Assembly: GCF_001881565.1 (NCBI RefSeq)
Contig: NZ_MPDJ01000004.1
Coordinates: 536,272 to 600,271, forward strand
Source: Eisenbergiella tayi
GTDB taxonomy: Bacteria; Bacillota; Clostridia; Lachnospirales; Lachnospiraceae
Reading direction: 5' to 3'
Length of the DNA: 64,000 nucleotides
Below are positions 1 to 64,000 of this stretch, one piece after another. Each line of letters begins with the position of its first letter. Positions within the stretch are counted from its first letter, which is position 1. Made by a program: the position numbers and the translations under genes. Under the pieces are notes generated by a model. It saw only the letters and a list, made by a program, of their open reading frames with translations. It was not told the origin of the DNA and made no database searches.

Positions 1-1779
1 GCTGGACAGCAGGCCGCGGAAGCCCTCCGGCCTTGCCGGCCTTGTCAGCGGCTTTTCACTGAGGTTGCATTCTATGTAAAACTCCTCTCCGTCAAGCTCC
101 CGGAACCAGGTGAACAGATTTTTCCTGGAATGGTTGGTAATTCTGATTTCTCCGTAAATGAGGGCCGGATATTTTTTCCGGAGGGCAATCAGCTTTTTGT
201 AAAAATAATAGATGGAATCCCTGTCCTCTTTCTGTTCTTCTGCCTCCTGCCACTTCATCATGGCTCTGGCATGATCCCTTGTCCCCGCCAGAATCCTGCG
301 GAAGGCCTCTTCCTCGCTCATACTCCGGCAGAGCTCTTCGTACAGATTGATGCTTTCCACATCCCGGATCTGGGACATATCCGTAAAAGGCACATTGACG
401 GCTCCCAGCTCCTGTCCCTGGTATAAAAAAGGCGTTCCCTTCAATGTGAACTGTATCATCCCCAGCAGCTTTCCTATGGCAAAACGATAGTGGGGATCGT
501 CGCTGACTTTGGAAATCATCCGCGGGTTGTCATGGTTATCATAAAAAAGAGACATCCAGCAGCGGTTTCCATACCCTTCCATCCACTCCGTATAATACTG
601 CTTCAGATAATTCAGATCATAGCGGTACTCATCGAACCGCATATGCCCCGGCGTCTCCAGATGATCGAAGGAAAAAATCATATCCAGCTCATGCCTGTCC
701 TCCCCGGTGAGAAGCTTGCCCATCTGCATACCGATGCCCGGAGTCTCTCCCACGGAAAAAGCTTCATAGGGGTCAAAAGCCATGCACCGCAGTTCACGCA
801 GATAATCATGAAGGTGCGGGCCATAAAAATAATGCTCAATTCCCACATAGCCCAGCATATTTCCCACGGACTCATTTCCATAGGGCAGTCCCTCTTCTTT
901 GGAAATATAGTTAATGACATCCAGCCGGAACCCGTCCACGCCCTTTTCCAGCCACCACTTGACCATAGTGTAAATTTCCCGGCGCATCCGGGGATTGTCC
1001 CAGTTAAGGTCCATCTGTTTTTTGGAAAAAAGATGGAGCGCCCACTCGTCATTTTCCGGGATATACCTCCAGGCATCCCCGTATTTTCCCTGACCAAAAA
1101 AAGAGGTCCAGTTATTGGGTTCCCGCCCGTCTTCGTTTTCCCGGAACAGATAATAGTCATGGTACGGGCCGTAAGGATCCCGTACCGCCTCCTGAAACCA
1201 GGCATGTTCATCGGAGGTATGGTTTACCACCAGATCCATAATCAGGCGCATGCCGCGGCTATGCAGGCCTGACAGGAGGGCGTCGAATTCTTCCATGGTG
1301 CCGAATTCCTGCATTATTTTAAAATAATCCCTTATGTCATAGCCGTTATCGTCATTGGGGGAATCATACACGGGAGAAAGCCATACCGCGTCCACCCCAA
1401 GTCTGGAAAGGTAATCCAGCTTTCCGATAATTCCCTTAATATCACCGATTCCGTCCCCGTTCCCATCGCAGAAGCTCCGGGGGTAAATCTGATAGAAAAC
1501 AGCCTCCTTCCACCATTTTTTCACAATTTCCGAATCGGTTTCATCCGGATAATCCGGTTCACTGTTCAGCAGGTGCAGAAAGGTCTGCCAGAAGCTGTCA
1601 TCCAGTATTTTTTTCGTCAAAGCCGCCACCGCCTGCAGAGACATGGCGCCTGTTATCCGGTTGTCCAGAAGCCGCTCCTGCATGCCTGTCTGAAGCATGA
1701 TTTTTTTCAGGATATCATGGCCGACCGGGTGTGCATAAACCTCCCTCAGGCTGCTTTTCATCGTCAGTTTTTCATTCAT
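1..1779 (-). CDS. GH13 alpha-glucosidase (oligo-1,6-glucosidase type), C-terminus beyond window
   Basis: Cytoplasmic alpha-glucosidase of glycoside hydrolase family 13 (subfamily 31-like), expected to hydrolyse alpha-1,6 or related bonds of small oligosaccharides. The frame is open from the ATG at 1779 to base 1 (593 codons) without a stop, so the last part is missing. After an unusual N-terminal extension of about 85 residues comes the canonical WWKEAVFYQIYPRSF start of the barrel (near residue 89). Region I reads VVNHTSDEH, region II GFRLDV with the nucleophile Asp near 287, region III VGETPG with the acid/base Glu near 345, and region IV NHDNP with Asp near 417. A good ribosome site (GGAGAG) precedes the ATG. 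It starts 3 bases after the stop of the sugar transporter upstream, so the two form an operon: uptake, then hydrolysis. The exact substrate cannot be read from the sequence. Confidence 0.9.
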   Translation of the reverse strand, partial: MNEKLTMKSSLREVYAHPVGHDILKKIMLQTGMQERLLDNRITGAMSLQAVAALTKKILDDSFWQTFLHLLNSEPDYPDETDSEIVKKWWKEAVFYQIYPRSFCDGNGDGIGDIKGIIGKLDYLSRLGVDAVWLSPVYDSPNDDNGYDIRDYFKIMQEFGTMEEFDALLSGLHSRGMRLIMDLVVNHTSDEHAWFQEAVRDPYGPYHDYYLFRENEDGREPNNWTSFFGQGKYGDAWRYIPENDEWALHLFSKKQMDLNWDNPRMRREIYTMVKWWLEKGVDGFRLDVINYISKEEGLPYGNESVGNMLGYVGIEHYFYGPHLHDYLRELRCMAFDPYEAFSVGETPGIGMQMGKLLTGEDRHELDMIFSFDHLETPGHMRFDEYRYDLNYLKQYYTEWMEGYGNRCWMSLFYDNHDNPRMISKVSDDPHYRFAIGKLLGMIQFTLKGTPFLYQGQELGAVNVPFTDMSQIRDVESINLYEELCRSMSEEEAFRRILAGTRDHARAMMKWQEAEEQKEDRDSIYYFYKKLIALRKKYPALIYGEIRITNHSRKNLFTWFRELDGEEFYIECNLSEKPLTRPARPEGFRGLLSS

Positions 1780-1782
1780 GCC

Positions 1783-3168
1783 TTACTCTCCTTCCCCGGT
1801 ACGTATATCGCCCCGTTCCCTCAGTTCCTTCAGGATCCGGGCATATAAACTGCTGTCGATTTTATACTTTTTCAGATAAAGCAGGAACCCGGCCAGAATA
1901 CACAGCAGAGGAAAAATCATCATGGCCATTTTCATCATGAGAAGCCCCCCTGCAGTAACCTGCTCCGCACTCTGTGCATCCTTTATCCCGGAAACAATAA
2001 CGGTGGCGCTCACAACACCGCTTGCCACGGCCCCTCCCATCTTATTGATGAACGGCTGGATGGAAAAGGTAACGCTGTCATTACGCCTGCCTGATTTCCA
2101 GAAGCCGTATTCCACCGTATCCGCAAGAAACATCAGCATCATCAGCTGGATAAACGCCTGCCCGATAAAAAGCAGCACGCCCGCAATACCGATAAACAGC
2201 ATGGTATCAAGCGGTGCAAAGAAAAATATCACATAACCGGCCACCACCAGTCCCGTGGAAAAAGCATACAGTGTCCTGCGTTCGAAATGCCGGCTGATAA
2301 GAGGGAACACCACCAGGGCCGCAATCTGGGAAACTCCCAGAATCAAGGCAAAAATGGAATACATCCCTTCATCCCCATAAGCATATTTGAAAAAATAAAG
2401 TCCGAAGCTTGTGGTTGTCGTATAGCCGATCATAAACAGAGCCATGGAAACCGCCGTATACAGCAGCTGATCATTTCCGAATATCACCCTAAGCAGTTCT
2501 TTCAGGCTCGTATGCTTATTCTGCGCCACAAGATTCCTGGGCTCCTTTACGCCGACAAGGGTAATACACTGTCCCGCCCACATAATTCCGACTACCAGAA
2601 GAGAAAATGCAAAATATCCCTTCTGCATACTGCCAAGTGCGTTTCCGAAAGCCGAGGTGATAGGCACAATGCCCGCTACCACGAAAAACAGGCCCACATT
2701 GGCACAGATTCGCGCCACCGCACCGATTTGCTCCCTTTCCTTCTGCTCCAGGCTCAGCGACGGCAGCATGGACCAGTAGGAAATATCATTCGCGGTATAG
2801 GCCAGTCCCCAGGCGATATAGATCAGGGCAAATACTGCAATATATCCCGCCCCCTGAAGACCGAAATCCGTGAAAAGCAAGACGGTAAGCATACCCGATA
2901 CCAAGGCTCCCAGCGCGATCCAGGGTTTAAATTTCCCGAACCGGGTTTTGGTATTATCAACGATCACCCCCATGATCGGATCGTTGAGCGCATCAAAAAT
3001 ACGGGCACAAAGAACAATAACCGTAATCCACCACAAGGTGGACGTAGGCAGTTCAATAATGTCCGTAAGATAATAAATCAGATACATACTCACCATGGAA
3101 TAGACCATATCCCTGCCTATCGTGCCTAAACCAAAGGTATACTTGTTGCGATTCCTGTTTTGTTTCAC
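1783..3168 (-). CDS. GPH-family sugar:cation symporter (MFS)
   Basis: Integral membrane transporter of 461 residues in the glycoside-pentoside-hexuronide:cation symporter family (MelB/YicJ type). It would import a glycoside using a sodium or proton gradient. Visible signatures are FGLGTIGRDMVYSMV at the start, DALNDPIMG (residues 59-67) and RFGKFKPW (76-83), with about 12 hydrophobic segments. The start codon is GTG at 3168, preceded by a GGGGG ribosome site. It is the first gene of an operon with the GH13 glucosidase, whose ATG follows its stop after 3 bases. The family call is firm; the sugar is unknown but should be a substrate of the neighbouring glucosidase. Confidence 0.93.
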   Translation of the reverse strand: MKQNRNRNKYTFGLGTIGRDMVYSMVSMYLIYYLTDIIELPTSTLWWITVIVLCARIFDALNDPIMGVIVDNTKTRFGKFKPWIALGALVSGMLTVLLFTDFGLQGAGYIAVFALIYIAWGLAYTANDISYWSMLPSLSLEQKEREQIGAVARICANVGLFFVVAGIVPITSAFGNALGSMQKGYFAFSLLVVGIMWAGQCITLVGVKEPRNLVAQNKHTSLKELLRVIFGNDQLLYTAVSMALFMIGYTTTTSFGLYFFKYAYGDEGMYSIFALILGVSQIAALVVFPLISRHFERRTLYAFSTGLVVAGYVIFFFAPLDTMLFIGIAGVLLFIGQAFIQLMMLMFLADTVEYGFWKSGRRNDSVTFSIQPFINKMGGAVASGVVSATVIVSGIKDAQSAEQVTAGGLLMMKMAMMIFPLLCILAGFLLYLKKYKIDSSLYARILKELRERGDIRTGEGE

Positions 3169-3508
3169 GTAAGCCCCCTTTGCTGTCCTGCCGGACCGTC
3201 CCCTTATGCCATATGTAATCCTTTATCCATATATAACTGTTCAATGCCTTCACAGTTACATCCATATATTCATTATGCCTCACCGCAGTCCCGGTTGCAA
3301 CCAAAATTTGTGCAAAACAGCCAGTGCTTCATCCAGCCGGGAGCACTAGTACAGCATTCCATTACTGTGACATTAATGCAGCGCAGGATTAAGGCCGCAG
3401 GATTATTTGGCAATGCCTAAATCCTGCGGCCTTCAGACCATCTTTCCATATTTCATCTGCCTTTATAACTGCCCCTGACAATTCAGGCATCTGAACTGCT
3501 GCATCCGG
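3169..3508. other. Intergenic stretch with a perfect 14-bp inverted repeat
   Basis: No convincing gene lies here. Besides the operon promoter it holds a perfect inverted repeat, AAGGCCGCAGGATT (3391-3404) and its complement (3419-3432), with a 15-base loop. No T-run follows on either side, so it is either a factor-dependent terminator for the DUF3795 gene or a processing signal. Confidence 0.6.
3272..3300 (-). promoter_or_regulatory. Promoter of the transporter-glucosidase operon
   Basis: Minus-strand TTGCAA (3295-3300), 17-base spacer, CATAAT (3272-3277). The -35 lies inside the palindrome GGTTGCAACC (3293-3302), which could be an operator for a LacI-type sugar regulator. The leader to the GTG is about 100 bases. 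Confidence 0.5.
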
Positions 3509-3775
3509 TCAGCTTTTCCCTTCTTCCGCCCACTTTCTGCACTGTTCAATCTTAATAGTGGGATCGAAGCCCTGATCCACTCCCATTAAGCTTAACATCT
3601 CACAGGGAAACTCTGCGCATTCCCCGCAGTGATTGAGTTTTTTCTCCTCACAGCAGGCTTTTACACCGCATAAGCCTCCCCAGAAAGGCTTTTCCATGTT
3701 CAGACATCCGCTGCAGTGAACAGCCTCTTTTCTTTCGCAGCTGTCGCAGCATACGCCGCATCTCGATTCGTACAT
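3509..3775 (-). CDS. DUF3795 cysteine-rich small protein
   Basis: Small protein of 88 residues with 12 or more cysteines in paired motifs (CGVCCDSC, CSGC, CGVKACC, CGEC, FPC), typical of DUF3795 proteins. The spacing suggests bound zinc or an iron-sulfur cluster; no activity is established. The ribosome site (AGGAGG) lies just before the ATG at 3775. Its promoter overlaps an AT-rich inverted repeat similar to those beside the PadR/MATE pair, so it is probably a member of the same PadR regulon. A longer second DUF3795 gene is at 38279-38770. Confidence 0.85.
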   Translation of the reverse strand: MYESRCGVCCDSCERKEAVHCSGCLNMEKPFWGGLCGVKACCEEKKLNHCGECAEFPCEMLSLMGVDQGFDPTIKIEQCRKWAEEGKS

Positions 3776-3904
3776 AATTTCCTCCTTTGTAAATTTCCTG
3801 ATACCGGCGTTACTCTACGCCATCCGGCCTGACCATCAGCTGTTCCTGCCTGTTTCAGACACTATACAGCTGCTGCCATGCCGCTTGTAGCCTTCTATAA
3901 ATTA

Positions 3905-3932
3905 TACTACTATAATATATAGTATATGTCAA
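3905..3932 (-). promoter_or_regulatory. Promoter with PadR-like operator upstream of the DUF3795 gene
   Basis: On the minus strand TTGACA is followed by an AT-rich dyad (ATACTA/TAGTAT half-sites around 3905-3926) and a TATAAT-like box. The half-sites match those of the two operators at 4587-4607 and 4625-4645, so the same repressor probably binds here. Confidence 0.55.
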
Positions 3933-4023
3933 CATAAACCGATCGCTTCCGGACATATCCTTCCGGCCAGATATATCCGCAGCAGTCTCTTTCTTTCTCT
4001 CAAAAGGCAAGGCTTCGGAAAAA

Positions 4024-4560
4024 TCAAGACTGCTTTCCAAAGCCTTCCTTTACCGATGCAATCCATGTTTCAATTGCCTGAAATAAAATATACTGCTGCT
4101 GCATAACCGCCTTTCCTGTTTCAGGGATTTCGGGCATGTCTTTTTTCCGTTCAATATTATCCTCCAGATATGACTTGATGATTTTAACATTCTTTTCTAT
4201 ACTGTCCAGACACTGTCTCTGCCGTTCCGGAGACAGACTGTCCAGATTGACTATTACCGCATTAAAATCAAGAAAAATATAGATAGGCTTGGATGCAATA
4301 TCCAGCATAAGCTTTTCAAATTCTTCATTTCCTGTTTCCGTTAAGGAATAGACCGCTTTTTCAGCCATTTTCCCCTCTTTTACAATCGTACTGCTGATAT
4401 AGCCTTTTTCCTCGAGCTGGAGAACCTTCTTATATATGGATGGAGTGCTTATTTTCACCCACCTGGATATATTACGGTACTCCACTGTTTTCTGAATATC
4501 ATAGGCGCTTAATGCCTCTTTTTTCAATATTCCCAGCACTATCAAATCAATGGTAGCCAT
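4024..4560 (-). CDS. PadR-family transcriptional repressor
   Basis: Regulator of 178 residues with an N-terminal winged helix (IDLIVLGILKKEALSAYDIQKTV... ISTPSIYKKVLQLEEKGYISS) and an alpha-helical C-terminal dimerisation region, the usual PadR plan. I place the start at the ATG at 4560, which has an ideal AGGAGG site; a longer in-frame start at 4587 would fall on the predicted transcription start and inside the operator. It is divergent from a MATE efflux gene with a shared, palindrome-covered promoter region, so it most likely represses itself and the pump and is released by a small-molecule ligand. Confidence 0.9.
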   Translation of the reverse strand: MATIDLIVLGILKKEALSAYDIQKTVEYRNISRWVKISTPSIYKKVLQLEEKGYISSTIVKEGKMAEKAVYSLTETGNEEFEKLMLDIASKPIYIFLDFNAVIVNLDSLSPERQRQCLDSIEKNVKIIKSYLEDNIERKKDMPEIPETGKAVMQQQYILFQAIETWIASVKEGFGKQS

Positions 4561-4586
4561 GACGTCCTCCTTTTTTGTTCTTGACA

Positions 4587-4607
4587 AGTACTATAAATTA
4601 TAGTACT
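4587..4607. promoter_or_regulatory. Perfect 21-bp palindromic operator over divergent promoters
   Basis: AGTACTATAA, a central A, then TTATAGTACT: ten-base arms match perfectly. On the plus strand it fills the spacer of TTGACA (4581-4586)/TACTAT (4604-4609), aimed at the MATE gene. On the minus strand it overlaps the TATAAT (4597-4602) of the padR promoter, whose -35 is TTGATC (4620-4625), 17-base spacer. One bound dimer would shut both promoters. Confidence 0.8.
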
Positions 4608-4624
4608 ATATGCTCTGCGGATCA

Positions 4625-4645
4625 AGTGCTATAATTTATAGTATT
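4625..4645. promoter_or_regulatory. Second, imperfect copy of the PadR operator
   Basis: AGTGCTATAA-T-TTATAGTATT repeats the plan of the operator at 4587-4607 with a few changes. It lies 38 bases downstream of the first copy, over the -35 side of padR and the early leader of the MATE gene. Confidence 0.65.
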
Positions 4646-4677
4646 ATATTTTACATTATAAGAAAGGAGATTTACTC

Positions 4678-6072
4678 ATGAACGAAAAAAACAAAAAAAT
4701 GGAGCTGCTGGGAAGTACTCCTGTTCCCAAAGCGCTTCTGGCTCTCGGACTCCCTACCATGATCGGAATGATGATTAATGCATTATATAATCTGGTGGAT
4801 GCCTATTTTGTCGGAGGACTGGGAACCAGCCAAATGGGGGCGATTACCATCGCCTATCCTCTGGGGCAGGTTGTTGTGGGGCTGGGGCTTCTGTTCGGAA
4901 ACGGCGCAGCCTCCTACCTATCCCGCTTATTGGGACGCGGAGACAAAAAAACAGCCGACCAGGCTGCCAGTACCGCTTTATACAGCAGCATCTCTGTCGG
5001 AGCCGCAGTCATCCTATGTTCCCTGCTTTTCCTTCACCCGCTCCTCAGACAGCTGGGAGCCACGGAAAGCATCATGCCGTACGCCATAACCTATACGGGC
5101 ATTTATATAGCCTCTTCTATTTTCAATGTATTTAATGTGACAATGAACAATATCATATCAAGCGAAGGCGCCGCCAAAACCACCATGTGCGTACTCATAA
5201 CCGGCGCCGTCCTGAACGTGATCCTGGATCCCATTTTCATTTATACCCTGAATCTCGGCGTAGCCGGAGCCGCCATCGCCACCGCCATATCCCAGCTTGT
5301 TTCCACTCTGGTATATTTATGTTATATATTCAGTGGGAAAAGTGTTTTCAGCTTTCACATAAAGAAATGCTGTTTTTCCAGAGAAATCATGTCTGAAATA
5401 TTGAAAATAGGAATTCCCACCCTGGTATTCCAGCTGCTGACAAGCCTTTCCATAACCCTCATCAACAGCGCAGCGAAAGGATACGGCGATTCCGTACTGG
5501 CCGCCATGGGCCCTGTAACAAGAATTATGTCCGTAGGAAGCCTTATGGTATTTGGTTTTATCAAAGGATTCCAGCCCATTGCCGGATACAGCTACGGCTC
5601 ACGAAACTATAGCCGCCTGCGTGAGGCAATCAAAACCTCCATTTTATGGTCTACGATATTCTGTATCGCCTTCGGATTAGCCGCCGCCTTATTTTCAACA
5701 TCCATCATATCTCAATTTACAAAGGGAGACACAGAAATGATACGCGTAGGCCAGGCTGCCTTACGGATAAACGGCCTTTCCTTCCTGCCTTTCGGTTTCT
5801 ATACCGTTTATTCCTCTCTTTTCCTGGCAATGGGCAAGGCAAAGGAAGGCTGCTTCCTCGGTGCCTGCAGACAGGGGATCTGCTTTGTTCCCGTCATACT
5901 GATTCTTCCTTTCTTCAGCGGAATAACCGGTATTATCTGTGCCCAGCCGATCGCGGATGTACTCTCCGCCGCCATCACCGTATTTATGGCCCTGCGGCTT
6001 CACAAAGAGCTTTCCGCTGCTGCTCCGGTTCTTCCGGACGATAGCCATACCGCTCTAAAAGGAGAAGCCTAA
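4678..6072 (+). CDS. MATE-family multidrug efflux pump
   Basis: Cation-coupled efflux transporter of 464 residues with about 12 membrane segments in two homologous halves (MatE domains). The first begins PKALLALGLPTMIGMMINALYNLVDAYFVGGLG, with the typical ALYNLVDAYF signature of clostridial MATE pumps, and the second near residue 240 (ILKIGIPTLVFQLLTSLS). The ATG at 4678 has a good AAAGGAGA site. It is divergent from padR and carries both PadR-type operators in its leader, so it should be expressed when the repressor is released by a toxic ligand. Confidence 0.93.
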   Translation: MNEKNKKMELLGSTPVPKALLALGLPTMIGMMINALYNLVDAYFVGGLGTSQMGAITIAYPLGQVVVGLGLLFGNGAASYLSRLLGRGDKKTADQAASTALYSSISVGAAVILCSLLFLHPLLRQLGATESIMPYAITYTGIYIASSIFNVFNVTMNNIISSEGAAKTTMCVLITGAVLNVILDPIFIYTLNLGVAGAAIATAISQLVSTLVYLCYIFSGKSVFSFHIKKCCFSREIMSEILKIGIPTLVFQLLTSLSITLINSAAKGYGDSVLAAMGPVTRIMSVGSLMVFGFIKGFQPIAGYSYGSRNYSRLREAIKTSILWSTIFCIAFGLAAALFSTSIISQFTKGDTEMIRVGQAALRINGLSFLPFGFYTVYSSLFLAMGKAKEGCFLGACRQGICFVPVILILPFFSGITGIICAQPIADVLSAAITVFMALRLHKELSAAAPVLPDDSHTALKGEA

Positions 6073-6264
6073 GCCTCCCGGCCGCACGCTGCGGCGCGCA
6101 CCATAAATACCCGGTCGCCATACGGCAAGTGCCCGGCGCGGCCCGGCCATTAACAACACCCCTCCCTTACCGGAAAGAGAAAACAATATTTCATGCACAA
6201 CAGCCTTTTCTATGATAAAATAATTGCAACTCATTTTTTTAACGAAAGGCTGAAAGGAACAATC

Positions 6265-7620
6265 ATGAAACCGACCCGCATCCTGTTAATCCATACAGAA
6301 GAAACACGAACTCATTTCAACGCCCTCGGTATTGTGGAAAACGAACCGCTTGAAACAGAAATTTTATACACGGTCCTCAAACAAGCCGGCTACCAGGTCC
6401 GCATCTATGATCCGGACCGGGAGCCGGCCTGTTTTGAAGAACTTTTATCCTCTTTTGCCCCCGACCTGGTCTATGCTGACGGCGTAGTTAAGCAAGTCCC
6501 CTACATGCTTGACTACATGCAGCGTACCAAAGCCTTCTCCCCAAAAACCGCCACGATTCTCGGAGGTGTTTTCGCCGAACACAATTACCGCTCCCTGTAT
6601 AAGGACACCGTGGATTATATCTCCCGTTCCTACGATCCCTTTGTCATCTCAGCCCTTGCCGCCCTCCTGTCAGAACAGGATTTTCCCTCCTCCCTGCTGG
6701 AAAACCTGAACGGCCTGTGTTACCGCAGCGAAGACGGCAGCTGGACGGAAAACACGATACACCCCTTTGATATCAACCTCCTCCCCCGGGATATAGACCG
6801 CTCCCATTTCTACCAATACCAGTCCCGCTTCCGGCTCCTCAAGCACAATCCCCTGGCCTGTGTCCGTTTTGCCTATTCCTGCTCCCACAAATGCACCTTC
6901 TGCTACCGCACCATGATGAACTGCGGCCGCTACGTACATAAAGATGTCCGGAACTTCGCGGAAGAAATCCGAAACATCCAATGCGACAACATCTACATTA
7001 TAGACGACAATTTTCTCGTGGATCCCACCACCCTCTCACAATTTACTGCCGCGATCCGAGAACTCAAAATAAACAAAAATTTCATCTGCTATGGAAGATG
7101 CGATTTCATTCTGAAAAACAAAGACCTCATAAAAGAACTCACACAGATCGGCTTCCGCTATTTCATCGTAGGCTTTGAAGCAGTCCGTGATAACTACCTC
7201 CAAAAATACGACAAAAAAATCGAAGTAGATGACAGCCTCTCCTGCATCCGCTTTATGAAAAGCATCCACGCAGGCCTCTACGCCATGATGATAATCGACA
7301 CAGACTTTACCCCCGCCGATTTCATCTCCATGTACCGCTGGGTAAAAGAACAGCAGCTCGAATACGTCATCCCCTCCATCATCACTCCCCTCCCCGGGAC
7401 ACAGATGTACGACGACTGCAAAGAAAAGCTCCTCACCACAGACTGGCGCAAATGGGATTACACCCATGTCCTCCTCCCCCCTGCCCACATGAGCACCCCC
7501 GCTTTTTACATCCGCTACCAGCTTCTCGTCCTCCGCCTGTTTTTCCTCGCCCGCCGCTACGGCTCCTACGACTTTATCAACGCCCCCAGCCTGATATCCC
7601 GTTTTCTCCTCAGCCGCTGA
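6265..7620 (+). CDS. B12-binding domain radical SAM protein
   Basis: Class-B-like radical SAM enzyme of 451 residues. An N-terminal cobalamin-binding Rossmann region (RILLIHTEE... ILGGVFAEHNY) is followed by the iron-sulfur motif CSHKCTFC (C-x3-C-x2-C) and a TIM-barrel part with IIDDNFLVD and FIVGFEA. Such proteins often methylate unreactive carbons or act in lipid or natural-product tailoring; the substrate is not evident. I start it at the ATG at 6265; the open frame reaches back to 6193 but that part has no ribosome site and includes promoter-like AT-rich DNA. A nucleoside phosphorylase follows after 76 bases, probably in the same operon. From about 7.2 kb onward codons end overwhelmingly in C or A. 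Confidence 0.85.
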   Translation: MKPTRILLIHTEETRTHFNALGIVENEPLETEILYTVLKQAGYQVRIYDPDREPACFEELLSSFAPDLVYADGVVKQVPYMLDYMQRTKAFSPKTATILGGVFAEHNYRSLYKDTVDYISRSYDPFVISALAALLSEQDFPSSLLENLNGLCYRSEDGSWTENTIHPFDINLLPRDIDRSHFYQYQSRFRLLKHNPLACVRFAYSCSHKCTFCYRTMMNCGRYVHKDVRNFAEEIRNIQCDNIYIIDDNFLVDPTTLSQFTAAIRELKINKNFICYGRCDFILKNKDLIKELTQIGFRYFIVGFEAVRDNYLQKYDKKIEVDDSLSCIRFMKSIHAGLYAMMIIDTDFTPADFISMYRWVKEQQLEYVIPSIITPLPGTQMYDDCKEKLLTTDWRKWDYTHVLLPPAHMSTPAFYIRYQLLVLRLFFLARRYGSYDFINAPSLISRFLLSR

Positions 7621-7696
7621 AAACAATACCCCTGACAATGGGAAGCCGAAAACCGCACCTGTAACAACAACCCAACACACTGAGAGGTAAACACAT

Positions 7697-8515
7697 ATGA
7701 ACTACAAACACCTGATCGACGCAATAAAAAAATACGGTTCCACAGAAGAAGACATATGCCTTCACGGCACAGGCGTCCGCCCTGATCAAATTAACGAAAA
7801 CGTCATCCTTGCCCCCTGGTGGGAACCCGATATCCTGCAAGACCTTGGCGACACCGAATACCTAAGCGAATCCCCCTCCGCCTCCATAAAAGTCTGGAAC
7901 ATAAAAAACAACAGCCTCAACATCACCTACATAAAAACCGGCATAGGCGCCCCCGTCCTCATGGACACCCTCCTCTCACTCGGCGTCACCAAATGCCGCA
8001 GAGCCATCTTCATCGGCTCCGTCGGCTCCCTTGACCCCCAAATAAACATCGGCGACATCGTCATCCCCGAATACAGCATCTGCGGCGACGGAGCCAGCCG
8101 CTACATAACCGCCGATACCCTCACCCACACCGACCCCTTCGGCGAAAAACAATACCCCGACCCCCAACTGCAAAACACCCTCTGCAAACACGCACGCCAC
8201 ATCTGCCAAACCAACAACGTCCCCCTACACAAAGGCAGAACCTTCAGCATCGACACCATCTTCGCCCAATTCGCCCACATCGAAGAAATAACAGCCATGG
8301 GCTGCAACATCATAGAAATGGAAACAGCCGCCGCCTTCAGAGCCGCCAAAACAGCCGCAATCCCCCTAACCGCCCTTTTCAGCGTCTCAGACAACACCAT
8401 CACAAACAAATCCCTAATCAGCGGAAGAACAAAAGAAGAAATCCAACACCGCAAATTCACCCGAAACACCCTCATCCCCCAAATCCTCCTAAACACCTTC
8501 AAAGACCCAAGCTAA
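7697..8515 (+). CDS. Nucleoside phosphorylase (PNP/UDP type 1 superfamily)
   Basis: Enzyme of 272 residues expected to split a nucleoside with phosphate to a base and ribose 1-phosphate. It has the family core: TGIGAP, RAIFIGSVGSL, IGDIVIPE and the C-terminal NIIEMETAAAF block, whose Glu contacts the ribose in known enzymes, then SVSDN. The N-terminal 60 residues are longer than in classical enzymes. ATG at 7697 follows a GAGAGG site. The gene is extremely poor in G on this strand (in 8161-8220 I count 27 C against 6 G). With the preceding radical SAM gene it may act in a modified-nucleoside pathway; that link is inference. Confidence 0.85.
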   Translation: MNYKHLIDAIKKYGSTEEDICLHGTGVRPDQINENVILAPWWEPDILQDLGDTEYLSESPSASIKVWNIKNNSLNITYIKTGIGAPVLMDTLLSLGVTKCRRAIFIGSVGSLDPQINIGDIVIPEYSICGDGASRYITADTLTHTDPFGEKQYPDPQLQNTLCKHARHICQTNNVPLHKGRTFSIDTIFAQFAHIEEITAMGCNIIEMETAAAFRAAKTAAIPLTALFSVSDNTITNKSLISGRTKEEIQHRKFTRNTLIPQILLNTFKDPS

Positions 8516-8707
8516 ATAATCAAACACCCCCTTCCCCTTTTCCTCAATATCCTATATAATAATCTCCAAAGGGAAATTACAAAAGATTGTGCGGGAGGGA
8601 TCAAACGGTTCTTTCCGCCTTGGCTTGCGTACGGCTGCGGTGGAAGCGCACGTACCTGTTTTCCCCCTTAATCAGCGCTGCTATTCTGGCAGCAGAATGG
8701 AGGAATT
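8516..8707 (+). promoter_or_regulatory. Leader of carB
   Basis: A TATAAT box (8555-8560) without a good -35 is followed by about 140 bases of GC-richer DNA holding small inverted repeats (for example GTACG/CGTAC around 8628-8660 and GCTGC/GCAGC around 8681-8695). The length suggests a regulated leader, as is common for pyrimidine genes, but I see no clear terminator or PyrR site. Confidence 0.35.
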
Positions 8708-11700
8708 ATGTCACAAAGAACAGACATTCACAAAGTACTAATCATCGGCTCCGGCCCGATCATCATCGGCCAGGCCTGCGAATTCGATTATTCCGGCACT
8801 CAGGCCTGTAAGGCACTGCGTAAGCTTGGATATGAGATCGTTCTTGTCAATTCCAATCCGGCAACGATCATGACGGATCCGGAAACAGCAGATGTAACCT
8901 ATATTGAGCCGCTTAATGTAGAGCGGCTGGAGCAGATTATTGCCAAAGAGAGGCCCGATGCGCTTCTTCCCAATCTGGGAGGACAGTCCGGGCTGAATCT
9001 GTGTTCAGAGCTGAATAAAGCCGGCATTCTGGAAAAATACGACGTTAAAGTAATCGGCGTCCAGGTAGATGCCATCGAACGCGGCGAAGATCGTATTGAA
9101 TTCAAAAAAGCCATGAACGAGCTTGGCATTGAAATGGCCCGCAGTGAAGTTGCCTACAGTGTGGAAGAAGCGCTTGCAATCGCCGACCGCCTGGGTTATC
9201 CTGTCGTTCTCCGTCCCGCCTATACCATGGGCGGCGCAGGCGGCGGACTTGTTTACAATGTGGACGAGCTCAAAACCGTCTGTGCAAGAGGCCTTCAGGC
9301 CAGTATGGTAGGTCAGGTTCTCGTGGAAGAATCCATTCTCGGCTGGGAAGAACTGGAGCTGGAAATTGTAAGAGACTGTGAAAACAACATGATCACCGTC
9401 TGCTTCATTGAAAACATCGATCCCCTCGGCGTACATACCGGTGATTCTTTCTGCTCCGCTCCCATGCTCACCATATCCCAGGACTGCCAGAAGCGTCTGC
9501 AGGAGCAGGCCTACCGGATCGTGGAAAGCGTTCAGGTCATCGGCGGCACCAATGTACAGTTCGCCCACGACCCGGAAACCGATCGTATTGTTGTTATTGA
9601 AATCAACCCCAGAACCTCCCGTTCCTCCGCACTGGCCTCCAAGGCTACCGGGTTCCCCATCGCACTGGTTTCCGCCATGCTGGCATGCGGCCTTACCCTG
9701 AAGGATATCCCCTGCGGCAAGTACGGAACCCTGGATAAATATGTGCCCGACGGAGATTATGTGGTTATCAAATTTGCCCGCTGGGCCTTCGAAAAATTCA
9801 AGGGTGTTGAGGATAAGCTGGGCACCCAGATGCGCGCGGTAGGCGAAGTGATGAGCATCGGCAAAAATTATAAGGAAGCCTTCCAGAAAGCGATCCGCAG
9901 TCTGGAAACAGGCCGCTATGGCCTGGGGAATGCCGGGAACCTGGGAAGCAAAACAAAAGAACAGCTTCTCGCTCTTCTGATCACCCCTTCCAGCGAACGT
10001 CATTTCATCATGTACGAAGCTCTCCGCAAGGGTGCCACAGTAGAAGAAATCCATGAAATCACAAAGGTGAAAACCTATTTTATCACACAGATGCAGGAAC
10101 TGGTGGAGGAAGAAGAAGCCCTTGCAGCATGCAGAGGAAGCCTTCCTTCCGACGAAAGCCTTATCAAGGCTAAAAAAGACGGCTTTTCCGATAAATACTT
10201 AAGCCAGATTCTGGCTGTCCCTGAAGATGACATCCGCAGCCGCCGCATTCAGCTGGGTGTGGAGGAAACCTGGGAAGGCGTCCATGTCAGCGGCACGCCG
10301 GACAGTGCTTACTACTTCTCCACCTACAACGGAGAAGACAAAAACCCGATAAGCACCGATAAGCCCAAAGTAATGATTCTGGGCGGAGGCCCCAACCGCA
10401 TCGGCCAGGGCATTGAATTTGACTACTGCTGCGTCCATGCTTCACTCGCCCTGAAAAAGCTGGGCTTTGAAACCATCATTGTCAACTGCAACCCGGAAAC
10501 CGTGTCCACGGATTACGATACCTCCGATAAACTGTACTTTGAACCTCTGACCCTGGAGGACGTTCTGAGCATCTACAAAAAAGAAAAGCCCGTGGGTGTT
10601 ATTGCACAGTTCGGCGGCCAGACCCCGCTGAATCTGGCGAATGAACTGGAAAAGAACGGAGTTAAAATTCTCGGTACCGCCCCTTCCGTCATCGATCTGG
10701 CGGAAGACAGAGATCTGTTCCGCGCCATGATGGAAAAACTGGAAATCCCCATGCCGGAATCAGGAATGGCCACCACTGTGGAAGAAGCGCTGGAGATTGC
10801 CGGACGGATCGGCTATCCTGTCATGGTTCGCCCTTCCTACGTATTAGGCGGCAGAGGTATGGAAGTTGTATATGATGAGGAAAGCATGGCAGGCTATATG
10901 AAAGCCGCGGTAGGCGTAACTCCCGACCGCCCCATCCTCATTGACCGTTTCCTGAACCATGCCATGGAATGTGAAGCCGACGCCATCAGTGACGGTACCC
11001 ATGCTTTTGTTCCTGCCGTTATGGAGCATATCGAGCTTGCAGGCGTTCATTCCGGAGATTCTGCCTGCATCATTCCTTCCGTCCATATTTCTGCGGAAAA
11101 TGTGGAAACCATAAAGGAATATACCAGAAAAATAGCGGAGGAAATGCATGTCAAAGGCCTGATGAACATGCAGTATGCCATTGAAAACGGCAGGGTTTAT
11201 GTGCTGGAGGCCAATCCCCGCGCATCCCGTACGGTTCCGCTGGTATCCAAGGTCTGCAATATCCGTATGGTGCCGCTGGCCATCGATATCATAACCTCCG
11301 AGCTGACCGGGAAACCCTCTCCCGTACCCACTCTGCATGAGCAGTATATTCCTTATTACGGAGTAAAGGAAGCGGTATTCCCCTTCAATATGTTCCCGGA
11401 AGTAGATCCTGTCCTCGGGCCGGAAATGCGTTCTACCGGTGAAGTGCTCGGACTTTCCTATTCCTATGGCGAAGCCTTCTATAAGGCCCAGGAGGCAACA
11501 CAGTCCCGTCTTCCTCTGGAAGGCACCGTGCTGATTTCCGTGAACCGCAAGGATAAAGCGGAAGTGGTTGAGGTTGCACAGGCCTTTGCAGATGCCGGTT
11601 TCCATATCGTAGCGACCGGAAATACCTGCAGCCTGATCCGGGAAGCCGGAATCGAGGCGGAAAAAGTCAATAAGCTGTATGAAGGCAGGCCCAACATCCT

Positions 11701-11932
11701 GGATCTCATTACCAACGGCAAAATCCAGCTTGTGGTCAACAGCCCCGTCGGTAAGGAAAGCGTACATGACGACAGCTATCTTCGCAAAGCAGCCATCAAA
11801 GCGAAGATTCCCTATATGACCACCATTGCTGCCGCTCTGGCAACCGCCCATGGTATTAAATATGTGAAAGACCATGGCAACGGAGATGTGAAATCCCTGC
11901 AGGAGCTTCACAGCGAAATTAAAGCTAAATAA
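8708..11932 (+). CDS. carB: Carbamoyl-phosphate synthase large subunit
   Basis: Full-length 1074-residue ATP-grasp enzyme that makes carbamoyl phosphate from bicarbonate, ammonia (from the small subunit) and two ATP, feeding pyrimidine and arginine synthesis. Two homologous synthase halves are visible, each beginning with a nucleotide-binding signature (IIGSGPIIIGQACEFDYSG near residue 12; ILGGGPNRIGQGIEFDY near 557). Substrate-channel motifs such as ENIDPLGVHTGDS and INPRTSRSSALASKATG are intact, and the last 140 residues form the MGS-like allosteric domain (GFHIVATGNTCSLI). Start ATG 8708 with GGAGG. carA is not beside it in this window; the flanks are a nucleoside phosphorylase and a NUDIX gene, so carB stands alone. 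Confidence 0.97.
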   Translation: MSQRTDIHKVLIIGSGPIIIGQACEFDYSGTQACKALRKLGYEIVLVNSNPATIMTDPETADVTYIEPLNVERLEQIIAKERPDALLPNLGGQSGLNLCSELNKAGILEKYDVKVIGVQVDAIERGEDRIEFKKAMNELGIEMARSEVAYSVEEALAIADRLGYPVVLRPAYTMGGAGGGLVYNVDELKTVCARGLQASMVGQVLVEESILGWEELELEIVRDCENNMITVCFIENIDPLGVHTGDSFCSAPMLTISQDCQKRLQEQAYRIVESVQVIGGTNVQFAHDPETDRIVVIEINPRTSRSSALASKATGFPIALVSAMLACGLTLKDIPCGKYGTLDKYVPDGDYVVIKFARWAFEKFKGVEDKLGTQMRAVGEVMSIGKNYKEAFQKAIRSLETGRYGLGNAGNLGSKTKEQLLALLITPSSERHFIMYEALRKGATVEEIHEITKVKTYFITQMQELVEEEEALAACRGSLPSDESLIKAKKDGFSDKYLSQILAVPEDDIRSRRIQLGVEETWEGVHVSGTPDSAYYFSTYNGEDKNPISTDKPKVMILGGGPNRIGQGIEFDYCCVHASLALKKLGFETIIVNCNPETVSTDYDTSDKLYFEPLTLEDVLSIYKKEKPVGVIAQFGGQTPLNLANELEKNGVKILGTAPSVIDLAEDRDLFRAMMEKLEIPMPESGMATTVEEALEIAGRIGYPVMVRPSYVLGGRGMEVVYDEESMAGYMKAAVGVTPDRPILIDRFLNHAMECEADAISDGTHAFVPAVMEHIELAGVHSGDSACIIPSVHISAENVETIKEYTRKIAEEMHVKGLMNMQYAIENGRVYVLEANPRASRTVPLVSKVCNIRMVPLAIDIITSELTGKPSPVPTLHEQYIPYYGVKEAVFPFNMFPEVDPVLGPEMRSTGEVLGLSYSYGEAFYKAQEATQSRLPLEGTVLISVNRKDKAEVVEVAQAFADAGFHIVATGNTCSLIREAGIEAEKVNKLYEGRPNILDLITNGKIQLVVNSPVGKESVHDDSYLRKAAIKAKIPYMTTIAAALATAHGIKYVKDHGNGDVKSLQELHSEIKAK

Positions 11933-11948
11933 TTCGGCATGCTGCATT

Positions 11949-12017
11949 AAAAAAGCCTTGTACTTGATTTCCGGAAAGTGTTATGATACACTCCCGGAAG
12001 GAGTACAAGGCTTTTTT
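11949..12017. terminator. Long intrinsic terminator after carB, usable from both sides
   Basis: Outer arms AAAAAAGCCTTGTACT (11949-11964) and AGTACAAGGCTTTTTT (12002-12017) pair perfectly. The inner part pairs further (TTCCGG/CCGGAA, AGTGT/ACACT). T-runs exist on both strands, so it can also end the convergent NUDIX transcript. Confidence 0.9.
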
Positions 12018-12151
12018 ATCTTTTCATTTCAGAAACTCTTTTTGCCATTTATTTTATGAAAATACTTACCTGCATACTTACTGACTAACATTGTATACTA
12101 CTATAATGTAACCAGATCTTGGAGTGCAAATTACCTCATTTTCCAGAAAAC

Positions 12152-12646
12152 CTAAAAATCAGTTAATCTAAGTAATTTAGCAAAATCATAAAATGATAAA
12201 AATTCTCCATTATTATACATATCAATTAAAACATCCAAGCTTACTAATTTTACAGAACTAGTTTCATTCTCCTGCAAAACCAAGTTATTTAATTCTACTT
12301 CTTGATGAAATAACCATACATCACATATAGCATGAATATCTTCAAAAAAATATGATGTCAAAAATCTTCCATTTTCAGGTTTAAGTAACAGCCCCACTTC
12401 CTCCTTAGTCTCTCTAACTGCAGCTTCAATACTCGTCTCGCCAAAGATTACACCTCCACCTGTACACTCCCACATTCCCCCAAAACTTTTATTCTCAGCC
12501 CGCCTGGAAATCAGATAATTGGATTTATAATCTTTAATCCAAGCATGTACAATCAAATGGTATTCTCCATTATTTAATTGTGTATCCCGTTCAACAATTC
12601 GGCCAACTGGTACTCGTTCTTTATTAATCACTTCTACCATTTCCAT
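12152..12646 (-). CDS. NUDIX hydrolase
   Basis: Protein of 164 residues with a complete Nudix box: G64-x5-E70-x7-R78-E79-x2-E82-E83-x-G85. It should hydrolyse a nucleoside diphosphate linked to another group; the start (EVINKERVPVGRIVERDTQL) resembles IPP-isomerase/YfcD-like Nudix proteins, but I would not name a substrate. The gene is clearly AT-richer than its neighbours, which hints at separate acquisition. ATG at 12646 follows a modest GAAGAG site. It converges on carB across the shared terminator. Confidence 0.85.
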   Translation of the reverse strand: MEMVEVINKERVPVGRIVERDTQLNNGEYHLIVHAWIKDYKSNYLISRRAENKSFGGMWECTGGGVIFGETSIEAAVRETKEEVGLLLKPENGRFLTSYFFEDIHAICDVWLFHQEVELNNLVLQENETSSVKLVSLDVLIDMYNNGEFLSFYDFAKLLRLTDF

Positions 12647-12721
12647 ATCAATTACTCTTCTTTCATATCAGAAATATGTATCTTGAGCAATATACTATAA
12701 TACCTTCTTCTTTTTAAATTT

Positions 12722-14917
12722 TCATAATAATCCATAATAGACTTCCGCATTCCCGTACCGGTTTGCCAGATTGCCCGTCACCACAATACGGATATGATTT
12801 TCTCCTTCTTTCAGCCAGTCAGTAAGCTTCACCTCATGAGGATTCCAGAAGGTAACACCCGCAAAGCTGCCGTTTATGTAATATTCCACCATCTCTTCCG
12901 CCGAAACAGGAAGCACCCATTCGGTATCATCCTTTCCAGTGGTTTCCTTTTTCCCCTTTTCCCAATAAAAGCTTCCTTCGTATTCCTTTTGAAGAGCGTC
13001 CGTATTTTCTCCGACCAGCTTCCAGTTTTGGATTTTTATTTCTTCTTTTCCCGGACGGTACCTGAGGCCAGCCTGTTCGTACTCCTCCGGCGTACATAGA
13101 ATCAAAAGTAGGCTTTCCCTCCTTGCCAGCTCCAGATGAAAGGCCATGCGGCCCTCCTGCTGCCGTACCGGGATTCCATAGCATTCATTCTTCCACAGGT
13201 CATAGGCTGCCAGACAGCTGTCGACCTTATTTCCTGCTTCTATTTCCGTCTCCTCCGAGACAGCCGTTTCCCCCTCATTCACGATAAAGAAGCATTCCTT
13301 CCCCTCCTTGATAAAATGAGTAAGCCGCAAAGTGGGGCAGGCATTCTTAAGCCTCAGTTCCTGCTCCCCCGCTTCTTTGGCCGAACGGATTCTTTTCACC
13401 GACGGCATCCCGCCGGGCAGTAAGCTGTGAACTTCATCTCCAAAAACACAGCTGTACGCCTGTCCGGCGCAAACCAGTTTCCCATTTTCTTCCCTACAGC
13501 CTTCCAGGCAACGCAGGGGAAGATAATTGAATACCACCTGTTTTTCATAAAATTCCTTTACTTCCTTCCAGTGCAGGTTTCGATTATCACACAAAACCGC
13601 CACATCGGCACAGTTCTTCCCATCCGTTCCCATATAGGACAGTCGGCTCATATAGCCGGAAATCTGTTCATAATGGTTCCACCAGATACTGTTTGCCCCC
13701 ACATCCGGCGGACGTTCTTCCTTTCTCGCGCCTTCAATACTGTAATAAAATGCATGAGGTATAAACAGATTCACACCCCGGACCGCCAGCCAGTCCAGAT
13801 ACCATTTCATATCGCTGCCCGTAAAATACCAGGGAATCGTGACACCATCCGCTGTTCTGTTGCATGCGCCAAAGCATTCATTGGAATTGCGCCGTCTTCC
13901 CATCAGCCTTGCGGCATCTGAAGAGCATTTTCCCATGACACTGTCCATCCCTTCCAGGCCGCCTTTTTCCGGCGCCACCCAGCGCAGGGCCAAATCCTGC
14001 CCGGGTATATGGAAATACTGCTGCACATCAATATCATCGCTTTGATGAGGATGTCCCATAAGGGCGATGCCATGGGCTTCACACCAGGAAGACAGCTTCC
14101 CGTAATATACCCGGCCTTCCCTGTCCGTAATCACCTGATGATAAACAGCGGTTGTTCTATTTTCTTTTCCTTCAAAAAGAGCTTCCAGCTCCTCTGTTTT
14201 TCCGCCCCGGCTGCAGATTTCCTCTTCCAGCCCCGGCGTCCAGGGAAAGAAAGGCTTTTCCGCAGTACCCAACCCGTTTCTGCCAAGAATACTGGGTTCA
14301 TCGGTAAAAAAGCCGATTATTGTAGAACCGAAATATTCCTTCAGAACCTCATAATAGCGTTCATGGGTGAACTTCAGGAACAAATCCACCGCCTTCGGAT
14401 TCAGAATATCTGCGCTTAAAGGCGCTCCCGGCTCCCCGTCGTCCTCCCCGAAATGAATGCCCCGTATCGTACCCTGGTTATGCCTGCATACCAGAAATTT
14501 TCCATTTGCCAGCCGGGCAACCACCCTCTCCTCACCGACGTGATCGTTCTCGTCCCAGTCATCTTCCAGTGTAAGGCCGACGGATGCTAGGGCCGGATCG
14601 GCAGCCGCAATCATACCATGAGCGGAGCCGGAAGGATACATGCCTTCATCATACAGCACAACCTGCATCCTTTCTTCGTGGGCTGTTTCCACCGCAGTCT
14701 TCACATAATGCATAAAAGCATCGGACAGGTAAGGAATGCTTTCCGGGATTCCCATTCTGGGATGCAGGACAAATCCATAAATCCCCTTATCCCTGAAATC
14801 CCGGATTTGACGTATGATCTCCTCATCTGTAAAATCGCCGTTGAAGAACCAGAAGGGAAAGGCTGTATATTCCCGATCCGGTTTCCTCAGTTTTTCTGTT
14901 AATGTTATCAGTCCCAT
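12722..14917 (-). CDS. Glycoside hydrolase, GH106-like (putative alpha-L-rhamnosidase-type)
   Basis: Cytoplasmic protein of 731 residues without a signal peptide. The start, FPFWFFNGDFTDEEIIRQI then GIYGFVLHPRMG, and the central barrel segments (VVLYDEGMYPSGSAHG, IGFFTDEPS, RRNSNECFGA) are typical of a large family of clostridial and Bacteroidota glycosidases related to GH106. A C-terminal beta domain (EYYINGSFAGVTFWNPHEV... ENHIRIVVTGNLANRYG) resembles a carbohydrate-binding jelly roll. The acid residues in FTDEPS and SNECFG are candidate catalytic Glu. The exact sugar is unproven. It is expressed alone from a promoter with a cre/LacI-type operator at the transcription start, so sugar or catabolite control is likely. 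Confidence 0.7.
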   Translation of the reverse strand: MGLITLTEKLRKPDREYTAFPFWFFNGDFTDEEIIRQIRDFRDKGIYGFVLHPRMGIPESIPYLSDAFMHYVKTAVETAHEERMQVVLYDEGMYPSGSAHGMIAAADPALASVGLTLEDDWDENDHVGEERVVARLANGKFLVCRHNQGTIRGIHFGEDDGEPGAPLSADILNPKAVDLFLKFTHERYYEVLKEYFGSTIIGFFTDEPSILGRNGLGTAEKPFFPWTPGLEEEICSRGGKTEELEALFEGKENRTTAVYHQVITDREGRVYYGKLSSWCEAHGIALMGHPHQSDDIDVQQYFHIPGQDLALRWVAPEKGGLEGMDSVMGKCSSDAARLMGRRRNSNECFGACNRTADGVTIPWYFTGSDMKWYLDWLAVRGVNLFIPHAFYYSIEGARKEERPPDVGANSIWWNHYEQISGYMSRLSYMGTDGKNCADVAVLCDNRNLHWKEVKEFYEKQVVFNYLPLRCLEGCREENGKLVCAGQAYSCVFGDEVHSLLPGGMPSVKRIRSAKEAGEQELRLKNACPTLRLTHFIKEGKECFFIVNEGETAVSEETEIEAGNKVDSCLAAYDLWKNECYGIPVRQQEGRMAFHLELARRESLLLILCTPEEYEQAGLRYRPGKEEIKIQNWKLVGENTDALQKEYEGSFYWEKGKKETTGKDDTEWVLPVSAEEMVEYYINGSFAGVTFWNPHEVKLTDWLKEGENHIRIVVTGNLANRYGNAEVYYGLL

Positions 14918-14933
14918 ATCATTCCCCTTTTAA

Positions 14934-14956
14934 TGTAAGCGTTTACACACAGTATA
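14934..14956 (-). promoter_or_regulatory. Promoter plus cre/LacI-type operator of the GH106-like gene
   Basis: Minus-strand extended -10 TGCTATACT (TATACT at 14951-14956) is followed at the start site by TGTAAGCGTTTACA (14934-14947), which fits the catabolite-responsive element pattern TGTAARCGYTTACA. Either CcpA or a local LacI-family repressor would block initiation there. Confidence 0.7.
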
Positions 14957-14959
14957 GCA

Positions 14960-15317
14960 TAAAATTTTCTAAAATTAAATACTGGAATGATCCTTAATTT
15001 TCTTTTTTACATTAGTATTCCCATATCGTATCTTGCCGGAATCCAGCTTCTATCCTATCCATATTCCTTTCCTACTCTCCTATTCATCCGCATTTCCTAC
15101 ATCCCCGCCTGTCGTAAATATAAATGGACTTACAAGGTCATTGAAACAGCATTGTAATAAAATCACATGTATGGTATGGTTTTTATTGATTAACTACATG
15201 AAATCTTCAGACAAAAAACAGACAGGAAGAGTAATAGAAAAGAAAGCGCTTTCAGCATTCCTGAATTGGATGTCATTTTAATAACGAGCACACAAAAGTG
15301 TGCAGACAGGAGAAAAA
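14960..15317. other. AT-rich intergenic stretch
   Basis: No supported gene; an 82-codon open frame here has no ribosome site and AT-drift composition. It holds a cre-like perfect palindrome GAAAGCGCTTTC (15243-15254) and a short hairpin GCACAC-AAAA-GTGTGC (15288-15303) directly before the ribosome site of the next gene. A weak TTGTAA/TATGGT promoter pair may lie around 15152-15180. Confidence 0.5.
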
Positions 15318-16265
15318 ATGATAAGAATAGTTCCTATGAAAGCAGAACATATTCCGGATGCCGTTAATTTATGGAAAGAGCAGTTTGTCAGGTATTGTTA
15401 CAGTAATTCATTCCCGGATTTTACTGCCGGAGGTCTGCCGGTTATAAATGCATATCTCAAAGAGCAAACAGAAAAAGAGAATGCCATAATAATAAAACGT
15501 GACAGCGATATCATCGGGTATATGGCATGGATGTATTTTGATTTTCATAAGGAAAGGACTGCATTCCTACCCACTGCTGCCCACGCTGCTTCGCCACATG
15601 ATGATATCAGAATATATGAGGAAATGTATTACCATGCCGCTCAGAAATGGGTGGATGATAAGCGATTTAACCATTTATGGATGACTTATTCTGATAATCA
15701 CCCCCTCAGAGAAAAATTATATGATATTGGCTTCGGCTCCTATGTCATCGATGCATGTCAATCGACCGGTGCGCTGAACTTATCCGTTACATGCGATTAT
15801 GAGATATCCTCCTCCGGAATAAAGGATGTTGATGAACTGCTTGCATTCGCTAACCTTTCAAACGAATATTATACGGCAAGCCCTGTCTTCTTAAAGAGGA
15901 ATGAATATTCAGCAGCCGAAATCACGGAATTTCTGAAGGAAGGTTATATTCTGACCGCCCGTGATAAAGGCAGAATTATCGGAGTAATGAGTTTTTCCCT
16001 GGATCCGGGGTATCATTTTGAACATTTAACTGCTGCTGACAGTTCTTCCATTAAATTTATAGGTGCGTTCATACATTGCGACTATCGCGGAAGAGGCATC
16101 GGTACCGCTTTGCTGGAAAAAGTATTCGCCATCTGCAGGGAAAAGCGTAAATCCTATCTTCATGTGAGTTTTGAAACGGCTAATCCGGATGCAGTACATT
16201 TCTGGCCGAAATATTTTAAACCGGCGATCCACTCCGTCAGAAGAACAATTAATAAGGATATATAA
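15318..16265 (+). CDS. Tandem-GNAT acetyltransferase
   Basis: Protein of 315 residues with two GNAT folds. The N-terminal one (IRIVPMKAEHIPDAVNLWKEQF... DIIGYMAWMYFDF) looks degenerate; the C-terminal one has the acetyl-CoA loop DYRGRGIGTALLEKV and a closing FETANPDAVHFWPKYF. It should transfer an acetyl group from acetyl-CoA to an amine; the substrate is unknown. The ATG at 15318 has AGGAG 6 bases upstream; an upstream in-frame GTG lies within the hairpin and is less likely. Confidence 0.85.
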   Translation: MIRIVPMKAEHIPDAVNLWKEQFVRYCYSNSFPDFTAGGLPVINAYLKEQTEKENAIIIKRDSDIIGYMAWMYFDFHKERTAFLPTAAHAASPHDDIRIYEEMYYHAAQKWVDDKRFNHLWMTYSDNHPLREKLYDIGFGSYVIDACQSTGALNLSVTCDYEISSSGIKDVDELLAFANLSNEYYTASPVFLKRNEYSAAEITEFLKEGYILTARDKGRIIGVMSFSLDPGYHFEHLTAADSSSIKFIGAFIHCDYRGRGIGTALLEKVFAICREKRKSYLHVSFETANPDAVHFWPKYFKPAIHSVRRTINKDI

Positions 16266-16325
16266 ATATTTTTTGTCACAAAGTATGTTTTCCGCAGTCT
16301 AACTGTATAAAGGAGGAAGAATTCT

Positions 16326-17171
16326 ATGAATAACAATCGCACTGAAATAACCCCCGATGCTGTGGAAAAGGCAGTTTCCGGGGATCGTAAGGCCCTGGAG
16401 GAACTGCTTACGGGCATACAGGATCCCGTATTCCATCTTTCCCTGCGTATGCTGGGAAGCATACCCGATGCAGAGGACGCCACACAGGAAATCCTTTTAA
16501 AGGTTATGACACATCTTTCCTCATTCCGTGGGGAAAGCGCCTTTACCACCTGGGTTTTCCGCATTGCCGTCAATCATCTGAAGGATTACAAAAAGCATAT
16601 GTTTGCCAACCATCCTTTAAGCTTCGAATATTATGGAGCGGATATTGACAGCGGAAAGGAAAAGGAAATACCCGCCCTTTCCCCGGAACTGGATCATGAC
16701 CTTCTGGAACAGGAGCTGAAGCTCTCCTGTACCAATGTCATGCTTCAATGTCTGGATCCGGAAAGCCGCTGCATCTTTATTCTGGGAACCATGTTTCAGG
16801 CCGACAGCCGGATTGCCGGCGACATTCTGGATATGACGCCTGAAAATTACCGGCAGAAGCTGTCCAGGGCCAGGAAGAAAATGTCCGCTTTCCTGAAAGA
16901 ATACTGCGGACTGACCGGCGGAAAATGCGCCTGCAAAAGAAGAATCCCCTACGCAGCCGCCACACACCGCATCCATCCGGAAGCTGTGGAATATTCGCCG
17001 CTGGCGGTTCCCAATCCGGACGCGGATGAATTTGTTAAGCACATGGAAGAAATCGATGACCTTTCCCTGCTTTTTTCTTCCCTCCCCACCTTCCGCGCCA
17101 CTGCCGAGGCCAGAAAATTCCTTTCTGATTTTCTGAGTTCCGACAGATGCAGCTATATTATGAACGCATAA
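16326..17171 (+). CDS. ECF-type RNA polymerase sigma factor with Cys-containing C-terminal extension
   Basis: Sigma factor of 281 residues. Region 2 spans about residues 15-80 (SLRMLGSIPDAEDATQEILLKV... AFTTWVFRIAVNHLKDYKK) and region 4 about 125-180 (LDPESRCIFILGTMFQADSRIAGDILDMTPENYRQKLSRARKKM). It is followed by an unusual extension of about 90 residues beginning CGLTGGKCAC, which may bind metal or replace a separate anti-sigma factor. No anti-sigma gene is adjacent. It has an ideal AAAGGAGG site and probably shares a transcript with the DUF2461 gene 16 bases later. Target promoters are unknown. Confidence 0.88.
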   Translation: MNNNRTEITPDAVEKAVSGDRKALEELLTGIQDPVFHLSLRMLGSIPDAEDATQEILLKVMTHLSSFRGESAFTTWVFRIAVNHLKDYKKHMFANHPLSFEYYGADIDSGKEKEIPALSPELDHDLLEQELKLSCTNVMLQCLDPESRCIFILGTMFQADSRIAGDILDMTPENYRQKLSRARKKMSAFLKEYCGLTGGKCACKRRIPYAAATHRIHPEAVEYSPLAVPNPDADEFVKHMEEIDDLSLLFSSLPTFRATAEARKFLSDFLSSDRCSYIMNA

Positions 17172-17187
17172 GGAGAAAAAATGTGAT

Positions 17188-17874
17188 ATGAATGATAATT
17201 GTATGCTGGCCTTTCTGAACGCTATGAAGGAAAATAATACAAAGGAATGGATGAGCGCCAACAAGAGCTGGCAGAAGGAAGCCAATGCAGACTTTGAAAA
17301 GCTTTTATGCCGGATTCTTTCTGAACTTTCCGCCGCCGGCTGCCCCATGTCGGGGGGACATGATGTGAAAGATTTTATCATGCGGTATGCCCGGGATACC
17401 CGTTTCAGTCATGACAAATCCCCTTACCATGCCTCTCTGAGAGCGCATCTGTCCCCGGCAGGACGGCTCCCCATTCCGGTAGGCTTCTATATCCACCTTG
17501 AACCGGGAAACAGTTTTCTCGGAGGAGGGCTTTTTGCATCCCAGTTTAAGGATGCCACCTCCATGATACGAAATCACATCGTTTCCCATGGAGAGCAATG
17601 GGAAGCGATCCTCCGGGAACCAGCCTTTGCAGAAAAGTTTGTTCTGGTCGGGGAAAAGTTGAAGAATGTCCCCAGGGAATATGATGCGGCGCTTTCCGTC
17701 AGTGAATACCTGAAGCATAAAAGCTGGGCAATCGAATATCCGGTTTCCGATGAAGAGCTGGAGCATGCGGAACTCTTTGCCCAAAACGCGGCTGCCGTTT
17801 TTCTGCTGATGAAACCCTTCAACGATTTCCTGAATCAGGCCCTGGAGGGCTTTCATATGCCGGAGCGGGGGTGA
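17188..17874 (+). CDS. DUF2461 (TIGR02453) family protein
   Basis: Protein of 228 residues matching the whole DUF2461 family: FLNAMKENNTKEWMSANK, RYARDTRFSHDKSPYHASLRAHLSP, GFYIHLEPGNSFLGGGLF. The fold is thought to be enzyme-like but no reaction is established. It lies 16 bases after the ECF sigma gene and is probably cotranscribed. Its TGA at 17874 meets the stop of nadR (17876) head-on with no room for a terminator between. Confidence 0.88.
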   Translation: MNDNCMLAFLNAMKENNTKEWMSANKSWQKEANADFEKLLCRILSELSAAGCPMSGGHDVKDFIMRYARDTRFSHDKSPYHASLRAHLSPAGRLPIPVGFYIHLEPGNSFLGGGLFASQFKDATSMIRNHIVSHGEQWEAILREPAFAEKFVLVGEKLKNVPREYDAALSVSEYLKHKSWAIEYPVSDEELEHAELFAQNAAAVFLLMKPFNDFLNQALEGFHMPERG

Positions 17875-17875
17875 A

Positions 17876-18913
17876 TCACCATCTGGTGTCAAGCCCCAGC
17901 TTTTCCTTAATCAGAAGTTTTGCCCGGTTAAAGCGCTCCAGATAATCTCCCGCCAGAGAAACATAAGAAAGGCCTTTCTGTTCAAAAAGTTCTTTTATCT
18001 GTCTGCTGTATTTCTCTCTGTCAGCGGCGATCCTCTCATTTCTGGTGCCGTCCTGGACAAACTCGACGGTGGGCTCCAGAAACAGAATCAGGTCATAGCT
18101 GTTTAAAGCTGTTATCGCATCCGCCAGTGCCTCGCATTGGCGGATTTCCTCTTCCCCGCATAACAGGAACCGGGAATAAAACCTGGTGGTAAGGGCATCC
18201 GTGTCCACAAACAATACTCTGCTGCAGGCTTTCAGGGCATCCAGCTCCTTCACCTTATGGCGGAGCAGGATCTGGTGAAAGTCCTCCGCAATCATCCATT
18301 CCTCTCCTCCTGCAAAATCAGTGACATCCCGTCCCACTTCTTCCACACAGCAGGTGTTATAGGCAAGAGCCAGATTTTTTACAAGGGTTGATTTTCCGGT
18401 GCTCTCCCCTCCCACTACCAGGACCTTTCCTGCATAATAGGGCCTGCAGACTGCGGGAATATAGTCCCAGTTATCAAATGCCCATTTCCGGATATCCGTG
18501 GAGCTGACAGGGACCTCCTGCCTGTCAAAATAAATAATTTCACTTTCCGGGCAGTACAGGCTTTCAAACCGGTTGGTACCCAGATAATCAGTACCGCAGA
18601 ATACGGCATCTATGGGCTTTCCTATGATGCCTTTGATATCTGCCGCCCCTTTTTCCCAGAAATAATCTGTATTATAGGCTTCCTTATCCACGGCTTTATC
18701 TTCTACAAGCCGCAGCTTCACATTAGGCAGATGGCGGCAGCTGTTATGAAGCCAGCGATGGCGAAGCTCCTTTGAGGTGGACTCCCGCCCCTCACACCAG
18801 CTGATCATCACATAAAGCTCCTCACACATGGAAGCCGCCCTTATGATATCGTGTATATGACCTGTATGAAGGGGATCAAAGGAACCCCCGAACATCCCTG
18901 TTTTATATTTCAT
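17876..18913 (-). CDS. nadR: Bifunctional NMN adenylyltransferase / nicotinamide riboside kinase
   Basis: Cytosolic NAD-salvage enzyme of 345 residues. The N-terminal nucleotidyltransferase has GGSFDPLHTGHIHD (HTGH motif at 16-19) and SSTDIRKW; the C-terminal kinase has the P-loop GGESTGKST (168-176). It phosphorylates nicotinamide riboside and adenylates NMN to NAD. No N-terminal DNA-binding domain as in enterobacterial NadR is present, so it is an enzyme only. The ATG at 18913 overlaps the TGA of pnuC as ATGA, with AGGAGG upstream: translation is coupled to the transporter. An in-frame upstream extension to 18946 is not needed. Confidence 0.93.
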   Translation of the reverse strand: MKYKTGMFGGSFDPLHTGHIHDIIRAASMCEELYVMISWCEGRESTSKELRHRWLHNSCRHLPNVKLRLVEDKAVDKEAYNTDYFWEKGAADIKGIIGKPIDAVFCGTDYLGTNRFESLYCPESEIIYFDRQEVPVSSTDIRKWAFDNWDYIPAVCRPYYAGKVLVVGGESTGKSTLVKNLALAYNTCCVEEVGRDVTDFAGGEEWMIAEDFHQILLRHKVKELDALKACSRVLFVDTDALTTRFYSRFLLCGEEEIRQCEALADAITALNSYDLILFLEPTVEFVQDGTRNERIAADREKYSRQIKELFEQKGLSYVSLAGDYLERFNRAKLLIKEKLGLDTRW

Positions 18914-19611
18914 TTCTGTTCCGCCCTCCTGCTTTCCACATACCATTTATGAAGCATAATTACGGCATTCAACAGATAAACGGACCACATAAGGAGCGTA
19001 GCGATATCCGTTCCCCCGTTCGCATAATCCACCGCCCACATATATACGGTTACCACATCTACCACAATCCAGAGTATCCACTGCTCCATCAGACGCTTTA
19101 CGCTGAACAGCATAGCCAGCACACTCAGACAGGTGGACAGACTGTCCGTGAAGGGCAGGCTCCCTCCCAACGCTTTCAGAAGCAGGCCATAGCCGTAAAC
19201 GCAGGCAGCGGCGATTCCGGCGGCCGCCAGATCTCCCTTCAGGGAAAGCCTTGTTTTGACTACCTCCCCGGTTTCCTGGTTCCTGTGCTTTTTCCACATA
19301 AACCAGCCGGCGAACTGCATGGGGACATAATAAACCACATTCAGCATGACCTCTCCCAAATATCGGGCATCCCATGCTATCCAGGCATACAGAATCGTAT
19401 TCACCAGCCCGAACAGGTAACAGCTCATCTTTCCCTTTCCGGTAAGGATAACACAGATCACTCCCGTTACGGCTGCTGTGATTCCTCTTGCATCATCTCC
19501 CCAGTACAGAGAAAGAAGGACAATGATTCCTGCTGCCAGAGCCAGCCAGATAACCTCCCATTTTTTCCAGTCAGCGGTTTCCGCTTTCAGAAATGCTTTC
19601 CATCTGCTCAT
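18910..19611 (-). CDS. pnuC: PnuC nicotinamide riboside transporter
   Basis: Membrane protein of 233 residues with about seven segments of the PnuC/SWEET-like fold, including LFGLVNTILYAWIAWDARYLGEVMLNVVYYVPMQFAGWFMWKKH and a C-terminal DVVTVYMWAVDYANGGTDIATLLMWSVYLLNAV. It takes up nicotinamide riboside by facilitated diffusion, with trapping by the kinase encoded next. Its ATG at 19611 (GGAGG upstream) lies 41 bases inside the preceding nrtR frame and its stop overlaps the nadR start, so the three genes are tightly coupled. Confidence 0.95.
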   Translation of the reverse strand: MSRWKAFLKAETADWKKWEVIWLALAAGIIVLLSLYWGDDARGITAAVTGVICVILTGKGKMSCYLFGLVNTILYAWIAWDARYLGEVMLNVVYYVPMQFAGWFMWKKHRNQETGEVVKTRLSLKGDLAAAGIAAACVYGYGLLLKALGGSLPFTDSLSTCLSVLAMLFSVKRLMEQWILWIVVDVVTVYMWAVDYANGGTDIATLLMWSVYLLNAVIMLHKWYVESRRAEQK

Positions 19612-20311
19612 TTTTCCCTGCCTCCTCTCCGTTCCCCTTCCGTCTGTAATACTGGCTGGGCCTGTGGGAAACCCCGGTTGTATAATGTTCCGTCTCCTCC
19701 ACCAGATCCTTTATCTTTTTGCGGAAATTGGCCTTATATAATTCTTTTCCCAGCAGGATTTCATAAATCCGCTGAAGCTGGGGAAGGGTGAATTCTTCCG
19801 GCAGAAAGGCGAAGGCCACATCCGTATATTCCGTTTTATTTTTTATCCGTTCCCTTGCACAGGCGATCATCTTTTTATGGTCGAAGGCTATTTCCGTCTC
19901 TTCCGCAAGCAGCTCTTCCACAGGATACAGACTCACCTGCGTTGTCCTTTTTCCCTTACTCAGATGAATTTTATGTATGGGCACAAGCGCCATGTAGGAA
20001 ACCGATATGATCCGCATTCTCGGGTCACGCTCCGGATCCCCCCAGGTATACAGCTGCTCCAGATAAATATCTGTCAGTCCTGTTTCCTCTTCGATTCCCC
20101 TGTATGCCGCTTCCTCCAGAGACTCCCGGATATTAACAAACACACCCGGCAGAGCCAGCTTGTTTTGAAAGGGCATCTCTTCTCTCCTTATCATGACCAG
20201 CTTCAGTGCGGCTTCTTCTATGGTAAATACCAGTAAATCTACGGCAACCGATGGTTTTTCATAATCCTCCGGATGGTAATTGTTCAGGAATACCTGCTCA
20301 GATGAAGTCAT
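19571..20311 (-). CDS. nrtR: NrtR-type Nudix-related NAD regulator
   Basis: Protein of 246 residues: a Nudix domain (VDLLVFTIEEAALKLVMIRREEMPFQNKLALPG) followed by a winged-helix domain (FTLPQLQRIYEILLGKELYKANFRKKI), the NrtR architecture. The Nudix box is degenerate (RGIEEETG, with Gly72 where a catalytic Glu is usual), consistent with ligand sensing (ADP-ribose in studied members) rather than hydrolysis. It heads an operon with pnuC and nadR, and two identical-plan operators cover its promoter, so it should repress the operon when NAD is plentiful. Start ATG 20311 with AAGGAGG. Confidence 0.9.
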   Translation of the reverse strand: MTSSEQVFLNNYHPEDYEKPSVAVDLLVFTIEEAALKLVMIRREEMPFQNKLALPGVFVNIRESLEEAAYRGIEEETGLTDIYLEQLYTWGDPERDPRMRIISVSYMALVPIHKIHLSKGKRTTQVSLYPVEELLAEETEIAFDHKKMIACARERIKNKTEYTDVAFAFLPEEFTLPQLQRIYEILLGKELYKANFRKKIKDLVEETEHYTTGVSHRPSQYYRRKGNGEEAGKNEQMESISESGNR

Positions 20312-20340
20312 GGTTTTCCTCCTTTGTCGGAATTGGATTG

Positions 20341-20394
20341 TTAGTATCTATTTACTACTAACTGTATATTAGTATATTTTTACTACTAAGTCAA
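20341..20394 (-). promoter_or_regulatory. nrtR promoter with two 21-bp NrtR-like operators
   Basis: Minus-strand TTGACT (20389-20394), 17-base spacer, TAATAT (20366-20371). Two sites of the form TTAGTA-N9-TACTAA lie at 20341-20361 (over the start site) and 20369-20389 (filling the spacer), 28 bases apart in the same orientation. The half-site fits the TTAGTA-type NrtR boxes known in Firmicutes. Confidence 0.8.
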
Positions 20395-20460
20395 GTAATT
20401 TTTCTTTCCCCACAGCAATTGAGTTACAGCTCAGCCGTATTTTCTGAACAAACCTTATTC

Positions 20461-20496
20461 CAAAAAAACACAGAGACCTTAACGGCCCCTGTGTTT
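20461..20496 (-). terminator. yjdF terminator that contains the stop codon
   Basis: On the minus strand AAACACAGGGGCC (20484-20496) pairs with GGTCTCTGTGTTT (20466-20478) with two G-U pairs, then a T-run. The TAA stop of yjdF sits in the loop, so the last four codons form the stem. Confidence 0.85.
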
Positions 20497-20913
20497 CTCT
20501 TTTCTTTTCTGCTGCTTCTGCTCAAACCGCCGTTCCTTCTCAGCCTCCTTTTGTTCCCGGCTGTAGATGCGGCGCTCCGTTTTCATAAGCTCCTGCTGCA
20601 GTTTTAATGCCTGCTGGGATTTTGTCCCGATGCCCGGCTCCCGAAGCTCCCTTTGGGCCATTCGCTGCATCCGTTTGGGATTGGATCCCGTTTCCTTTAC
20701 CACAGTCTCCACTGACGGGCCAAACCGCAGCTTATCATAATTTTCCAGAAGGAATGCAAGCACCTCATAATCCTTCGGTTCCGCGCCAAACGTCACCTTG
20801 GAAACCGATACCCTTCCCTCCCGGATGCGCTCAAAAACGCCTACCCAGAAGGGTTCCTCGAAAAATACCCGAAACACTGCCGTCTGCCTCACCAACTCCG
20901 TCGATCTGTCCAT
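20479..20913 (-). CDS. yjdF: YjdF family protein (DUF2992)
   Basis: Small basic protein of 144 residues: VRQTAVFRVFFEEPFWVGVFERI, VSKVTFGAEPKDYEVLAFLLENYDKLRFGPSVE and NPKRMQRMAQRE are characteristic of YjdF; the tail is a highly charged coil (REQKEAEKERRFEQKQQKRKEK). Its function is unknown; in known cases it is controlled by the yjdF riboswitch, which responds to aza-aromatic compounds, suggesting a role in coping with them. The ATG at 20913 has AAAGGAGGA upstream; an in-frame extension to 20958 would run into the riboswitch and is unlikely. Confidence 0.92.
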   Translation of the reverse strand: MDRSTELVRQTAVFRVFFEEPFWVGVFERIREGRVSVSKVTFGAEPKDYEVLAFLLENYDKLRFGPSVETVVKETGSNPKRMQRMAQRELREPGIGTKSQQALKLQQELMKTERRIYSREQKEAEKERRFEQKQQKRKEKHRGR

Positions 20914-20935
20914 AAAAGAATCCTCCTTTAATTTT

Positions 20936-21050
20936 ATGAACAAAGAACGGACGACCAAGGAGGAGGGCTACTTAGAAGCAGGCTTGCTGCTTCCGGCCGG
21001 ACTACCAACCGGCTCCGCATGTCTCAGACATGCTCTGTGTTTTTATCTTT
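20936..21050 (-). ncRNA. yjdF riboswitch
   Basis: The region between a TATAAT box (21059-21064) and yjdF forms a structured leader. It contains the arm GAGCATGTCTGAGACATGC, a GGAGCCGGTTGGTAGTCCGG segment, GAAGCAGCAAGCCTGCTTC and a CCTCCTCC stretch. These match what I recall of the yjdF motif consensus, and the position directly before yjdF supports it. UCCUCCUU (plus-strand 20957-20964) is exactly complementary to the Shine-Dalgarno AAGGAGGA (20921-20928), giving a direct way to block translation. Boundaries are approximate. Confidence 0.85.
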
Positions 21051-21223
21051 GCAGCTTTATTATAATACAAATTTTCTGAATTCTCCACTAAAACAGCTTT
21101 CCATTTATGTTCTCCCTTCCGCGTTCATTTATGTTATTATATCTTATAAGAGGTCCTCCGCATCAGCGCGATTTATATAACATTTGGCGGAAAATAAGAC
21201 ATATACTGCAGGGAGAATGGAAA

Positions 21224-22087
21224 ATGGAATGGCTGGAAGCAATGAAGGAGTCCATCAATTATATGGAAGATCATCTGCTGGAGGATATCACTCCGGATGA
21301 TGTTGCGCGGCAGGTGAGTATCTCCTCTTTTTATTTTCAGAAGGGCTTTAAAATCATTACCGGAATGACAGTTGGAACTTATCTGCGTAACAGACGCCTG
21401 TATCTCGCAGCCCTGGATATCCTGACAGGAAACGATAAGGTGATTGACCTTGCTTATAAATACAGATACGAAACTCCTGAAAGCTTTACCAAAGCCTTCA
21501 GCCGTTTTCATGGGCTGGCGCCGGTCCAGCTGAAGAAACAGCCTCACAGACTTCATGTTTTTCTTCCCCTTCTGATTAAGATTTCGGTTGAAGGCGGGAG
21601 CCAATTGCATTTTACCCTGGAACAGATGGATTCCTTTCCAGTTATCGGGTTGGAGCGTACCTTTCTTTATGACACCGCCTATGATGAAATTCCTCCCTAC
21701 TGGGCATGGTTCTGTCAAAAGGAAAGGGGGATGTGCTGTTCTCAACTGGGTGGGAGCAGAAATTTAGGTAAATACGGCATCTGTGTTACAGAGGAAGAGG
21801 ATCCGATAAGCTTCCGGTATCTCATCGCAGGCGATTATGAGGGGGATGTGGTTCCGGAGGGCATGAAGGTAATGGAAATCCCTGCCTGTACCTGGGTGAA
21901 GTTCAGCTGTACGGGTCCCCTTCCCGGCGCATTCCAGGCCACGAATACGCGCATTTTCAATGAATGGCTTCCCGGTAATACCCGGTATGAAATCGCCCTT
22001 GGGCTGAATATTGAAATGTATACTCCGTGTGATACCTCTTCTCCTGATTATTACAGTGAGATTTGGATTCCTGTAAACGTAAAATAA
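21224..22087 (+). CDS. AraC-type regulator with GyrI-like effector domain
   Basis: Regulator of 287 residues. An AraC/XylS helix-turn-helix pair occupies residues 1-105 (INYMEDHLLEDITPDDVARQVSISSFYFQKGFKIITGMTVGTYLRNRRL... KYRYETPESFTKAFSRFHGLAPVQLKK) and a GyrI-like/SOUL small-molecule binding domain the rest (FPVIGLERTF... YEIWIPV-type ending SEIWIPVNVK). I start it at the ATG at 21224 with AGGGAGA; upstream codons back to 21107 lie over promoter-like DNA. It is transcribed away from the yjdF riboswitch and converges on the next gene with 22 bases between. Its targets are unknown. Confidence 0.9.
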   Translation: MEWLEAMKESINYMEDHLLEDITPDDVARQVSISSFYFQKGFKIITGMTVGTYLRNRRLYLAALDILTGNDKVIDLAYKYRYETPESFTKAFSRFHGLAPVQLKKQPHRLHVFLPLLIKISVEGGSQLHFTLEQMDSFPVIGLERTFLYDTAYDEIPPYWAWFCQKERGMCCSQLGGSRNLGKYGICVTEEEDPISFRYLIAGDYEGDVVPEGMKVMEIPACTWVKFSCTGPLPGAFQATNTRIFNEWLPGNTRYEIALGLNIEMYTPCDTSSPDYYSEIWIPVNVK

Positions 22088-22109
22088 CGGTTAAATATAT
22101 GTATTCCTT

Positions 22110-23327
22110 TTATTTCTCTGCCTCCCGGATCCAATCCAATAATTCCCTTCTCACCAGAGAGAGGACGCATGCCGCATTGCGGCGTCTTACGTCATTTCCG
22201 CATAGGACAGTGTTCAGGGTGGCCGTATTCTGATAGGTACTTACCGTAAGCTGAAAATCGGGCGCTTTGCGGTATGCGCCGGTAAGAAAACATTTTCTGG
22301 TACGGCATCCGCAGAAATGTACCCCTTCACTGTCTATCACACCTATATTGCTGTAGGAAAAAGGTACCGACGGGTATCCTGTCCTTACCGGATATTTCAA
22401 AAGGGCCGGCGGAATCCGGCCTCCCAGCCGCTGCAGCAGGGAAAGGCCGGCGAAGCAGCGCCTTCTTTTTTTCTGCGTGAGCATTTCCAAATGGAGCTGC
22501 TGCAGGGTATCTGTGAAGCGGTGCTCCTTCCTGACTTCAACCGCAACCCGGTATAATCCCGTCATATTGGCCACGGTAAGAACATGAGCAAAATTTCCGA
22601 AGCGTCTCAGATCAGCGGGACATGGTATGAGAACCGTTTCCATGCCATGTAGGCGGGTGATTACCCGGGCGTATGCCGCCAGGAATACTTCGTTCATAGT
22701 CGCTCCGTATTCATGTGCCTTATGGGATAATTGTTCCATCTGCGGTGAGGACAGCTCCATATTCAGGCAGAACAGGCCGCCGCCATCCTTTCCGGGCAGG
22801 CCGGAGGTTTTATTCTGTCTTACCACCTGTTTTTCCTGACAGGTACTTGGGCCAACCCGTGTTTTATATACCATGGAGGCTATGGAACGTGTATTTCCCG
22901 GTTTAAAGAGCGGTGTATCCCCATTATAAAGGGCGGTAAGAAGAGAAATATATGTAAGAAGCCCTTTTGCATCACTGATGAAATGTGTCATGCCGATTAC
23001 AAGAGATATCATTTTTCCCTCCTGTCTGTACCCTATCCGAAGCTGCGGGCCCGTCGTGGGATCCCATCCTCTTCCGGCGATTCGCGGCAGATTATTTTCT
23101 ATGGGGTACAGGACACGGATTTTTTCCGAATGATTCTCTGTAAAGCAGCCTCTTCTTTTGTCATAGGAATAAAAAAGCTCCGGCACATAGTTTCGTGTCT
23201 GTTCTACCGCCCGGGCCAGCCTTTTCCGATCGAAGCTGCCCTCCAGCTGCAGATGGCAGTTTATAACAGGGCAGATTACTTTTCCATCCCGCAGCGACTG
23301 CAGTCTGTCCAGCCCCTGTCCCCTCAC
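22110..23327 (-). CDS. Condensation-domain-like acyltransferase
   Basis: Protein of about 405 residues with the chloramphenicol-acetyltransferase/condensation fold: an HHxxxDG-type motif reads THFISDAKG (the first His is Thr), followed by LSSPQMEQLSHKAHEYGATMNEVFLAAYARVI and SYSNIGVID. Similar stand-alone clostridial proteins are annotated as alcohol acetyltransferase-like; the substrate is not known. I prefer the GTG at 23327, which overlaps the TGA of the upstream lipoprotein gene as GTGA and implies translational coupling; an upstream ATG at 23411 would overlap that gene by 88 bases. The pair forms an operon under the TetR gene upstream. Confidence 0.7.
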   Translation of the reverse strand: MRGQGLDRLQSLRDGKVICPVINCHLQLEGSFDRKRLARAVEQTRNYVPELFYSYDKRRGCFTENHSEKIRVLYPIENNLPRIAGRGWDPTTGPQLRIGYRQEGKMISLVIGMTHFISDAKGLLTYISLLTALYNGDTPLFKPGNTRSIASMVYKTRVGPSTCQEKQVVRQNKTSGLPGKDGGGLFCLNMELSSPQMEQLSHKAHEYGATMNEVFLAAYARVITRLHGMETVLIPCPADLRRFGNFAHVLTVANMTGLYRVAVEVRKEHRFTDTLQQLHLEMLTQKKRRRCFAGLSLLQRLGGRIPPALLKYPVRTGYPSVPFSYSNIGVIDSEGVHFCGCRTRKCFLTGAYRKAPDFQLTVSTYQNTATLNTVLCGNDVRRRNAACVLSLVRRELLDWIREAEK

Positions 23328-24244
23328 TCTTTTTTTATTTCCAGCTTCCCGTTTCTGGATTCCAGACTGATCTTCACATAGGGAGCACTTCCATTCTTCC
23401 CTTTTACCCATCCCTTCTCCTCCTTTTCATCCTTTCCGAAATCTGCAGATACCGAACCGTTCCTGCTCACCGCCTCCAGCTCAAAAGCGAGCGATGAGGG
23501 AAGTGTGAGCATGATATCTCCATTTTTGTTATAAAACTGCAGATCACCATCCGCTTTTTCATATCTAAGCTGAAGCAGGCCGTCATTCGAAGTCTGATAA
23601 ATACCGGCTCCCACAGCAGCATCCACCACCAGGCTTCCATGTGTGGAGGTATAGTTTACATTCCCTTCCATGCGGGATATATTCACTCTTCCTTCCGTGC
23701 TGTGTATCGTGATTTGATCGGCCAGAAGGGTTCCTAAATCCAGGATCCCTCTGGTGGTTTCCAGCTCCAGGCTGGCTGCCTTTACCTGTTCCAGACGGAT
23801 TTCACCGGAAGTAGTCTCCGCCCGTAAGGAATCCAGCATCAGATCCGCCTGTGTCATATCAATCACTCCGCTGGTGGTAATCACTGTCAGATCCCGATTA
23901 TAGGAAGCAGGCAGGAATACCTCTACCCGACAGGAAAAGCCATCCTTAAAAAGAGGCCTTCCCCCTTCACTGATGTGCAGCCGTTTCCCCTGTATTTCAG
24001 TATTCGCATAATAACGGCGATTGTCGTCGGTCATGTACTCCCTGATTACCAATTTTTCGCTGCGGCCGTCGCAGAAGGTGACATTTTCTTCGTCATACGC
24101 TATTTCCAAATCAGAGATATTATTGAGATCAAACACCATTTCATTGACTATCCGTTCCCCACCCGGGCTAAAACAGCCTGCAAGGGTAAATCCGGTGAAC
24201 CATAAAATACATCCGCCTGCTATTTTTTTCAGTTTTTTATTCAT
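23324..24244 (-). CDS. DUF4097 lipoprotein
   Basis: Predicted lipoprotein of 306 residues. The start MNKKLKKIAGGCILWFTGFTLAGC has a signal peptide with lipobox LAGC, so Cys would be lipidated and the protein anchored outside the membrane. The rest is a DUF4097-type beta-helix with repeated short strands (VITTSGVIDM, AETTSGEIRL, LETTRGILDL, HSTEGRVNIS, YTSTHGSLVV). ATG at 24244 has AGGAG. It lies behind a TetR-type operator (24300-24318) and is coupled to the acyltransferase. Function is unknown; an envelope-stress or adhesin-like role is typical speculation for the family. Confidence 0.85.
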   Translation of the reverse strand: MNKKLKKIAGGCILWFTGFTLAGCFSPGGERIVNEMVFDLNNISDLEIAYDEENVTFCDGRSEKLVIREYMTDDNRRYYANTEIQGKRLHISEGGRPLFKDGFSCRVEVFLPASYNRDLTVITTSGVIDMTQADLMLDSLRAETTSGEIRLEQVKAASLELETTRGILDLGTLLADQITIHSTEGRVNISRMEGNVNYTSTHGSLVVDAAVGAGIYQTSNDGLLQLRYEKADGDLQFYNKNGDIMLTLPSSLAFELEAVSRNGSVSADFGKDEKEEKGWVKGKNGSAPYVKISLESRNGKLEIKKE

Positions 24245-24299
24245 TACCGCTCCTGTCTGCGCCGCAGCGCTCCTGAAAAATAAAGTCATATGTTTCTCA

Positions 24300-24318
24300 T
24301 GAATGAATGATTCATTCA
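24300..24318. promoter_or_regulatory. TetR-like operator before the lipoprotein gene
   Basis: TGAATGAAT-G-ATTCATTCA is an almost perfect 19-base palindrome. The same TGAATGAA...ATTCATT plan recurs before the tetR gene at 25046-25063, linking both to one repressor. Confidence 0.75.
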
Positions 24319-24364
24319 CTTGTCAGACAAAGTTAAAAGGGCGGAATCTGCCCTGATAATTTTC

Positions 24365-25033
24365 TTAAACCTGCATATAAGCGTGAACCAGGTTATCCAT
24401 GCATACCTCTTTGGCATCCTCCAGGGATATGTGATGCTCCTCGAAAGAATTGTACCGCATATCCATGGCCCACCAGGCCAGCTGCTCCACGATCAGCGCT
24501 GTGGTAAGTTCCTTGTTTTTCAAAGGCCTTATCATCCCCTTCTCCATAAATAAAGACAGGTAGCCGGTCATTGCCGCGAAAAAATGTTCCCGGTACTCAC
24601 GATAATTCCGGGCCAGCACAGGGAAATCGAACTGATTCTTCTCAATAAACAGACATCCCACAGCATATTGCGCCAGCATATCGAAAGCATCAGATATGAG
24701 GGAGGGAAAATCATACGCCTCCTTCCCCTGTTTAAGCCGTCCGGAAAAGTTCTCCGCAGATTTCCGGAATACCTGCATGATCTCTTCCTCCAGCCCCCGG
24801 AATAAATCATCCGTCACAGGCCGCTCAAAATCCTTTTCCAGATAACCGGGAGAAATGGTGCATTTCAAAACAAAATGCATGATTTCCTGTTTTCCCGCAA
24901 AGTCATGGTAAATTGTTCCCACGGAAACCCCTACTTCTCTTGCAATATGACTGATCTGCGTCCTGGCATAGCCCTGCTGCAAGAACAGGTGGACCGCCGC
25001 ATCATGTATTGCCTTGATTCTTTCGTTTTCCAT
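24365..25033 (-). CDS. TetR-family transcriptional repressor
   Basis: Regulator of 222 residues. The N-terminal helix-turn-helix reads IKAIHDAAVHLFLQQGYARTQISHIAREVGVSVGTIYHDFAGKQEIMHFV; the rest is a ligand-binding helical domain. I choose the ATG at 25033 with AAGGAGG; the operator lies just upstream at 25046-25063. It is followed by the DUF4097 lipoprotein and acyltransferase genes, which carry the same operator, so it should repress itself and them. The inducing ligand is unknown. Confidence 0.92.
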   Translation of the reverse strand: MENERIKAIHDAAVHLFLQQGYARTQISHIAREVGVSVGTIYHDFAGKQEIMHFVLKCTISPGYLEKDFERPVTDDLFRGLEEEIMQVFRKSAENFSGRLKQGKEAYDFPSLISDAFDMLAQYAVGCLFIEKNQFDFPVLARNYREYREHFFAAMTGYLSLFMEKGMIRPLKNKELTTALIVEQLAWWAMDMRYNSFEEHHISLEDAKEVCMDNLVHAYMQV

Positions 25034-25045
25034 AGCGCCTCCTTG

Positions 25046-25098
25046 TGAATGAACCATTCATTTATTATATATTACCGCCTGCTGCCATGTTTCGTCAA
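25046..25098 (-). promoter_or_regulatory. tetR promoter and auto-operator
   Basis: Minus-strand TTGACG (25093-25098), 18-base spacer, TAATAT (25069-25074); the TetR-like dyad TGAATGAAC-CATTCATT (25046-25063) follows at the start site. Confidence 0.65.
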
Positions 25099-25146
25099 TC
25101 CTTTCTGCAAAAATAAATATTTTTCTTCCCTTTCGGAAAATTTTTC

Positions 25147-25177
25147 TTGACCTGAACGCGGCGTACCGGTTTACAAT
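25147..25177 (+). promoter_or_regulatory. MerR-type promoter with 19-bp spacer
   Basis: TTGACC (25147-25152) and TACAAT (25172-25177) are 19 bases apart, the overlong spacing that MerR-family activators correct by twisting DNA. The spacer has ACC...GGT ends. It drives the merR gene at 25201, so autoregulation is likely. Confidence 0.7.
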
Positions 25178-25200
25178 TCTATCAGAAGGGAGGTTCTTCT

Positions 25201-26100
25201 ATGAAAATCAATGAAGCGGCAGAACAGGCCGGATTGAGTAAGCGGGCCGTCAAATATTATGAGGAGCAGGGACTTCTCCATATAAAAAAAGACCCCAACG
25301 GGTACAGAAATTATACGCCGGAGGATGTACAGACCTTAAAAGAAATATCTGCATATCGGAAGCTGGGAATCAGCATCTCCGATATCCGGGATCTGCTGGC
25401 CGGAACAAATAAGGCGCTGCTGGATCGTATTTATGAAGAGAAAAAAAATCTTTTCCAGGAAAATCAGAAAGAACTGGAAGCACTGCAGAGATTCATATCG
25501 GATAAAAATGTAGACGCCCTTTGCCAGGCCGTGGATTACCGCTGTATCGGCGATGCCATGCAGGAAATGCTCCCCGGATTTTTCGGCTACTTTTTCATGA
25601 ACCATTTTCTACCTTACCTGCAGATCACGATTACCACTCCTGAACAGCAGGAAGCTTACCAGAATATTCTGGACTTCTGGGATAATGTTAAAATCCGCAT
25701 CCCGCTTTTTATGAGGTTTAGCAGCTATCTGATGTACCGGCTTCCCAAACCCGACATAAAACAGGCCGCCGCGCGGATGGAGGAACAGCTGCGCCTGTAT
25801 ACTTCCCCTTCCGAGGAGGAATACCGGAAACTGCGGGACAAGACCAGGCAAAATGTAAAAATGAAAAACAGCCTTTTCTATAAATACCACCCCGTCTTTA
25901 TTTCCCAGCGTCATTTTATGAAACGGCTTCAGGACTGCGGATACAATGATATTTTTATTCCGAATATGATCCGTCTGTCCCCTGCTTACCAAAAATATCA
26001 TGACGCTTTGATGCAAATTAATGAACGGATCTGTAACGATCTCGGACTGTATTATGATTCGGATTACAACCTGGTTATGAAAAAAGAAAAGGCGGACTGA
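25201..26100 (+). CDS. MerR-family regulator with long effector domain
   Basis: Regulator of 299 residues. Residues 1-70 are a MerR winged helix (MKINEAAEQAGLSKRAVKYYEEQGLLHIKKDPNGYRNYTPEDV... LRKLGIS-type YRKLGISISDIRDLL), then a coiled linker, then about 200 residues of helical effector domain unlike the metal-binding members: no conserved Cys set is present. Ligand unknown. ATG at 25201 has GGGAGG. It is expressed from a 19-bp-spacer promoter typical of this family. No target gene is adjacent on the same strand. Confidence 0.9.
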   Translation: MKINEAAEQAGLSKRAVKYYEEQGLLHIKKDPNGYRNYTPEDVQTLKEISAYRKLGISISDIRDLLAGTNKALLDRIYEEKKNLFQENQKELEALQRFISDKNVDALCQAVDYRCIGDAMQEMLPGFFGYFFMNHFLPYLQITITTPEQQEAYQNILDFWDNVKIRIPLFMRFSSYLMYRLPKPDIKQAAARMEEQLRLYTSPSEEEYRKLRDKTRQNVKMKNSLFYKYHPVFISQRHFMKRLQDCGYNDIFIPNMIRLSPAYQKYHDALMQINERICNDLGLYYDSDYNLVMKKEKAD

Positions 26101-26115
26101 CAACAGTCTCAGGAA

Positions 26116-26153
26116 AGCTTCTTACGGAGGACTTACTTTCTCCGGAAGAAGCT
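26116..26153. terminator. Hairpin between convergent genes
   Basis: AGCTTCTTACGGAG (26116-26129) pairs with CTCCGGAAGAAGCT (26140-26153) with one mismatch. It lies between the convergent merR and helicase genes. There is no long T-run, so termination efficiency is uncertain. Confidence 0.55.
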
Positions 26154-26163
26154 CTCTCCGCAC

Positions 26164-29100
26164 TCAGGCCTTCAGCCGCACTCTCTTTTTCTTTTCTCCG
26201 TCCTCCGTTTCTGCCCGGCCTTTCTCCTCTGCCAGGGCAAGTCCCCGGGCAACAGAGGCTTCTATTACTGTACCGGCTCTGCTATAGCCAAATTTTCCGG
26301 CAGTTTCTCTTATAAAATCGGAATAGGAAAGACTGATTTGTTCCTCCAGCACCTCCCGGACTGCGTTGGCAATTTCCTGAGGACAGATATCTTCTATCGG
26401 CCTTTTCTCCCTCTCTCCCGTCCGATAGACAGCATAAGCCTCCGGATCTTGTCCGGGGTTCCATAAAAATTTCGTTTTTCCTCCATAAGTCACAGGAAGC
26501 GGAAGACTGCCGCAGGCCTCCTCCAGAATCTGCTCCACCTGATTTCCGGAACGGGAAATAGACCAGAGGGATAATATCTTCTTTTTTAACATTCCCCAGC
26601 TGATGGGAGCTTCCGCTTTCAGAAGCTTCAGAATCACCCTGCAGATTGCCTCCCGGTTTTCTGTACGATAGAATGTATCCGGGCTTCCCTGCTTTTCCAA
26701 AGCAGCTTCCCGATATGCACGGCGATACGGATGAAGGTGTTTCCTTTCTTTTACACTTTCCCAATCAGGAGTCAGGTCTGATTTTTCTTTGATATTATCC
26801 GTTTCGATTCCCATGTTGAGTTTCTCCAGACAGCGGCAGATACGATCCCGTTCTTTTTCCGGAGCTTCCAGCCATTCCATAGTCCATACGCGGATAATAT
26901 TCCATCCCAGTCCTTCCAGTATTCCGGGCTGCAGAAGATATCTGTCTCCGGCTGTTTTGGTTTCCCTGTCGTTTTCCCCATCCAGGAGAATTCCCAGGAT
27001 ATAGGAATCCTGTTCCTTATCCGAAAACACGGCGACATCAATCTGATAGGAGGAACAGCCCACACCGCAGCAGGCTTTATATCCCCGTTCTTCAAGGGCC
27101 CCTGCAATCTCACGGGCCAGTATCCGGTTTTTCTCCCCCTTTTCTCCCAGCCGCCGGGGCAGGGCCTGCGTACCTTTCCGGGCATATTCCAGAAATCCCT
27201 TAAGTCCGGCCACCCCTTCGGAACGGGTTCTGGACAGATCAATCTGTTCCGGCAGGATCGCGGAATATACCACCATTTCTTTCCTTGCCCTGGTTATTGC
27301 CACATTCAGACGCCTCCAGCCGCCTTCCTTATTAAGCGGCCCGAAATTCATGGAAACCTTTCCATTCTTATCCGGCCCATATCCAACGGAAAATAAAATG
27401 ACATCACGCTCGTCTCCCTGTACATTTTCCAGGTTTTTTATAAAAACCGGCTCAGGAAGGGCTGCATTTCGTACCTCCAGCTCTGTATCCCGGCTAAAGG
27501 CTTCCTCCATTAGATCCTCGATCAGGTTCTGCTGTGCGCTGCTGAAGGTGACAACGCCAATGCTATCTTGGGGATTCGTCCGCAGACGGCGCAGTATTTC
27601 CGCTGCTATGGCTTCCGCCTCGGCCCGGTTCTGTTTTGTCCTTCCTTTATCATAATATCCTTTTGTCAGCACAAATTTCACCCGGGATATCCTATCATCA
27701 GGAGAAGGGAAGGTATACAGCCTGTTCTCATAATACCTCCTGTTGCTGTATGCGATGAGGCTTTCATGACCGGAACGGTAATGCCACTGAAGATATTGCT
27801 CCGGCATGGACAGCGCGAGACAGTCCTCCAGCAGACTTTCCCCATCCTCAAGCTCCTGTTCCTCTTCATCGGTCCGGCCTGAGGCAAAAAAGCTGGTGGG
27901 CGGCAGCTGTTTGGGATCTCCCGCCACCACACAATTTTTCCCTCTGGCTATGGCTCCCACTGCTTCACTGGTGGGAAGCTGGGATGCCTCGTCAAAAATC
28001 ACAAGATCGAACCGGGGCCAGGATGGATCCAGATACTGAGCCACTGAAATAGGGCTCATCAGCATACAGGGACAGAGCCTGCGAAGCAGCGTGGGAGCTC
28101 GTTCAAACAGCTTCCGTATGGAAAGCATTCTTCCCTTACTGCGGATCACCTTCTGCAGAATCCCCAGTTCTGAAGAGTCGGCACTCTGAATTCCGGGTAC
28201 CGGTATGGAGGAGGACAGCTTTGCCGCAAGCTCCTGTACTGTCAGCTGTCTGAAATTTTCAGTCATATCCCTGAACTGCCGTATCAGGGCTTCCTGTGCG
28301 GCCCCCTGAAAACAGGCCAGCGCCGGCTCCTCATTTATCCCATCCCGTATGCAGGTCTGGTACATGCTGCATTCCCAGGCCATTTCCAACTCTTCAGAAG
28401 CCACCCCTCCTTCCCGGAAAGCATCCTGCACACAGGATAATCCCCGGGACAGCAGCCCATCTTCGGCCTGCAGGAACAAAACCCAGTCACGCAGGCCGTT
28501 CATTCCATCCTTAAGTCCGGAAAACTGTTTCTCCAGCTGTTTCAGCCAATCTTTACCACCATCACAGCAGCCGGGCAGTTCTGTCCCATCGGTCAGGATT
28601 CCATACTCCTTCCGCAGCCTGTCCAGTATGTCCTTAATCCGCTTCCATTCCTGTTGAAATGACTCTGCATCTGTGGAAAAGCTTTCCCTGCCTTCCTGGA
28701 TGATTTTTTGAATCTGATCCCTGTCTACTTTCTTCTCCAGTCCGTCAAGTGCCTCCCGGAGCCGGAAGGTTCGTGACAGGGACCTTTCAAGCTTATCCCA
28801 GTCCGTAATCTCCCCAGCCCATATCTCAGGAAACAGGCTGTACAGCTTCTCCGGTACAGCCGCCAATGCTTCTCTGCAGCTGCCGAACTGATTCAAAAGA
28901 ATACAGTCGGACTCCATCGTTTCCTTTCGTATTTCTTCGGGGTGCAGGGCATACTTTTTTAATTGCTTTTTCAGCCTGCCGCACTGGAATATCCGGGAAA
29001 GAAACCTGTTGCTGTTCGCGCCTTCCCATTGGCGGAACAGTTCTTTTCCGTCAATATCCCGTATGGCAGGATTAAAACGTTGAAAAAGCTGTCCTTCCAG

Positions 29101-31956
29101 CTTATTTAATTCTTTTCCCAGCTCCAGCAGCCGGATAGTCTGTGAACGAACTTCGCTTATATCTCCCAAGTCTATTATTTTTCCCAGGAGCATTCCTTCC
29201 TCCGCAATCACTTCCGACAGGACTGCTGCCGCCTCAAGCTCTTTTCTGTTCAGAGTATCAGAAAAACCATAAGCGGCGGCGAATCTATGTAATGCCTCTC
29301 TCAGCCGGGACAACTGCCGGCCTGCTTCCTCCAAATCCTGACACAGAAAGTCCTTTAACTCCTGTGAATAGGAACGTCCCTGGTAACTTAAAAAGGGAGT
29401 TTTCCTGATATCCCCGATCTCTCCGGCAGCAGCCGCATACCGTATAACAGCTTCTCTCCATTCCTGTATGTCTTCCTCTCTTCCTTCTGTAAGCAGGCGA
29501 GAAGGGAAAACAAGCCCCCTGTCGGCATTTTTTCTTTCCTCATACCGGCAGACCGCCTCATAAAGGGAAATCCCCAGAAAGCGTTTTTTATGAAGCGCTT
29601 TTACCGGCTCATTCAATTTTCGGCGAAGATCGCCCAGCTGTTTTGCCGTCCGCAGATATTCCTCCGGATGTTTAATCCTTCCAATCTCCAAAGTGCGCTC
29701 CAGCTTTTCCAAAACGGAACGTTTATTTGCCTTGTTGGAATGCAGCTCCAGGCAGAAGGGATCCAGGCCGATAGCTTCCAGGCGGCGCTGAACTACCGTA
29801 AGCGCTGCCATTTTCTCCGCGACAAATAATACGGTTTTTCCCTGGCCGAGGGCATTGGCAATCATATTTGCAATAGTCTGGGATTTGCCCGTCCCGGGCG
29901 GCCCGTGCAGAACAAAGCTTTCTCCCCCGGCCGCAGCCGCAATTGCCGCAAGCTGAGAAGAATCGGCACTTAAGGGCACTGCCGCCTCCTCCGGCGCTAT
30001 CCGTTCATCCAGTTCTTCCTCAGAAACAATATCTTCGCGGGTCTCCCATTTCATTTGCCCGTCGAGAAGGCTTTTTACCACCTTATTCCGCATAAGTTCC
30101 CGGGAACGGCTGTGAATATCGTTCCACATAATAAACCGGCTGAAAGAAAACAGACCCAGAAAGGCGAATTCTTCCACATCCCAACGGCTCTTCTCCATAA
30201 CACTGCGGCGCACGGTACGGAAAATCAAAGCAAGATCAATGCCATTGCCGTCCTCCGGCAATGGAGCCATTCCCGGTATGCTAATTCCGTAAAACTGCCG
30301 GAGCATTTCCAGCAGAGTTATATTCACCCGGGCTTCCTCCTGACGCATGCGGACAGTATATCCGCCGGTACGCGCCTTCCGAACCAGTTCTACAGGAACC
30401 AGGATAAGAGGAGCATACCTGGCCCGCTCACTTACCTCCGACTCATACCACCGAAGGAATCCGAGCGCTATATACAGGGTATTGGCGCCGTTCTCCTCCA
30501 TACTTTTTCTGGCATTCCGATACAAGATTTTCAGATTTTCTTTCAATTCCTGCAGCGGGAGAAAGGTCCGTATTCTTCCGGCATCCAACTCCGCCGACGC
30601 AATAGCTTTTACTAAATCCTGCTCTGTTTCTATAGGTGACAGCCAGGAAGAAAAAAGCCGTGTTGGAAGCCCTTCCGGACGTTCACTGATAAGGAATTCC
30701 TTCTCTTTCGCCAGCGAATCCTCCCATTCATACAAATCCGCAGTGAGGAACTGCAGGGTACTGCGTGTCATACGGAAATTAAGTAGGGTATTGCGCAGGC
30801 TCAGATCCAGAAGCTGACGTTCCCATACCTTCTGCCTGCTCACCGGGCCTGCTGCCTCCTCCGGCATATTTTCCTCAAAACCGGCCTGTACTGGCTTTTG
30901 AAGGAGCAGCTGTTCCGGCTGCGGCTCATATTCTGCCAGCCGGATTCTGCCATCTTCCCTGATCCGTTCCGGCAGCGGCTGAATCCCGCTTCGGCGGCAT
31001 TGCGCCACATCTATTGCACACAGGAAATTATCCGGGTCACTGAACCAGTCCTTTCCGTGCTTCTGAGCCTGTTCAAAATCCACCAGTCTCCCTGCCGTAA
31101 AATCCAGGCACTCCACTACGGTAATATCAGTAATCCCCTCCGCCATCCGCTTTGTCAGCGCAGTTATTTCATCTGTTTCACAGACCGAAAAACTTTCATC
31201 CTCCAGCCAGCAGCCGGCTAATACATGACTTTTCATGAATATCAGCAGCGGATGCAGCCCCACAGCCTCCAGACAGCTGGCATAGAGACAGGCCAATTCT
31301 AATGGCGTTCCGCCTTTTGCATCCAGCACACCGACAGGCATGGCTATATGCTGTCCCACTTCATCAAGTCCGCTTTGAGGAATATGGCAGACCAGATTCT
31401 GCTCCTGTAAAGCGGTATAAACGGCCGCAAGCTCCAGTCTTACCGCTTCCGGATTTCTGGTCCGATAACCGGTAAAGGACGGACAGTCTGTCCACTGATA
31501 TAAAAATCCGGTAGCTCTTGCTGCCAGGCCGACAATGCGCGGATGGTATGGCGTCACATAAACTGCCGCCAGCTCCGGCATCATAAGAATACCGCTCCAT
31601 TCCTCCGGCCCAAGCAGCTCAAGGGTATCCTGCCACTCATAGATAGTTTCTTCTCCCTCGTAAACCTTTACCTGCAGCAGCCCTTCGCTCCTGTCTTCCA
31701 TACTGTACAGGAATTCTTCCTGTACTGCCAGAGGCACAGGGCTGATTTCAATGGATTTTCCCGATTCCAGAACAGGCAGCCGCTGCTCCCAGTGTTCCAT
31801 GACAAGAGGCGTCATCGCAATTTCCAGACGCAGCTGATACAACGTTCCGGACGAACAGTTCGTTATGGTAAGAGAGCGGATAACCGGAATATGGCTGCGC
31901 TGTATGGCGAAATTGATAATACCGGTAAACTGGCCGGTAACGGTGACTGCTGACAT
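26164..31956 (-). CDS. DUF4011 superfamily 1 helicase with Vsr-like nuclease and DUF3320 (putative antiphage protein)
   Basis: Giant 1930-residue protein. Domains in order: an N-terminal beta-rich and transglutaminase-like region (1-350); DUF4011 beginning WERQLLDLSLRNTLLNFRMTRS near 385; SF1 helicase with Walker A GPPGTGKSQT near 690, Walker B/DEAS (LVIFDEASQLPTSEA) near 1322 and motif VI NVAITRARKE near 1555; an MTES_1575/Vsr-like nuclease (about 1605-1700, with SYQIDVAV); and a DUF3320 tail (about 1850-1900). This layout is known in single-gene defence proteins (I believe called Hhe in a screen of antiphage genes). It stands alone beside Uma2 and an orphan restriction-like nuclease. It is intact, with AAGGAA before the ATG. 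Confidence 0.88.
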   Translation of the reverse strand: MSAVTVTGQFTGIINFAIQRSHIPVIRSLTITNCSSGTLYQLRLEIAMTPLVMEHWEQRLPVLESGKSIEISPVPLAVQEEFLYSMEDRSEGLLQVKVYEGEETIYEWQDTLELLGPEEWSGILMMPELAAVYVTPYHPRIVGLAARATGFLYQWTDCPSFTGYRTRNPEAVRLELAAVYTALQEQNLVCHIPQSGLDEVGQHIAMPVGVLDAKGGTPLELACLYASCLEAVGLHPLLIFMKSHVLAGCWLEDESFSVCETDEITALTKRMAEGITDITVVECLDFTAGRLVDFEQAQKHGKDWFSDPDNFLCAIDVAQCRRSGIQPLPERIREDGRIRLAEYEPQPEQLLLQKPVQAGFEENMPEEAAGPVSRQKVWERQLLDLSLRNTLLNFRMTRSTLQFLTADLYEWEDSLAKEKEFLISERPEGLPTRLFSSWLSPIETEQDLVKAIASAELDAGRIRTFLPLQELKENLKILYRNARKSMEENGANTLYIALGFLRWYESEVSERARYAPLILVPVELVRKARTGGYTVRMRQEEARVNITLLEMLRQFYGISIPGMAPLPEDGNGIDLALIFRTVRRSVMEKSRWDVEEFAFLGLFSFSRFIMWNDIHSRSRELMRNKVVKSLLDGQMKWETREDIVSEEELDERIAPEEAAVPLSADSSQLAAIAAAAGGESFVLHGPPGTGKSQTIANMIANALGQGKTVLFVAEKMAALTVVQRRLEAIGLDPFCLELHSNKANKRSVLEKLERTLEIGRIKHPEEYLRTAKQLGDLRRKLNEPVKALHKKRFLGISLYEAVCRYEERKNADRGLVFPSRLLTEGREEDIQEWREAVIRYAAAAGEIGDIRKTPFLSYQGRSYSQELKDFLCQDLEEAGRQLSRLREALHRFAAAYGFSDTLNRKELEAAAVLSEVIAEEGMLLGKIIDLGDISEVRSQTIRLLELGKELNKLEGQLFQRFNPAIRDIDGKELFRQWEGANSNRFLSRIFQCGRLKKQLKKYALHPEEIRKETMESDCILLNQFGSCREALAAVPEKLYSLFPEIWAGEITDWDKLERSLSRTFRLREALDGLEKKVDRDQIQKIIQEGRESFSTDAESFQQEWKRIKDILDRLRKEYGILTDGTELPGCCDGGKDWLKQLEKQFSGLKDGMNGLRDWVLFLQAEDGLLSRGLSCVQDAFREGGVASEELEMAWECSMYQTCIRDGINEEPALACFQGAAQEALIRQFRDMTENFRQLTVQELAAKLSSSIPVPGIQSADSSELGILQKVIRSKGRMLSIRKLFERAPTLLRRLCPCMLMSPISVAQYLDPSWPRFDLVIFDEASQLPTSEAVGAIARGKNCVVAGDPKQLPPTSFFASGRTDEEEQELEDGESLLEDCLALSMPEQYLQWHYRSGHESLIAYSNRRYYENRLYTFPSPDDRISRVKFVLTKGYYDKGRTKQNRAEAEAIAAEILRRLRTNPQDSIGVVTFSSAQQNLIEDLMEEAFSRDTELEVRNAALPEPVFIKNLENVQGDERDVILFSVGYGPDKNGKVSMNFGPLNKEGGWRRLNVAITRARKEMVVYSAILPEQIDLSRTRSEGVAGLKGFLEYARKGTQALPRRLGEKGEKNRILAREIAGALEERGYKACCGVGCSSYQIDVAVFSDKEQDSYILGILLDGENDRETKTAGDRYLLQPGILEGLGWNIIRVWTMEWLEAPEKERDRICRCLEKLNMGIETDNIKEKSDLTPDWESVKERKHLHPYRRAYREAALEKQGSPDTFYRTENREAICRVILKLLKAEAPISWGMLKKKILSLWSISRSGNQVEQILEEACGSLPLPVTYGGKTKFLWNPGQDPEAYAVYRTGEREKRPIEDICPQEIANAVREVLEEQISLSYSDFIRETAGKFGYSRAGTVIEASVARGLALAEEKGRAETEDGEKKKRVRLKA

Positions 31957-32055
31957 GGTGTATTCCTTTTTATAATTTTATGTATGAAACCTGTTGGTAA
32001 TAATCATCACAAGTTTACAAGCGACAAATTGACAGAGCCCATTTCAAACACTTTT

Positions 32056-32084
32056 ATTATATTAAAAAATGTAATGCCCCGCAA
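32056..32084 (-). promoter_or_regulatory. Promoter of the DUF4011 helicase gene
   Basis: Minus-strand TTGCGG (32079-32084), 17-base spacer, TATAAT (32056-32061); leader of about 93 bases to the ATG at 31956. Confidence 0.6.
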
Positions 32085-32116
32085 TCATAAAGACCTATGG
32101 AAAGCAAGACAGCTTC

Positions 32117-32156
32117 TGCACGATAACTTCGGTATGTGCACGATAACTTCGGTATG
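32117..32156. repeat. Two exact tandem copies of a 20-bp unit
   Basis: TGCACGATAACTTCGGTATG occurs twice head to tail (32117-32136, 32137-32156), upstream of the Uma2 promoter and between two divergent genes. Two turns of helix per unit would place two proteins on one face; an operator role is possible. Confidence 0.85.
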
Positions 32157-32267
32157 ATAGTTTCTAAAAGCTGATTATTATGTTATACTATTAATATTAG
32201 TATATGGAATTACAACAGACACAAATACTTTTAATAATGAAGTAAATTAGTGAAAGGGAGTGATCAC

Positions 32268-32810
32268 ATGCCACAGTCCCAGGAAAGAATTTATACCATT
32301 GAAGATATTTACGCGCTCCCGAACGGAACGCGTGCAGAACTGATTGACGGACAGATTTACTACATGGCGCCCCCCAGCAGAAAACATCAAAAAATACTAT
32401 TGTCCCTGTCTCGTGTCATTTCTGATTATATAGACAAAAACAATGGGGCCTGCGAAGTCGACATTGCTCCATTTTCTGTTTTCTTAAATGAGAATGACAA
32501 AAATTATGTAGAACCGGATATCAGTATCATCTGTGACCAAAATAAGCTCAACGACAAGGGTTGTGTAGGTGCGCCGGACTGGATAATAGAAATAGTATCT
32601 CCCAGCAGCAAACGTATGGATTATATGATAAAACTATTCAAATACCGCACTGCCGGCGTCCGTGAATACTGGATTGTAGATCCGGATAAAGACCGAATAA
32701 CCCTTTACAATTTCGAGAAAGATGATATCGCAGAGTTTTCCTTTGCAGATGATATTCCGGTCAGTATATATCCCGGTTTTTCCATCAATCTCTCGAAACT
32801 GAATATCTGA
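32268..32810 (+). CDS. Uma2-family (DUF820) putative endonuclease
   Basis: Protein of 180 residues with the PD-(D/E)XK-like Uma2 fold: TIEDIYALPNGTRAELIDGQIYYMAPPSRKHQ, YVEPDISIICD, GAPDWIIEIVSPSS and FKYRTAGVREYWIVDPDKDRI. The acids in EPDISI and EIVSPS are the presumed metal ligands. Nuclease function is inferred from the fold; the biological role of the family is unclear. The ATG at 32268 follows AAAGGGAG; a GTG 18 bases upstream is part of that site. It is a single-gene unit ended by its own terminator. Confidence 0.87.
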   Translation: MPQSQERIYTIEDIYALPNGTRAELIDGQIYYMAPPSRKHQKILLSLSRVISDYIDKNNGACEVDIAPFSVFLNENDKNYVEPDISIICDQNKLNDKGCVGAPDWIIEIVSPSSKRMDYMIKLFKYRTAGVREYWIVDPDKDRITLYNFEKDDIAEFSFADDIPVSIYPGFSINLSKLNI

Positions 32811-32829
32811 AAAATTAAGGTTTATAACG

Positions 32830-32872
32830 TTGGCGGACAATCGGGAATTCGATTGTCTGCCAATTTATTTAC
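32830..32872 (+). terminator. Intrinsic terminator after Uma2
   Basis: TTGGCGGACAATCG (32830-32843) pairs with CGATTGTCTGCCAA (32850-32863), one G-U pair, then TTTATTTACTT. Confidence 0.88.
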
Positions 32873-32920
32873 TTCTGTAATACTAATACTAATTTTTGTA
32901 TCCGTATACCTTTTCTTTTT

Positions 32921-33748
32921 TCACTGATTATTTATCTCCTTTTCCTCCACAATTTCCTTCAGTTCCTCTACCAGTTCCCGCCATATTGCATATGATTCCT
33001 CTATTGTTTCCGCACAGACCGAAAGGGCAATCGCCTTCTGCATTCTGCTGTAACAGTCTCTGGGTTTGAGGGGAAAGGAATGAATATACTGCTCCGTCCG
33101 CTTCCAACTCGGAAAATAAACTTTATTCAATGCATACAGAGTCTGTAAGAATAAGTCCAGTGAGTGTTGGAACACATGATGGTTAAACACAATATCCTTA
33201 CGAAGGACAGCGCGCCCTACATTCTCCTCATCCCATATATAAGGATAGCTGGCATCCAAAACTGCTTTACGCAGCCGCTCAGGATATTCCGTCAATTCCT
33301 CCTTCATAGCTTCCAGCACTCCTGTTTTATCAACTAAAACATTGATATTTCTCATGGTGGAAAGCCTTCCGAGAGGATAAAATTCTCCCTCCGGTGATAT
33401 CCTGCTGCCGTCCACCACCGAATTTATATAGTCCCTCATTTCTTCCGCAAGGAAATACATGAACATTGTTTCCACACCGTCAATCAGCAGAATATCACCG
33501 GTCCTCCAATGAATATCGGCTTTGCACACTTCCATATTCAATTCTGTAAAAAGCTCCTCCTGCCGGTTATAACAGCTGATTCTTTCTTCCATGGAAGGGA
33601 TTTTACTGCATAATACAAACAAATCATAATCTCCGAATCCGGGAATGGGAACTTCATCCGGATCGCCTGTCTGTCCGATGGCTTCCACACCCTCCATCGT
33701 TGCCACTTCTTTCACAAAAATATCCTTTTTTTCTGCCACTCCCGCCAT
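32921..33748 (-). CDS. Nucleotidyltransferase-like protein (DUF4037 type)
   Basis: Protein of 275 residues. The N-terminal GFGDYDLFVLCSKIP resembles the Gly-Ser...Asp-x-Asp metal site of minimal nucleotidyltransferases, and the following helical region (KDIVFNHHVFQHSLDLFLQTLYALNKVYFPSWKRTEQYI) fits DUF4037. It may transfer a nucleotide to a small molecule such as an aminoglycoside, but the usual GS motif is weak. Start ATG 33748 with GGAGG. It follows the APH-like kinase gene by 21 bases and probably shares its transcript. Confidence 0.65.
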   Translation of the reverse strand: MAGVAEKKDIFVKEVATMEGVEAIGQTGDPDEVPIPGFGDYDLFVLCSKIPSMEERISCYNRQEELFTELNMEVCKADIHWRTGDILLIDGVETMFMYFLAEEMRDYINSVVDGSRISPEGEFYPLGRLSTMRNINVLVDKTGVLEAMKEELTEYPERLRKAVLDASYPYIWDEENVGRAVLRKDIVFNHHVFQHSLDLFLQTLYALNKVYFPSWKRTEQYIHSFPLKPRDCYSRMQKAIALSVCAETIEESYAIWRELVEELKEIVEEKEINNQ

Positions 33749-33769
33749 TTTTCTTCCTCCTGCACGATT

Positions 33770-34681
33770 TTATTCTTCCAGCATTTTATGAATCTGAGCT
33801 TCCTGTCCGCGGACAAAATAAAACATCTTAAGCGCATTATTCCGGAAATCAGCCTGCTCAGGCAGATTGAAATAAGCAGCAAATAGCAGTTCAATATTCT
33901 CCATCACATAAGGGAACGCCCTTTTTTCTTCAGGGAGTAAAGGAATCCACTTTTCATAGCCTGCTGCCGCATCCTTCACAATCCTCAGCCATTCCTCCGT
34001 ATCCAGGCTGCTTCCGATTTGTGAGGAAAGAAGTCCTGTCAGGAAATAGCAGATATCAAAAATACGAATATTTTTCTGGCTCAGATCGAAATCAATATAG
34101 CCCGAAAATTCACCATGATCGAATAAAAAATTACCAAAGTGGACATCTCTGTGAATCACCTGGCGCGGAAGCATATCATATCCATCCTGCAGATTGCCAA
34201 CAGCACTGCGGAAGGTTTCTTCATCCAGCCATTTTTCCCGGGACAGGCTTTCGGCAACCCAACCATTCATTTCATCCAGCAGGCTGTTATCCCATAATTC
34301 CAGGCGCTCCTCACATTTCCGGAATGCCAGATGCAGGCGTCCCAGAATCTCTCCCATTTTTTCTGCGATGCCCTCCTGTTTTATATCAGTCTCGTTATTT
34401 CCCGGTAGCTTCTTTGAAAGCATGTAGTATCTTTCATCACAGCATGCATAAGGGTCCCCTGACGGAATCGGTATGATCTCTGCCACGGGAATTCCCATTT
34501 CATGCAGGACAGTAAGCATCTCCGCATTCTTTTTCAGGCTTTCCAAATCCTCGTACCGTTTCAGGACATATTTATCATTGACTTGCCAGGCCGTTGAATA
34601 AATCTGTTCTGCCGTTCCTGACAGATTCCAGCATTGCAATATGTTTTCCGGCGCTTCCTTACTTATCGTTTTATCGTTCAT
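33770..34681 (-). CDS. Aminoglycoside phosphotransferase-like kinase
   Basis: Protein of 303 residues with the APH/choline-kinase fold: catalytic loop VIHRDVHFGNFLFD (H177, D179) and metal-binding IDFD (197-199). It would phosphorylate a hydroxyl of a small molecule; similarity to spore-coat CotS-like and homoserine-kinase-like proteins makes antibiotic resistance only one option. ATG at 34681 has AAAGGA. Neighbours are a nucleotidyltransferase-like gene downstream and a membrane protein upstream. Confidence 0.85.
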   Translation of the reverse strand: MNDKTISKEAPENILQCWNLSGTAEQIYSTAWQVNDKYVLKRYEDLESLKKNAEMLTVLHEMGIPVAEIIPIPSGDPYACCDERYYMLSKKLPGNNETDIKQEGIAEKMGEILGRLHLAFRKCEERLELWDNSLLDEMNGWVAESLSREKWLDEETFRSAVGNLQDGYDMLPRQVIHRDVHFGNFLFDHGEFSGYIDFDLSQKNIRIFDICYFLTGLLSSQIGSSLDTEEWLRIVKDAAAGYEKWIPLLPEEKRAFPYVMENIELLFAAYFNLPEQADFRNNALKMFYFVRGQEAQIHKMLEE

Positions 34682-34708
34682 CGCTTTTTCCTTTTGCCTT
34701 TCTTCTTT

Positions 34709-35329
34709 CTACAACATCCAGTTTCCAAATACAATTGTCAGTATATCGAGCTTTATCAGGACAAAAAATACCAGGAATGTAATTAGCAGCACCGGGGCAC
34801 ACTGTATTCTCTTTTTGGGGAGTACCAATAATAAGCAAAGACACATGCAGAAATAAATAATCTGCAGCACTGAATTCCCCTTCCCCGTCATGTAAGCCTC
34901 TGCAGCAAGCACGGCTATGGGCAGCGAAATCAGGAAATTGGAAAACCATCCCTTTCCACGGGCAAACCATATCAGGAATGCACAGAGCGGAGATACAAGC
35001 GCACATAGTCCCCAGAAAAGGATCTGGCTTTTCGGAAAAAAGCCCAGGAAAAGAACTGTGTATGCATAATAAGTAAAAAGAAAAGACATAAAATAGATAA
35101 AAGTGCGGATCGCAGCCATTCCGGGAGAATTACAGAAGACTGCCAGCAGAGTTGCCGTAAATATCCATATTCCGAGCCTTCCTCCCAGATCATCAAACAC
35201 GGGAACTATACCGGTTACTCTGGGATTATCCACCAATTTCGCCAGCAATCCCATGGCAAATCCAATCAAAAGCGCTGTTACCAAATAAGAGAATCTTTTC
35301 TTTGCATCGGCCTTGTATTTTCTGCGCAT
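34709..35329 (-). CDS. Membrane protein of unknown function
   Basis: I do not recognise it with certainty. It is 206 residues with six or seven hydrophobic segments, a basic N-terminus (MRRKYKADAKKRFSY) and a conserved-looking GGRLGIWIFTATLLAVFCNSPGMAAIRTFIYF block that resembles DUF6518-like small membrane proteins. No catalytic motif is visible. It precedes the APH-like gene by 27 bases on the same strand. Confidence 0.7.
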   Translation of the reverse strand: MRRKYKADAKKRFSYLVTALLIGFAMGLLAKLVDNPRVTGIVPVFDDLGGRLGIWIFTATLLAVFCNSPGMAAIRTFIYFMSFLFTYYAYTVLFLGFFPKSQILFWGLCALVSPLCAFLIWFARGKGWFSNFLISLPIAVLAAEAYMTGKGNSVLQIIYFCMCLCLLLVLPKKRIQCAPVLLITFLVFFVLIKLDILTIVFGNWML

Positions 35330-35509
35330 TATTTCCCTCCTGCAGGAGTCACCTTTATTTTACTGCAGGTTCACTCCCGTGCCTTCCACTGACTTATTTC
35401 TGAAATAAAAATGAGATAAGCCATATAAAGATAACTCCTGTAAAAAAATCATATTTTGCGGAAACTAAAATATATTGTAGCAACACCAATCTGTAAGGAT
35501 GAAATATTT

Positions 35510-36454
35510 ATGGTAATTACACCCGGTATTCCGGATCTGCCCTGTACTTTGGCAAATGGGAGAAAATTCTTTGAACTGACTGCGGAGGAGGTTTTGTGGG
35601 AACTGGTAGACGGTATTATTGTACGTGCCTGGGGATATAACGGTTCGACACCCGGCCCTACCATTCATGTATATCCCGGAGACAAGGTCACGATCCGTGT
35701 CATCAATCATCTTCCTCACCGTACCAGTGTTCACTGGCATGGCCTTGAGGTTCCTAACAATATGGACGGCGTACCGCCTCTGGAGCCTTCTCCCTATATT
35801 AATCCCGGTGAATATTTTGATTATTCCTTTACGATCTGCAATCCTCCCGGAACTTATATGTATCATTCCCATGTAGAAGTTCCTATCCAGGATAATGCCG
35901 GTCTCTTGGGCGGTCTGATTGTGGAAAATCCCTGTACGCAATGCCCCGGTCCTGATAAGGATTATCTCTGTCTTCTGCAGGAATGGGCTGTAAACGAACT
36001 TCCCTGGGGGGATCTCACACCGGGGACCTATCCGCTTACCTTTGTAAAACCCATGTTTAATTTCTTTACCATAAACGGAAAAGCATACCCTCAAACCCTT
36101 CCTCTGTATGTAGACTGCGGCGATTTGGTTAGGGTACGTTTCGGCAATATCCAGATGCACCACCATCCCATACATCTGCACGGCCACCAGTTCCGGGTAT
36201 CAGGTGCGGATGGTTTTCCTATCTCATCCCATTCACAGATCTGTAAAAATACCATACTTGTAGCATCAGGTGAGACCTGGGATATTGAATTCAGAGCCAA
36301 TAATCCCGGTGTCTGGCCCATGCACTGCCATATGCCCCACCACGTTACCAACAATGGAGTTCCTACACTCGGCGGCATGTTTACCACAGTGACCTATACG
36401 GATGTCAACCCGAATGTTCCGGAAATGCATGCTCATTTTCCCACGCTTACATAG
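35510..36454 (+). CDS. Two-domain multicopper oxidase-like protein
   Basis: Protein of 314 residues made of two cupredoxin domains. All four copper-ligand blocks are present: HWHG (75-78), YHSH (118-121), HHHPIHLHGH (217-226) and WPMHCHMPHHVTNNG (269-283). The residue at the usual axial Met position appears to be Val284. There is no signal peptide, so it would be cytoplasmic or spore-associated (compare CotA). Length is that of small two-domain laccases, which work as trimers. The ATG at 35510 with AAGGATG is preferred to a TTG at 35456. An oxygen-using enzyme is unexpected in an anaerobe. Confidence 0.85.
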   Translation: MVITPGIPDLPCTLANGRKFFELTAEEVLWELVDGIIVRAWGYNGSTPGPTIHVYPGDKVTIRVINHLPHRTSVHWHGLEVPNNMDGVPPLEPSPYINPGEYFDYSFTICNPPGTYMYHSHVEVPIQDNAGLLGGLIVENPCTQCPGPDKDYLCLLQEWAVNELPWGDLTPGTYPLTFVKPMFNFFTINGKAYPQTLPLYVDCGDLVRVRFGNIQMHHHPIHLHGHQFRVSGADGFPISSHSQICKNTILVASGETWDIEFRANNPGVWPMHCHMPHHVTNNGVPTLGGMFTTVTYTDVNPNVPEMHAHFPTLT

Positions 36455-36478
36455 ATGAAAAACGGGCAGGTTTTTTCT

Positions 36479-36898
36479 CTAATGGGAAAAAGCCTGCTCC
36501 TCCTCATACTGCTTTATCTGTTCCATGATATGCCCCATATTTCCTTCTCCCGCAAAATGGCTCATATCAAAGTAGTTTTGTTCCTTGTCCACCCAAAGCA
36601 GTTCATTTACCTCTTCCTTTAAACTCACACTTTTGTTTAGCCATCCGAAAAACACTTCTAGCTTGAGATCCCATGTGAAATAGGTAAGATCCATCAAATG
36701 TGTAAGGGAGATATCGGCATCTGTTATCCCTGTTTCCTCTCTCAATTCCCTGTATGCGGCGGCTGCGCTGTCTTCATCCGGTTCCAGCTTTCCTCCCACA
36801 AAATTAAGCAGGCCTTTATAAGGATTTTTCCTTCTTTTACATAACAGTACAAATTTGTTCTCTTTATCCAATACAACTACAAGGTTTGCTGTTTTCAT
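36479..36898 (-). CDS. NUDIX hydrolase (MutT-like)
   Basis: Protein of 139 residues with a clear Nudix box (GGKLEPDEDSAAAAYRELREETGI, that is G-x5-E-x7-REL-x-EETGI) after an FVGG entry, and substrate-side residues like MutT (VVVLDKENKFVLLCKRRKNPYKGLLNF). It likely cleaves oxidised or other nucleoside triphosphates. The ATG at 36898 has AAAGGGAA; a longer start at 36919 is less likely. It follows the restriction-like gene on the same strand. Confidence 0.88.
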   Translation of the reverse strand: MKTANLVVVLDKENKFVLLCKRRKNPYKGLLNFVGGKLEPDEDSAAAAYRELREETGITDADISLTHLMDLTYFTWDLKLEVFFGWLNKSVSLKEEVNELLWVDKEQNYFDMSHFAGEGNMGHIMEQIKQYEEEQAFSH

Positions 36899-36925
36899 TC
36901 TGTTCCCTTTCATCCGCACAGAGCT

Positions 36926-38230
36926 TTACAGATTTGTAAGATTATTCATCCATTTCAGCCAGCCTGAAACGGAACCGGCCCTGCGGACAATCTGGCTTTC
37001 ATTGCAGACATGAAGCCTTCTCATTTCATCTGCAATTTTATTTTTATCAGGCAGCTGCCCTGTGAGCATCATAGAATCAAAAAATGCGCCGAATATTTCA
37101 TGTTCCAGAATCAGTTCCACCAGCTTCAGCTGGCGTTTCTTATAATTCAATCGGAAAACCTTCTCACCCAGTGGAGTCAGGGAAACTATCCTTTGTTTAT
37201 CATCCGCGTGCTTCTCAAACAGGCCAAGGTATCTTCCCGCATTAAAGTAATAATCGGACTGACGGGGTTCAAAATCCATGAGTTCCGCGATTTGAAGCCC
37301 TGTCATCGGGTTTTCATACAGATTTTCCAAAAGGGAGATAATCCTGTCCATGGAATTGGCCTGGATGAACGGAATATCCGTATCATTCATATCATCATCC
37401 GTGCGGGTCGTTGTATGATTCCTGACCTCCCACAGATCTTCTTTGGTAATCTTCGTATCCTGCAGAGAATAATTTTTGGATTTAACCAATTCAATGGATG
37501 AATAATCCTCCGGTATTTTAAAACGGTACTCAAACAGACGGTATATCCGGTTGGAATATACGGAAAATATCAGCCGGATCGGCTTCTTCACTTTATCCTT
37601 CCACAGGCGGTAAGGATAATACAGCTGTCTTATATGAAAATCCTCATGTACTACATTTTTAGCTTCCATAATGACCACGGAAGCTTCATTTTCAAAACCG
37701 CCGTCAATTTCGCACTGTGCATTATTCACACAGATTTTTTGCTTGATTCCTCTGTGGGTATCCACTTCAAAGGTAAAACATCCGGTTCCCATCCTTCCGT
37801 TGAAGGTGGATACGTTTTCACCGGTTCCCAGAAAATCATTTAATATCCCGGAAATAATCAACACATTGATTGCATTGGCTTCCGAACTGATATTATTTAT
37901 GTCAATGGATTCATAATCGGGAAGCTCCACATGCTCCATCCTTGTAACCGGTTCGTCAAGCGGCGGAATCTCCTGATACAGAAGAAAGTCCCCCAATACA
38001 TAGGAACTGCGGCTGTCCGGCAGAATGTTGATCTTATTTTTGCGGAGCACCTCGGGAAGCGCATCCGTACTGTCCCACTTTGCCATAAGCCGGGGCTCTC
38101 TGAATTCCTTGATTTGGCTGGCCTTAATAGGAAAGCATCCATCTTTCTCGATGTGCTCCAAAATATGATATTTTTCAATTATTGCCTTCCATGCATCGTT
38201 GGCAGAAAGATTTTCCTTGTTCTGGGGCAT
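36926..38230 (-). CDS. Orphan PD-(D/E)XK restriction-like endonuclease with winged-helix tail
   Basis: Protein of 434 residues. CEIDGGFE...VVIMEAKN (D176, E189, K191) is a textbook PD-(D/E)XK core, and GRMGTGCFTFEV before it suits a DNA-binding groove. Residues about 300-370 look like a winged helix (TGLQIAELMDFEPRQSDYYFNAGRYLGLFEKH... SLTPLGEKV). Related proteins are annotated as type II restriction enzymes, but no methyltransferase lies nearby. With the DUF4011 helicase and Uma2 it adds to a defence-flavoured neighbourhood. ATG at 38230. Confidence 0.75.
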   Translation of the reverse strand: MPQNKENLSANDAWKAIIEKYHILEHIEKDGCFPIKASQIKEFREPRLMAKWDSTDALPEVLRKNKINILPDSRSSYVLGDFLLYQEIPPLDEPVTRMEHVELPDYESIDINNISSEANAINVLIISGILNDFLGTGENVSTFNGRMGTGCFTFEVDTHRGIKQKICVNNAQCEIDGGFENEASVVIMEAKNVVHEDFHIRQLYYPYRLWKDKVKKPIRLIFSVYSNRIYRLFEYRFKIPEDYSSIELVKSKNYSLQDTKITKEDLWEVRNHTTTRTDDDMNDTDIPFIQANSMDRIISLLENLYENPMTGLQIAELMDFEPRQSDYYFNAGRYLGLFEKHADDKQRIVSLTPLGEKVFRLNYKKRQLKLVELILEHEIFGAFFDSMMLTGQLPDKNKIADEMRRLHVCNESQIVRRAGSVSGWLKWMNNLTNL

Positions 38231-38278
38231 AACCGTTCAACACCTCACCGGATTATTTTTATCTGTTTCGTGCTTCTG

Positions 38279-38770
38279 CTATTCCTCTAATCCCTTCTTA
38301 TATCCTGCATAATGAGGAACATGCCGGCGTTCCTCCCAGAATTGTTCTGCGCCTGCTTCGCGTATCCTTTTACCGCCTTCCAGCCACTGTAAATAAACCT
38401 CTTCCTCAAAGATACTATGTACTTTATCACAGGGGAACTCAGGGCACTCACCGCAAAAGTCCACTTCATTCTCCTTCACACATTCCAAAAGGAAACAGCC
38501 GCGGATACTGCATCCGTTATGTTCACCGTTCCGGCAGCCCCCACATCCCGCTTCACCCATCCTTGTGAGCTCTTCCTGAAATATTTGAAACCGTTCCAAA
38601 TACGCTTTTTGCCCCGGGCCGGAATGCTTCTCATAAAATTCATACATGCCTTCCAGATAGCCTGATAATTCTCCGGCCAGCTTGCATATGGCACCTTTTT
38701 CATAACCGCCGCAGGTATAACACATCAGAGAACAGGGCGCGATATTTTCCAGCAATTCTTTCCGTTCCAT
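38279..38770 (-). CDS. DUF3795 protein, long form
   Basis: Protein of 163 residues with DUF3795 cysteine motifs (CSLMCYTCGGYEKGAIC, CGGCRNGEHNGCSIRGCFLLEC, CGECPEFPC), likely binding zinc or iron-sulfur. It has an inserted helical segment of about 50 residues that the short paralogue at 3509-3775 lacks. Function is unknown. It lies between the restriction-like gene and a GNAT gene on the same strand. Confidence 0.85.
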   Translation of the reverse strand: MERKELLENIAPCSLMCYTCGGYEKGAICKLAGELSGYLEGMYEFYEKHSGPGQKAYLERFQIFQEELTRMGEAGCGGCRNGEHNGCSIRGCFLLECVKENEVDFCGECPEFPCDKVHSIFEEEVYLQWLEGGKRIREAGAEQFWEERRHVPHYAGYKKGLEE

Positions 38771-38826
38771 TTTTTTGTCGTCTCCTTCCTTTGGGAAATA
38801 ATAGTTTTTTCCATTTCCTTTACTGT

Positions 38827-39414
38827 CTATTTCTCTGATCCATTAAAATAATCCCCAGAAAGAATTGCATAACAAACCTTATCAAATATGCCATTGTTGC
38901 AAATGCAGGCCTGACGCAGAGTACCTTCATAAATCATTCCGCATTTCTGCATGACCCTGCCTGATGCCGGATTTTTATCGGCATGATATGCATAAATCCG
39001 ATTAAAACCTACTTCTCTAAAAAAGAACGAAATCACTGCATTCACAGCCTCGGTCATAATTCCCTGATTCCACCAGCTGCGTCCCAGTTCATAAGCCAGC
39101 TCCACCTGATTTATATGATCGTCCGGATGCATTCCGAATAACCTGCCCACTACTGTTCCTGAATCCTTAACCTGGATCGCCCAGCTGTAACGATTAAGCC
39201 TGTCATATGCTCCAAACCATCCCTCAGTAAACATTCCCGCTGAATATATGACATCTGACACGCTGTTCATTGGCTTATAGTTAGTCCATTTCCAGACCTC
39301 TTTATCACTCCAGCAATTATTAAAGATTGGCTCCAAATCTTCCTCTGTAAATTGACGCAGTATAAGACGCCCGGTTTCTATCGTTACCGTTCCTTTGTGG
39401 TTTATTGTATTCAA
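38827..39414 (-). CDS. GNAT acetyltransferase (RimJ/RimL type)
   Basis: Protein of 195 residues: ETGRLILRQFTEEDLEPIFNNCWSD start, the acetyl-CoA region ELAYELGRSWWNQGIMTEAVNAVISFFF and a C-terminal NPASGRVMQKCGMIYEGTLRQ, the RimJ/RimL-like pattern. It acetylates an amine, perhaps a protein N-terminus or an antibiotic; substrate is unknown. It follows the phosphotransferase gene by 25 bases. Confidence 0.88.
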   Translation of the reverse strand: MNTINHKGTVTIETGRLILRQFTEEDLEPIFNNCWSDKEVWKWTNYKPMNSVSDVIYSAGMFTEGWFGAYDRLNRYSWAIQVKDSGTVVGRLFGMHPDDHINQVELAYELGRSWWNQGIMTEAVNAVISFFFREVGFNRIYAYHADKNPASGRVMQKCGMIYEGTLRQACICNNGIFDKVCYAILSGDYFNGSEK

Positions 39415-39439
39415 TTTACCTATCTCCCAGAATTTTTCT

Positions 39440-40465
39440 TTATAAGCTGCATCTGTCGAGCCACAGACGGAACATTTTTATCTGACTATCGAAATAATCA
39501 TCCTGATACCAGCAGCATCCGGCATTTCTGTCCATAACATCCGCATGAAGCCCCATTAACCACAGCTGCCGCAAAGCAGCGAATGCCGGGATGGTTTCCT
39601 TTTCTTCTGCGGAAAGCGGTCTGACGGATTCATAGCCTTCCAGATATTTTTTCCAGACACTGCCTTCTATATAGTTTTCATCAAGAAATGTTTCATTCCA
39701 TGCATAGACGCAGATGTCATATGCTCTCCATCCATAACCCATACAGTCAAAATCGAATAATGTAGGCTTATCTCCTGCAAAAAATACATTGCCGCTGTGA
39801 ACATCACCATGGCAGAATCCATAAACAGGCGCAGTTTCCGGCAGTTTTCCCTTTATATATCCTGCCAGTTTTTCTGCACTCTCTTTCAGGAAAGAAAAAT
39901 CCTGTTCCCTGTCTGCCAGAAAAGGCCTGATATTCGAGAGCGGTTTTTCCACCAGCTGGCACATATCAATGGGCGGCCTGGATACCTGAAACTTCTCCCT
40001 GTCGGATATATTGTGTATCCCGGCAAGCATGCTCCCCAAATTACAGGCGCTGCTCTCTTTATCATCCGACGGGCTGTTAGGTGCCTCCGTAAACAGCATG
40101 GCATAACGAATTCCTTCCGGCGCATACAGCTCCCAGACATAATCCTCCTGCCGTCCCGGCATGCCTTTCATTTTAACCGGCGCAGCCGCCTTAATCCCAT
40201 TTTGAATCAGTATATTAAGGATGTGCATTTCTTCTTCATAATCCTTTTTTGTATGAAGTCCGGCTAATGATATACGCAGAAAATAAGTCTCTTTCTTTGT
40301 TTTTATTCTGTATATATCGTTCATTCCATAATCGAACAGCCTGCACTCCACCGGCATTTCCATCCCGTAGCGTTCCAGCAGTTCCTTACGGATATCTTCG
40401 GCATCAAATTGAGAATATCTGATTTTCGGCTGTGACTTTTTCCCGTACTCTCTTACTTCTTCCAC
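39440..40465 (-). CDS. Phosphotransferase enzyme family (APH/homoserine-kinase-like)
   Basis: Protein of 341 residues with APH-fold motifs FCHGDVHSGN (H219, D221) and LFDFDCMGYGWRAYD (238-240 DFD). The start codon is GTG at 40465 with GAGGG upstream. Such proteins phosphorylate small-molecule hydroxyls; the closest in style are homoserine-kinase II-like enzymes (SrkA/ThrB2). Substrate unknown. It is the second such kinase in this cluster (see 33770-34681). Confidence 0.85.
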   Translation of the reverse strand: MEEVREYGKKSQPKIRYSQFDAEDIRKELLERYGMEMPVECRLFDYGMNDIYRIKTKKETYFLRISLAGLHTKKDYEEEMHILNILIQNGIKAAAPVKMKGMPGRQEDYVWELYAPEGIRYAMLFTEAPNSPSDDKESSACNLGSMLAGIHNISDREKFQVSRPPIDMCQLVEKPLSNIRPFLADREQDFSFLKESAEKLAGYIKGKLPETAPVYGFCHGDVHSGNVFFAGDKPTLFDFDCMGYGWRAYDICVYAWNETFLDENYIEGSVWKKYLEGYESVRPLSAEEKETIPAFAALRQLWLMGLHADVMDRNAGCCWYQDDYFDSQIKMFRLWLDRCSL

Positions 40466-40484
40466 TTTTTTCCCTCACTCTTTT

Positions 40485-41033
40485 TCAAACTGTGCAGTGT
40501 CTGTATTTACCAACTGTTTCATCGCTCCACACATGCACCTCAATGTATCTTTCCGGACCATATTTCCCATCATCATTCCAATCCTGCGGCAGGCCATATT
40601 TATCGATGATTTTCAGGATTTCCTTATAAGTATAAAGCTGGTGACGATATTCTCTGCCGTCATTAATTGTAGGGCTGAATGTAGGCATGGAATCGCCATA
40701 GGTAAAAGAAAGTGTATTCATATCAAATTCTTCAACAGGAATTTTTATATATTCACTGTTTTCATACCATGTGCTCAGCCATGGACTGAATTCAACCACC
40801 ATGTAATGCGGCACGGTTCTGGATATCTTTCCGCCCTTTTTTATAAACTCAGAACGGATTATATTTTCACAATTACGCCTGTATTCAACATATTTATCAT
40901 GCCTTTGAGCACATTGGGAATTCGGCTTTGTCTGCTTTATTCCGTTAAGTACGGCCTTTGCATCATCAACAGACAAATCTGATAAATTTTGGAATGGCCC
41001 TGTAGATTTATCGAAAAAATGATATAAATACAT
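40485..41033 (-). CDS. Conserved hypothetical protein
   Basis: Unrecognised 182-residue soluble protein beginning MYLYHFFDKSTGPFQNLSDLSVDDAKAVL, with a C-terminal YGPERYIEVHVWSD motif. It contains no membrane segment or known catalytic motif. Codon use is like its neighbours, and it lies 20 bases before the phosphotransferase gene on the same strand. I see no basis for a function. Confidence 0.65.
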   Translation of the reverse strand: MYLYHFFDKSTGPFQNLSDLSVDDAKAVLNGIKQTKPNSQCAQRHDKYVEYRRNCENIIRSEFIKKGGKISRTVPHYMVVEFSPWLSTWYENSEYIKIPVEEFDMNTLSFTYGDSMPTFSPTINDGREYRHQLYTYKEILKIIDKYGLPQDWNDDGKYGPERYIEVHVWSDETVGKYRHCTV

Positions 41034-41064
41034 TTCATTAACCTCTTATTAAATGCTGCCTTAA

Positions 41065-41736
41065 CTAAAGCAGGTAACCAACAGCGAGCAGCAAATAACT
41101 GTAAAGACATCTTTTCCGCATCTTAAGATACATGATTCCTCCTAAAACAGAAAACAGCATGCAGGAAATCCCATTCCATATTTCCAGGCCGACTCCCCTT
41201 GAAACAAAATGAAAAACTCCCCAGGTTAATGCCAGAATAATACCTCCAAAAGGAATCCTGCTTTCTCTTTTCAGTCCGGTTTCCGCGGCTTTTTGCCCGA
41301 ATATGATAATCAGGAGGACAAGCCCCACCTCGAATATATAGTAAAGATATTGGGTCAGAAAAGAAAATACACTTTTTCCCTTCGCCTCTCCGATTATCTT
41401 CCATGTATGCCAGTCTATAAAGGTCATAACCTTACAGGCGGCGAGACAGAGAAAAGCAGCAATCCAGTCTCGGGAAGAAATTTTTTCCGTATCGAGATTC
41501 TTTACAGGAAAATCATAGCGCCTGCGGGAAAAAAGTAAGATACTCCCGATGACTGCCGCCCATAGAACTGCCATGATAATGCAGTGAATGCTTCTCTGGT
41601 ATGGTGTATAATTCCATATATCCACATGCAGAAAGAAGCCTTCAATGACAAAAATCGAGACATATTCCAAAAGAAAGGCTGAAAAACTGAGCAGGCTCAT
41701 ATACAAATATCCGGTCCATTTTATTCTGTTACTCAT
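41065..41736 (-). CDS. Membrane protein, possibly CPBP-like
   Basis: Protein of 223 residues with six or more hydrophobic segments. The late block GGIILALTWGVFHFVSRGVGLEIWNGISCMLF recalls the second motif of CPBP (CAAX-like) intramembrane proteases, but the EExxxR motif is absent, so I do not claim activity. The ATG at 41736 has GGGGG upstream; an upstream in-frame GTG is part of that site. Confidence 0.65.
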   Translation of the reverse strand: MSNRIKWTGYLYMSLLSFSAFLLEYVSIFVIEGFFLHVDIWNYTPYQRSIHCIIMAVLWAAVIGSILLFSRRRYDFPVKNLDTEKISSRDWIAAFLCLAACKVMTFIDWHTWKIIGEAKGKSVFSFLTQYLYYIFEVGLVLLIIIFGQKAAETGLKRESRIPFGGIILALTWGVFHFVSRGVGLEIWNGISCMLFSVLGGIMYLKMRKRCLYSYLLLAVGYLL

Positions 41737-41840
41737 TCTGTCCCCCACATTACGTATTAGTTATATGGTACTATCCCCCGGTAAAAAAAGCAATGAAAAC
41801 AAAATTACGGCAGACAGTTCCTTTTAGAAGGACAAAACAG

Positions 41841-44048
41841 CTATGCCGTTCTGTGCCTTTTATAGGAAACAAAATGTTTTAAATCCGTGATTATTTCCGT
41901 AAGCTTCTTCCTGCCGTCTTCCGGGGTTTTGTGCCCGGTATCATAATTTTCCACATACCTTTCCAGCCATTCAACGCAGATACTGTCATCAATATCATTT
42001 CTGTAAGCATAGGCCACCACTCCCACCAAAGCCGGAAGATTTCCCTGTTCAAAAAGCCTGGAATTATTATTCACATTCAGCGTCCAGTCGTTCAGCGCGC
42101 CAAGATACAAAAGGGTATCATAAATAACATCATCATCAAAAGAATTGCTTTCGATATATTCCCTGACTGCCTTGTCGGAAAGCTGTGTTTTTCCGGAAAC
42201 CACCATGAGAGACTGAACCGCTATCTTTATTTTTTCTTTTTCAGGCCGTACCCGGATCATCTTTACAATATCGCTTTCATTGAACTCGTCCACAAACTGC
42301 TGCAGTTTTTCACTGGTAATATCGAATTTTTCAACAGTTTCCTTCTTCTTAACATGCAGAAATTCATCCATCAGTGTCTCAAGCAGGTTAAGCTTACGGA
42401 TTACAATATTTTTATCTTTTGTGGATTTTTCCTTTAAATCATCATAGGATACTCCCGATACTTTTCTGCTGTGCAGACTGTTTTTAAATTCCTGCATAAA
42501 GCAGACAAATCTTTCATCATCCATTCCCAGACGGGCAAAACGGTGGAATAATCCGAACCACAGGAAGGAATCCCTGGAATTGAACATATCCGATACATCC
42601 GGTGTTATCACCTCGTCAAGCCTGTCTATATATTCTTCAAATGTATTAAAGTGGATTATTCTTGCGTTTTCCTTCAGATATGTACAGATATCCTCATTCT
42701 TTTTCTTCCAGTCTTCCGGGAAATTGATAGCCATCACACTTTCGGTAATCACCCGGTCCATTGTCCCGTTGGCAAACTCCGAAACCCTGTAATTCCCTTT
42801 ATCCTTGAAGAAATGCTTCTCCGCAATTGCCTTTGCAATACGGGCATACTGTTCTCCCAGATGGGTAATTCCCTTCTGGGCCACCGACATGGGCTTGGAG
42901 GCATTGTACCTTCTTATATGGTATTCGATATCCTCATTGCTGCAGTTGAGGTACTGTGTCACTTCAAAATTATACTCGTTGAAGCTCCGCTGCAGTTTTT
43001 CCGGCAGATCCGAATAGCATTTCCCTCTGATATCGCATTCCTTCACCTCATATCGGGGAAGTCCGTTCTCATCCAGAAGAATTTTTCCGTCCTCGGTTTC
43101 TGCCGCCGTCTGGTATTTGATCAGGTACCTCTCTACATTTTTGCTGATCCGAAAGCCATTTCTACGGAAACTTTCCACGTTGGAACAGCGCTGTTTCCCG
43201 TCAATGGCCCAGATAATCACCACTCCGTCTATCACCTGTTCTGCAAAGACCAGCGGAGGAATCGGGTTATCCTGGAGGATATCCGATATGAGGTTCCCCC
43301 TCATCACATTGCTCCATTGTTCGGATTCTCGCTGCAGCGGATGATCCAAACGGATGGAATAGTCATACATTCTCTGTATGATGGCATATACCTGGTAATT
43401 TTTCGGTTTACTTTTTTCTGCTGTCTGCGTTAATATCTGACTCATATTAATTTCCTCCTCCACACATTTCTTATCCTTCTTTTTCCCCCGAAGTAAGAGC
43501 TGAACCTTGTCGAAATTCTTCAGTTTCTCCAGATTTATCTTATAACTGTTTTCCGTAATGCGCAGTCTTTCTATAATTTGCGGCTTCGTAAATCCGTCCA
43601 TTTTCAGTTCAACAATCTGACGCTGGGTATCTGATAATGCGCTAAAATAGGCAGCCATCCTTTCCTCCGAAAAAACAGCTTTCTCTTTATCCGCTTCCTT
43701 TTCTATATGAAAATCCGATACCAGGATATCTCCGAGCACCGTATCCCCCTCTCCTATGGGCGTATCAAGTGAAACAGAGTTGAGATCCGCCTTCCGTTTT
43801 TCCCTGTTTCTGCGTGTGACTTCTGTTTTTATCCGATTGGACAGACAGCTGTAGAGAAAGGAATCAAACCTCTGTTTCCTGTCATATCTTCGCAGCATGT
43901 CCACAAAAACCTCATTCGCCAGGGAATAAAAATCATCATAATCCTTCTGTGTCACTCCGCCGAAGCCGGACAGGATTTTATCTACCATGTTTCTTATCTT
44001 CTTCGCATTTTGTGCATAGTACTCCTTTAATAAAGGCGTATTATCCAT
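41841..44048 (-). CDS. Sigma-factor-like domain fused to DUF262 (ParB-like) protein
   Basis: Protein of 735 residues. Residues 36-90 resemble sigma region 2 (DDFYSLANEVFVDMLRRYDRKQRFDSFLYSCLSNRIKTEVTRRNREKRK) and 137-180 region 4 (LSDTQRQIVELKMDGFTKPQIIERLRITENSYKINLEKL). From about 210 follows DUF262: LDHPLQRESEQWSNVMRGNLISDILQDNPIPPLVF and the DGQQR-like AIDGKQR (283-287), then a long helical C-terminus. ATG at 44048 has GGAGGTGA. An internal GGAGGAGG and ATG at 43445 could give the DUF262 part (534 residues) alone. The promoter carries two LexA boxes. It is divergent from a single-chain RNA polymerase-like gene and next to a tail module, so I infer it directs or gates their transcription after DNA damage. 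Confidence 0.85.
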   Translation of the reverse strand: MDNTPLLKEYYAQNAKKIRNMVDKILSGFGGVTQKDYDDFYSLANEVFVDMLRRYDRKQRFDSFLYSCLSNRIKTEVTRRNREKRKADLNSVSLDTPIGEGDTVLGDILVSDFHIEKEADKEKAVFSEERMAAYFSALSDTQRQIVELKMDGFTKPQIIERLRITENSYKINLEKLKNFDKVQLLLRGKKKDKKCVEEEINMSQILTQTAEKSKPKNYQVYAIIQRMYDYSIRLDHPLQRESEQWSNVMRGNLISDILQDNPIPPLVFAEQVIDGVVIIWAIDGKQRCSNVESFRRNGFRISKNVERYLIKYQTAAETEDGKILLDENGLPRYEVKECDIRGKCYSDLPEKLQRSFNEYNFEVTQYLNCSNEDIEYHIRRYNASKPMSVAQKGITHLGEQYARIAKAIAEKHFFKDKGNYRVSEFANGTMDRVITESVMAINFPEDWKKKNEDICTYLKENARIIHFNTFEEYIDRLDEVITPDVSDMFNSRDSFLWFGLFHRFARLGMDDERFVCFMQEFKNSLHSRKVSGVSYDDLKEKSTKDKNIVIRKLNLLETLMDEFLHVKKKETVEKFDITSEKLQQFVDEFNESDIVKMIRVRPEKEKIKIAVQSLMVVSGKTQLSDKAVREYIESNSFDDDVIYDTLLYLGALNDWTLNVNNNSRLFEQGNLPALVGVVAYAYRNDIDDSICVEWLERYVENYDTGHKTPEDGRKKLTEIITDLKHFVSYKRHRTA
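43445..43461 (-). promoter_or_regulatory. Internal Shine-Dalgarno and start codon within the sigma-DUF262 gene
   Basis: On the minus strand GGAGGAGGAAATTAATATG lies in frame; the three Glu codons of the linker are the ribosome site and ATG at 43445 is residue 202. This is at the domain border, as expected for a second product. Confidence 0.65.
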
Positions 44049-44260
44049 GAATTCACCTCCGAAATAAATCCTTATAAACTATTGTTCCATTTCAATGCCT
44101 GTTGCCGGATAAGCGTAAACTTAAGAAAAGGCTTCGGATAATGACGGAATCCGGCCTTTCAGTACTGCCTCCGAACAGGGGTATGTAAAGCTGACGTTTG
44201 GCTGTTTTCATTTCACAGCCGAACGTTAATTTATAGTAAAAGGGAATTTTGCAGAAGTGC

Positions 44261-44289
44261 TTGACTATACAACAATTGTTATGTAATAA
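44261..44289 (+). promoter_or_regulatory. Promoter of a small plus-strand RNA
   Basis: TTGACT (44261-44266), 17-base spacer, TAATAA (44284-44289). The palindrome AACAATTGTT fills the spacer and could be a repressor site. Confidence 0.6.
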
Positions 44290-44295
44290 TGCAGA

Positions 44296-44410
44296 TGTAT
44301 AGCTTCTGCTGTACTTCATAAACCTACTGCTTTAGGGCAAGGGCTTATGTAATATGTGCTTAAGACCAATCCGAGGTGCGCCAACACCGTTTGAGGATTG
44401 GTCTTTTTTT
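44296..44410 (+). ncRNA. Putative small RNA antisense to the sigma-DUF262 leader
   Basis: A predicted transcript of about 110 bases starts after the promoter at 44261-44289 and ends at a strong terminator (44362-44410). No ribosome site with an open frame is visible in it. The SOS-driven minus-strand transcript starts near 44422 and runs through the same DNA, so the two RNAs would be fully complementary over this length. I do not recognise it as a known RNA family. Confidence 0.5.
44362..44410 (+). terminator. Intrinsic terminator of the small RNA
   Basis: AAGACCAATCC (44362-44372) pairs exactly with GGATTGGTCTT (44395-44405); an inner GGTG/CACC pairs too; then seven T residues. Confidence 0.88.
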
Positions 44411-44428
44411 GTTCCCTTTGATAGCTTG

Positions 44429-44479
44429 AGTATATATCGAACATATGTTCTTGTCAATATTTATTCGAACATACGTTCT
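44429..44479 (-). promoter_or_regulatory. SOS promoter with two LexA (Cheo) boxes
   Basis: Minus-strand TTGACA (44452-44457), 17-base spacer, TATACT (44429-44434). CGAACATATGTTCT (44438-44451) lies in the spacer and CGAACATACGTTCT (44466-44479) just upstream, 28 bases apart. Both fit the Gram-positive LexA consensus CGAAC-N4-GTTCG apart from the last base. Transcription runs toward the sigma-DUF262 gene. Confidence 0.88.
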
Positions 44480-44764
44480 GTTTTTTCAATTCTTTTTCTT
44501 CCTTTATATTCCATATCTTACTATATCCCATGTCCCATTAACCGGACTCGACTTTTCTTTTCCATGCAGCTTTCTCCTTCCATCCGGGTATTTTTCAAAC
44601 CGCTCCCTGACCAGATACAGGCGGAATGAGAAAAAACATCCGCTCCCGATGCAAACGAGAGGCCATAATCTCCCTGGCTGTGAACCACCCGTTTTTTCCC
44701 CGAATGGAGAAATAGAGTATATTCCCACTAATGTTACTCAAATTTCACAACAGGAGGCAGAACA

Positions 44765-45010
44765 ATGACTCAAATAAAAATACAAATTAAGCAAAATTAT
44801 ATAAAGAACAACATGATCACTTATCTTCCCGCAAATAACAATCCCCCCGTCCCCACACGTGAAGAATTCCACCGGCAATACGCCGGCAGCATCTGCCCAC
44901 CGGATTTCAGCACCGAATATCCTTCTTCCCACATCACCGACAGGATAGCCCGTTCCCTGCAATTGTACCGGGAAAAACGAACCGAACTGCCCTGCACGAA
45001 TGAGAAGTGA
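44765..45010 (+). CDS. Small protein upstream of the polymerase-like gene
   Basis: Unrecognised 81-residue protein (start MTQIKIQIKQNYIKNNMITYLP, end RELPCTNEK-like). It has a strong ribosome site (CAGGAGG) well placed before the ATG, which is why I keep it. It is 63 bases upstream of the polymerase-like gene and probably cotranscribed. No motif suggests a role. Confidence 0.6.
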   Translation: MTQIKIQIKQNYIKNNMITYLPANNNPPVPTREEFHRQYAGSICPPDFSTEYPSSHITDRIARSLQLYREKRTELPCTNEK

Positions 45011-45073
45011 TTTTCAGGATCACCGCATGATTAACCTGCACTGCCATTTTTAATAAGGAAGGGAGAAACTTAA

Positions 45074-47860
45074 ATGAACGAAACAGGAATTAAAATTCTG
45101 AATATTAAAGCCGGTACTCTGTATGGTTACAATCTGGGCATCCGGGACCGTTACGACTACACAACCGGCGTATTTAACCACAGTCTGTTCCGCATTTTTC
45201 TTCAGAAAAACGGGATGAAAATAACGAAAGGCCAAAGTACAAAGGATATCATCTGCCTTGATTTTGACTTCGGTTCCCGTTCCTACGAAGAAGAACGGAA
45301 GCATTTGACCGATCTGTTAAATAAGGCCGATGATGAGGCCGCCCGGGAAAACATCCGCCGCATTATGGAAAAAGTGGAACAGAATAAATATAAATACGTG
45401 AAAAAGAGCAAGGAAGAAATAAGGGAGCTTTTTTACCAGGAAGGGGTTTCAGTTACCTATCCCACTAAGGATCGGCAGGGAAATATTATAAAGGAAGAAA
45501 CCATACACTATCGAATGCTCTACCGGAACAGTTCAAAAGCCAAGCTGGGCCAGGTCATGTTCCTGAATGAAAAATTGTATGACGCCGCATATGACTGGCT
45601 GACCATGGGCCTCGGCGAAAAAATGCCGGTGGAAAATGCCAAAATTGTGGAGCTGTCCGCCTATGCCCCGCTCACGACAAGCACAATCCTGGATACTCTT
45701 TTCATCCCGGCAGAAGACATTCTGATTCTGAAGGATCAGGACAGCTTCTTCACGACTATGGCCAACGTTGTCAAAGCCGAGGATTATGAGGGCTTCGAAC
45801 GCTGCGTGGACGAGGCCGCCACGGAAAAAGCCAGGCAGCGTGCTCTGGATAAAGGTAACCTGGATTTGCAGGGAAATCCTGTATACAATAAGGTATTCAA
45901 AAAAGTCCCTTCCCTCAAAAAGAAATGTGTCGTCGCCTGTGAGCAAACAGATGTCAAAAATACCATGTGGGACGGTATGGGGCTTATGGAAGCCTCCTGT
46001 CTTCCGGAATGGGTCAACGGTATGGCGCTGCTTCGGAATCATTTTTTTAAAGCCTGTGCCTTTAAATGCTCCATTCAAAAATTTATGCAGGACTGGTGCA
46101 GGGATAACGGCCTTGATTACAATACCTGGCGCATACAGGATATGTTCGGCCAATGGCACAATGCAAAGGACATCAAGCTTATTACCACTCACAATGCCGT
46201 CAAATGGATCAAATTCATGGAGCTGATGGGAAATACTCCGGAAGAAGCTTATCTTTACTGGTGCAGAAAGGTTAATGCCGACGGTTCCTGCTTCGGAATC
46301 GTTAAAACCGATCATGAAAGCAAGCTGGGAGATGTCCAGCAGATGAGCTACCAGATGCTCAACACCCTCCCCTGCACCAAAGATGACGTGAAGGATATCG
46401 CCGCTTACAGTGTAAATTATGTGGAATTACTGAAATCCGACGATCAGGAGTTTGAAAAATTTCTCAGAAAAAATGCCAACGAGGTCAACCACTATGAAAT
46501 GATGGCCGATTTATACCGAAAGAACCCTGCTTTTGCAGACAGTAAATGGTACCGGTATGAAAAAAGGCAGATCATACGGACATATGTCAATAAATTAAGA
46601 AGCGGGAAAATTATGGTCAACGGGGACAACCTGACTATTTGCAGCAATCCCTATGCCCTTCTTCTGTATGCGGCCGGCGGCGACTGGAAAAAGGATCCCA
46701 CCCTGCTGCATGAAGATGGCACCATCCAGTGCTATACAAGCCGTTTTGGTGACGGGGAATTCCTTTGCGCTTTCCGTTCCCCCCATAACTCCCCCAACAA
46801 TATCTGTTACCTTCACAATCATTACAGCCCGGAAATGGAGGCCTACTTTCCTTTCAGCAGCAATATCATCGTCGTAAACTGTATCGGCACCGATATTCAG
46901 GACAGAGGCAACGGCCTGGATCACGATTCGGATTTTTTCTTCGTGACCGATCATCCCACCTTTGTCAAATATGCGGGGATCTGCTACGAAAAATTCCCCA
47001 CCATCGTTAACCGCCTGAAGGAAAGCGGGGTAACCTATCGCAAAACCCCCCTTGAGTACGCCCGGATGGATAACAAATTCGCCCTGTCCCGGCGCGGTAT
47101 CGGGGAATCCAGCAATCTGGCCCAGCTGGCCCTCACCTACTACTGGACCTCCCCCAACCGGGAATTACATGATAACTTCGTGATCCTGTCCGTCCTCGCC
47201 CAGGTCATCATTGACGGCTGCAAAAGAGAATATGAGGTGGACGCCCTGTCGGAAATCGAACGCATTAAAAAAATGCCCTGCATGAACCCCACGCTTCATG
47301 ACGAGAAAAAAGACTATCCTTTCTTTATTAAATATGTAAAAAATATTTCCGTTTCCCAAAAGGGCAAGGATGTCCCTTATGAAGAAAGCCGGGACAAAAA
47401 AGCGAAAATCAACGACAGGATCAATCCGAAGCTGGTCTGTCCCATGAACTGGCTTCAGTATTGGCTGGACAAGATCCAGAGTGCCAGTCAGGAAAGCACG
47501 ATCCCGACCAAACAATTCATCCGCCATTTGGACGGAAAGGCGAATGACCGGCAGATCAGTAAAATCCAGAAGCTTGTTTCCGATTATGACAGCTTTATTA
47601 AACGGAATCATGACCGTTTCGAAGAAGAAGACTTTATCTCCGAATTTGACGAAGTGACAAACGAATTCATCTCTTCTATTAAAAAGATTAAAATCGGCAA
47701 CATGAAAACCATAAACAGGCTGATAGAAATTGCGCTGGACGTTTCAGAAGAAAACAATAACCCCCACTGCAAAAAGAAATACAGCATAAAATATGGAAGG
47801 CGGATGCTTAACACCTTATACCGTCAAAATAAGGAGGCTTTTCTGTCAAATTTTATTTAA
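45074..47860 (+). CDS. Putative single-chain double-psi-beta-barrel RNA polymerase (QDE-1/YonO-like)
   Basis: Protein of 928 residues. The block from 560 to 630 has the order seen in eukaryotic-type RdRPs and YonO: FLCAFRSP (R568-S-P570, like the R-x-P before the catalytic loop), an IIVVNCIGTDIQDRGNG strand-loop, then LDHDSDFFFV with D616, D618 and D620 as the DxDxD metal triad (the usual Gly is Ser619). Downstream GIGESSNLAQLALTYYW (675-691) resembles the G-x-x-x-N...H/L helix and LAQVIIDGCKREYEVD (D714, K717) the VD-x-x-K motif. No viral or cellular polymerase accessory genes are adjacent. It is intact, with AAGGAAGGGAG before the ATG. Placed between an SOS-controlled sigma-like gene and tail genes, it most likely transcribes the tail module. 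Template type is unknown. Confidence 0.7.
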   Translation: MNETGIKILNIKAGTLYGYNLGIRDRYDYTTGVFNHSLFRIFLQKNGMKITKGQSTKDIICLDFDFGSRSYEEERKHLTDLLNKADDEAARENIRRIMEKVEQNKYKYVKKSKEEIRELFYQEGVSVTYPTKDRQGNIIKEETIHYRMLYRNSSKAKLGQVMFLNEKLYDAAYDWLTMGLGEKMPVENAKIVELSAYAPLTTSTILDTLFIPAEDILILKDQDSFFTTMANVVKAEDYEGFERCVDEAATEKARQRALDKGNLDLQGNPVYNKVFKKVPSLKKKCVVACEQTDVKNTMWDGMGLMEASCLPEWVNGMALLRNHFFKACAFKCSIQKFMQDWCRDNGLDYNTWRIQDMFGQWHNAKDIKLITTHNAVKWIKFMELMGNTPEEAYLYWCRKVNADGSCFGIVKTDHESKLGDVQQMSYQMLNTLPCTKDDVKDIAAYSVNYVELLKSDDQEFEKFLRKNANEVNHYEMMADLYRKNPAFADSKWYRYEKRQIIRTYVNKLRSGKIMVNGDNLTICSNPYALLLYAAGGDWKKDPTLLHEDGTIQCYTSRFGDGEFLCAFRSPHNSPNNICYLHNHYSPEMEAYFPFSSNIIVVNCIGTDIQDRGNGLDHDSDFFFVTDHPTFVKYAGICYEKFPTIVNRLKESGVTYRKTPLEYARMDNKFALSRRGIGESSNLAQLALTYYWTSPNRELHDNFVILSVLAQVIIDGCKREYEVDALSEIERIKKMPCMNPTLHDEKKDYPFFIKYVKNISVSQKGKDVPYEESRDKKAKINDRINPKLVCPMNWLQYWLDKIQSASQESTIPTKQFIRHLDGKANDRQISKIQKLVSDYDSFIKRNHDRFEEEDFISEFDEVTNEFISSIKKIKIGNMKTINRLIEIALDVSEENNNPHCKKKYSIKYGRRMLNTLYRQNKEAFLSNFI

Positions 47861-48178
47861 AAAGCAAAAATACGGAACAGGTGTTCGATTTTTACCATTT
47901 TTTCTGCGTTCTCAAGCCTTTCACAGCGTGTTTATTATGAGAGAGTAACAGACTCTCAAACCATTTCCCACTGCGCAGAAAAATGGAAATGTCAATGAAT
48001 ATCCCCGATGCCCATCACTTATTGCCGGCTTTTAAGCTTACATATATTCCGGCTGCAGCTCCCCCATACAGCCGTACTATCCTCTTCACATCTTAACCGG
48101 CGGCGGTGCTGTTGTTCTGACAGTATCGCCGCCGGCCCCTCCTTTTCCGGAAAATACAGAAGAAAGAAGGTCCTTACC
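47861..48178. other. Intergenic stretch between the polymerase-like gene and the tail module
   Basis: About 320 bases. Apart from the terminator-like hairpin it has the inverted repeat GAGAGTAACAGACTCTC (around 47941-47957). The tail genes need a new start of transcription after the hairpin, but I see no sigma-A promoter; it may hold the target of the element's own polymerase or sigma-like protein. Confidence 0.45.
48097..48145 (+). terminator. Strong terminator-like hairpin after the polymerase-like gene
   Basis: CCGGCGGCGGTGCTG (48097-48111) pairs with CAGTATCGCCGCCGG (48121-48135) over 15 bases with two G-U pairs and a 9-base loop, then CCCCTCCTTTT. Confidence 0.75.
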
Positions 48179-48364
48179 ATTATAAGAATTTCCCGCAAGG
48201 AAAAAGATTATCTGGCGGCAAACGGCGTATGCCAGGGTCCCGGAGGTGATATCCACCACACGGTTGCACGCCACAGACGTACCTATTATATGACAGAATC
48301 CGAAAACGCGGAAAACCTGCTCTCGCAGTACCGTCGCTCAATCACCATCTGCTCCTGTCAGTAA
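48179..48364 (+). CDS. Small phage-type protein, possible ATT start
   Basis: The segment IRISRKEKDYLAANGVCQGPGGDIHHTVARHRRTYYMTESENAENLLSQYRRS resembles small proteins found in head-tail regions of clostridial phages. The frame has no ATG, GTG or TTG near its ribosome site (GAAGAAAGAAGG); the best-placed codon is ATT at 48179. The longer in-frame ATG at 48008 would cross the terminator hairpin. About 61 residues. Confidence 0.5.
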   Translation: MIRISRKEKDYLAANGVCQGPGGDIHHTVARHRRTYYMTESENAENLLSQYRRSITICSCQ

Positions 48365-48391
48365 ATTCAGTAAAGGATACCATAAAAGCTT

Positions 48392-48871
48392 ATGAAAAAA
48401 TCTATCGTAAACGATATCGGTTTATACAAAACCAGACTACTTTCCATGCTGACTGAAGATTCCGATATCTGCGGGCTTTTGCTCAATAAGGAGGATTTTA
48501 CGGAAGCCGAAGCAAACGGCCTCCCGTACAGTCAGATTTTCCCTTATCTCTATATAAATACACAGGCTGAAACCAAAACCTGCCTTTGTTTCGAAGTCGA
48601 TGTCCCTCAGATACCCACCGGCATGATAAAGGATATGAGAATAACCGCATGGGCCTACTCCCCTTTTGATCAGATGCCGTATGAAAAGGATGGATTTCTC
48701 GGCACACGGCCCGATATCCTTGCCGATATGATTGAAAGAAAGCTGCATGCTTCCAGCCAGTTCGGCATCGGACAGCTGCGCCTGGAATCCGTAACCAGCA
48801 GCGTGCTGGACAGCCGCTTCTACGGCAGACAGATGGTCTTCACCGTACCTGATTTTAAAACGAAGGGGTAA
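48392..48871 (+). CDS. Tail terminator-like phage protein
   Basis: Protein of 159 residues (LYKTRLLSMLTEDSDICGLLLNKEDFTE... FEVDVPQ... MRITAWAYSPFDQMPYEKDGFLGTRPDILADMIERKL). Length, position before the tube gene and a mixed alpha/beta pattern resemble tail terminator or head-closure proteins; no decisive motif. It is the first sizeable gene of the tail operon. The ribosome site is weak. Confidence 0.5.
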   Translation: MKKSIVNDIGLYKTRLLSMLTEDSDICGLLLNKEDFTEAEANGLPYSQIFPYLYINTQAETKTCLCFEVDVPQIPTGMIKDMRITAWAYSPFDQMPYEKDGFLGTRPDILADMIERKLHASSQFGIGQLRLESVTSSVLDSRFYGRQMVFTVPDFKTKG

Positions 48872-48877
48872 TGCATC

Positions 48878-49696
48878 TTGAACCTTGATTACAGTATTTT
48901 GATAAGCCCGTCTGCACTCAAGCTGAATCTGTGCAGTGTACGCTCTCCCACTCTCAGGGAAATTGATTCCCTGCCCAATAAATTCAGCACCTACAATATG
49001 TATTTGTCCATGCTGCTTCTTGATATCGATTCCTACTATAAAAATTTGAAAGAACTGGGAGATAATTATTTTGCCGGTTATTCGGAATCTGAAAAACAGC
49101 TTATCCTGAAAATCCGTGACGAATATGAACAAATGCCGGAGCAGGACAAGGTACATATTCAGGCGCTGGATATCTTCAGCTTTGACTCCCAAATCATAGA
49201 ACAGCTGAACCAGGCACTCTCCTTTTTCCTATGTGAAACTCTTTCTTTTTCACAGGAAAACCATGCCTTTATGGTTTATGAAAAAGAAACGGATACGCCC
49301 ACCGGTGCAATCACCCCGCAGCTGCTTCCCGAAATCGAGAGTATTATTTTACAGCTGAATGCCGTATCAAAAGATGCTATGGATACCTCTAATGCCAAAA
49401 ACAAAGCGGCGGCCAAAATTATAGAAAAACTGAATAAAAGAAAAAAAGGCAACGAAAAAAAAGCCAAAAGTGATCCCAAACTGGAACTGCCAAACATTAT
49501 TTCAGCCGTTGCGGCTTATCACAGTTCCATCAATATTCTGAACATCTGGGATCTGACAGTTTACCAAGTATATGACCTGTTCGCACGCATGCAGCAAAAC
49601 ACCATTTTTGACGTACTTAAAATGTCTGTTGCGGCATGGGGAAACAAGGACAATAAGGTCGATTTCACACAATGGTTTGATTGTATCAAACAGTAA
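48878..49696 (+). CDS. Putative tail assembly chaperone-like protein
   Basis: Protein of 272 residues, starting at TTG 48878 after AAGGGG. Mostly helical, with a lysine-rich segment (NKRKKGNEKKAKSD) and a C-terminal ISAVAAYHSSINILNIWDLTVYQVYDLFARMQQNTIFDVLKMSVAAWG that recalls tail-assembly chaperone or tape-binding proteins. Unusually it precedes the tube gene. Role is inferred from place and composition only. Confidence 0.45.
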   Translation: MNLDYSILISPSALKLNLCSVRSPTLREIDSLPNKFSTYNMYLSMLLLDIDSYYKNLKELGDNYFAGYSESEKQLILKIRDEYEQMPEQDKVHIQALDIFSFDSQIIEQLNQALSFFLCETLSFSQENHAFMVYEKETDTPTGAITPQLLPEIESIILQLNAVSKDAMDTSNAKNKAAAKIIEKLNKRKKGNEKKAKSDPKLELPNIISAVAAYHSSINILNIWDLTVYQVYDLFARMQQNTIFDVLKMSVAAWGNKDNKVDFTQWFDCIKQ

Positions 49697-49751
49697 CCAA
49701 AGCCCGCCGAAAAGACGGACTGCTATTTTATAAAAACTCAGGAGGATTATT

Positions 49752-50486
49752 ATGCCCAATATTAATAAAGCTAACAGACAGGTTTGTGATGTAGATATTC
49801 GTTCCCTTGACAGAAAACCCGTACTCTTCTTCGAAACTGCCAACACAACTACACAGGCCCTCACCGGGGAATCCGTGTATGCAACGGCAAAAGGCGTGAA
49901 AAGGATTGCTTTTGCAAATCCCATCGAAGGAACCATTACCATCGAAGCACAGGTTTATCCGTTTGAACTGTACTCCCTGATCTCCGGAGGCGTGATCGAG
50001 ACTGATGCGGCATATCCGGAAAGAGCCACAGTCAAAGCAGACGCGGACGGCAGCCTGAAGGTTCCGGACAACGCGATGCCCGGCAGCGTTTTCGTATATA
50101 AAGCAGGTGATTTTGCCGGAGCAGAAATCGAAGGTGCCTTTGCAGACAACAAGTTCACAGCTGCTAACGCAGAAGATATCAAAACCGGCCTTGAATATGA
50201 AGTAGGCTATGTTGTTACAAAAGCAAGCGGCGTAAAGCGCATTACCATCAACAACAGCAAGCTGCCGAAGGCTTACTACATTACCATGGATACCGTTGAG
50301 AAGGATGACAACGAGGTACTGACTCCTTATAAGATGATCTTCTACAAGGCTCAGCCTCAGAGAAACTTCTCCCTTTCCCAGTCTTCTGCCGGTGATCCTG
50401 CCAGCATTACCATGACCTTCGATCTTCTGGAGGACAAGGACGGCAACTTTGCAGAATTCGTGGAGCTTTCTGACGAAGCAGAATAA
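49752..50486 (+). CDS. Major tail tube protein
   Basis: Protein of 244 residues. Features of siphophage tube proteins: an N-terminal arm, KPVLFFETANTTTQALTGESVYATAKGVKRIAFANPIEGTITIEAQVYPFELYSLISGG, a small inserted beta domain (about 95-165), and a C-terminal YKMIFYKAQPQRNFSLSQSSAGDPASITMTFDLL. It is the best-expressed-looking gene of the module, with an excellent CAGGAGG site and terminators behind it. It would stack into the tail tube. Confidence 0.75.
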   Translation: MPNINKANRQVCDVDIRSLDRKPVLFFETANTTTQALTGESVYATAKGVKRIAFANPIEGTITIEAQVYPFELYSLISGGVIETDAAYPERATVKADADGSLKVPDNAMPGSVFVYKAGDFAGAEIEGAFADNKFTAANAEDIKTGLEYEVGYVVTKASGVKRITINNSKLPKAYYITMDTVEKDDNEVLTPYKMIFYKAQPQRNFSLSQSSAGDPASITMTFDLLEDKDGNFAEFVELSDEAE

Positions 50487-50755
50487 TCTGCCAAAATGGC
50501 GGGAGCCGGTCTCCCGCCCTGCTTTTCCGAAACCGGAGCGGCTTACAGCCATGCTCCGGCTTTGGATTTATTATTCATATTGTGGATTGACAGCGGCGGC
50601 TGTCCGACTTTTCCCAGTTCCGTTTTTTCAGGAAGTCCGGATTTATTCCGGAGAAGAAAATACGGAATCGGGAAGAGCCGGACAGCCGCGACAGGGATAC
50701 CTGGATTCACAATATTTTTTGTGGTTCAAGTATCCCTATTTTTTACGAAAAGGAG
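50487..50755 (+). terminator. Stack of hairpins and intrinsic terminator after the tube gene
   Basis: In order: GGCGGGAG/CTCCCGCC (50498-50518); CCGGAGC/GCTCCGG (50533-50559); a 28-base inverted repeat (50596-50623 with 50662-50689, four mismatches, all G-U compatible in RNA); and AGGGATAC/GTATCCCT (50693-50737), followed by ATTTTTT. The last is a typical terminator. The others may stabilise the abundant tube mRNA. No coding sequence is supported. Confidence 0.8.
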
Positions 50756-51034
50756 ATGGACAACATCAAATACAAAACCTTTGAAGATGTAACCGAAGTA
50801 TATGGGAAAACGAATTTATGCAAGATCTGTAATATCAAACAGATCATAACTTATGCCAAACTCGGAGTCCAGCCTGTCTGGATCGATGAAGGCTATGGCG
50901 GCAAACTGATCGCCTATTATTTTATCCCGGAAACCAAGGTTGCCTGGAAATACTGGCTGGAAAACAGGCCGGATACCGGACAGGCAGAAAATGCAGCGGA
51001 CAGGGACGGCAATCGTTCCGCCGGAGGGGAGTGA
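50756..51034 (+). CDS. Small tail-module protein of unknown function
   Basis: Protein of 92 residues, start MDNIKYKTFEDVTEVYGKTNLCKICNIKQIITYAKLGVQPVWIDEGYGGKLIAYYF. The Cys-x-x-Cys near 23-26 could bind metal. Its ATG sits directly against AAAGGAG, too close for normal initiation, so the start is uncertain. It begins right after the terminator stack. Confidence 0.5.
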   Translation: MDNIKYKTFEDVTEVYGKTNLCKICNIKQIITYAKLGVQPVWIDEGYGGKLIAYYFIPETKVAWKYWLENRPDTGQAENAADRDGNRSAGGE

Positions 51035-51038
51035 ATTT

Positions 51039-51335
51039 ATGAACATAACAACCTTTTTATTTTTATTGACATCTTTTGCTGTTCTGACGGCTGTCGTGAC
51101 GGAAGCGGTGAAAAAGTTCCTGGATGAACAGCATGTTCATTATGCGTCCAATATTGTTGTGCTGATTATTGCGCTGCTTGTGGGCTGTGGAGGTACTGTT
51201 CTTTATTATATTAGTACCGAAATACCGTTTGCTCCTCTGAATATTACTTATATTCCGCTTATGGGAATCGCTAACTGGATAGGTGCCATGGTGGGTTATG
51301 ATAAGGTAAAGCAGGCGATTGAGCAGCTTCGGTGA
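51039..51335 (+). CDS. Holin-like small membrane protein
   Basis: Protein of 98 residues with two or three hydrophobic segments (TFLFLLTSFAVLTAVVTEAV; ASNIVVLIIALLVGCGGTVLYYIS; a weaker third) and a charged tail, as in phage holins. ATG at 51039 has GGAGGGGAG. Its place between the tube and tape-measure genes is unusual for a lysis gene; another membrane role is possible. Confidence 0.6.
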   Translation: MNITTFLFLLTSFAVLTAVVTEAVKKFLDEQHVHYASNIVVLIIALLVGCGGTVLYYISTEIPFAPLNITYIPLMGIANWIGAMVGYDKVKQAIEQLR

Positions 51336-51382
51336 TCACAAACTGGCAACTGTAAATAAATATGAGAAAATGAGGAAGTTTT

Positions 51383-51676
51383 ATGATAACAAGAATAAAG
51401 AATTATTGGAAGCTGAGAAAACTGCGCAGGGATGCTCTTACGCTTCTTATTATTAATGGGGCGGATATTGCTGAGGAAGTGAAGGAAATTGTAAATCTTG
51501 TTCACACTTATCTTGGAAATACCGCTGAATTACAGAATAACCTTAGCGGAGAAAACATGGATACCGTACTGAAGTTTATGGAAGAAATGGTGGCAGCCCC
51601 TGATTTCAAGGATAAAATGTACGAAAAGATACACGATGATGCCCAAAAGCTTCGGGAAATGGAAGCCGCGGAATAG
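51383..51676 (+). CDS. Small helical tail-module protein
   Basis: Protein of 97 residues, mostly helical and charged (MITRIKNYWKLRKLRRDALTLL... LREMEAAE). Unrecognised; position before the tape-measure gene suggests an assembly factor. Confidence 0.5.
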   Translation: MITRIKNYWKLRKLRRDALTLLIINGADIAEEVKEIVNLVHTYLGNTAELQNNLSGENMDTVLKFMEEMVAAPDFKDKMYEKIHDDAQKLREMEAAE

Positions 51677-51712
51677 TGCGGCTTGATTCGTATTCCTAAA
51701 CAGGAGGTGTTT

Positions 51713-53260
51713 ATGGGAAATGACAATAGCTTATCTATCTCAGCTAGGCTAGATGAAAAAAAATCCGAAAAAATAATCAGACAACAATTAGCAAATATAC
51801 AGAAAAGGTTGCAAAAACAAAGTCAGATAAGAATCAATATAAAAATAAATGAAGGGGATTTAGAAAAACAAGCCCAAAAACTTGGCCGCAGTCTTGATCA
51901 TGAAAAGATGACTCCTAAGCAAAAGGTACCTGAAAAACTGATTCAGTCAAAGAAAGAAGTACAATCGGACCTTGATCAGTTTTTGAAAAACAATGCCAAA
52001 ATGAGTTCTGACTTAAAGGGAAAATTTTTAGAACTAGGAAAAGCAATAAATAAAGTTGATGATGAATCTGATCTTTCTACTTTAAAGAAAAATCTTTCAG
52101 AATTAAAAATGGAGGCAATCACAACTGGTCAGTCAGGAATAAATTTAGGTAATATATTTAAAGGTGCCATAAACAAACTCTCCTCTTTAAAAATCAAAGA
52201 CACAATCGTCACCCAAGTCAAAGAATCACTAAAAGAATTAAAAGGTATTGATACCCTTCTCACTAATATAGGGAAATCGGGAAATTTCACAAAAGAACAG
52301 CTAACACAGCTTGGTAAAACCTCTTTCGAAGCGGCCAGTACCTATGGGAAAAAAGCATCAGATTATTTATCCGGAGTACAGAATATGGCTAACTCCGGTT
52401 ATAATGGAAATCAAGGAACTGACCTGGCTGAACAATCTCTTCTTGCTCAAGCCGCAGGGAATATGACTGCAGAAACAGCCGACAAATATATATTGGCTTT
52501 AAACGCGGCTTATAAATTTAATGGAGAGGCTAAAAAGCTAAATGAAGTACTGGACGGTCAAACCAACATTGCAACACACAATAATGTTTCTTTGAGTAAT
52601 ATGGCAGAAGCAATGAGTACAATTGGGACTGCCGCATCTGGTTATCAGATCTCAGTTGAAGAATTATCGGCCATGATAGGAACCATTGGTTCCATCACAC
52701 ACAGTACGGGAAGTGAAATTGGTAACAGTATCAATTCCTTACTTGGCAACTTACAAAATACCGACTCTTCCAAAATTGTAAAAACATTGGATTCCGTTCA
52801 TGTTTCCATGACAGAAATGGTCAATGGCTCAGAACAGCTACGGGATCCTATTTCAATTCTTCGGGATCTATCGGATGCTTATAATCGATTAGGTGAAAAT
52901 GATTCCTTGAAAGGAAAAATTCTCACTAATATTGGCGGAAATGAACAAGCAGAAGAGTTAGATGCTCTTCTCCAGAATATGGATAGTTTCGATCAAATGC
53001 TAACGGATTACGCCAATGGCAGCGGCAGTGCTATGGAAACTGCTACTCGTTCTGCAGATAGTTGGGAAGGCAGTCTCAATCGATTATCAAATACCTGGAC
53101 GGATACAGTCGGAAATATTACAGATTCTGATGCCATTATATCTGGTATTAATGCTCTGAATTCATTATTGGAAATGATAAACAAGCTAACAGATGCTCTG
53201 GGCCCGGCAGGTTCTCTAGCACTTGCCGGCGGTTTATTCGCAGGGATAAAAAATGTCGGT
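51713..53260 (+). CDS. Tape measure protein, first part (exon 1-like)
   Basis: Residues 1-516 of a giant tail tape-measure protein that sets tail length. N-terminal coil (DEKKSEKIIRQQLANIQKRLQKQ), then the conserved phage tape block LGKTSFEAASTYGKKASDYLSGVQNMANSGYNGNQGTDLAEQSLLAQAAG... ADSWEGSLNRLSNTWTDTVGNITDSD... ALGPAGSLALAGGLFAGIKNVG. The ATG at 51713 has GGAGG. Without splicing the frame runs only to 53302, so the protein would be cut at 529 residues. It is AT-rich compared with the genes before it. Confidence 0.8.
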
Positions 53261-53706
53261 AGGATTAAAAAGTTAATCCTCATATTAATATGCCGACAGT
53301 AATAAAGTTTCTTATCAAAGATAAGTTTTAGATATTACGCTTAATGAAATACATTAAGTTAAATGAGGTATATGGCCTGAATAGGTGCATGGTTAATAAT
53401 TCTATGCCTGGGAAAAATGTTAATACTCTGCTACTCTTCTGTTATTGGTGACAATTTCAGAATCGTAAAAATGCGTGAGTTTCATTTGGTCAGCAGGAAA
53501 GCCGTCTCACTCGAGCGGAATCCCCACAGTAATGACATCCTCATAAGCAGTATATGAAACGATGCTGCTTAAACAGACATTCGGGACTAGCGCTGAGCAA
53601 TACAGTGAAATTATTAGGCAGAGACTTTACTTTCTGTCTTTATTGTATGTTAGGAATATATAAGTTAAATGATAGTAAATAAAAATTATTAAATAAATGC
53701 ATCAAG
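53261..53706 (+). other. Non-coding insert in the tape-measure gene, group I intron-like
   Basis: The tape-measure frame is closed by many stops here and reopens after about 446 bases. At the left edge exon TGTCGGT (53254-53260) pairs with GCCGACA (53292-53298), leaving U-G at the edge, as in a P1 helix; AGGATTAA/TTAATCCT extends it. Further on, TCAGC (53490-53494)/GCTGA (53592-53596) could be P4, GCTGAGCAATACAG and GGCAGAGACT resemble group I core segments Q and R, and AATATATAAGTT (near 53655-53666) segment S. Splicing 53260 to 53707 keeps frame. The 3' edge is uncertain (G53706 or G53757). An IStron remnant is an alternative. Confidence 0.5.
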
Positions 53707-56700
53707 AAAATATATTTCAAATTCCACTCAATAATTCCCAATAATTATACTAGTCTGAGTTCCAAAAAATTAGATATAAGTAAATTAATTTCACAGTATT
53801 CACAATTACAAGAAGAACTAACAAAATATAATTCTCTTCAATCTAAGACTATTTCCTCTCAAAATAATTATGGTGAAAGTTTAGGTGAAAGTCAGTCATC
53901 TTTCAAACAATATTTATCTTCATTAAACGGTGCCTCAGGATCTGTAGGTGGATATATTAAATATCTTTTAAGTGCAAAAGCTTCTACAATTGCATTATCT
54001 ATTGCAACCTCAGCAATGCAAATGGCATTATCTGCTGGTGTTTCATTCGCCATATCTGCCGTAGTTTCCCAAATAAGCAAATGGATTCATGCACAAGAAG
54101 AAGCAAGGCAAAATGCCGTTGAGTTATCTAATACTTATAAAGAACAACAGTCATCTTTGGATTCTCAAATCAAAAAATATAAGGAACTAAAAACAGAATT
54201 AGATAGGGGCAACCTGACCGCAGATGAAACACGTTCAATTAAAGAACAATTATTAGGAATACAAGAATCTTTAGTTGATTCCTATGGTGATGAAGTATCA
54301 AATCTTGATTTAGTAAATGGGAAATACAAAGATCAATTAGGTCTTCTAACAGAACTATCAAAAGAAAAAGCAATAGAGCATACAGTTAAGAATAGAGATG
54401 TGTACGAAGAAGCGAAAGAAGCTTTATCTGAAGAGAAAACATATAATCTTGGTCAATATTTTACCAGACCTTTTTATGCATCATTAACTGATGAACAAAA
54501 TAAATTAAATGATTTTATTAATAACTATGATAGTTCAATAAAGTTGGTTTCACAAAAAAGTGGAGTAGGATATGCTGCCTCTGGAGCAATTACTAAAGGC
54601 TCAACTCTACAAGTTCAAGGTGATGCAGAATCAGTCTATAACTTGCTTCAACAATTCTCAGAAGATCTACGAAATTTCGGAGATAAAAATGGGATTGATG
54701 TTACAAATATAACAAGTAATGTATCATCACAGTTAAGAACTATTTGGACCGATGAATTACAGGAATATAAAACGGTATATGATGAATTTGTAAATGCAGA
54801 GATTATGCGTAATGATACTCTTCGTCCTTTATATCATGATTCTATTCAAGCTGTAAAAGATTATAACGCTGCTCTGGCATCCGGAGAAGGCGTTTCTGAA
54901 GCCAAAGCGAATCTTGATTCAATTAAGGAGTCCATACAAGGTGTTACAGGACAGGTGGAAGGTTCATCAGAAGTATTTGAAGGTATTTTTGATGAGGTAA
55001 ATAGTACTTCCGAAAAAGCATATAATATCGGTCAACTATTTGAAAATGATACGACTGTACAAAATTATGCCGAACAACTTCGTGGCCTTAGTGATATTGA
55101 TTTAAAATCATTTAACTTTAATGATGATTTTATTGCACCGGGCGAAGAAGCATTCAGTTCATTAATTAATGTCCTTGGCTTGTCTGAAGATGAAACTCAA
55201 TTATTAATAGACAAATTAATAGAATTAGGTTATGTCCAAGGCAGTATATCATCGGAAAGTAGTCCCCTACCTACAATTTCTGAAACTATTTCGCTAATAT
55301 CTACTCAACTAAAGCCACAGTTCGATTCTCTTTCTGATGCGTATCAAAAGATTTTTACCCCAGATGGATTTACTAAAGAAAATATAGATAATGATATGCT
55401 GGAAAATTTGCGTTCAACTTTTAGCAACCTTGATGAATCATTAGGTATTTCTTTTGATACATCAGAACTTGAAGATTTTTTCTCTATACTGACAAATAGT
55501 AAATCAACTTCCGAACAGGTACAGAAAGCCTTTAATGATTTAGCAACATCTTATCTTTACAGTACTGATGTTATGGATCAGTTAAATGAAACTACTGCCG
55601 ATTCCATAGAAAAACAATTGGAAGAAATGGGGGTTTCAAATGCTCAGACACTTGTTGCCGAAGCATTAAATTTTAAAAACGAAGAATTAATTGCTTCCAA
55701 ACAATTTCTAGCAAAGAGAACTAAAGAACTTTCCGATGCAACTGGTTCCGAAATTGCTAAGTTTGGTGTTGAACAGCTTGCTGCCAATAATTGTTCTGAA
55801 GCTCTTGCATTATTCTATTTGCAAAAATCATTGCTCAATTCAAAAGTAATAAGTAGTGATGAAGATATAAATAATATTCTCAGATTGGCTGAAGCTGCTG
55901 GTGTTACATCAAGTTCTTTAGCTTTGCTGCAAAGTGCAAAAGCCGATTATAATAGAGCTATTGAAATGGGTGATGACGCAGCAGCACAAAGAGCTGAGCA
56001 AAGAGTACTGAAAGCTAGCGAACAACTAAAGCAAGATGTCGCGAAGTTAAAACCTCATGTTAATGTTAATACTGGTAACACATCAGCTTCAAATAACGTG
56101 AAATCAGCCGGTACTGCAGGTAAAGAAGACACTGACCCCCACGTCACTGCCTTCGAAGAACAATACAAAAAGCTCAAAGACATCCGCGACCGCGACAAAA
56201 TCAGTCAAAAGCAATACCTTGATGCTCTCCGGGCTATGTATGAAAGATATTACAAAGGGCAAGATAAATACATCGATGAATACAACAAATACCAAAAAGA
56301 ATACCTCGACGGCATGCTCGATCTATACAAGTCCGTCATCTCCGGTGTCGTCAAACAAATCGATAAGCATATCAAATCCCTTAATGATCAAAAAGATTCC
56401 GCCGTCGATTCCCTGAAATCACAGCAGGAATCAGCCAAGAAAGCGCTCGAGGCCCAAAAAGATGCTATTGAAGAGCAAATCAAACTAATTGATAAGCAAA
56501 TAGACTCCAAACAGGCCCAAATCGATGCCATAAATGAAGAAAACGAAGCACGTGAAAATGCCATAAACCTTGAAAAGGAACAATACGAGCTTGAAAGGCT
56601 CCGCAACCAGCGTACCGAATTCGTCTACAGCGGCAAAGAGAAAGGCTTCATCTACCAAACTGACAGCGGTGCCATCCGCGATCAGGAGCAGGCAGTCAAA

Positions 56701-58209
56701 GAAGCCGAGGATCAAATCCGTATTGCCAATATTGAAAAAGAAATCTCTCTCCTGGAAAAGAAAAAAGAAGTCCTGGAAGAACAGCAGAGTGCAATCGATG
56801 ATCAGATAGAGCAGGTTGATGCCTATTATGAAGAATTGATTTCCAATACAGAATCCTATTGGGACACACAAATCAAAGGCGCTGAAGACGTCAAGTCCCG
56901 CTGGGAAGAACTTCAGGATCTCAAAGAACAGCTTGAACTGAATGTCCAGCTGATATCCATGGGTATTTCACCGGATGATATCTCACAGCTGACAAGCGAA
57001 GAGCTTTTTGAAAAAGTAAAAGAACACTATCTGGGTATCCTTGCCGATATTTCTTCCGGTAATTCTCAGATGCTCTCCTCCTTATCCGACCTTGCCGGCG
57101 TAGATGTCTCTGATCTGCCCAGCTTTTTAGAGGAAACCCATGGTTATATGGAAAAATTGAGCGAAGGTATAGACTTCGCAAACCTGGATGACTCGCTCTC
57201 AACCGTAATCGACCAATTCGAAAACGTTGCAGCCGCTGCAGGCATGATGACAGGTTCAGTCATCGGAAGCACCGGTGTATCCGTCGGAACAGATAAAAGT
57301 ACAAAATCCTCTCCCGGCGGCTCCGCCAGCGGCAACGTCTCCTTTATTGATGCCGTTAAAAGCCTGGAAGACGAAAGTGTTCCCATGCTCAACAACGTTG
57401 CGGATGCTTTTGCCGGCGAAGAATCCTCGGATAACTCCTCCCAAAGCATCGCAGGCAGCGTAAACAAAGCCAAAGAAGCCATTGCAGGCTCTTCTTCCGG
57501 CAAGAAAAAATCATCCGAAGGCCAGGAAGGCTCCGGCGAAGATTCCGGCTCCCTTCTGGAAGCAATGTCTGTCCAATCCAAGGCCGCGCTGGATGAGGAA
57601 ACCGGAATTCCTGCCCAGATCCAGAAATGGCAGGAACTGAACGGTGTGCTTTCAAATATCCTGGAAAACCTGAGAAATATCGCCGCCGTTATCCCTACAC
57701 TGAATTCAGACACAAACATATCAGCGCCTGGTGCAAGTGCCGCAGGATTAGCCGCTGCAAAAGGCGGCGTTTTCAATGGCGCCAGAAATGTACTGGTATC
57801 TGAATACAACCAGTTGGAAACTATTATACATAAAAATGGAACCTACGAAATCACTTCATCTCCGACACTGACAGATTTACGCCCCGGGGACCAGGTTCTC
57901 AACAACAGCCAGACTCTTTCCTTAATCAGGACGAAAAACAGGGCAGCCGCCAATCGTTCAAACGGATTATTCATAGGGAATTCCCTCTCTCCCCTGCCCG
58001 AATTGCAGCTGCGCAATACCGTTCTGGATCATTCCTTCGCATCCCCGATGGCACCGCAGTTCTTATCAAATGATAACCGAAACAGCCTCGTCAATGTCAG
58101 TATCGGCGATGTCATCCTTGAAAATGTCCAGAATGCAGACGCACTCTCCAGACAAATCGTCATGCGGCTGCCGACCCAAATCAAACAGGAATTATCAAAA
58201 AGGGGGTAA
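53707..58209 (+). CDS. Tape measure protein, second part
   Basis: About 1500 residues, giving a spliced product near 2016. The open frame reaches back to about 53684; the first ATG is at 54016 without a ribosome site, so the part makes sense only joined to exon 1 or as a fused remnant. Contents: a short hydrophobic patch (STIALSIATSAMQMALSAGVSFAISAVV), long coiled regions, a dense coiled coil at about 56,330-56,900 (QQESAKKALEAQKDAIEEQIKLIDKQ), and a glycine/serine-rich tail. Base use changes abruptly near 56,110, from AT-rich codons to C-ending codons like the neighbouring tail genes, pointing to recombination inside the gene. Confidence 0.75.
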   Translation, partial: KIYFKFHSIIPNNYTSLSSKKLDISKLISQYSQLQEELTKYNSLQSKTISSQNNYGESLGESQSSFKQYLSSLNGASGSVGGYIKYLLSAKASTIALSIATSAMQMALSAGVSFAISAVVSQISKWIHAQEEARQNAVELSNTYKEQQSSLDSQIKKYKELKTELDRGNLTADETRSIKEQLLGIQESLVDSYGDEVSNLDLVNGKYKDQLGLLTELSKEKAIEHTVKNRDVYEEAKEALSEEKTYNLGQYFTRPFYASLTDEQNKLNDFINNYDSSIKLVSQKSGVGYAASGAITKGSTLQVQGDAESVYNLLQQFSEDLRNFGDKNGIDVTNITSNVSSQLRTIWTDELQEYKTVYDEFVNAEIMRNDTLRPLYHDSIQAVKDYNAALASGEGVSEAKANLDSIKESIQGVTGQVEGSSEVFEGIFDEVNSTSEKAYNIGQLFENDTTVQNYAEQLRGLSDIDLKSFNFNDDFIAPGEEAFSSLINVLGLSEDETQLLIDKLIELGYVQGSISSESSPLPTISETISLISTQLKPQFDSLSDAYQKIFTPDGFTKENIDNDMLENLRSTFSNLDESLGISFDTSELEDFFSILTNSKSTSEQVQKAFNDLATSYLYSTDVMDQLNETTADSIEKQLEEMGVSNAQTLVAEALNFKNEELIASKQFLAKRTKELSDATGSEIAKFGVEQLAANNCSEALALFYLQKSLLNSKVISSDEDINNILRLAEAAGVTSSSLALLQSAKADYNRAIEMGDDAAAQRAEQRVLKASEQLKQDVAKLKPHVNVNTGNTSASNNVKSAGTAGKEDTDPHVTAFEEQYKKLKDIRDRDKISQKQYLDALRAMYERYYKGQDKYIDEYNKYQKEYLDGMLDLYKSVISGVVKQIDKHIKSLNDQKDSAVDSLKSQQESAKKALEAQKDAIEEQIKLIDKQIDSKQAQIDAINEENEARENAINLEKEQYELERLRNQRTEFVYSGKEKGFIYQTDSGAIRDQEQAVKEAEDQIRIANIEKEISLLEKKKEVLEEQQSAIDDQIEQVDAYYEELISNTESYWDTQIKGAEDVKSRWEELQDLKEQLELNVQLISMGISPDDISQLTSEELFEKVKEHYLGILADISSGNSQMLSSLSDLAGVDVSDLPSFLEETHGYMEKLSEGIDFANLDDSLSTVIDQFENVAAAAGMMTGSVIGSTGVSVGTDKSTKSSPGGSASGNVSFIDAVKSLEDESVPMLNNVADAFAGEESSDNSSQSIAGSVNKAKEAIAGSSSGKKKSSEGQEGSGEDSGSLLEAMSVQSKAALDEETGIPAQIQKWQELNGVLSNILENLRNIAAVIPTLNSDTNISAPGASAAGLAAAKGGVFNGARNVLVSEYNQLETIIHKNGTYEITSSPTLTDLRPGDQVLNNSQTLSLIRTKNRAAANRSNGLFIGNSLSPLPELQLRNTVLDHSFASPMAPQFLSNDNRNSLVNVSIGDVILENVQNADALSRQIVMRLPTQIKQELSKRG

Positions 58210-58215
58210 TCAGTT

Positions 58216-58245
58216 AAGGGTATGCAGTTCATGCATACCCTTTTA
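58216..58245 (+). terminator. Terminator-like hairpin after the tape-measure gene
   Basis: AAGGGTATGCA (58216-58226) pairs with TGCATACCCTT (58232-58242), then TTTAAA. It lies directly before the next ATG at 58250 and may lower expression of the genes that follow. Confidence 0.75.
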
Positions 58246-58249
58246 AATT

Positions 58250-58501
58250 ATGGAAAAATACGATGAAAAGGCAATTACCGTTCTCGCCAGGGCAATTGCC
58301 GATACTTTAAACAATGCGAGATACGACTATGAAGGTTTTATACAAAAAGACAACGGTGACGGGACCTGCCAGGTCATCGTCAACCAGCAGCGTTACGATA
58401 TTAAAAATGGAACCGCATTTACTTTTGTTCCCGGAAATAAATGCCTTGTCTACTGCATTTCCGGCGATTTTAACCGGAAGGTGATAATTGCAAAATTGTA
58501 A
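58250..58501 (+). CDS. Small tail-module protein
   Basis: Protein of 83 residues: an N-terminal helix (MEKYDEKAITVLARAIADTLNNARYDYEGFIQ) then a predicted OB-like beta part (GDGTCQVIVNQQRYDIKN... CLVYCISGDFNRKVIIAKL). It resembles small beta-barrel baseplate proteins in plan. The ATG lacks a ribosome site because a terminator hairpin precedes it. Confidence 0.5.
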   Translation: MEKYDEKAITVLARAIADTLNNARYDYEGFIQKDNGDGTCQVIVNQQRYDIKNGTAFTFVPGNKCLVYCISGDFNRKVIIAKL

Positions 58502-58531
58502 CAGATTATCCTCACTCATGGAGGTGAATAT

Positions 58532-59629
58532 ATGTCAATCCCTTATAAAAAACTGAAAAATTTACCCGAAGCGCAGAATCTTCAGGATTCTGACATCACA
58601 ATCATAGAAGATTTGGATACCACCCGGAAAGGAACTCTGAGACAGCTGGTCCAATATCTGAAATGGCACAATGACATCAATACCTATTATGCACACCAGG
58701 AGAACATAGGTGCCGCAAACGGCATAGCCCCCCTGGACGAAAACACAAAACTCCCCGCCGGCAATCTTCTCTTCGGAAACGAAGCCGGAACGGTCTTTGA
58801 AGGTTCCGCCGGAAAAGAACTGGAAGACAGCGTAAACGTTCATAAAGCTGACAACAGCAGACACATTTCAAACGAAGAACGGACAGAATGGAACGACACC
58901 AGCAGCAAAAAGCATGTACACAATAACAAAAGCACGCTGGATAAGCTTACCCAGACCATGCTCGACAAACTTGCGGATGTGGCGGAAGGAGCACAGGTCA
59001 ATGTACAGGCGGACTGGAATGTAAGTGATACCTCTTCAGACGCTTACATCAAAAATAAACCTGCTGCATTTCCGCCCTCCTCCCACACCCATGTCGTCGC
59101 CCAGATATCCGATATGCCCACCAAATTGTCCCAGTTCACCAATGATGCCGGCTATCTTACCTCAGCCGATATTGATTCGGGCCAGAACCATACCCATGCC
59201 AATAAAGGCGTTCTCGATTCCATCACCCAGGAATCGGTAGATAAATGGAATACTTCCTACGTCCACCCAAACAGCGGTGTAACCGCAGGAACCTATAAAA
59301 GTGTTACCGTAAATGCCCAGGGACACGTAACCAGCGGAACTAATCCTACCACCCTGGCCGGATACGGCATTACAGACGCCGCCGCCAAATCCCATACCCA
59401 CAACTATGCCGGCTCAGATACTCCGGGCGGAGCGGCTGCCAGTGCGGCCAAGCTTTCCGCTAACCGGACCATCTCCCTGACCGGCGATGTCAGCGGTTCC
59501 GTCTCCACCAACCTCTCAGGAAATGTTTCCATAGCCGCCACCTTAAGCGGCGGCGTATTAAAAGAAGCGATAAGCAAGACCGAACCTTCCGGGCTTTCCT
59601 TAAACAATTACTGGCTTCAGGAATACTAA
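58532..59629 (+). CDS. Tail fibre / receptor-binding protein with His-x-His repeats
   Basis: Protein of 365 residues. After an N-terminal attachment part (YKKLKNLPEAQNLQDSDITIIEDLDTT) come repeats with His pairs: HVHNN, SHTHVV, NHTHAN, SHTHNY, each likely holding a metal ion along a trimeric fibre axis, separated by phage-fibre phrases (TKLSQFTNDAGYLTSAD, GVTAGTYKSVTVNAQGHVTSGTNPTTLAGYGI). ATG at 58532 with GGAGGTGA. It probably decides target specificity. It lacks a chaperone gene beside it. Confidence 0.85.
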   Translation: MSIPYKKLKNLPEAQNLQDSDITIIEDLDTTRKGTLRQLVQYLKWHNDINTYYAHQENIGAANGIAPLDENTKLPAGNLLFGNEAGTVFEGSAGKELEDSVNVHKADNSRHISNEERTEWNDTSSKKHVHNNKSTLDKLTQTMLDKLADVAEGAQVNVQADWNVSDTSSDAYIKNKPAAFPPSSHTHVVAQISDMPTKLSQFTNDAGYLTSADIDSGQNHTHANKGVLDSITQESVDKWNTSYVHPNSGVTAGTYKSVTVNAQGHVTSGTNPTTLAGYGITDAAAKSHTHNYAGSDTPGGAAASAAKLSANRTISLTGDVSGSVSTNLSGNVSIAATLSGGVLKEAISKTEPSGLSLNNYWLQEY

Positions 59630-59639
59630 GGAGGATATT

Positions 59640-60788
59640 ATGGCGACTTTAAATACTCCCTTAATACATCCCATTTATGCTTTCGATCCTCAGTATAACT
59701 ATTCCGTTTCCTTTACCTATACCGGAAACCAGACCGTCCGCAACCGCGCTGTCGTTCTGGATAACGATACCTATCAGACCGTATATGATTCCGAACAGGA
59801 CCGGATGCGGCTGGATCATGTTTTCCCCGGCGGCACCTTCGTTCCCGGGAAAACCTATCAGGTCCGGATCCAGGTTTTTGATGCTTACGGCAACGAATCC
59901 GCCCTTTCCGCTCCCGTACTCTTCTATTGTTTTACGACACCTGAATTTTATTTTGAAGATATGCAGGATACTGCCACCCTTCATACAGCAAATCCGAAAT
60001 TAACACTTCATTATTTTCAGAGTGAACGCGAACCCCTCCAGGATTTTCAATTTTACCTTTATGACTATGATAAATCTCTGGCAGCTTCCTCCAGCCATAA
60101 ATATGATCCCGCCGATATGAGCCATACATTCTATGGGCTGAAAAATGAAAGCGAATACTATATTAGAGCTACCGGAACCACTGTCCACGGTTTTTCTGTC
60201 GACACCGGGTATATAAAAATCAATATCCAGTATTTTGTCATGCCCGCCAACGTGCTTTTCGAAGCAAAAAACCATCCTGAAAACGGCAGTATTACTCTGG
60301 AAAGCGGAGTCATCGATATCGGCTATGAAATCGATAATGACAACTATTCCATTAAAAACAGCGAACTGATCATAGGCAGTGACAACACCCTGACCTACAA
60401 TGCCGGATTTAAAATAACCGACGAATTTAAGGTATTTGTCAAAGCCAGAAAACTACCACTGAACTCAGCTTTTTTCAAAATGCGCTGTCCGGAAACAGGA
60501 AATTATCTTGATATCCATGTTGAAAAACTGGGAAAAGCTTATTATGGAGTCCTGCATGTTCCTTATGGGAAAACCCTTGGAGCTTATCATGTTTTCGCAG
60601 AACTTCCTCAATCCTGTCTTGCCGATACCCAGGGCTTCCTGCTCGCCGATACGGAAAATAACCTGATCATGCTTGCAGACACTGATTATCAGGACCTCTA
60701 TACCACAGTATTTGAAATCAGTTATAAAAAGGGACTCTATGATTTACACATCTACTATGAAGCAGATACCGTAACCGAAGACATTTGA
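59640..60788 (+). CDS. Fn3-like tail/baseplate structural protein
   Basis: Protein of 382 residues. The first 200 residues look like two fibronectin-III/Ig-like sandwiches (YSVSFTYTGNQTVRNRAVVLDNDTYQTVYDSEQ... GKTYQVRIQVFDAYGNESALSAP; FYGLKNESEYYIRATGTTVHGFSVDTGYI); the rest is beta-rich. Such domains decorate tail tips and bind carbohydrate. Start ATG 59640 with AAGGAGG, 10 bases after the fibre gene. Confidence 0.65.
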   Translation: MATLNTPLIHPIYAFDPQYNYSVSFTYTGNQTVRNRAVVLDNDTYQTVYDSEQDRMRLDHVFPGGTFVPGKTYQVRIQVFDAYGNESALSAPVLFYCFTTPEFYFEDMQDTATLHTANPKLTLHYFQSEREPLQDFQFYLYDYDKSLAASSSHKYDPADMSHTFYGLKNESEYYIRATGTTVHGFSVDTGYIKINIQYFVMPANVLFEAKNHPENGSITLESGVIDIGYEIDNDNYSIKNSELIIGSDNTLTYNAGFKITDEFKVFVKARKLPLNSAFFKMRCPETGNYLDIHVEKLGKAYYGVLHVPYGKTLGAYHVFAELPQSCLADTQGFLLADTENNLIMLADTDYQDLYTTVFEISYKKGLYDLHIYYEADTVTEDI

Positions 60789-60805
60789 AAGGAGACTGAC
60801 GCACT

Positions 60806-61708
60806 ATGCTATTTCTTGGAACCACATTTTTCAGCGGCTCCCACACTCTGGATCCGCCCGCCGTTCATGTCAGTCCTGTCACAGAAATAAAACTCACCAA
60901 CGGCACATTTGATCATCTGTATGTCAGTAAAAACTCGGAGGAAACCATCGAAAGCACCCATAACGAATGGAACGGCGATACTCTGCTGAGTGCTCCCTTC
61001 GATGACAGCCTCGATGCCGGCAACTCCGGCTTCAGCTTGAGAAATACCGACGTTATGATCGTGAAATGCCGTGAAAAGGGAAGTATGGACTGGATTACCA
61101 TCCATACCAAAGATATCAATACCATTGAAGATTTCAAAATGCTTTACTTCTACCGTTATGCACGCGGAAACACGGATTATGAATTTATGCTTTCCTCCAC
61201 CTGCAACGGTATTGAAAACAGCTACATAACCAGAGAAGTCCACTCTGATTTTAACGGATTTTTCCTGGTCAACCAGAATAATGCCATAGGAACTGTCTAT
61301 AACCTTGACGGCTGCGATACTACCAGAACTGTTTCCGGTGAGGCCGTTCCCCTTTTAAACAGCCAATATGCCAAGGTTGTCAGCAACGGCGCCTATAACT
61401 ACGATACCGGCACCGTAACCGGTGTTTTCCTCAAAACAGATACACAGGACTGCATGGCTGACCTGTCCGGCGGCATACAGCTCAGAAAGGATTTTATTGA
61501 CTATCTGACAGATAAAACGCCCAAAATTCTCAAATGGGATGACGGCCGTATCTGGATGATTCAAATTGTAGGGACACCCACCGATACGGAAGAAGGCCAT
61601 AAGGATCTGCGGAAAATCACCTTCCAGTTTGCAGAAATCGGTGATGTCAGGGATCCCAAATCTTTATATACCAATGGCTTAAGTCCTGTCGGCGTGGAAT
61701 GGTGGTGA
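60806..61708 (+). CDS. Tail tip/baseplate protein of unknown type
   Basis: Protein of 300 residues, beta-rich, ending KTPKILKWDDGRIWMIQIVGTPTDTEEGHKDLRKITFQFAEIGDVRDPKSLYTNGL. This ending resembles distal-tail-like proteins that fit onto the tube, but I cannot name it. ATG at 60806 after AAAGGAG; three bases before the next gene. Confidence 0.55.
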   Translation: MLFLGTTFFSGSHTLDPPAVHVSPVTEIKLTNGTFDHLYVSKNSEETIESTHNEWNGDTLLSAPFDDSLDAGNSGFSLRNTDVMIVKCREKGSMDWITIHTKDINTIEDFKMLYFYRYARGNTDYEFMLSSTCNGIENSYITREVHSDFNGFFLVNQNNAIGTVYNLDGCDTTRTVSGEAVPLLNSQYAKVVSNGAYNYDTGTVTGVFLKTDTQDCMADLSGGIQLRKDFIDYLTDKTPKILKWDDGRIWMIQIVGTPTDTEEGHKDLRKITFQFAEIGDVRDPKSLYTNGLSPVGVEWW

Positions 61709-61711
61709 TTT

Positions 61712-63319
61712 ATGAGATATACAATAACCGAAGAAGACAAGCTTCTTTTCAGCCAGGGATCCCTGGATTACAAATACCGTTTCAGCGTCATGAAGGGCAG
61801 CCAGATTGTGGATGTCCTTTACGGGGTTTCCCAGGCGGGAACCTATGGCATAAACGGAGAATCCGATATCCGGCGCACACTGAATTTTACACTGACCCTG
61901 GAAGAATTCCATACAAATATCGAAGAAAAAATACAGAGCTGGTTCGGACTGGATTTCAAATTTGAAATCGGTATATACAGCATTCTTAACAACGATTATT
62001 TATGGTATCCCTGCGGCACTTATCTGATTACCGCTTCCAATACCCAATATAACAGCACAAGCCACACCCTGTCCTTAACCGTATCGGATTGGTTCGCCAA
62101 ACTGAACGGAACCCGAAACGGACAGATAGGCGGCTCTCCCCTTATCAAAATTCCGGTGCAGGACGAGGATGGAAATAAATCCACGCTCCGGGATGTCCTT
62201 TCTGTCGTGGTGAAACAGCAGGGAGGAATCGAGAATTACATAATTGATGATATCGGGGAATTTTATGGTATGCAGTCTAATAACCCGGACTATGAAAAAT
62301 ATCGGGAAGATAATCCCGACTGGAACCGTCTCCCCTATGATCTGGAATTCAATATAGGCTGCATGGCCGCGGATGAAATCAATGAGATCACCGGACTTTA
62401 CCCATATATCCAGAAATATTTCGATGTATACAATAACTTTTGCTGCCATGGGATCCCTTCCTGCGAAAATGATCCGATTACACTTGATAACATTTTTCTC
62501 AAATCAGTAATAACGGAAAGCGGAGAATCCGCAGACTATGATATAGAAAATATAAGGAATGTTACAGAAGTTCTCGGCTCCGTTTATGACATCGATAGAA
62601 TGGCTACCGAATGCACCATGTCCGGAAATACCTACCGGTTACAGCTGACGGAATATGATAAATATGTATCCAACGATTACATCGCCTTTATTCCGAACGC
62701 CGACAGCCTGGACGGAATGCAGTTACAGATTAACGGCCTCTCTCCTGTTCCGATCTATTACGAGAATACCACTACCCCGGTTGCAAAGGGAACCATGCAC
62801 AAAGATGAAACCTATGTACTGCTGTACAAAAAAGTGGATTCCACAGGCCGTTTTTACTATCTTGGCCAATATCAGCCTCACGCCGTATGCGTGCTTACGG
62901 CGTCCCCGGATGATCCTGTATACACCAAACAGTATTTTACGGAACGATACAACTGCAAAAATATTGTATTCCGCGTGGAGCCGGATAATCCCTTCACAAT
63001 TCAGCAGATAGGCATCGTACTTGATGTCAAAACCGGAGATAAATATGAAAATATACAATCTGATTCCGTAGCGATAGAAAACGCCATCTATGACAATATC
63101 AAAACCTCTTCCTGGAACGATGCTGTCACAATAACAACCCTCTGCATCCCTTGGCTGGATGTATTTGAAAAAGTGACCTGGCAGAAACAGGATACCAGGG
63201 AACCCTGTCAATATATCATAAAAAACATATCTCATAATCTGGGAGGCACCGTTCCCACTACCTCCATAACCATGTACCGTTTTCATCCGTTCCTTTATGA
63301 TTATGAGATTCCACGATAG
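61712..63319 (+). CDS. DUF5048 phage tail protein (hub-like)
   Basis: Protein of 535 residues. The N-terminal part (VSQAGTYGINGESDIRRTLNFTLTLEE... WYPCGTYLITASNTQYNSTSHTLSLTVSDWFAKLNGTRNG) matches DUF5048-type proteins from clostridial phages; the C-terminus (WLDVFEKVTWQKQDTREPCQYIIKNISHNLGGTVPTTSITMYRFHPF) resembles tail-hub domains. Role: central part of the tail tip. Start ATG 61712, GGTGAT upstream. Confidence 0.7.
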   Translation: MRYTITEEDKLLFSQGSLDYKYRFSVMKGSQIVDVLYGVSQAGTYGINGESDIRRTLNFTLTLEEFHTNIEEKIQSWFGLDFKFEIGIYSILNNDYLWYPCGTYLITASNTQYNSTSHTLSLTVSDWFAKLNGTRNGQIGGSPLIKIPVQDEDGNKSTLRDVLSVVVKQQGGIENYIIDDIGEFYGMQSNNPDYEKYREDNPDWNRLPYDLEFNIGCMAADEINEITGLYPYIQKYFDVYNNFCCHGIPSCENDPITLDNIFLKSVITESGESADYDIENIRNVTEVLGSVYDIDRMATECTMSGNTYRLQLTEYDKYVSNDYIAFIPNADSLDGMQLQINGLSPVPIYYENTTTPVAKGTMHKDETYVLLYKKVDSTGRFYYLGQYQPHAVCVLTASPDDPVYTKQYFTERYNCKNIVFRVEPDNPFTIQQIGIVLDVKTGDKYENIQSDSVAIENAIYDNIKTSSWNDAVTITTLCIPWLDVFEKVTWQKQDTREPCQYIIKNISHNLGGTVPTTSITMYRFHPFLYDYEIPR

Positions 63320-63334
63320 AAAGGAGGTGAAATA

Positions 63335-63631
63335 TTGGCTTATCAGTTATCAAACTATAAAGATGTAGATTCATCTGTCGTCCCCCTTGTCCTGCAATAT
63401 TATAAATACATGGACCAGGAAGATTATGCCGGCGCTTCCAGCCTGCTTGAAGAAAATCACGAGCTCCTGAAGCCCTATATCATAGATATGGACAGCATAA
63501 ACAAAATTGAACAGGGCCTTCACGATCTCTGGCAGACTGCATCCTTAACACAATCAGTAGTCATTACAGAAGATCAGACAGAACCGGAAGGTGATTTTGG
63601 ACCGGGAACCGAATGGTTCGCCGAATACTAA
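63335..63631 (+). CDS. Small tail-module protein, TTG start
   Basis: Protein of 98 residues (AYQLSNYKDVDSSVVPLVLQYYKYMDQEDYAGASSLLEEN). It starts at TTG 63335 behind an ideal AAAGGAGGTGA. Unrecognised; helical, acidic C-terminus. Confidence 0.65.
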   Translation: MAYQLSNYKDVDSSVVPLVLQYYKYMDQEDYAGASSLLEENHELLKPYIIDMDSINKIEQGLHDLWQTASLTQSVVITEDQTEPEGDFGPGTEWFAEY

Positions 63632-63645
63632 ATACGGAGGCATTC

Positions 63646-63948
63646 ATGAACAATGAAGATTTTAACTACATCCCCCGCAGCGCTGCCCGCCTGCGTAACC
63701 GGGACATATCGGATCAGCATAAAGCGCTTCTGAAAACCGGAAATCCGGCCAGTGCCGCCGATCTAATCAAAAACCGTCCCGACTTGGAGGCATTTAGTGC
63801 CTCTCTTTTCAATTTCATAGAACAGAAACTGGTTTTTATCGAGCAGCAGCTTTCAGGGAAAAACCGAGAAATTTATAATGTTTATTCAGACACAGAACCT
63901 TCCTCTGAAGAAATGGAAGGCAAGTTTTTCTGGAATAAAGAATACTAA
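63646..63948 (+). CDS. Small tail-module protein
   Basis: Protein of 100 residues from the ATG at 63646 (ACGGAGG upstream), start MNNEDFNYIPRSAARLRNRDISDQHKALLK, acidic end. Helical with a C-terminal KLVFIEQQLSGKN. Unrecognised. An upstream in-frame start at 63613 overlaps the previous gene and is less likely. Confidence 0.65.
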   Translation: MNNEDFNYIPRSAARLRNRDISDQHKALLKTGNPASAADLIKNRPDLEAFSASLFNFIEQKLVFIEQQLSGKNREIYNVYSDTEPSSEEMEGKFFWNKEY

Positions 63949-63962
63949 GAAAGGAAAATAAT

Positions 63963-64000
63963 ATGAGTATTGCATCAGGTTATAAAAAATTTAAAAAGTA
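63963..64000 (+). CDS. Start of the next gene (truncated by the window)
   Basis: ATG at 63963 after AAAGGAAAA, first residues MSIASGYKKFKK; too short to identify. Confidence 0.5.
   Translation, partial: MSIASGYKKFKK

Follow-up and report, generated by a model that had tools for sequence, protein, structure and literature searches.

The window, a stretch of 64,000 nucleotides of the Eisenbergiella tayi genome, carries an element that most likely encodes a non-contractile tailocin under SOS control. Its cascade would run from LexA to a sigma-DUF262 fusion protein, from this protein to a phage polymerase, and from the polymerase to the tail genes. The anatomy and wiring of the element can be read from the DNA, and from them we infer transcription and killing. 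It spans positions 41841 to ~71625, ending 7.6 kb beyond the window, and holds in order a sigma-DUF262 gene, a divergent gene for a 928-aa protein, tail genes, a fibre cassette with a tyrosine recombinase, an endolysin gene, and a holin-like gene. The fuller reading, in which this F-type-like particle descends from a large gut phage that encoded such a polymerase and later lost its head block, is fairly probable. Tailocins are generally considered to depend on the host polymerase. If the proposed reading is true, an own polymerase and specificity factor under a host SOS switch would mean that a bacterial weapon can be controlled in a new way.

In the element tail, fibre, and lysis genes are present and no capsid, portal, terminase, or contractile sheath genes were found, the composition of an F-type tailocin. 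The F-pyocin is one tailocin of this type. A six-frame search of positions 1–81729 with profiles for terminase, portal, and capsid gave no matches at E 0.01, although it does recover the T3 gene of this locus, and none of these genes was found among the proteins scanned against PHROGs (20) and Pfam (18). An intact prophage was excluded because head and packaging genes were not found in the element. An R-type tailocin was also excluded, as no contractile sheath family was found among the same 18 and 20 scanned proteins, a set that leaves the short fibre cassettes aside. From the window alone it had been described as a tail module that capsid, portal, and terminase genes right after the window would reduce to an ordinary prophage. 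No such genes occur there: the 7.6 kb past the window end carry fibre cassettes, an endolysin gene, and a holin-like gene, and are followed by host-looking genes. The sole integrase-like gene found sits within the fibre cassette.

The run of tail genes previously placed after the 928-aa protein is borne out by PHROG scans, and all of these genes lie on the plus strand. T1 (48392..48871) is the first tail-block protein, a neck or tail completion protein by position, and is followed by the phrog_4051 tail-block protein T2 (48878..49696) and by T3 (49752..50486; phrog_2729), which from the gene order is the probable tail tube and is 64–67% identical to its copies in two phage contigs. The family phrog_2729 and the weakly matching phrog_6123 carry a head label, but in phages T1 and T3 sit among the tail-block genes. 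Next come a small tail-block protein (50756..51034) that by eye resembles a gene of contig L362, a small membrane protein that looks holin-like on inspection (50940..51335), and a small conserved protein ahead of the tape measure gene (51383..51676). The tape measure gene (51683..58209) is broken by ~430 nt of structured sequence near 53262–53690. Tail tip and fibre genes occupy 58250..63948 (starts at 58250, 58532, 59640, 60806, 61712, 63335, and 63613) and include a tail protein matching phrog_1887 and DUF5048 (61712–63319). At 63963..64000 a fibre gene begins that continues outside the window (G000:C18:600234-607896) and leads to the invertible-looking, recombinase-carrying fibre cassette, the endolysin gene, and the holin-like gene.

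With its tape measure gene interrupted, this genome may encode a defective particle, unless splicing removes the insert or the gene functions in two parts. The interruption would also suit a decaying prophage, in which the head was lost by chance and the tail genes are remnants. We consider decay very unlikely, since the gene neighbours are the same in two related species, ten genes lack internal stops and show dN/dS values of 0.035–0.195, the LexA wiring is kept in relatives, and many genomes carry loci of the head-less type. The tape measure gene is one open frame in both CE91-St56 and E. porci. A tail particle made for a use other than killing, e.g. protein delivery or help to another phage, is highly unlikely: killing is predicted from the genes and a cargo may be carried, but the holin-like gene, the endolysin, and the switching-type fibre suit a released weapon.

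The 928-aa protein (45074..47860, plus strand) is, by its predicted fold and DxDxD motif, a single-chain two-barrel RNA polymerase of the QDE-1/YonO type. The polymerase hallmarks noted earlier for this protein are matched by a polymerase fold in the predicted structure (pLDDT 89.1), which resembles the two-barrel fold of RDR2 and QDE-1 with Z 20–25 and the phage gp62/gp64 polymerases in the PDB (8f72, 8f5m) with Z 14.9. The catalytic residues D616, D618, and D620 are invariant across both a set of 21 and a set of 60 sequences, a homologue matches the Pfam RdRP family PF05183 (1.6e-14), and the gene is under strong purifying selection. DNA-dependent RNA synthesis is the predicted activity, and the protein is akin in fold to QDE-1 and perhaps in role to YonO of SP-beta. 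Nine phage records match it at E 0.01, SP-beta not among them, and no matches were obtained against plasmids.

The sigma-like/DUF262 (GmrSD_N, ParB-like) fusion gene noted earlier is borne out (41841..44048, minus strand; 735 aa), and both its sigma and its DUF262 scores fall below curated cut-offs. Residues 8–177 match the TIGR02937 sigma70-ECF profile with E 1.1e-9 and 38.1 bits (curated cut-off 42.9), and Pfam Sigma70_r2 is matched with 6e-4 (20 bits, cut-off 24). An alignment profile of the protein matches SigA with 7.8e-6. The GmrSD_N/DUF262 match in the middle of the protein reaches 2.3e-7 (31.6 bits, Pfam cut-off 33.2), and D283, G284, Q286, and R287 of the D-G-x-Q-R motif are invariant in eight relatives. 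The predicted model is weak (pLDDT 67.8, pTM 0.36), and its best Foldseek match is BrxU (E 3.4e-4). Foldseek matches of this model other than to GmrSD and ParB are weak.

Upstream of this gene lies a sigma70-type promoter that is conserved in relatives (TTGACA-N17-TATACT, 44429..44457, minus strand), with TTGACA at 44457 and TATACT at 44429. Both LexA boxes of the preliminary description were recovered by the exact-site scan: box 1, GAACATATGTTC (44439..44450), lies within the promoter spacer, and box 2, GAACATACGTTC, is at 44467..44478. A third box, GAACAGGTGTTC (47875..47886), is located between the polymerase gene and the tail operon. These are the only three exact GAACN4GTTC sites in 36001–80000, and every one falls in a control region of the element; shuffled versions of the element hold 0.40 sites on average and at most 2 (100 shuffles). 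The host lexA and recA promoters bear the same box. In the proposed mechanism, RecA-driven LexA cleavage would free the sigma-DUF262 promoter, and the host polymerase would then make the sigma-DUF262 protein.

The sigma-DUF262 protein would in turn start the divergent operon, comprising a small ORF and the polymerase gene, at the motif AAANGGAGAAATARAT (44702..44717, plus strand), a candidate promoter element found by motif sampling. Its information is 16.7, compared with 13.2 ± 0.54 and a maximum of 14.4 in 40 shuffles. Leave-one-out scores exceed the 95% level of shuffles in 9 of 10 loci with the sigma gene, 2 of 8 tail loci without an adjacent one, and 22 of 124 head loci, all 10 leave-one-out sites being the sampler's own. 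Judged from these comparisons, the motif tracks the adjacent sigma gene. The small ORF (44765..45010, plus strand) has a PTREEFHRxYAG motif that is found upstream of the polymerase in 5/22 tail loci, 0/127 head loci, and 0/97 others.

The preliminary description had proposed searching genomes for the two regulatory genes beside tail genes without capsid genes, and the combination was found. A divergent sigma-DUF262 gene accompanies the polymerase in 12 of the 20 tail-only loci, which are spread over seven places in the tree for the gene pair, and in 0 of 112 head loci, counts that ignore relatedness and in which this locus, CE91-St56, and E. porci are vertical copies. Head loci come mainly from viral collections and tail loci mainly from bacterial genomes, and some viral contigs look like near-duplicates. 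The other eight tail-only loci have no adjacent sigma gene. The 1.1 kb upstream of the polymerase contain an exact LexA box in 12/22 tail loci, none in the other 10, and one in 1/130 head loci. By sequence, the SOS-sigma-polymerase wiring recurs in related loci of other gut bacteria.

In the next step the single-chain polymerase would, by analogy with YonO, transcribe the operon of tail, fibre, and lysis genes. Its promoter would lie near 47926, where a 23-nt element, GCGTGTTTATTATGAGAGAGTAA (47926..47948, plus strand), is identical in three species and is a candidate late promoter. LexA box 3 would also guard the entrance of this operon, which may give the cascade a double lock. Holin and endolysin would finally release tail particles that kill relatives, their target set by the recombinase-shuffled fibre. 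The stepwise order proposed earlier gains comparative support from the upstream motif, and has to be amended to give the tail operon its own LexA box. The terminator previously placed after the polymerase gene did not hold up: no strong plus-strand terminator was found there, only a weak one at 48098, and the palindrome at 47875 is box 3 itself. Box 3 also allows a simpler scheme in which the host RNA polymerase reads the tail operon once LexA leaves, while the single-chain polymerase only boosts transcription or has another task. The loci G397, G013, G310, and G392 also have exact boxes no more than 0.7 kb past the polymerase, and there is a weak TTCTCA-18-TATTAT match at 47909–47938. We regard this scheme as unlikely: a downstream exact box occurs in only 5/22 tail loci, likewise in 5/130 head loci, and is missing in E. 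porci, no conserved -35 is seen by eye upstream of the 23-nt element, and the purifying selection on the polymerase is strong.

Gibbs sampling and consensus searches of 13 loci did not find a late promoter shared across the gaps between polymerase and tail genes. The motifs obtained were GC-rich, terminator-like, or near chance, with information of 14.2 compared with 12.9 ± 0.5 for 16 nt (15 shuffles) and 17.5 compared with 15.0 for 22 nt. An ORF at 48008–48364 is mostly missing from the aligned gap of two close relatives. GGAGAAATA, considered as a phage promoter in MT835469.1, is enriched there yet lies mostly at ribosome-binding distance, and thus provides no evidence for a promoter.

Alternatively, the sigma-DUF262 protein could serve the single-chain polymerase directly as its initiation factor, the two forming a phage-type holoenzyme that acts at the promoter of the polymerase as well as at those of the tail genes. 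The adjoining genes in the 12 tail-only loci favour this, as do one 176-kb phage and contig 3300006145_000004, which hold both genes far apart, and three head loci in which a short sigma-like gene immediately precedes the polymerase. On the other hand, the polymerase-upstream motif is weak before the tail genes in most of 13 loci (high only in G339 and L196), and 109 of 112 head loci have no sigma profile match within 6 kb upstream, making a holoenzyme rather doubtful.

By sequence, the polymerase is a member of a family found in large gut phages, where its relatives lie upstream of terminase, portal, capsid, and tail genes; the head block is missing here. The preliminary reading is supported as to a head-less tail module that is tied to the SOS response and has a sigma-like factor and a single-chain polymerase, but not as to the supposed uniqueness of the polymerase. 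In MT835469.1 the order is polymerase, terminase, portal, probable capsid, T1, T2, and T3; prophage G179 has the same polymerase-to-T3 order, judged by similarity, and contig L363 holds a block from terminase through tape measure. MT835469.1 and Enterocloster phages such as PMBT24 share the homologous polymerase with the element but carry terminase, portal, and capsid-like genes. MT835469.1 also has homologous tail genes and a sigma-DUF262 gene, which lies far from its polymerase and has no LexA box in the 500 nt upstream.

YonO serves a complete phage. As far as the available text of its description goes, it is a single-chain polymerase encoded by the SP-beta prophage, a distant relative of cellular polymerases that transcribes a single late operon of structural and lysis genes, and a sigma-DUF262 partner is absent there (PMC5467207). 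Its authors state that promoter finding by YonO needs further work (PMC5467207); the element, if read correctly, offers a testable case for promoter finding by QDE-1/YonO-type polymerases. The non-virion polymerases P23-45 gp64 and P74-26 gp62 are also two-barrel single-chain phage enzymes, but their targets, in the text available, are the early genes and some of the middle genes in a Thermus phage (PMC10770324). Rhizoviticin (PMC10811719) and monocin (PMC6872733) share the head-less non-contractile tail, the lysis genes, and SOS dependence. In the accessible parts of these papers, rhizoviticin has a sigma-C factor gene in its regulatory block, a phage repressor of the LexA family is its presumed regulator and a metalloprotease anti-repressor that of monocin, and neither is described with its own RNA polymerase. 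R-type clostridial prophages list an RNA polymerase and a sigma factor among their regulatory annotations, without detail in the text at hand, and could be an unrecognised relative (PMC10538166). In the literature searched, which lies outside most subscription journals and all preprints, no printed description of a tail weapon with its own polymerase was found, and papers on phage-encoded or own RNA polymerases or on YonO yielded no tailocin.

More tentatively, polymerase-encoding gut phages may repeatedly have become head-less weapons by one swap, in which phage control gave way to a LexA-locked sigma-DUF262 gene that switches on the private polymerase. The pair would then be an independent transcription system and an amplifier that spends the last transcription of the cell on weapons, and the sigma-like protein may be the first initiation factor known for a QDE-1-type polymerase. 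If a family of tail weapons with its own polymerase and specificity factor exists, the route from phage to weapon would be traceable at the sequence level, and the pair might provide an independent expression system for gut Clostridia.

On the plus strand, 44261..44412 may encode a small RNA that is antisense to the leader of the sigma-DUF262 gene: this stretch has a sigma70-type promoter (10/12), a terminator-like hairpin, and a T run. Rfam gave no families at E up to 1 in 36000–64000, so neither this RNA nor the tape measure insert was recognised. Full-length matches to the candidate RNA were found in CE91-St56 and E. porci only, among 13 genomes searched.

In the 7.56 Mb genome of Eisenbergiella tayi, the element spans window positions 41841 to about 71625 (C18:578112-607896, with the window at G000:C18:536272-600271) and is flanked on both sides by genes judged by eye to be host-like. 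Relatives of several genes from both flanks also adjoin the element of Lachnospiraceae bacterium CE91-St56 (G397). Rightward from the control region follow a small ORF, the polymerase gene (45074-47860, +), T1, T2 and T3 (the first three tail-block genes), small genes, the tape measure gene, and the tail tip and fibre genes. In the fibre cassette (C18:600234-605257; window 63963-68986), which runs on past the window's end, copies of the core TAGCGATTTAGG in either orientation flank a tyrosine recombinase gene (C18:601626-602630). Further on lie a GH25-SH3 endolysin gene (C18:605855-607378) and a holin gene assigned by position (C18:607396-607896). The fibre cassettes appear shufflon-like, and only about 0.7 kb occupies their place in CE91-St56.

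Terminase, portal and capsid profiles built from the large gut phages MT835469.1 and PMBT24 and the prophage G179 gave no match at E 0.01 in all six frames of window coordinates 1-81729. The same search recovered sigma-DUF262, the polymerase, T1, T2, T3 and the two pieces of the tape measure gene, and PHROG and Pfam scans of element proteins agree in finding no terminase, portal or capsid. T3 matches phrog_2729, a family labelled head, but in the phage contig L363 it lies between T1/T2 and the tape measure gene, downstream of matches to terminase, portal and capsid. In MT835469.1 the polymerase is followed in turn by a terminase (phrog_5989, 3e-7), a portal (phrog_2739, 7e-46), a probable capsid (phrog_12438 'virion structural', 9e-9), T1, T2 and T3, an order that similarity also indicates for G179. 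In contrast, the block between polymerase and T1 is absent from the window locus. As a particle, the element would be an F-type tailocin, with rhizoviticin and monocin the nearest among those compared.

The 928-residue polymerase matches phrog_8308 alone (1.5e-93), a family of unknown function, and no Pfam or NCBIfam family. Residues D616, D618, D620, G614, R568, P570, N576 and K717 are invariant in alignments of 21 and 60 relatives. An AlphaFold2 model from 60 sequences (mean pLDDT 89.1, pTM 0.85) retrieves QDE-1 and RDR2 with Foldseek (best 5.5e-12). In VIA-align, the model scores Z 20.3-25.4 against 13 QDE-1/RDR2 rows, 16.1 against an open RDR2 form, 14.9 against the two small Thermus-phage polymerases, 10.4 against P23-45 gp96 and 8.7 against the crAss-like polymerase. 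Pfam RdRP is matched (1.6e-14) by a homologue from G321, a related tail locus. Predicted fold and motif place the protein in the two-barrel family. Its relatives reach 87% identity in CE91-St56 and 80% in Eisenbergiella porci (G398). The gene is present in 3/13 genomes of the genus, its own counted, and the family in 28/397 genomes sampled from the bacterial family (E 1e-5) and 19/392 from the order (E 1e-10), two samples that share this genome and some others. Viral contigs carry it too (238 loci collected, with the best 80 kept from each of the three scans).

Co-occurrence was examined in the 211 loci for which the sequence upstream of the polymerase reaches 2.5 kb or more: 112 are of head type, with a terminase, portal or capsid gene no more than 11 kb downstream of the polymerase, 20 are tail-only and 79 are neither. 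Head-locus totals elsewhere are 120, 124, 127 or 130, depending on the filter on sequence length and BLAST/profile matches. A divergent sigma-DUF262 gene lies within 6 kb in 12 of the 20 tail-only loci (5.1 kb away in L154), in none of the 112 head loci and in two of the 79 others (G349, G379). In three head loci, a sigma-like gene of 177-178 aa with weak scores of 38-41 bits lies on the same strand. On a FastTree phylogeny of 141 polymerases, tail loci (including G349) form 13 separate groups, seven of them with sigma-bearing loci. The tree has 13 changes, against a shuffled mean of 19.9 (minimum 17), so that tail loci cluster beyond chance yet are scattered; the arrangement originated, or passed between lineages, on several occasions. 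A small PTREEFHRxYAG protein (window 44765-45010; also G339 and G321b) is encoded just upstream of the polymerase in 5/22 tail and 0/127 head loci, and a small HU/IHF-like gene, recognised by eye, lies between polymerase and tail genes at G013:C8:17905-18243 and L253:8368-8661.

The sigma-DUF262 gene (41841-44048, −) encodes a protein whose residues 8-177 match sigma70-ECF with a score under the family cut-off; a profile of eight relatives matches SigA (7.8e-6). The middle part is DUF262/GmrSD_N-like, with BrxU as best Foldseek match. A two-part protein is supported by loci such as G349, G247 and L119, in which the halves are separate adjoining genes. In the head phages L280, L284 and L285, a short sigma-like gene directly precedes the polymerase on the same strand. 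A conserved promoter and hairpin-terminated stretch (44261-44412), antisense to the sigma-DUF262 leader and full-length in three close species, is possibly a regulatory RNA.

A TTGACA-type sigma-gene promoter whose spacer is spanned by an exact or one-mismatch LexA box is found in the window locus, G397, G349, G013, G364, G309, L119, L253 and L196; in G398 both were read from the alignment, and in L314 the box is poorer. The 14 intergenic stretches examined hold 13 exact boxes, against 0.13 expected, with none in G247, L154, L253, L314 and G379. Of the 22 tail loci (the 20 tail-only ones with G349 and G379 added, both short on the downstream side), 12 have an exact box in the 1.1 kb before the polymerase, versus 1/130 head loci (Fisher 4e-11, kinship ignored). 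Box 3 (47875-47886) starts 15 nt past the polymerase stop; exact boxes within 0.7 kb downstream of the polymerase occur in 5/22 tail and 5/130 head loci. The further polymerase-sigma pair L374 has two one-mismatch boxes. The sigma-DUF262 copies lacking a polymerase in the available flanks (L365, L366, the apparently identical L367 and L368, L371, L373 and MT835469.1) show no box, even with one mismatch allowed, in the 400-500 nt that precede the gene, nor does L370, on the contig of L154; in G321a, which resembles L365, a site with one mismatch lies at -437. Exact boxes of the element's form are also present in the host's lexA and recA promoters. lexA is on the window's own contig; recA has two matches (C4:33275 and C22:43038) in an assembly flagged as 12% contaminated, in which C22 may be foreign.

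A Gibbs sampler run on the sigma-polymerase gap of 10 loci, with three close relatives collapsed to one, returned the motif AAANGGAGAAATARAT (information 16.7 versus 13.2 ± 0.54, maximum 14.4, in 40 shuffles). With leave-one-out scoring, nine of the 10 sigma loci exceed the shuffle 95% level (G309 fails), and all 10 best sites are identical to the sampler's. The same level is exceeded in 2/8 tail loci without an adjacent sigma gene and 22/124 head loci, only two of the 124 scoring at least 15.3. Both of these tail loci (G273, G321) have sigma-DUF262 elsewhere in the genome, as has G131, yet without the motif. This pattern fits a candidate sigma-DUF262-dependent promoter but is not proof. Ahead of the tail genes, high motif scores occur in only 2/13 loci (G339, L196), the window not being one of them. 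There the window has a 23-nt element (47926-47948), identical in the three close species and with no recognisable counterpart in more distant loci.

The observed genes, boxes, motif, missing head genes and selection, together with the predicted fold, are the base of a mechanism in which LexA would be released from the element's boxes, sigma-DUF262 and the polymerase would then act on transcription, and tail particles would be released and kill. YonO is, by analogy, the functional model for the polymerase: according to PMC5467207, 37 of the 148 SP-beta genes, including structural and lysis genes, are silent without it, and that paper leaves open which promoter sequence it uses and whether further factors are required. 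The combination of such a tail element and polymerase with a LexA-locked sigma-DUF262 gene has no description that we found in the open-licence full texts searched; there is a real chance that the two proteins form a new transcription pair.

Across ten genes compared in two or three species, dN/dS is 0.035-0.195 (dS is high and one value saturated), with no internal stops. In the window, an insert of about 430 nt with strong folding (53262-53690; z -5.06 for 53250-53720) splits the tape measure gene. Among 61 genomes searched only this one has the insert, which has no Rfam match and is a candidate intron of unknown type. The gene reads through as a single frame in CE91-St56 (1517 aa) and E. 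porci (1545 aa). In relatives, the tape measure regions are frequently split, with small genes inserted on the reverse strand that by eye resemble zinc-ribbon or lipoprotein genes (G289:C1:322323-327798, also with a repeated N-terminal piece, G364:C54:54383-54895, G013:C8:11759-12217, G310:C1:794675 and G179:C13:292319), and may be sites of cargo, immunity or swapping.
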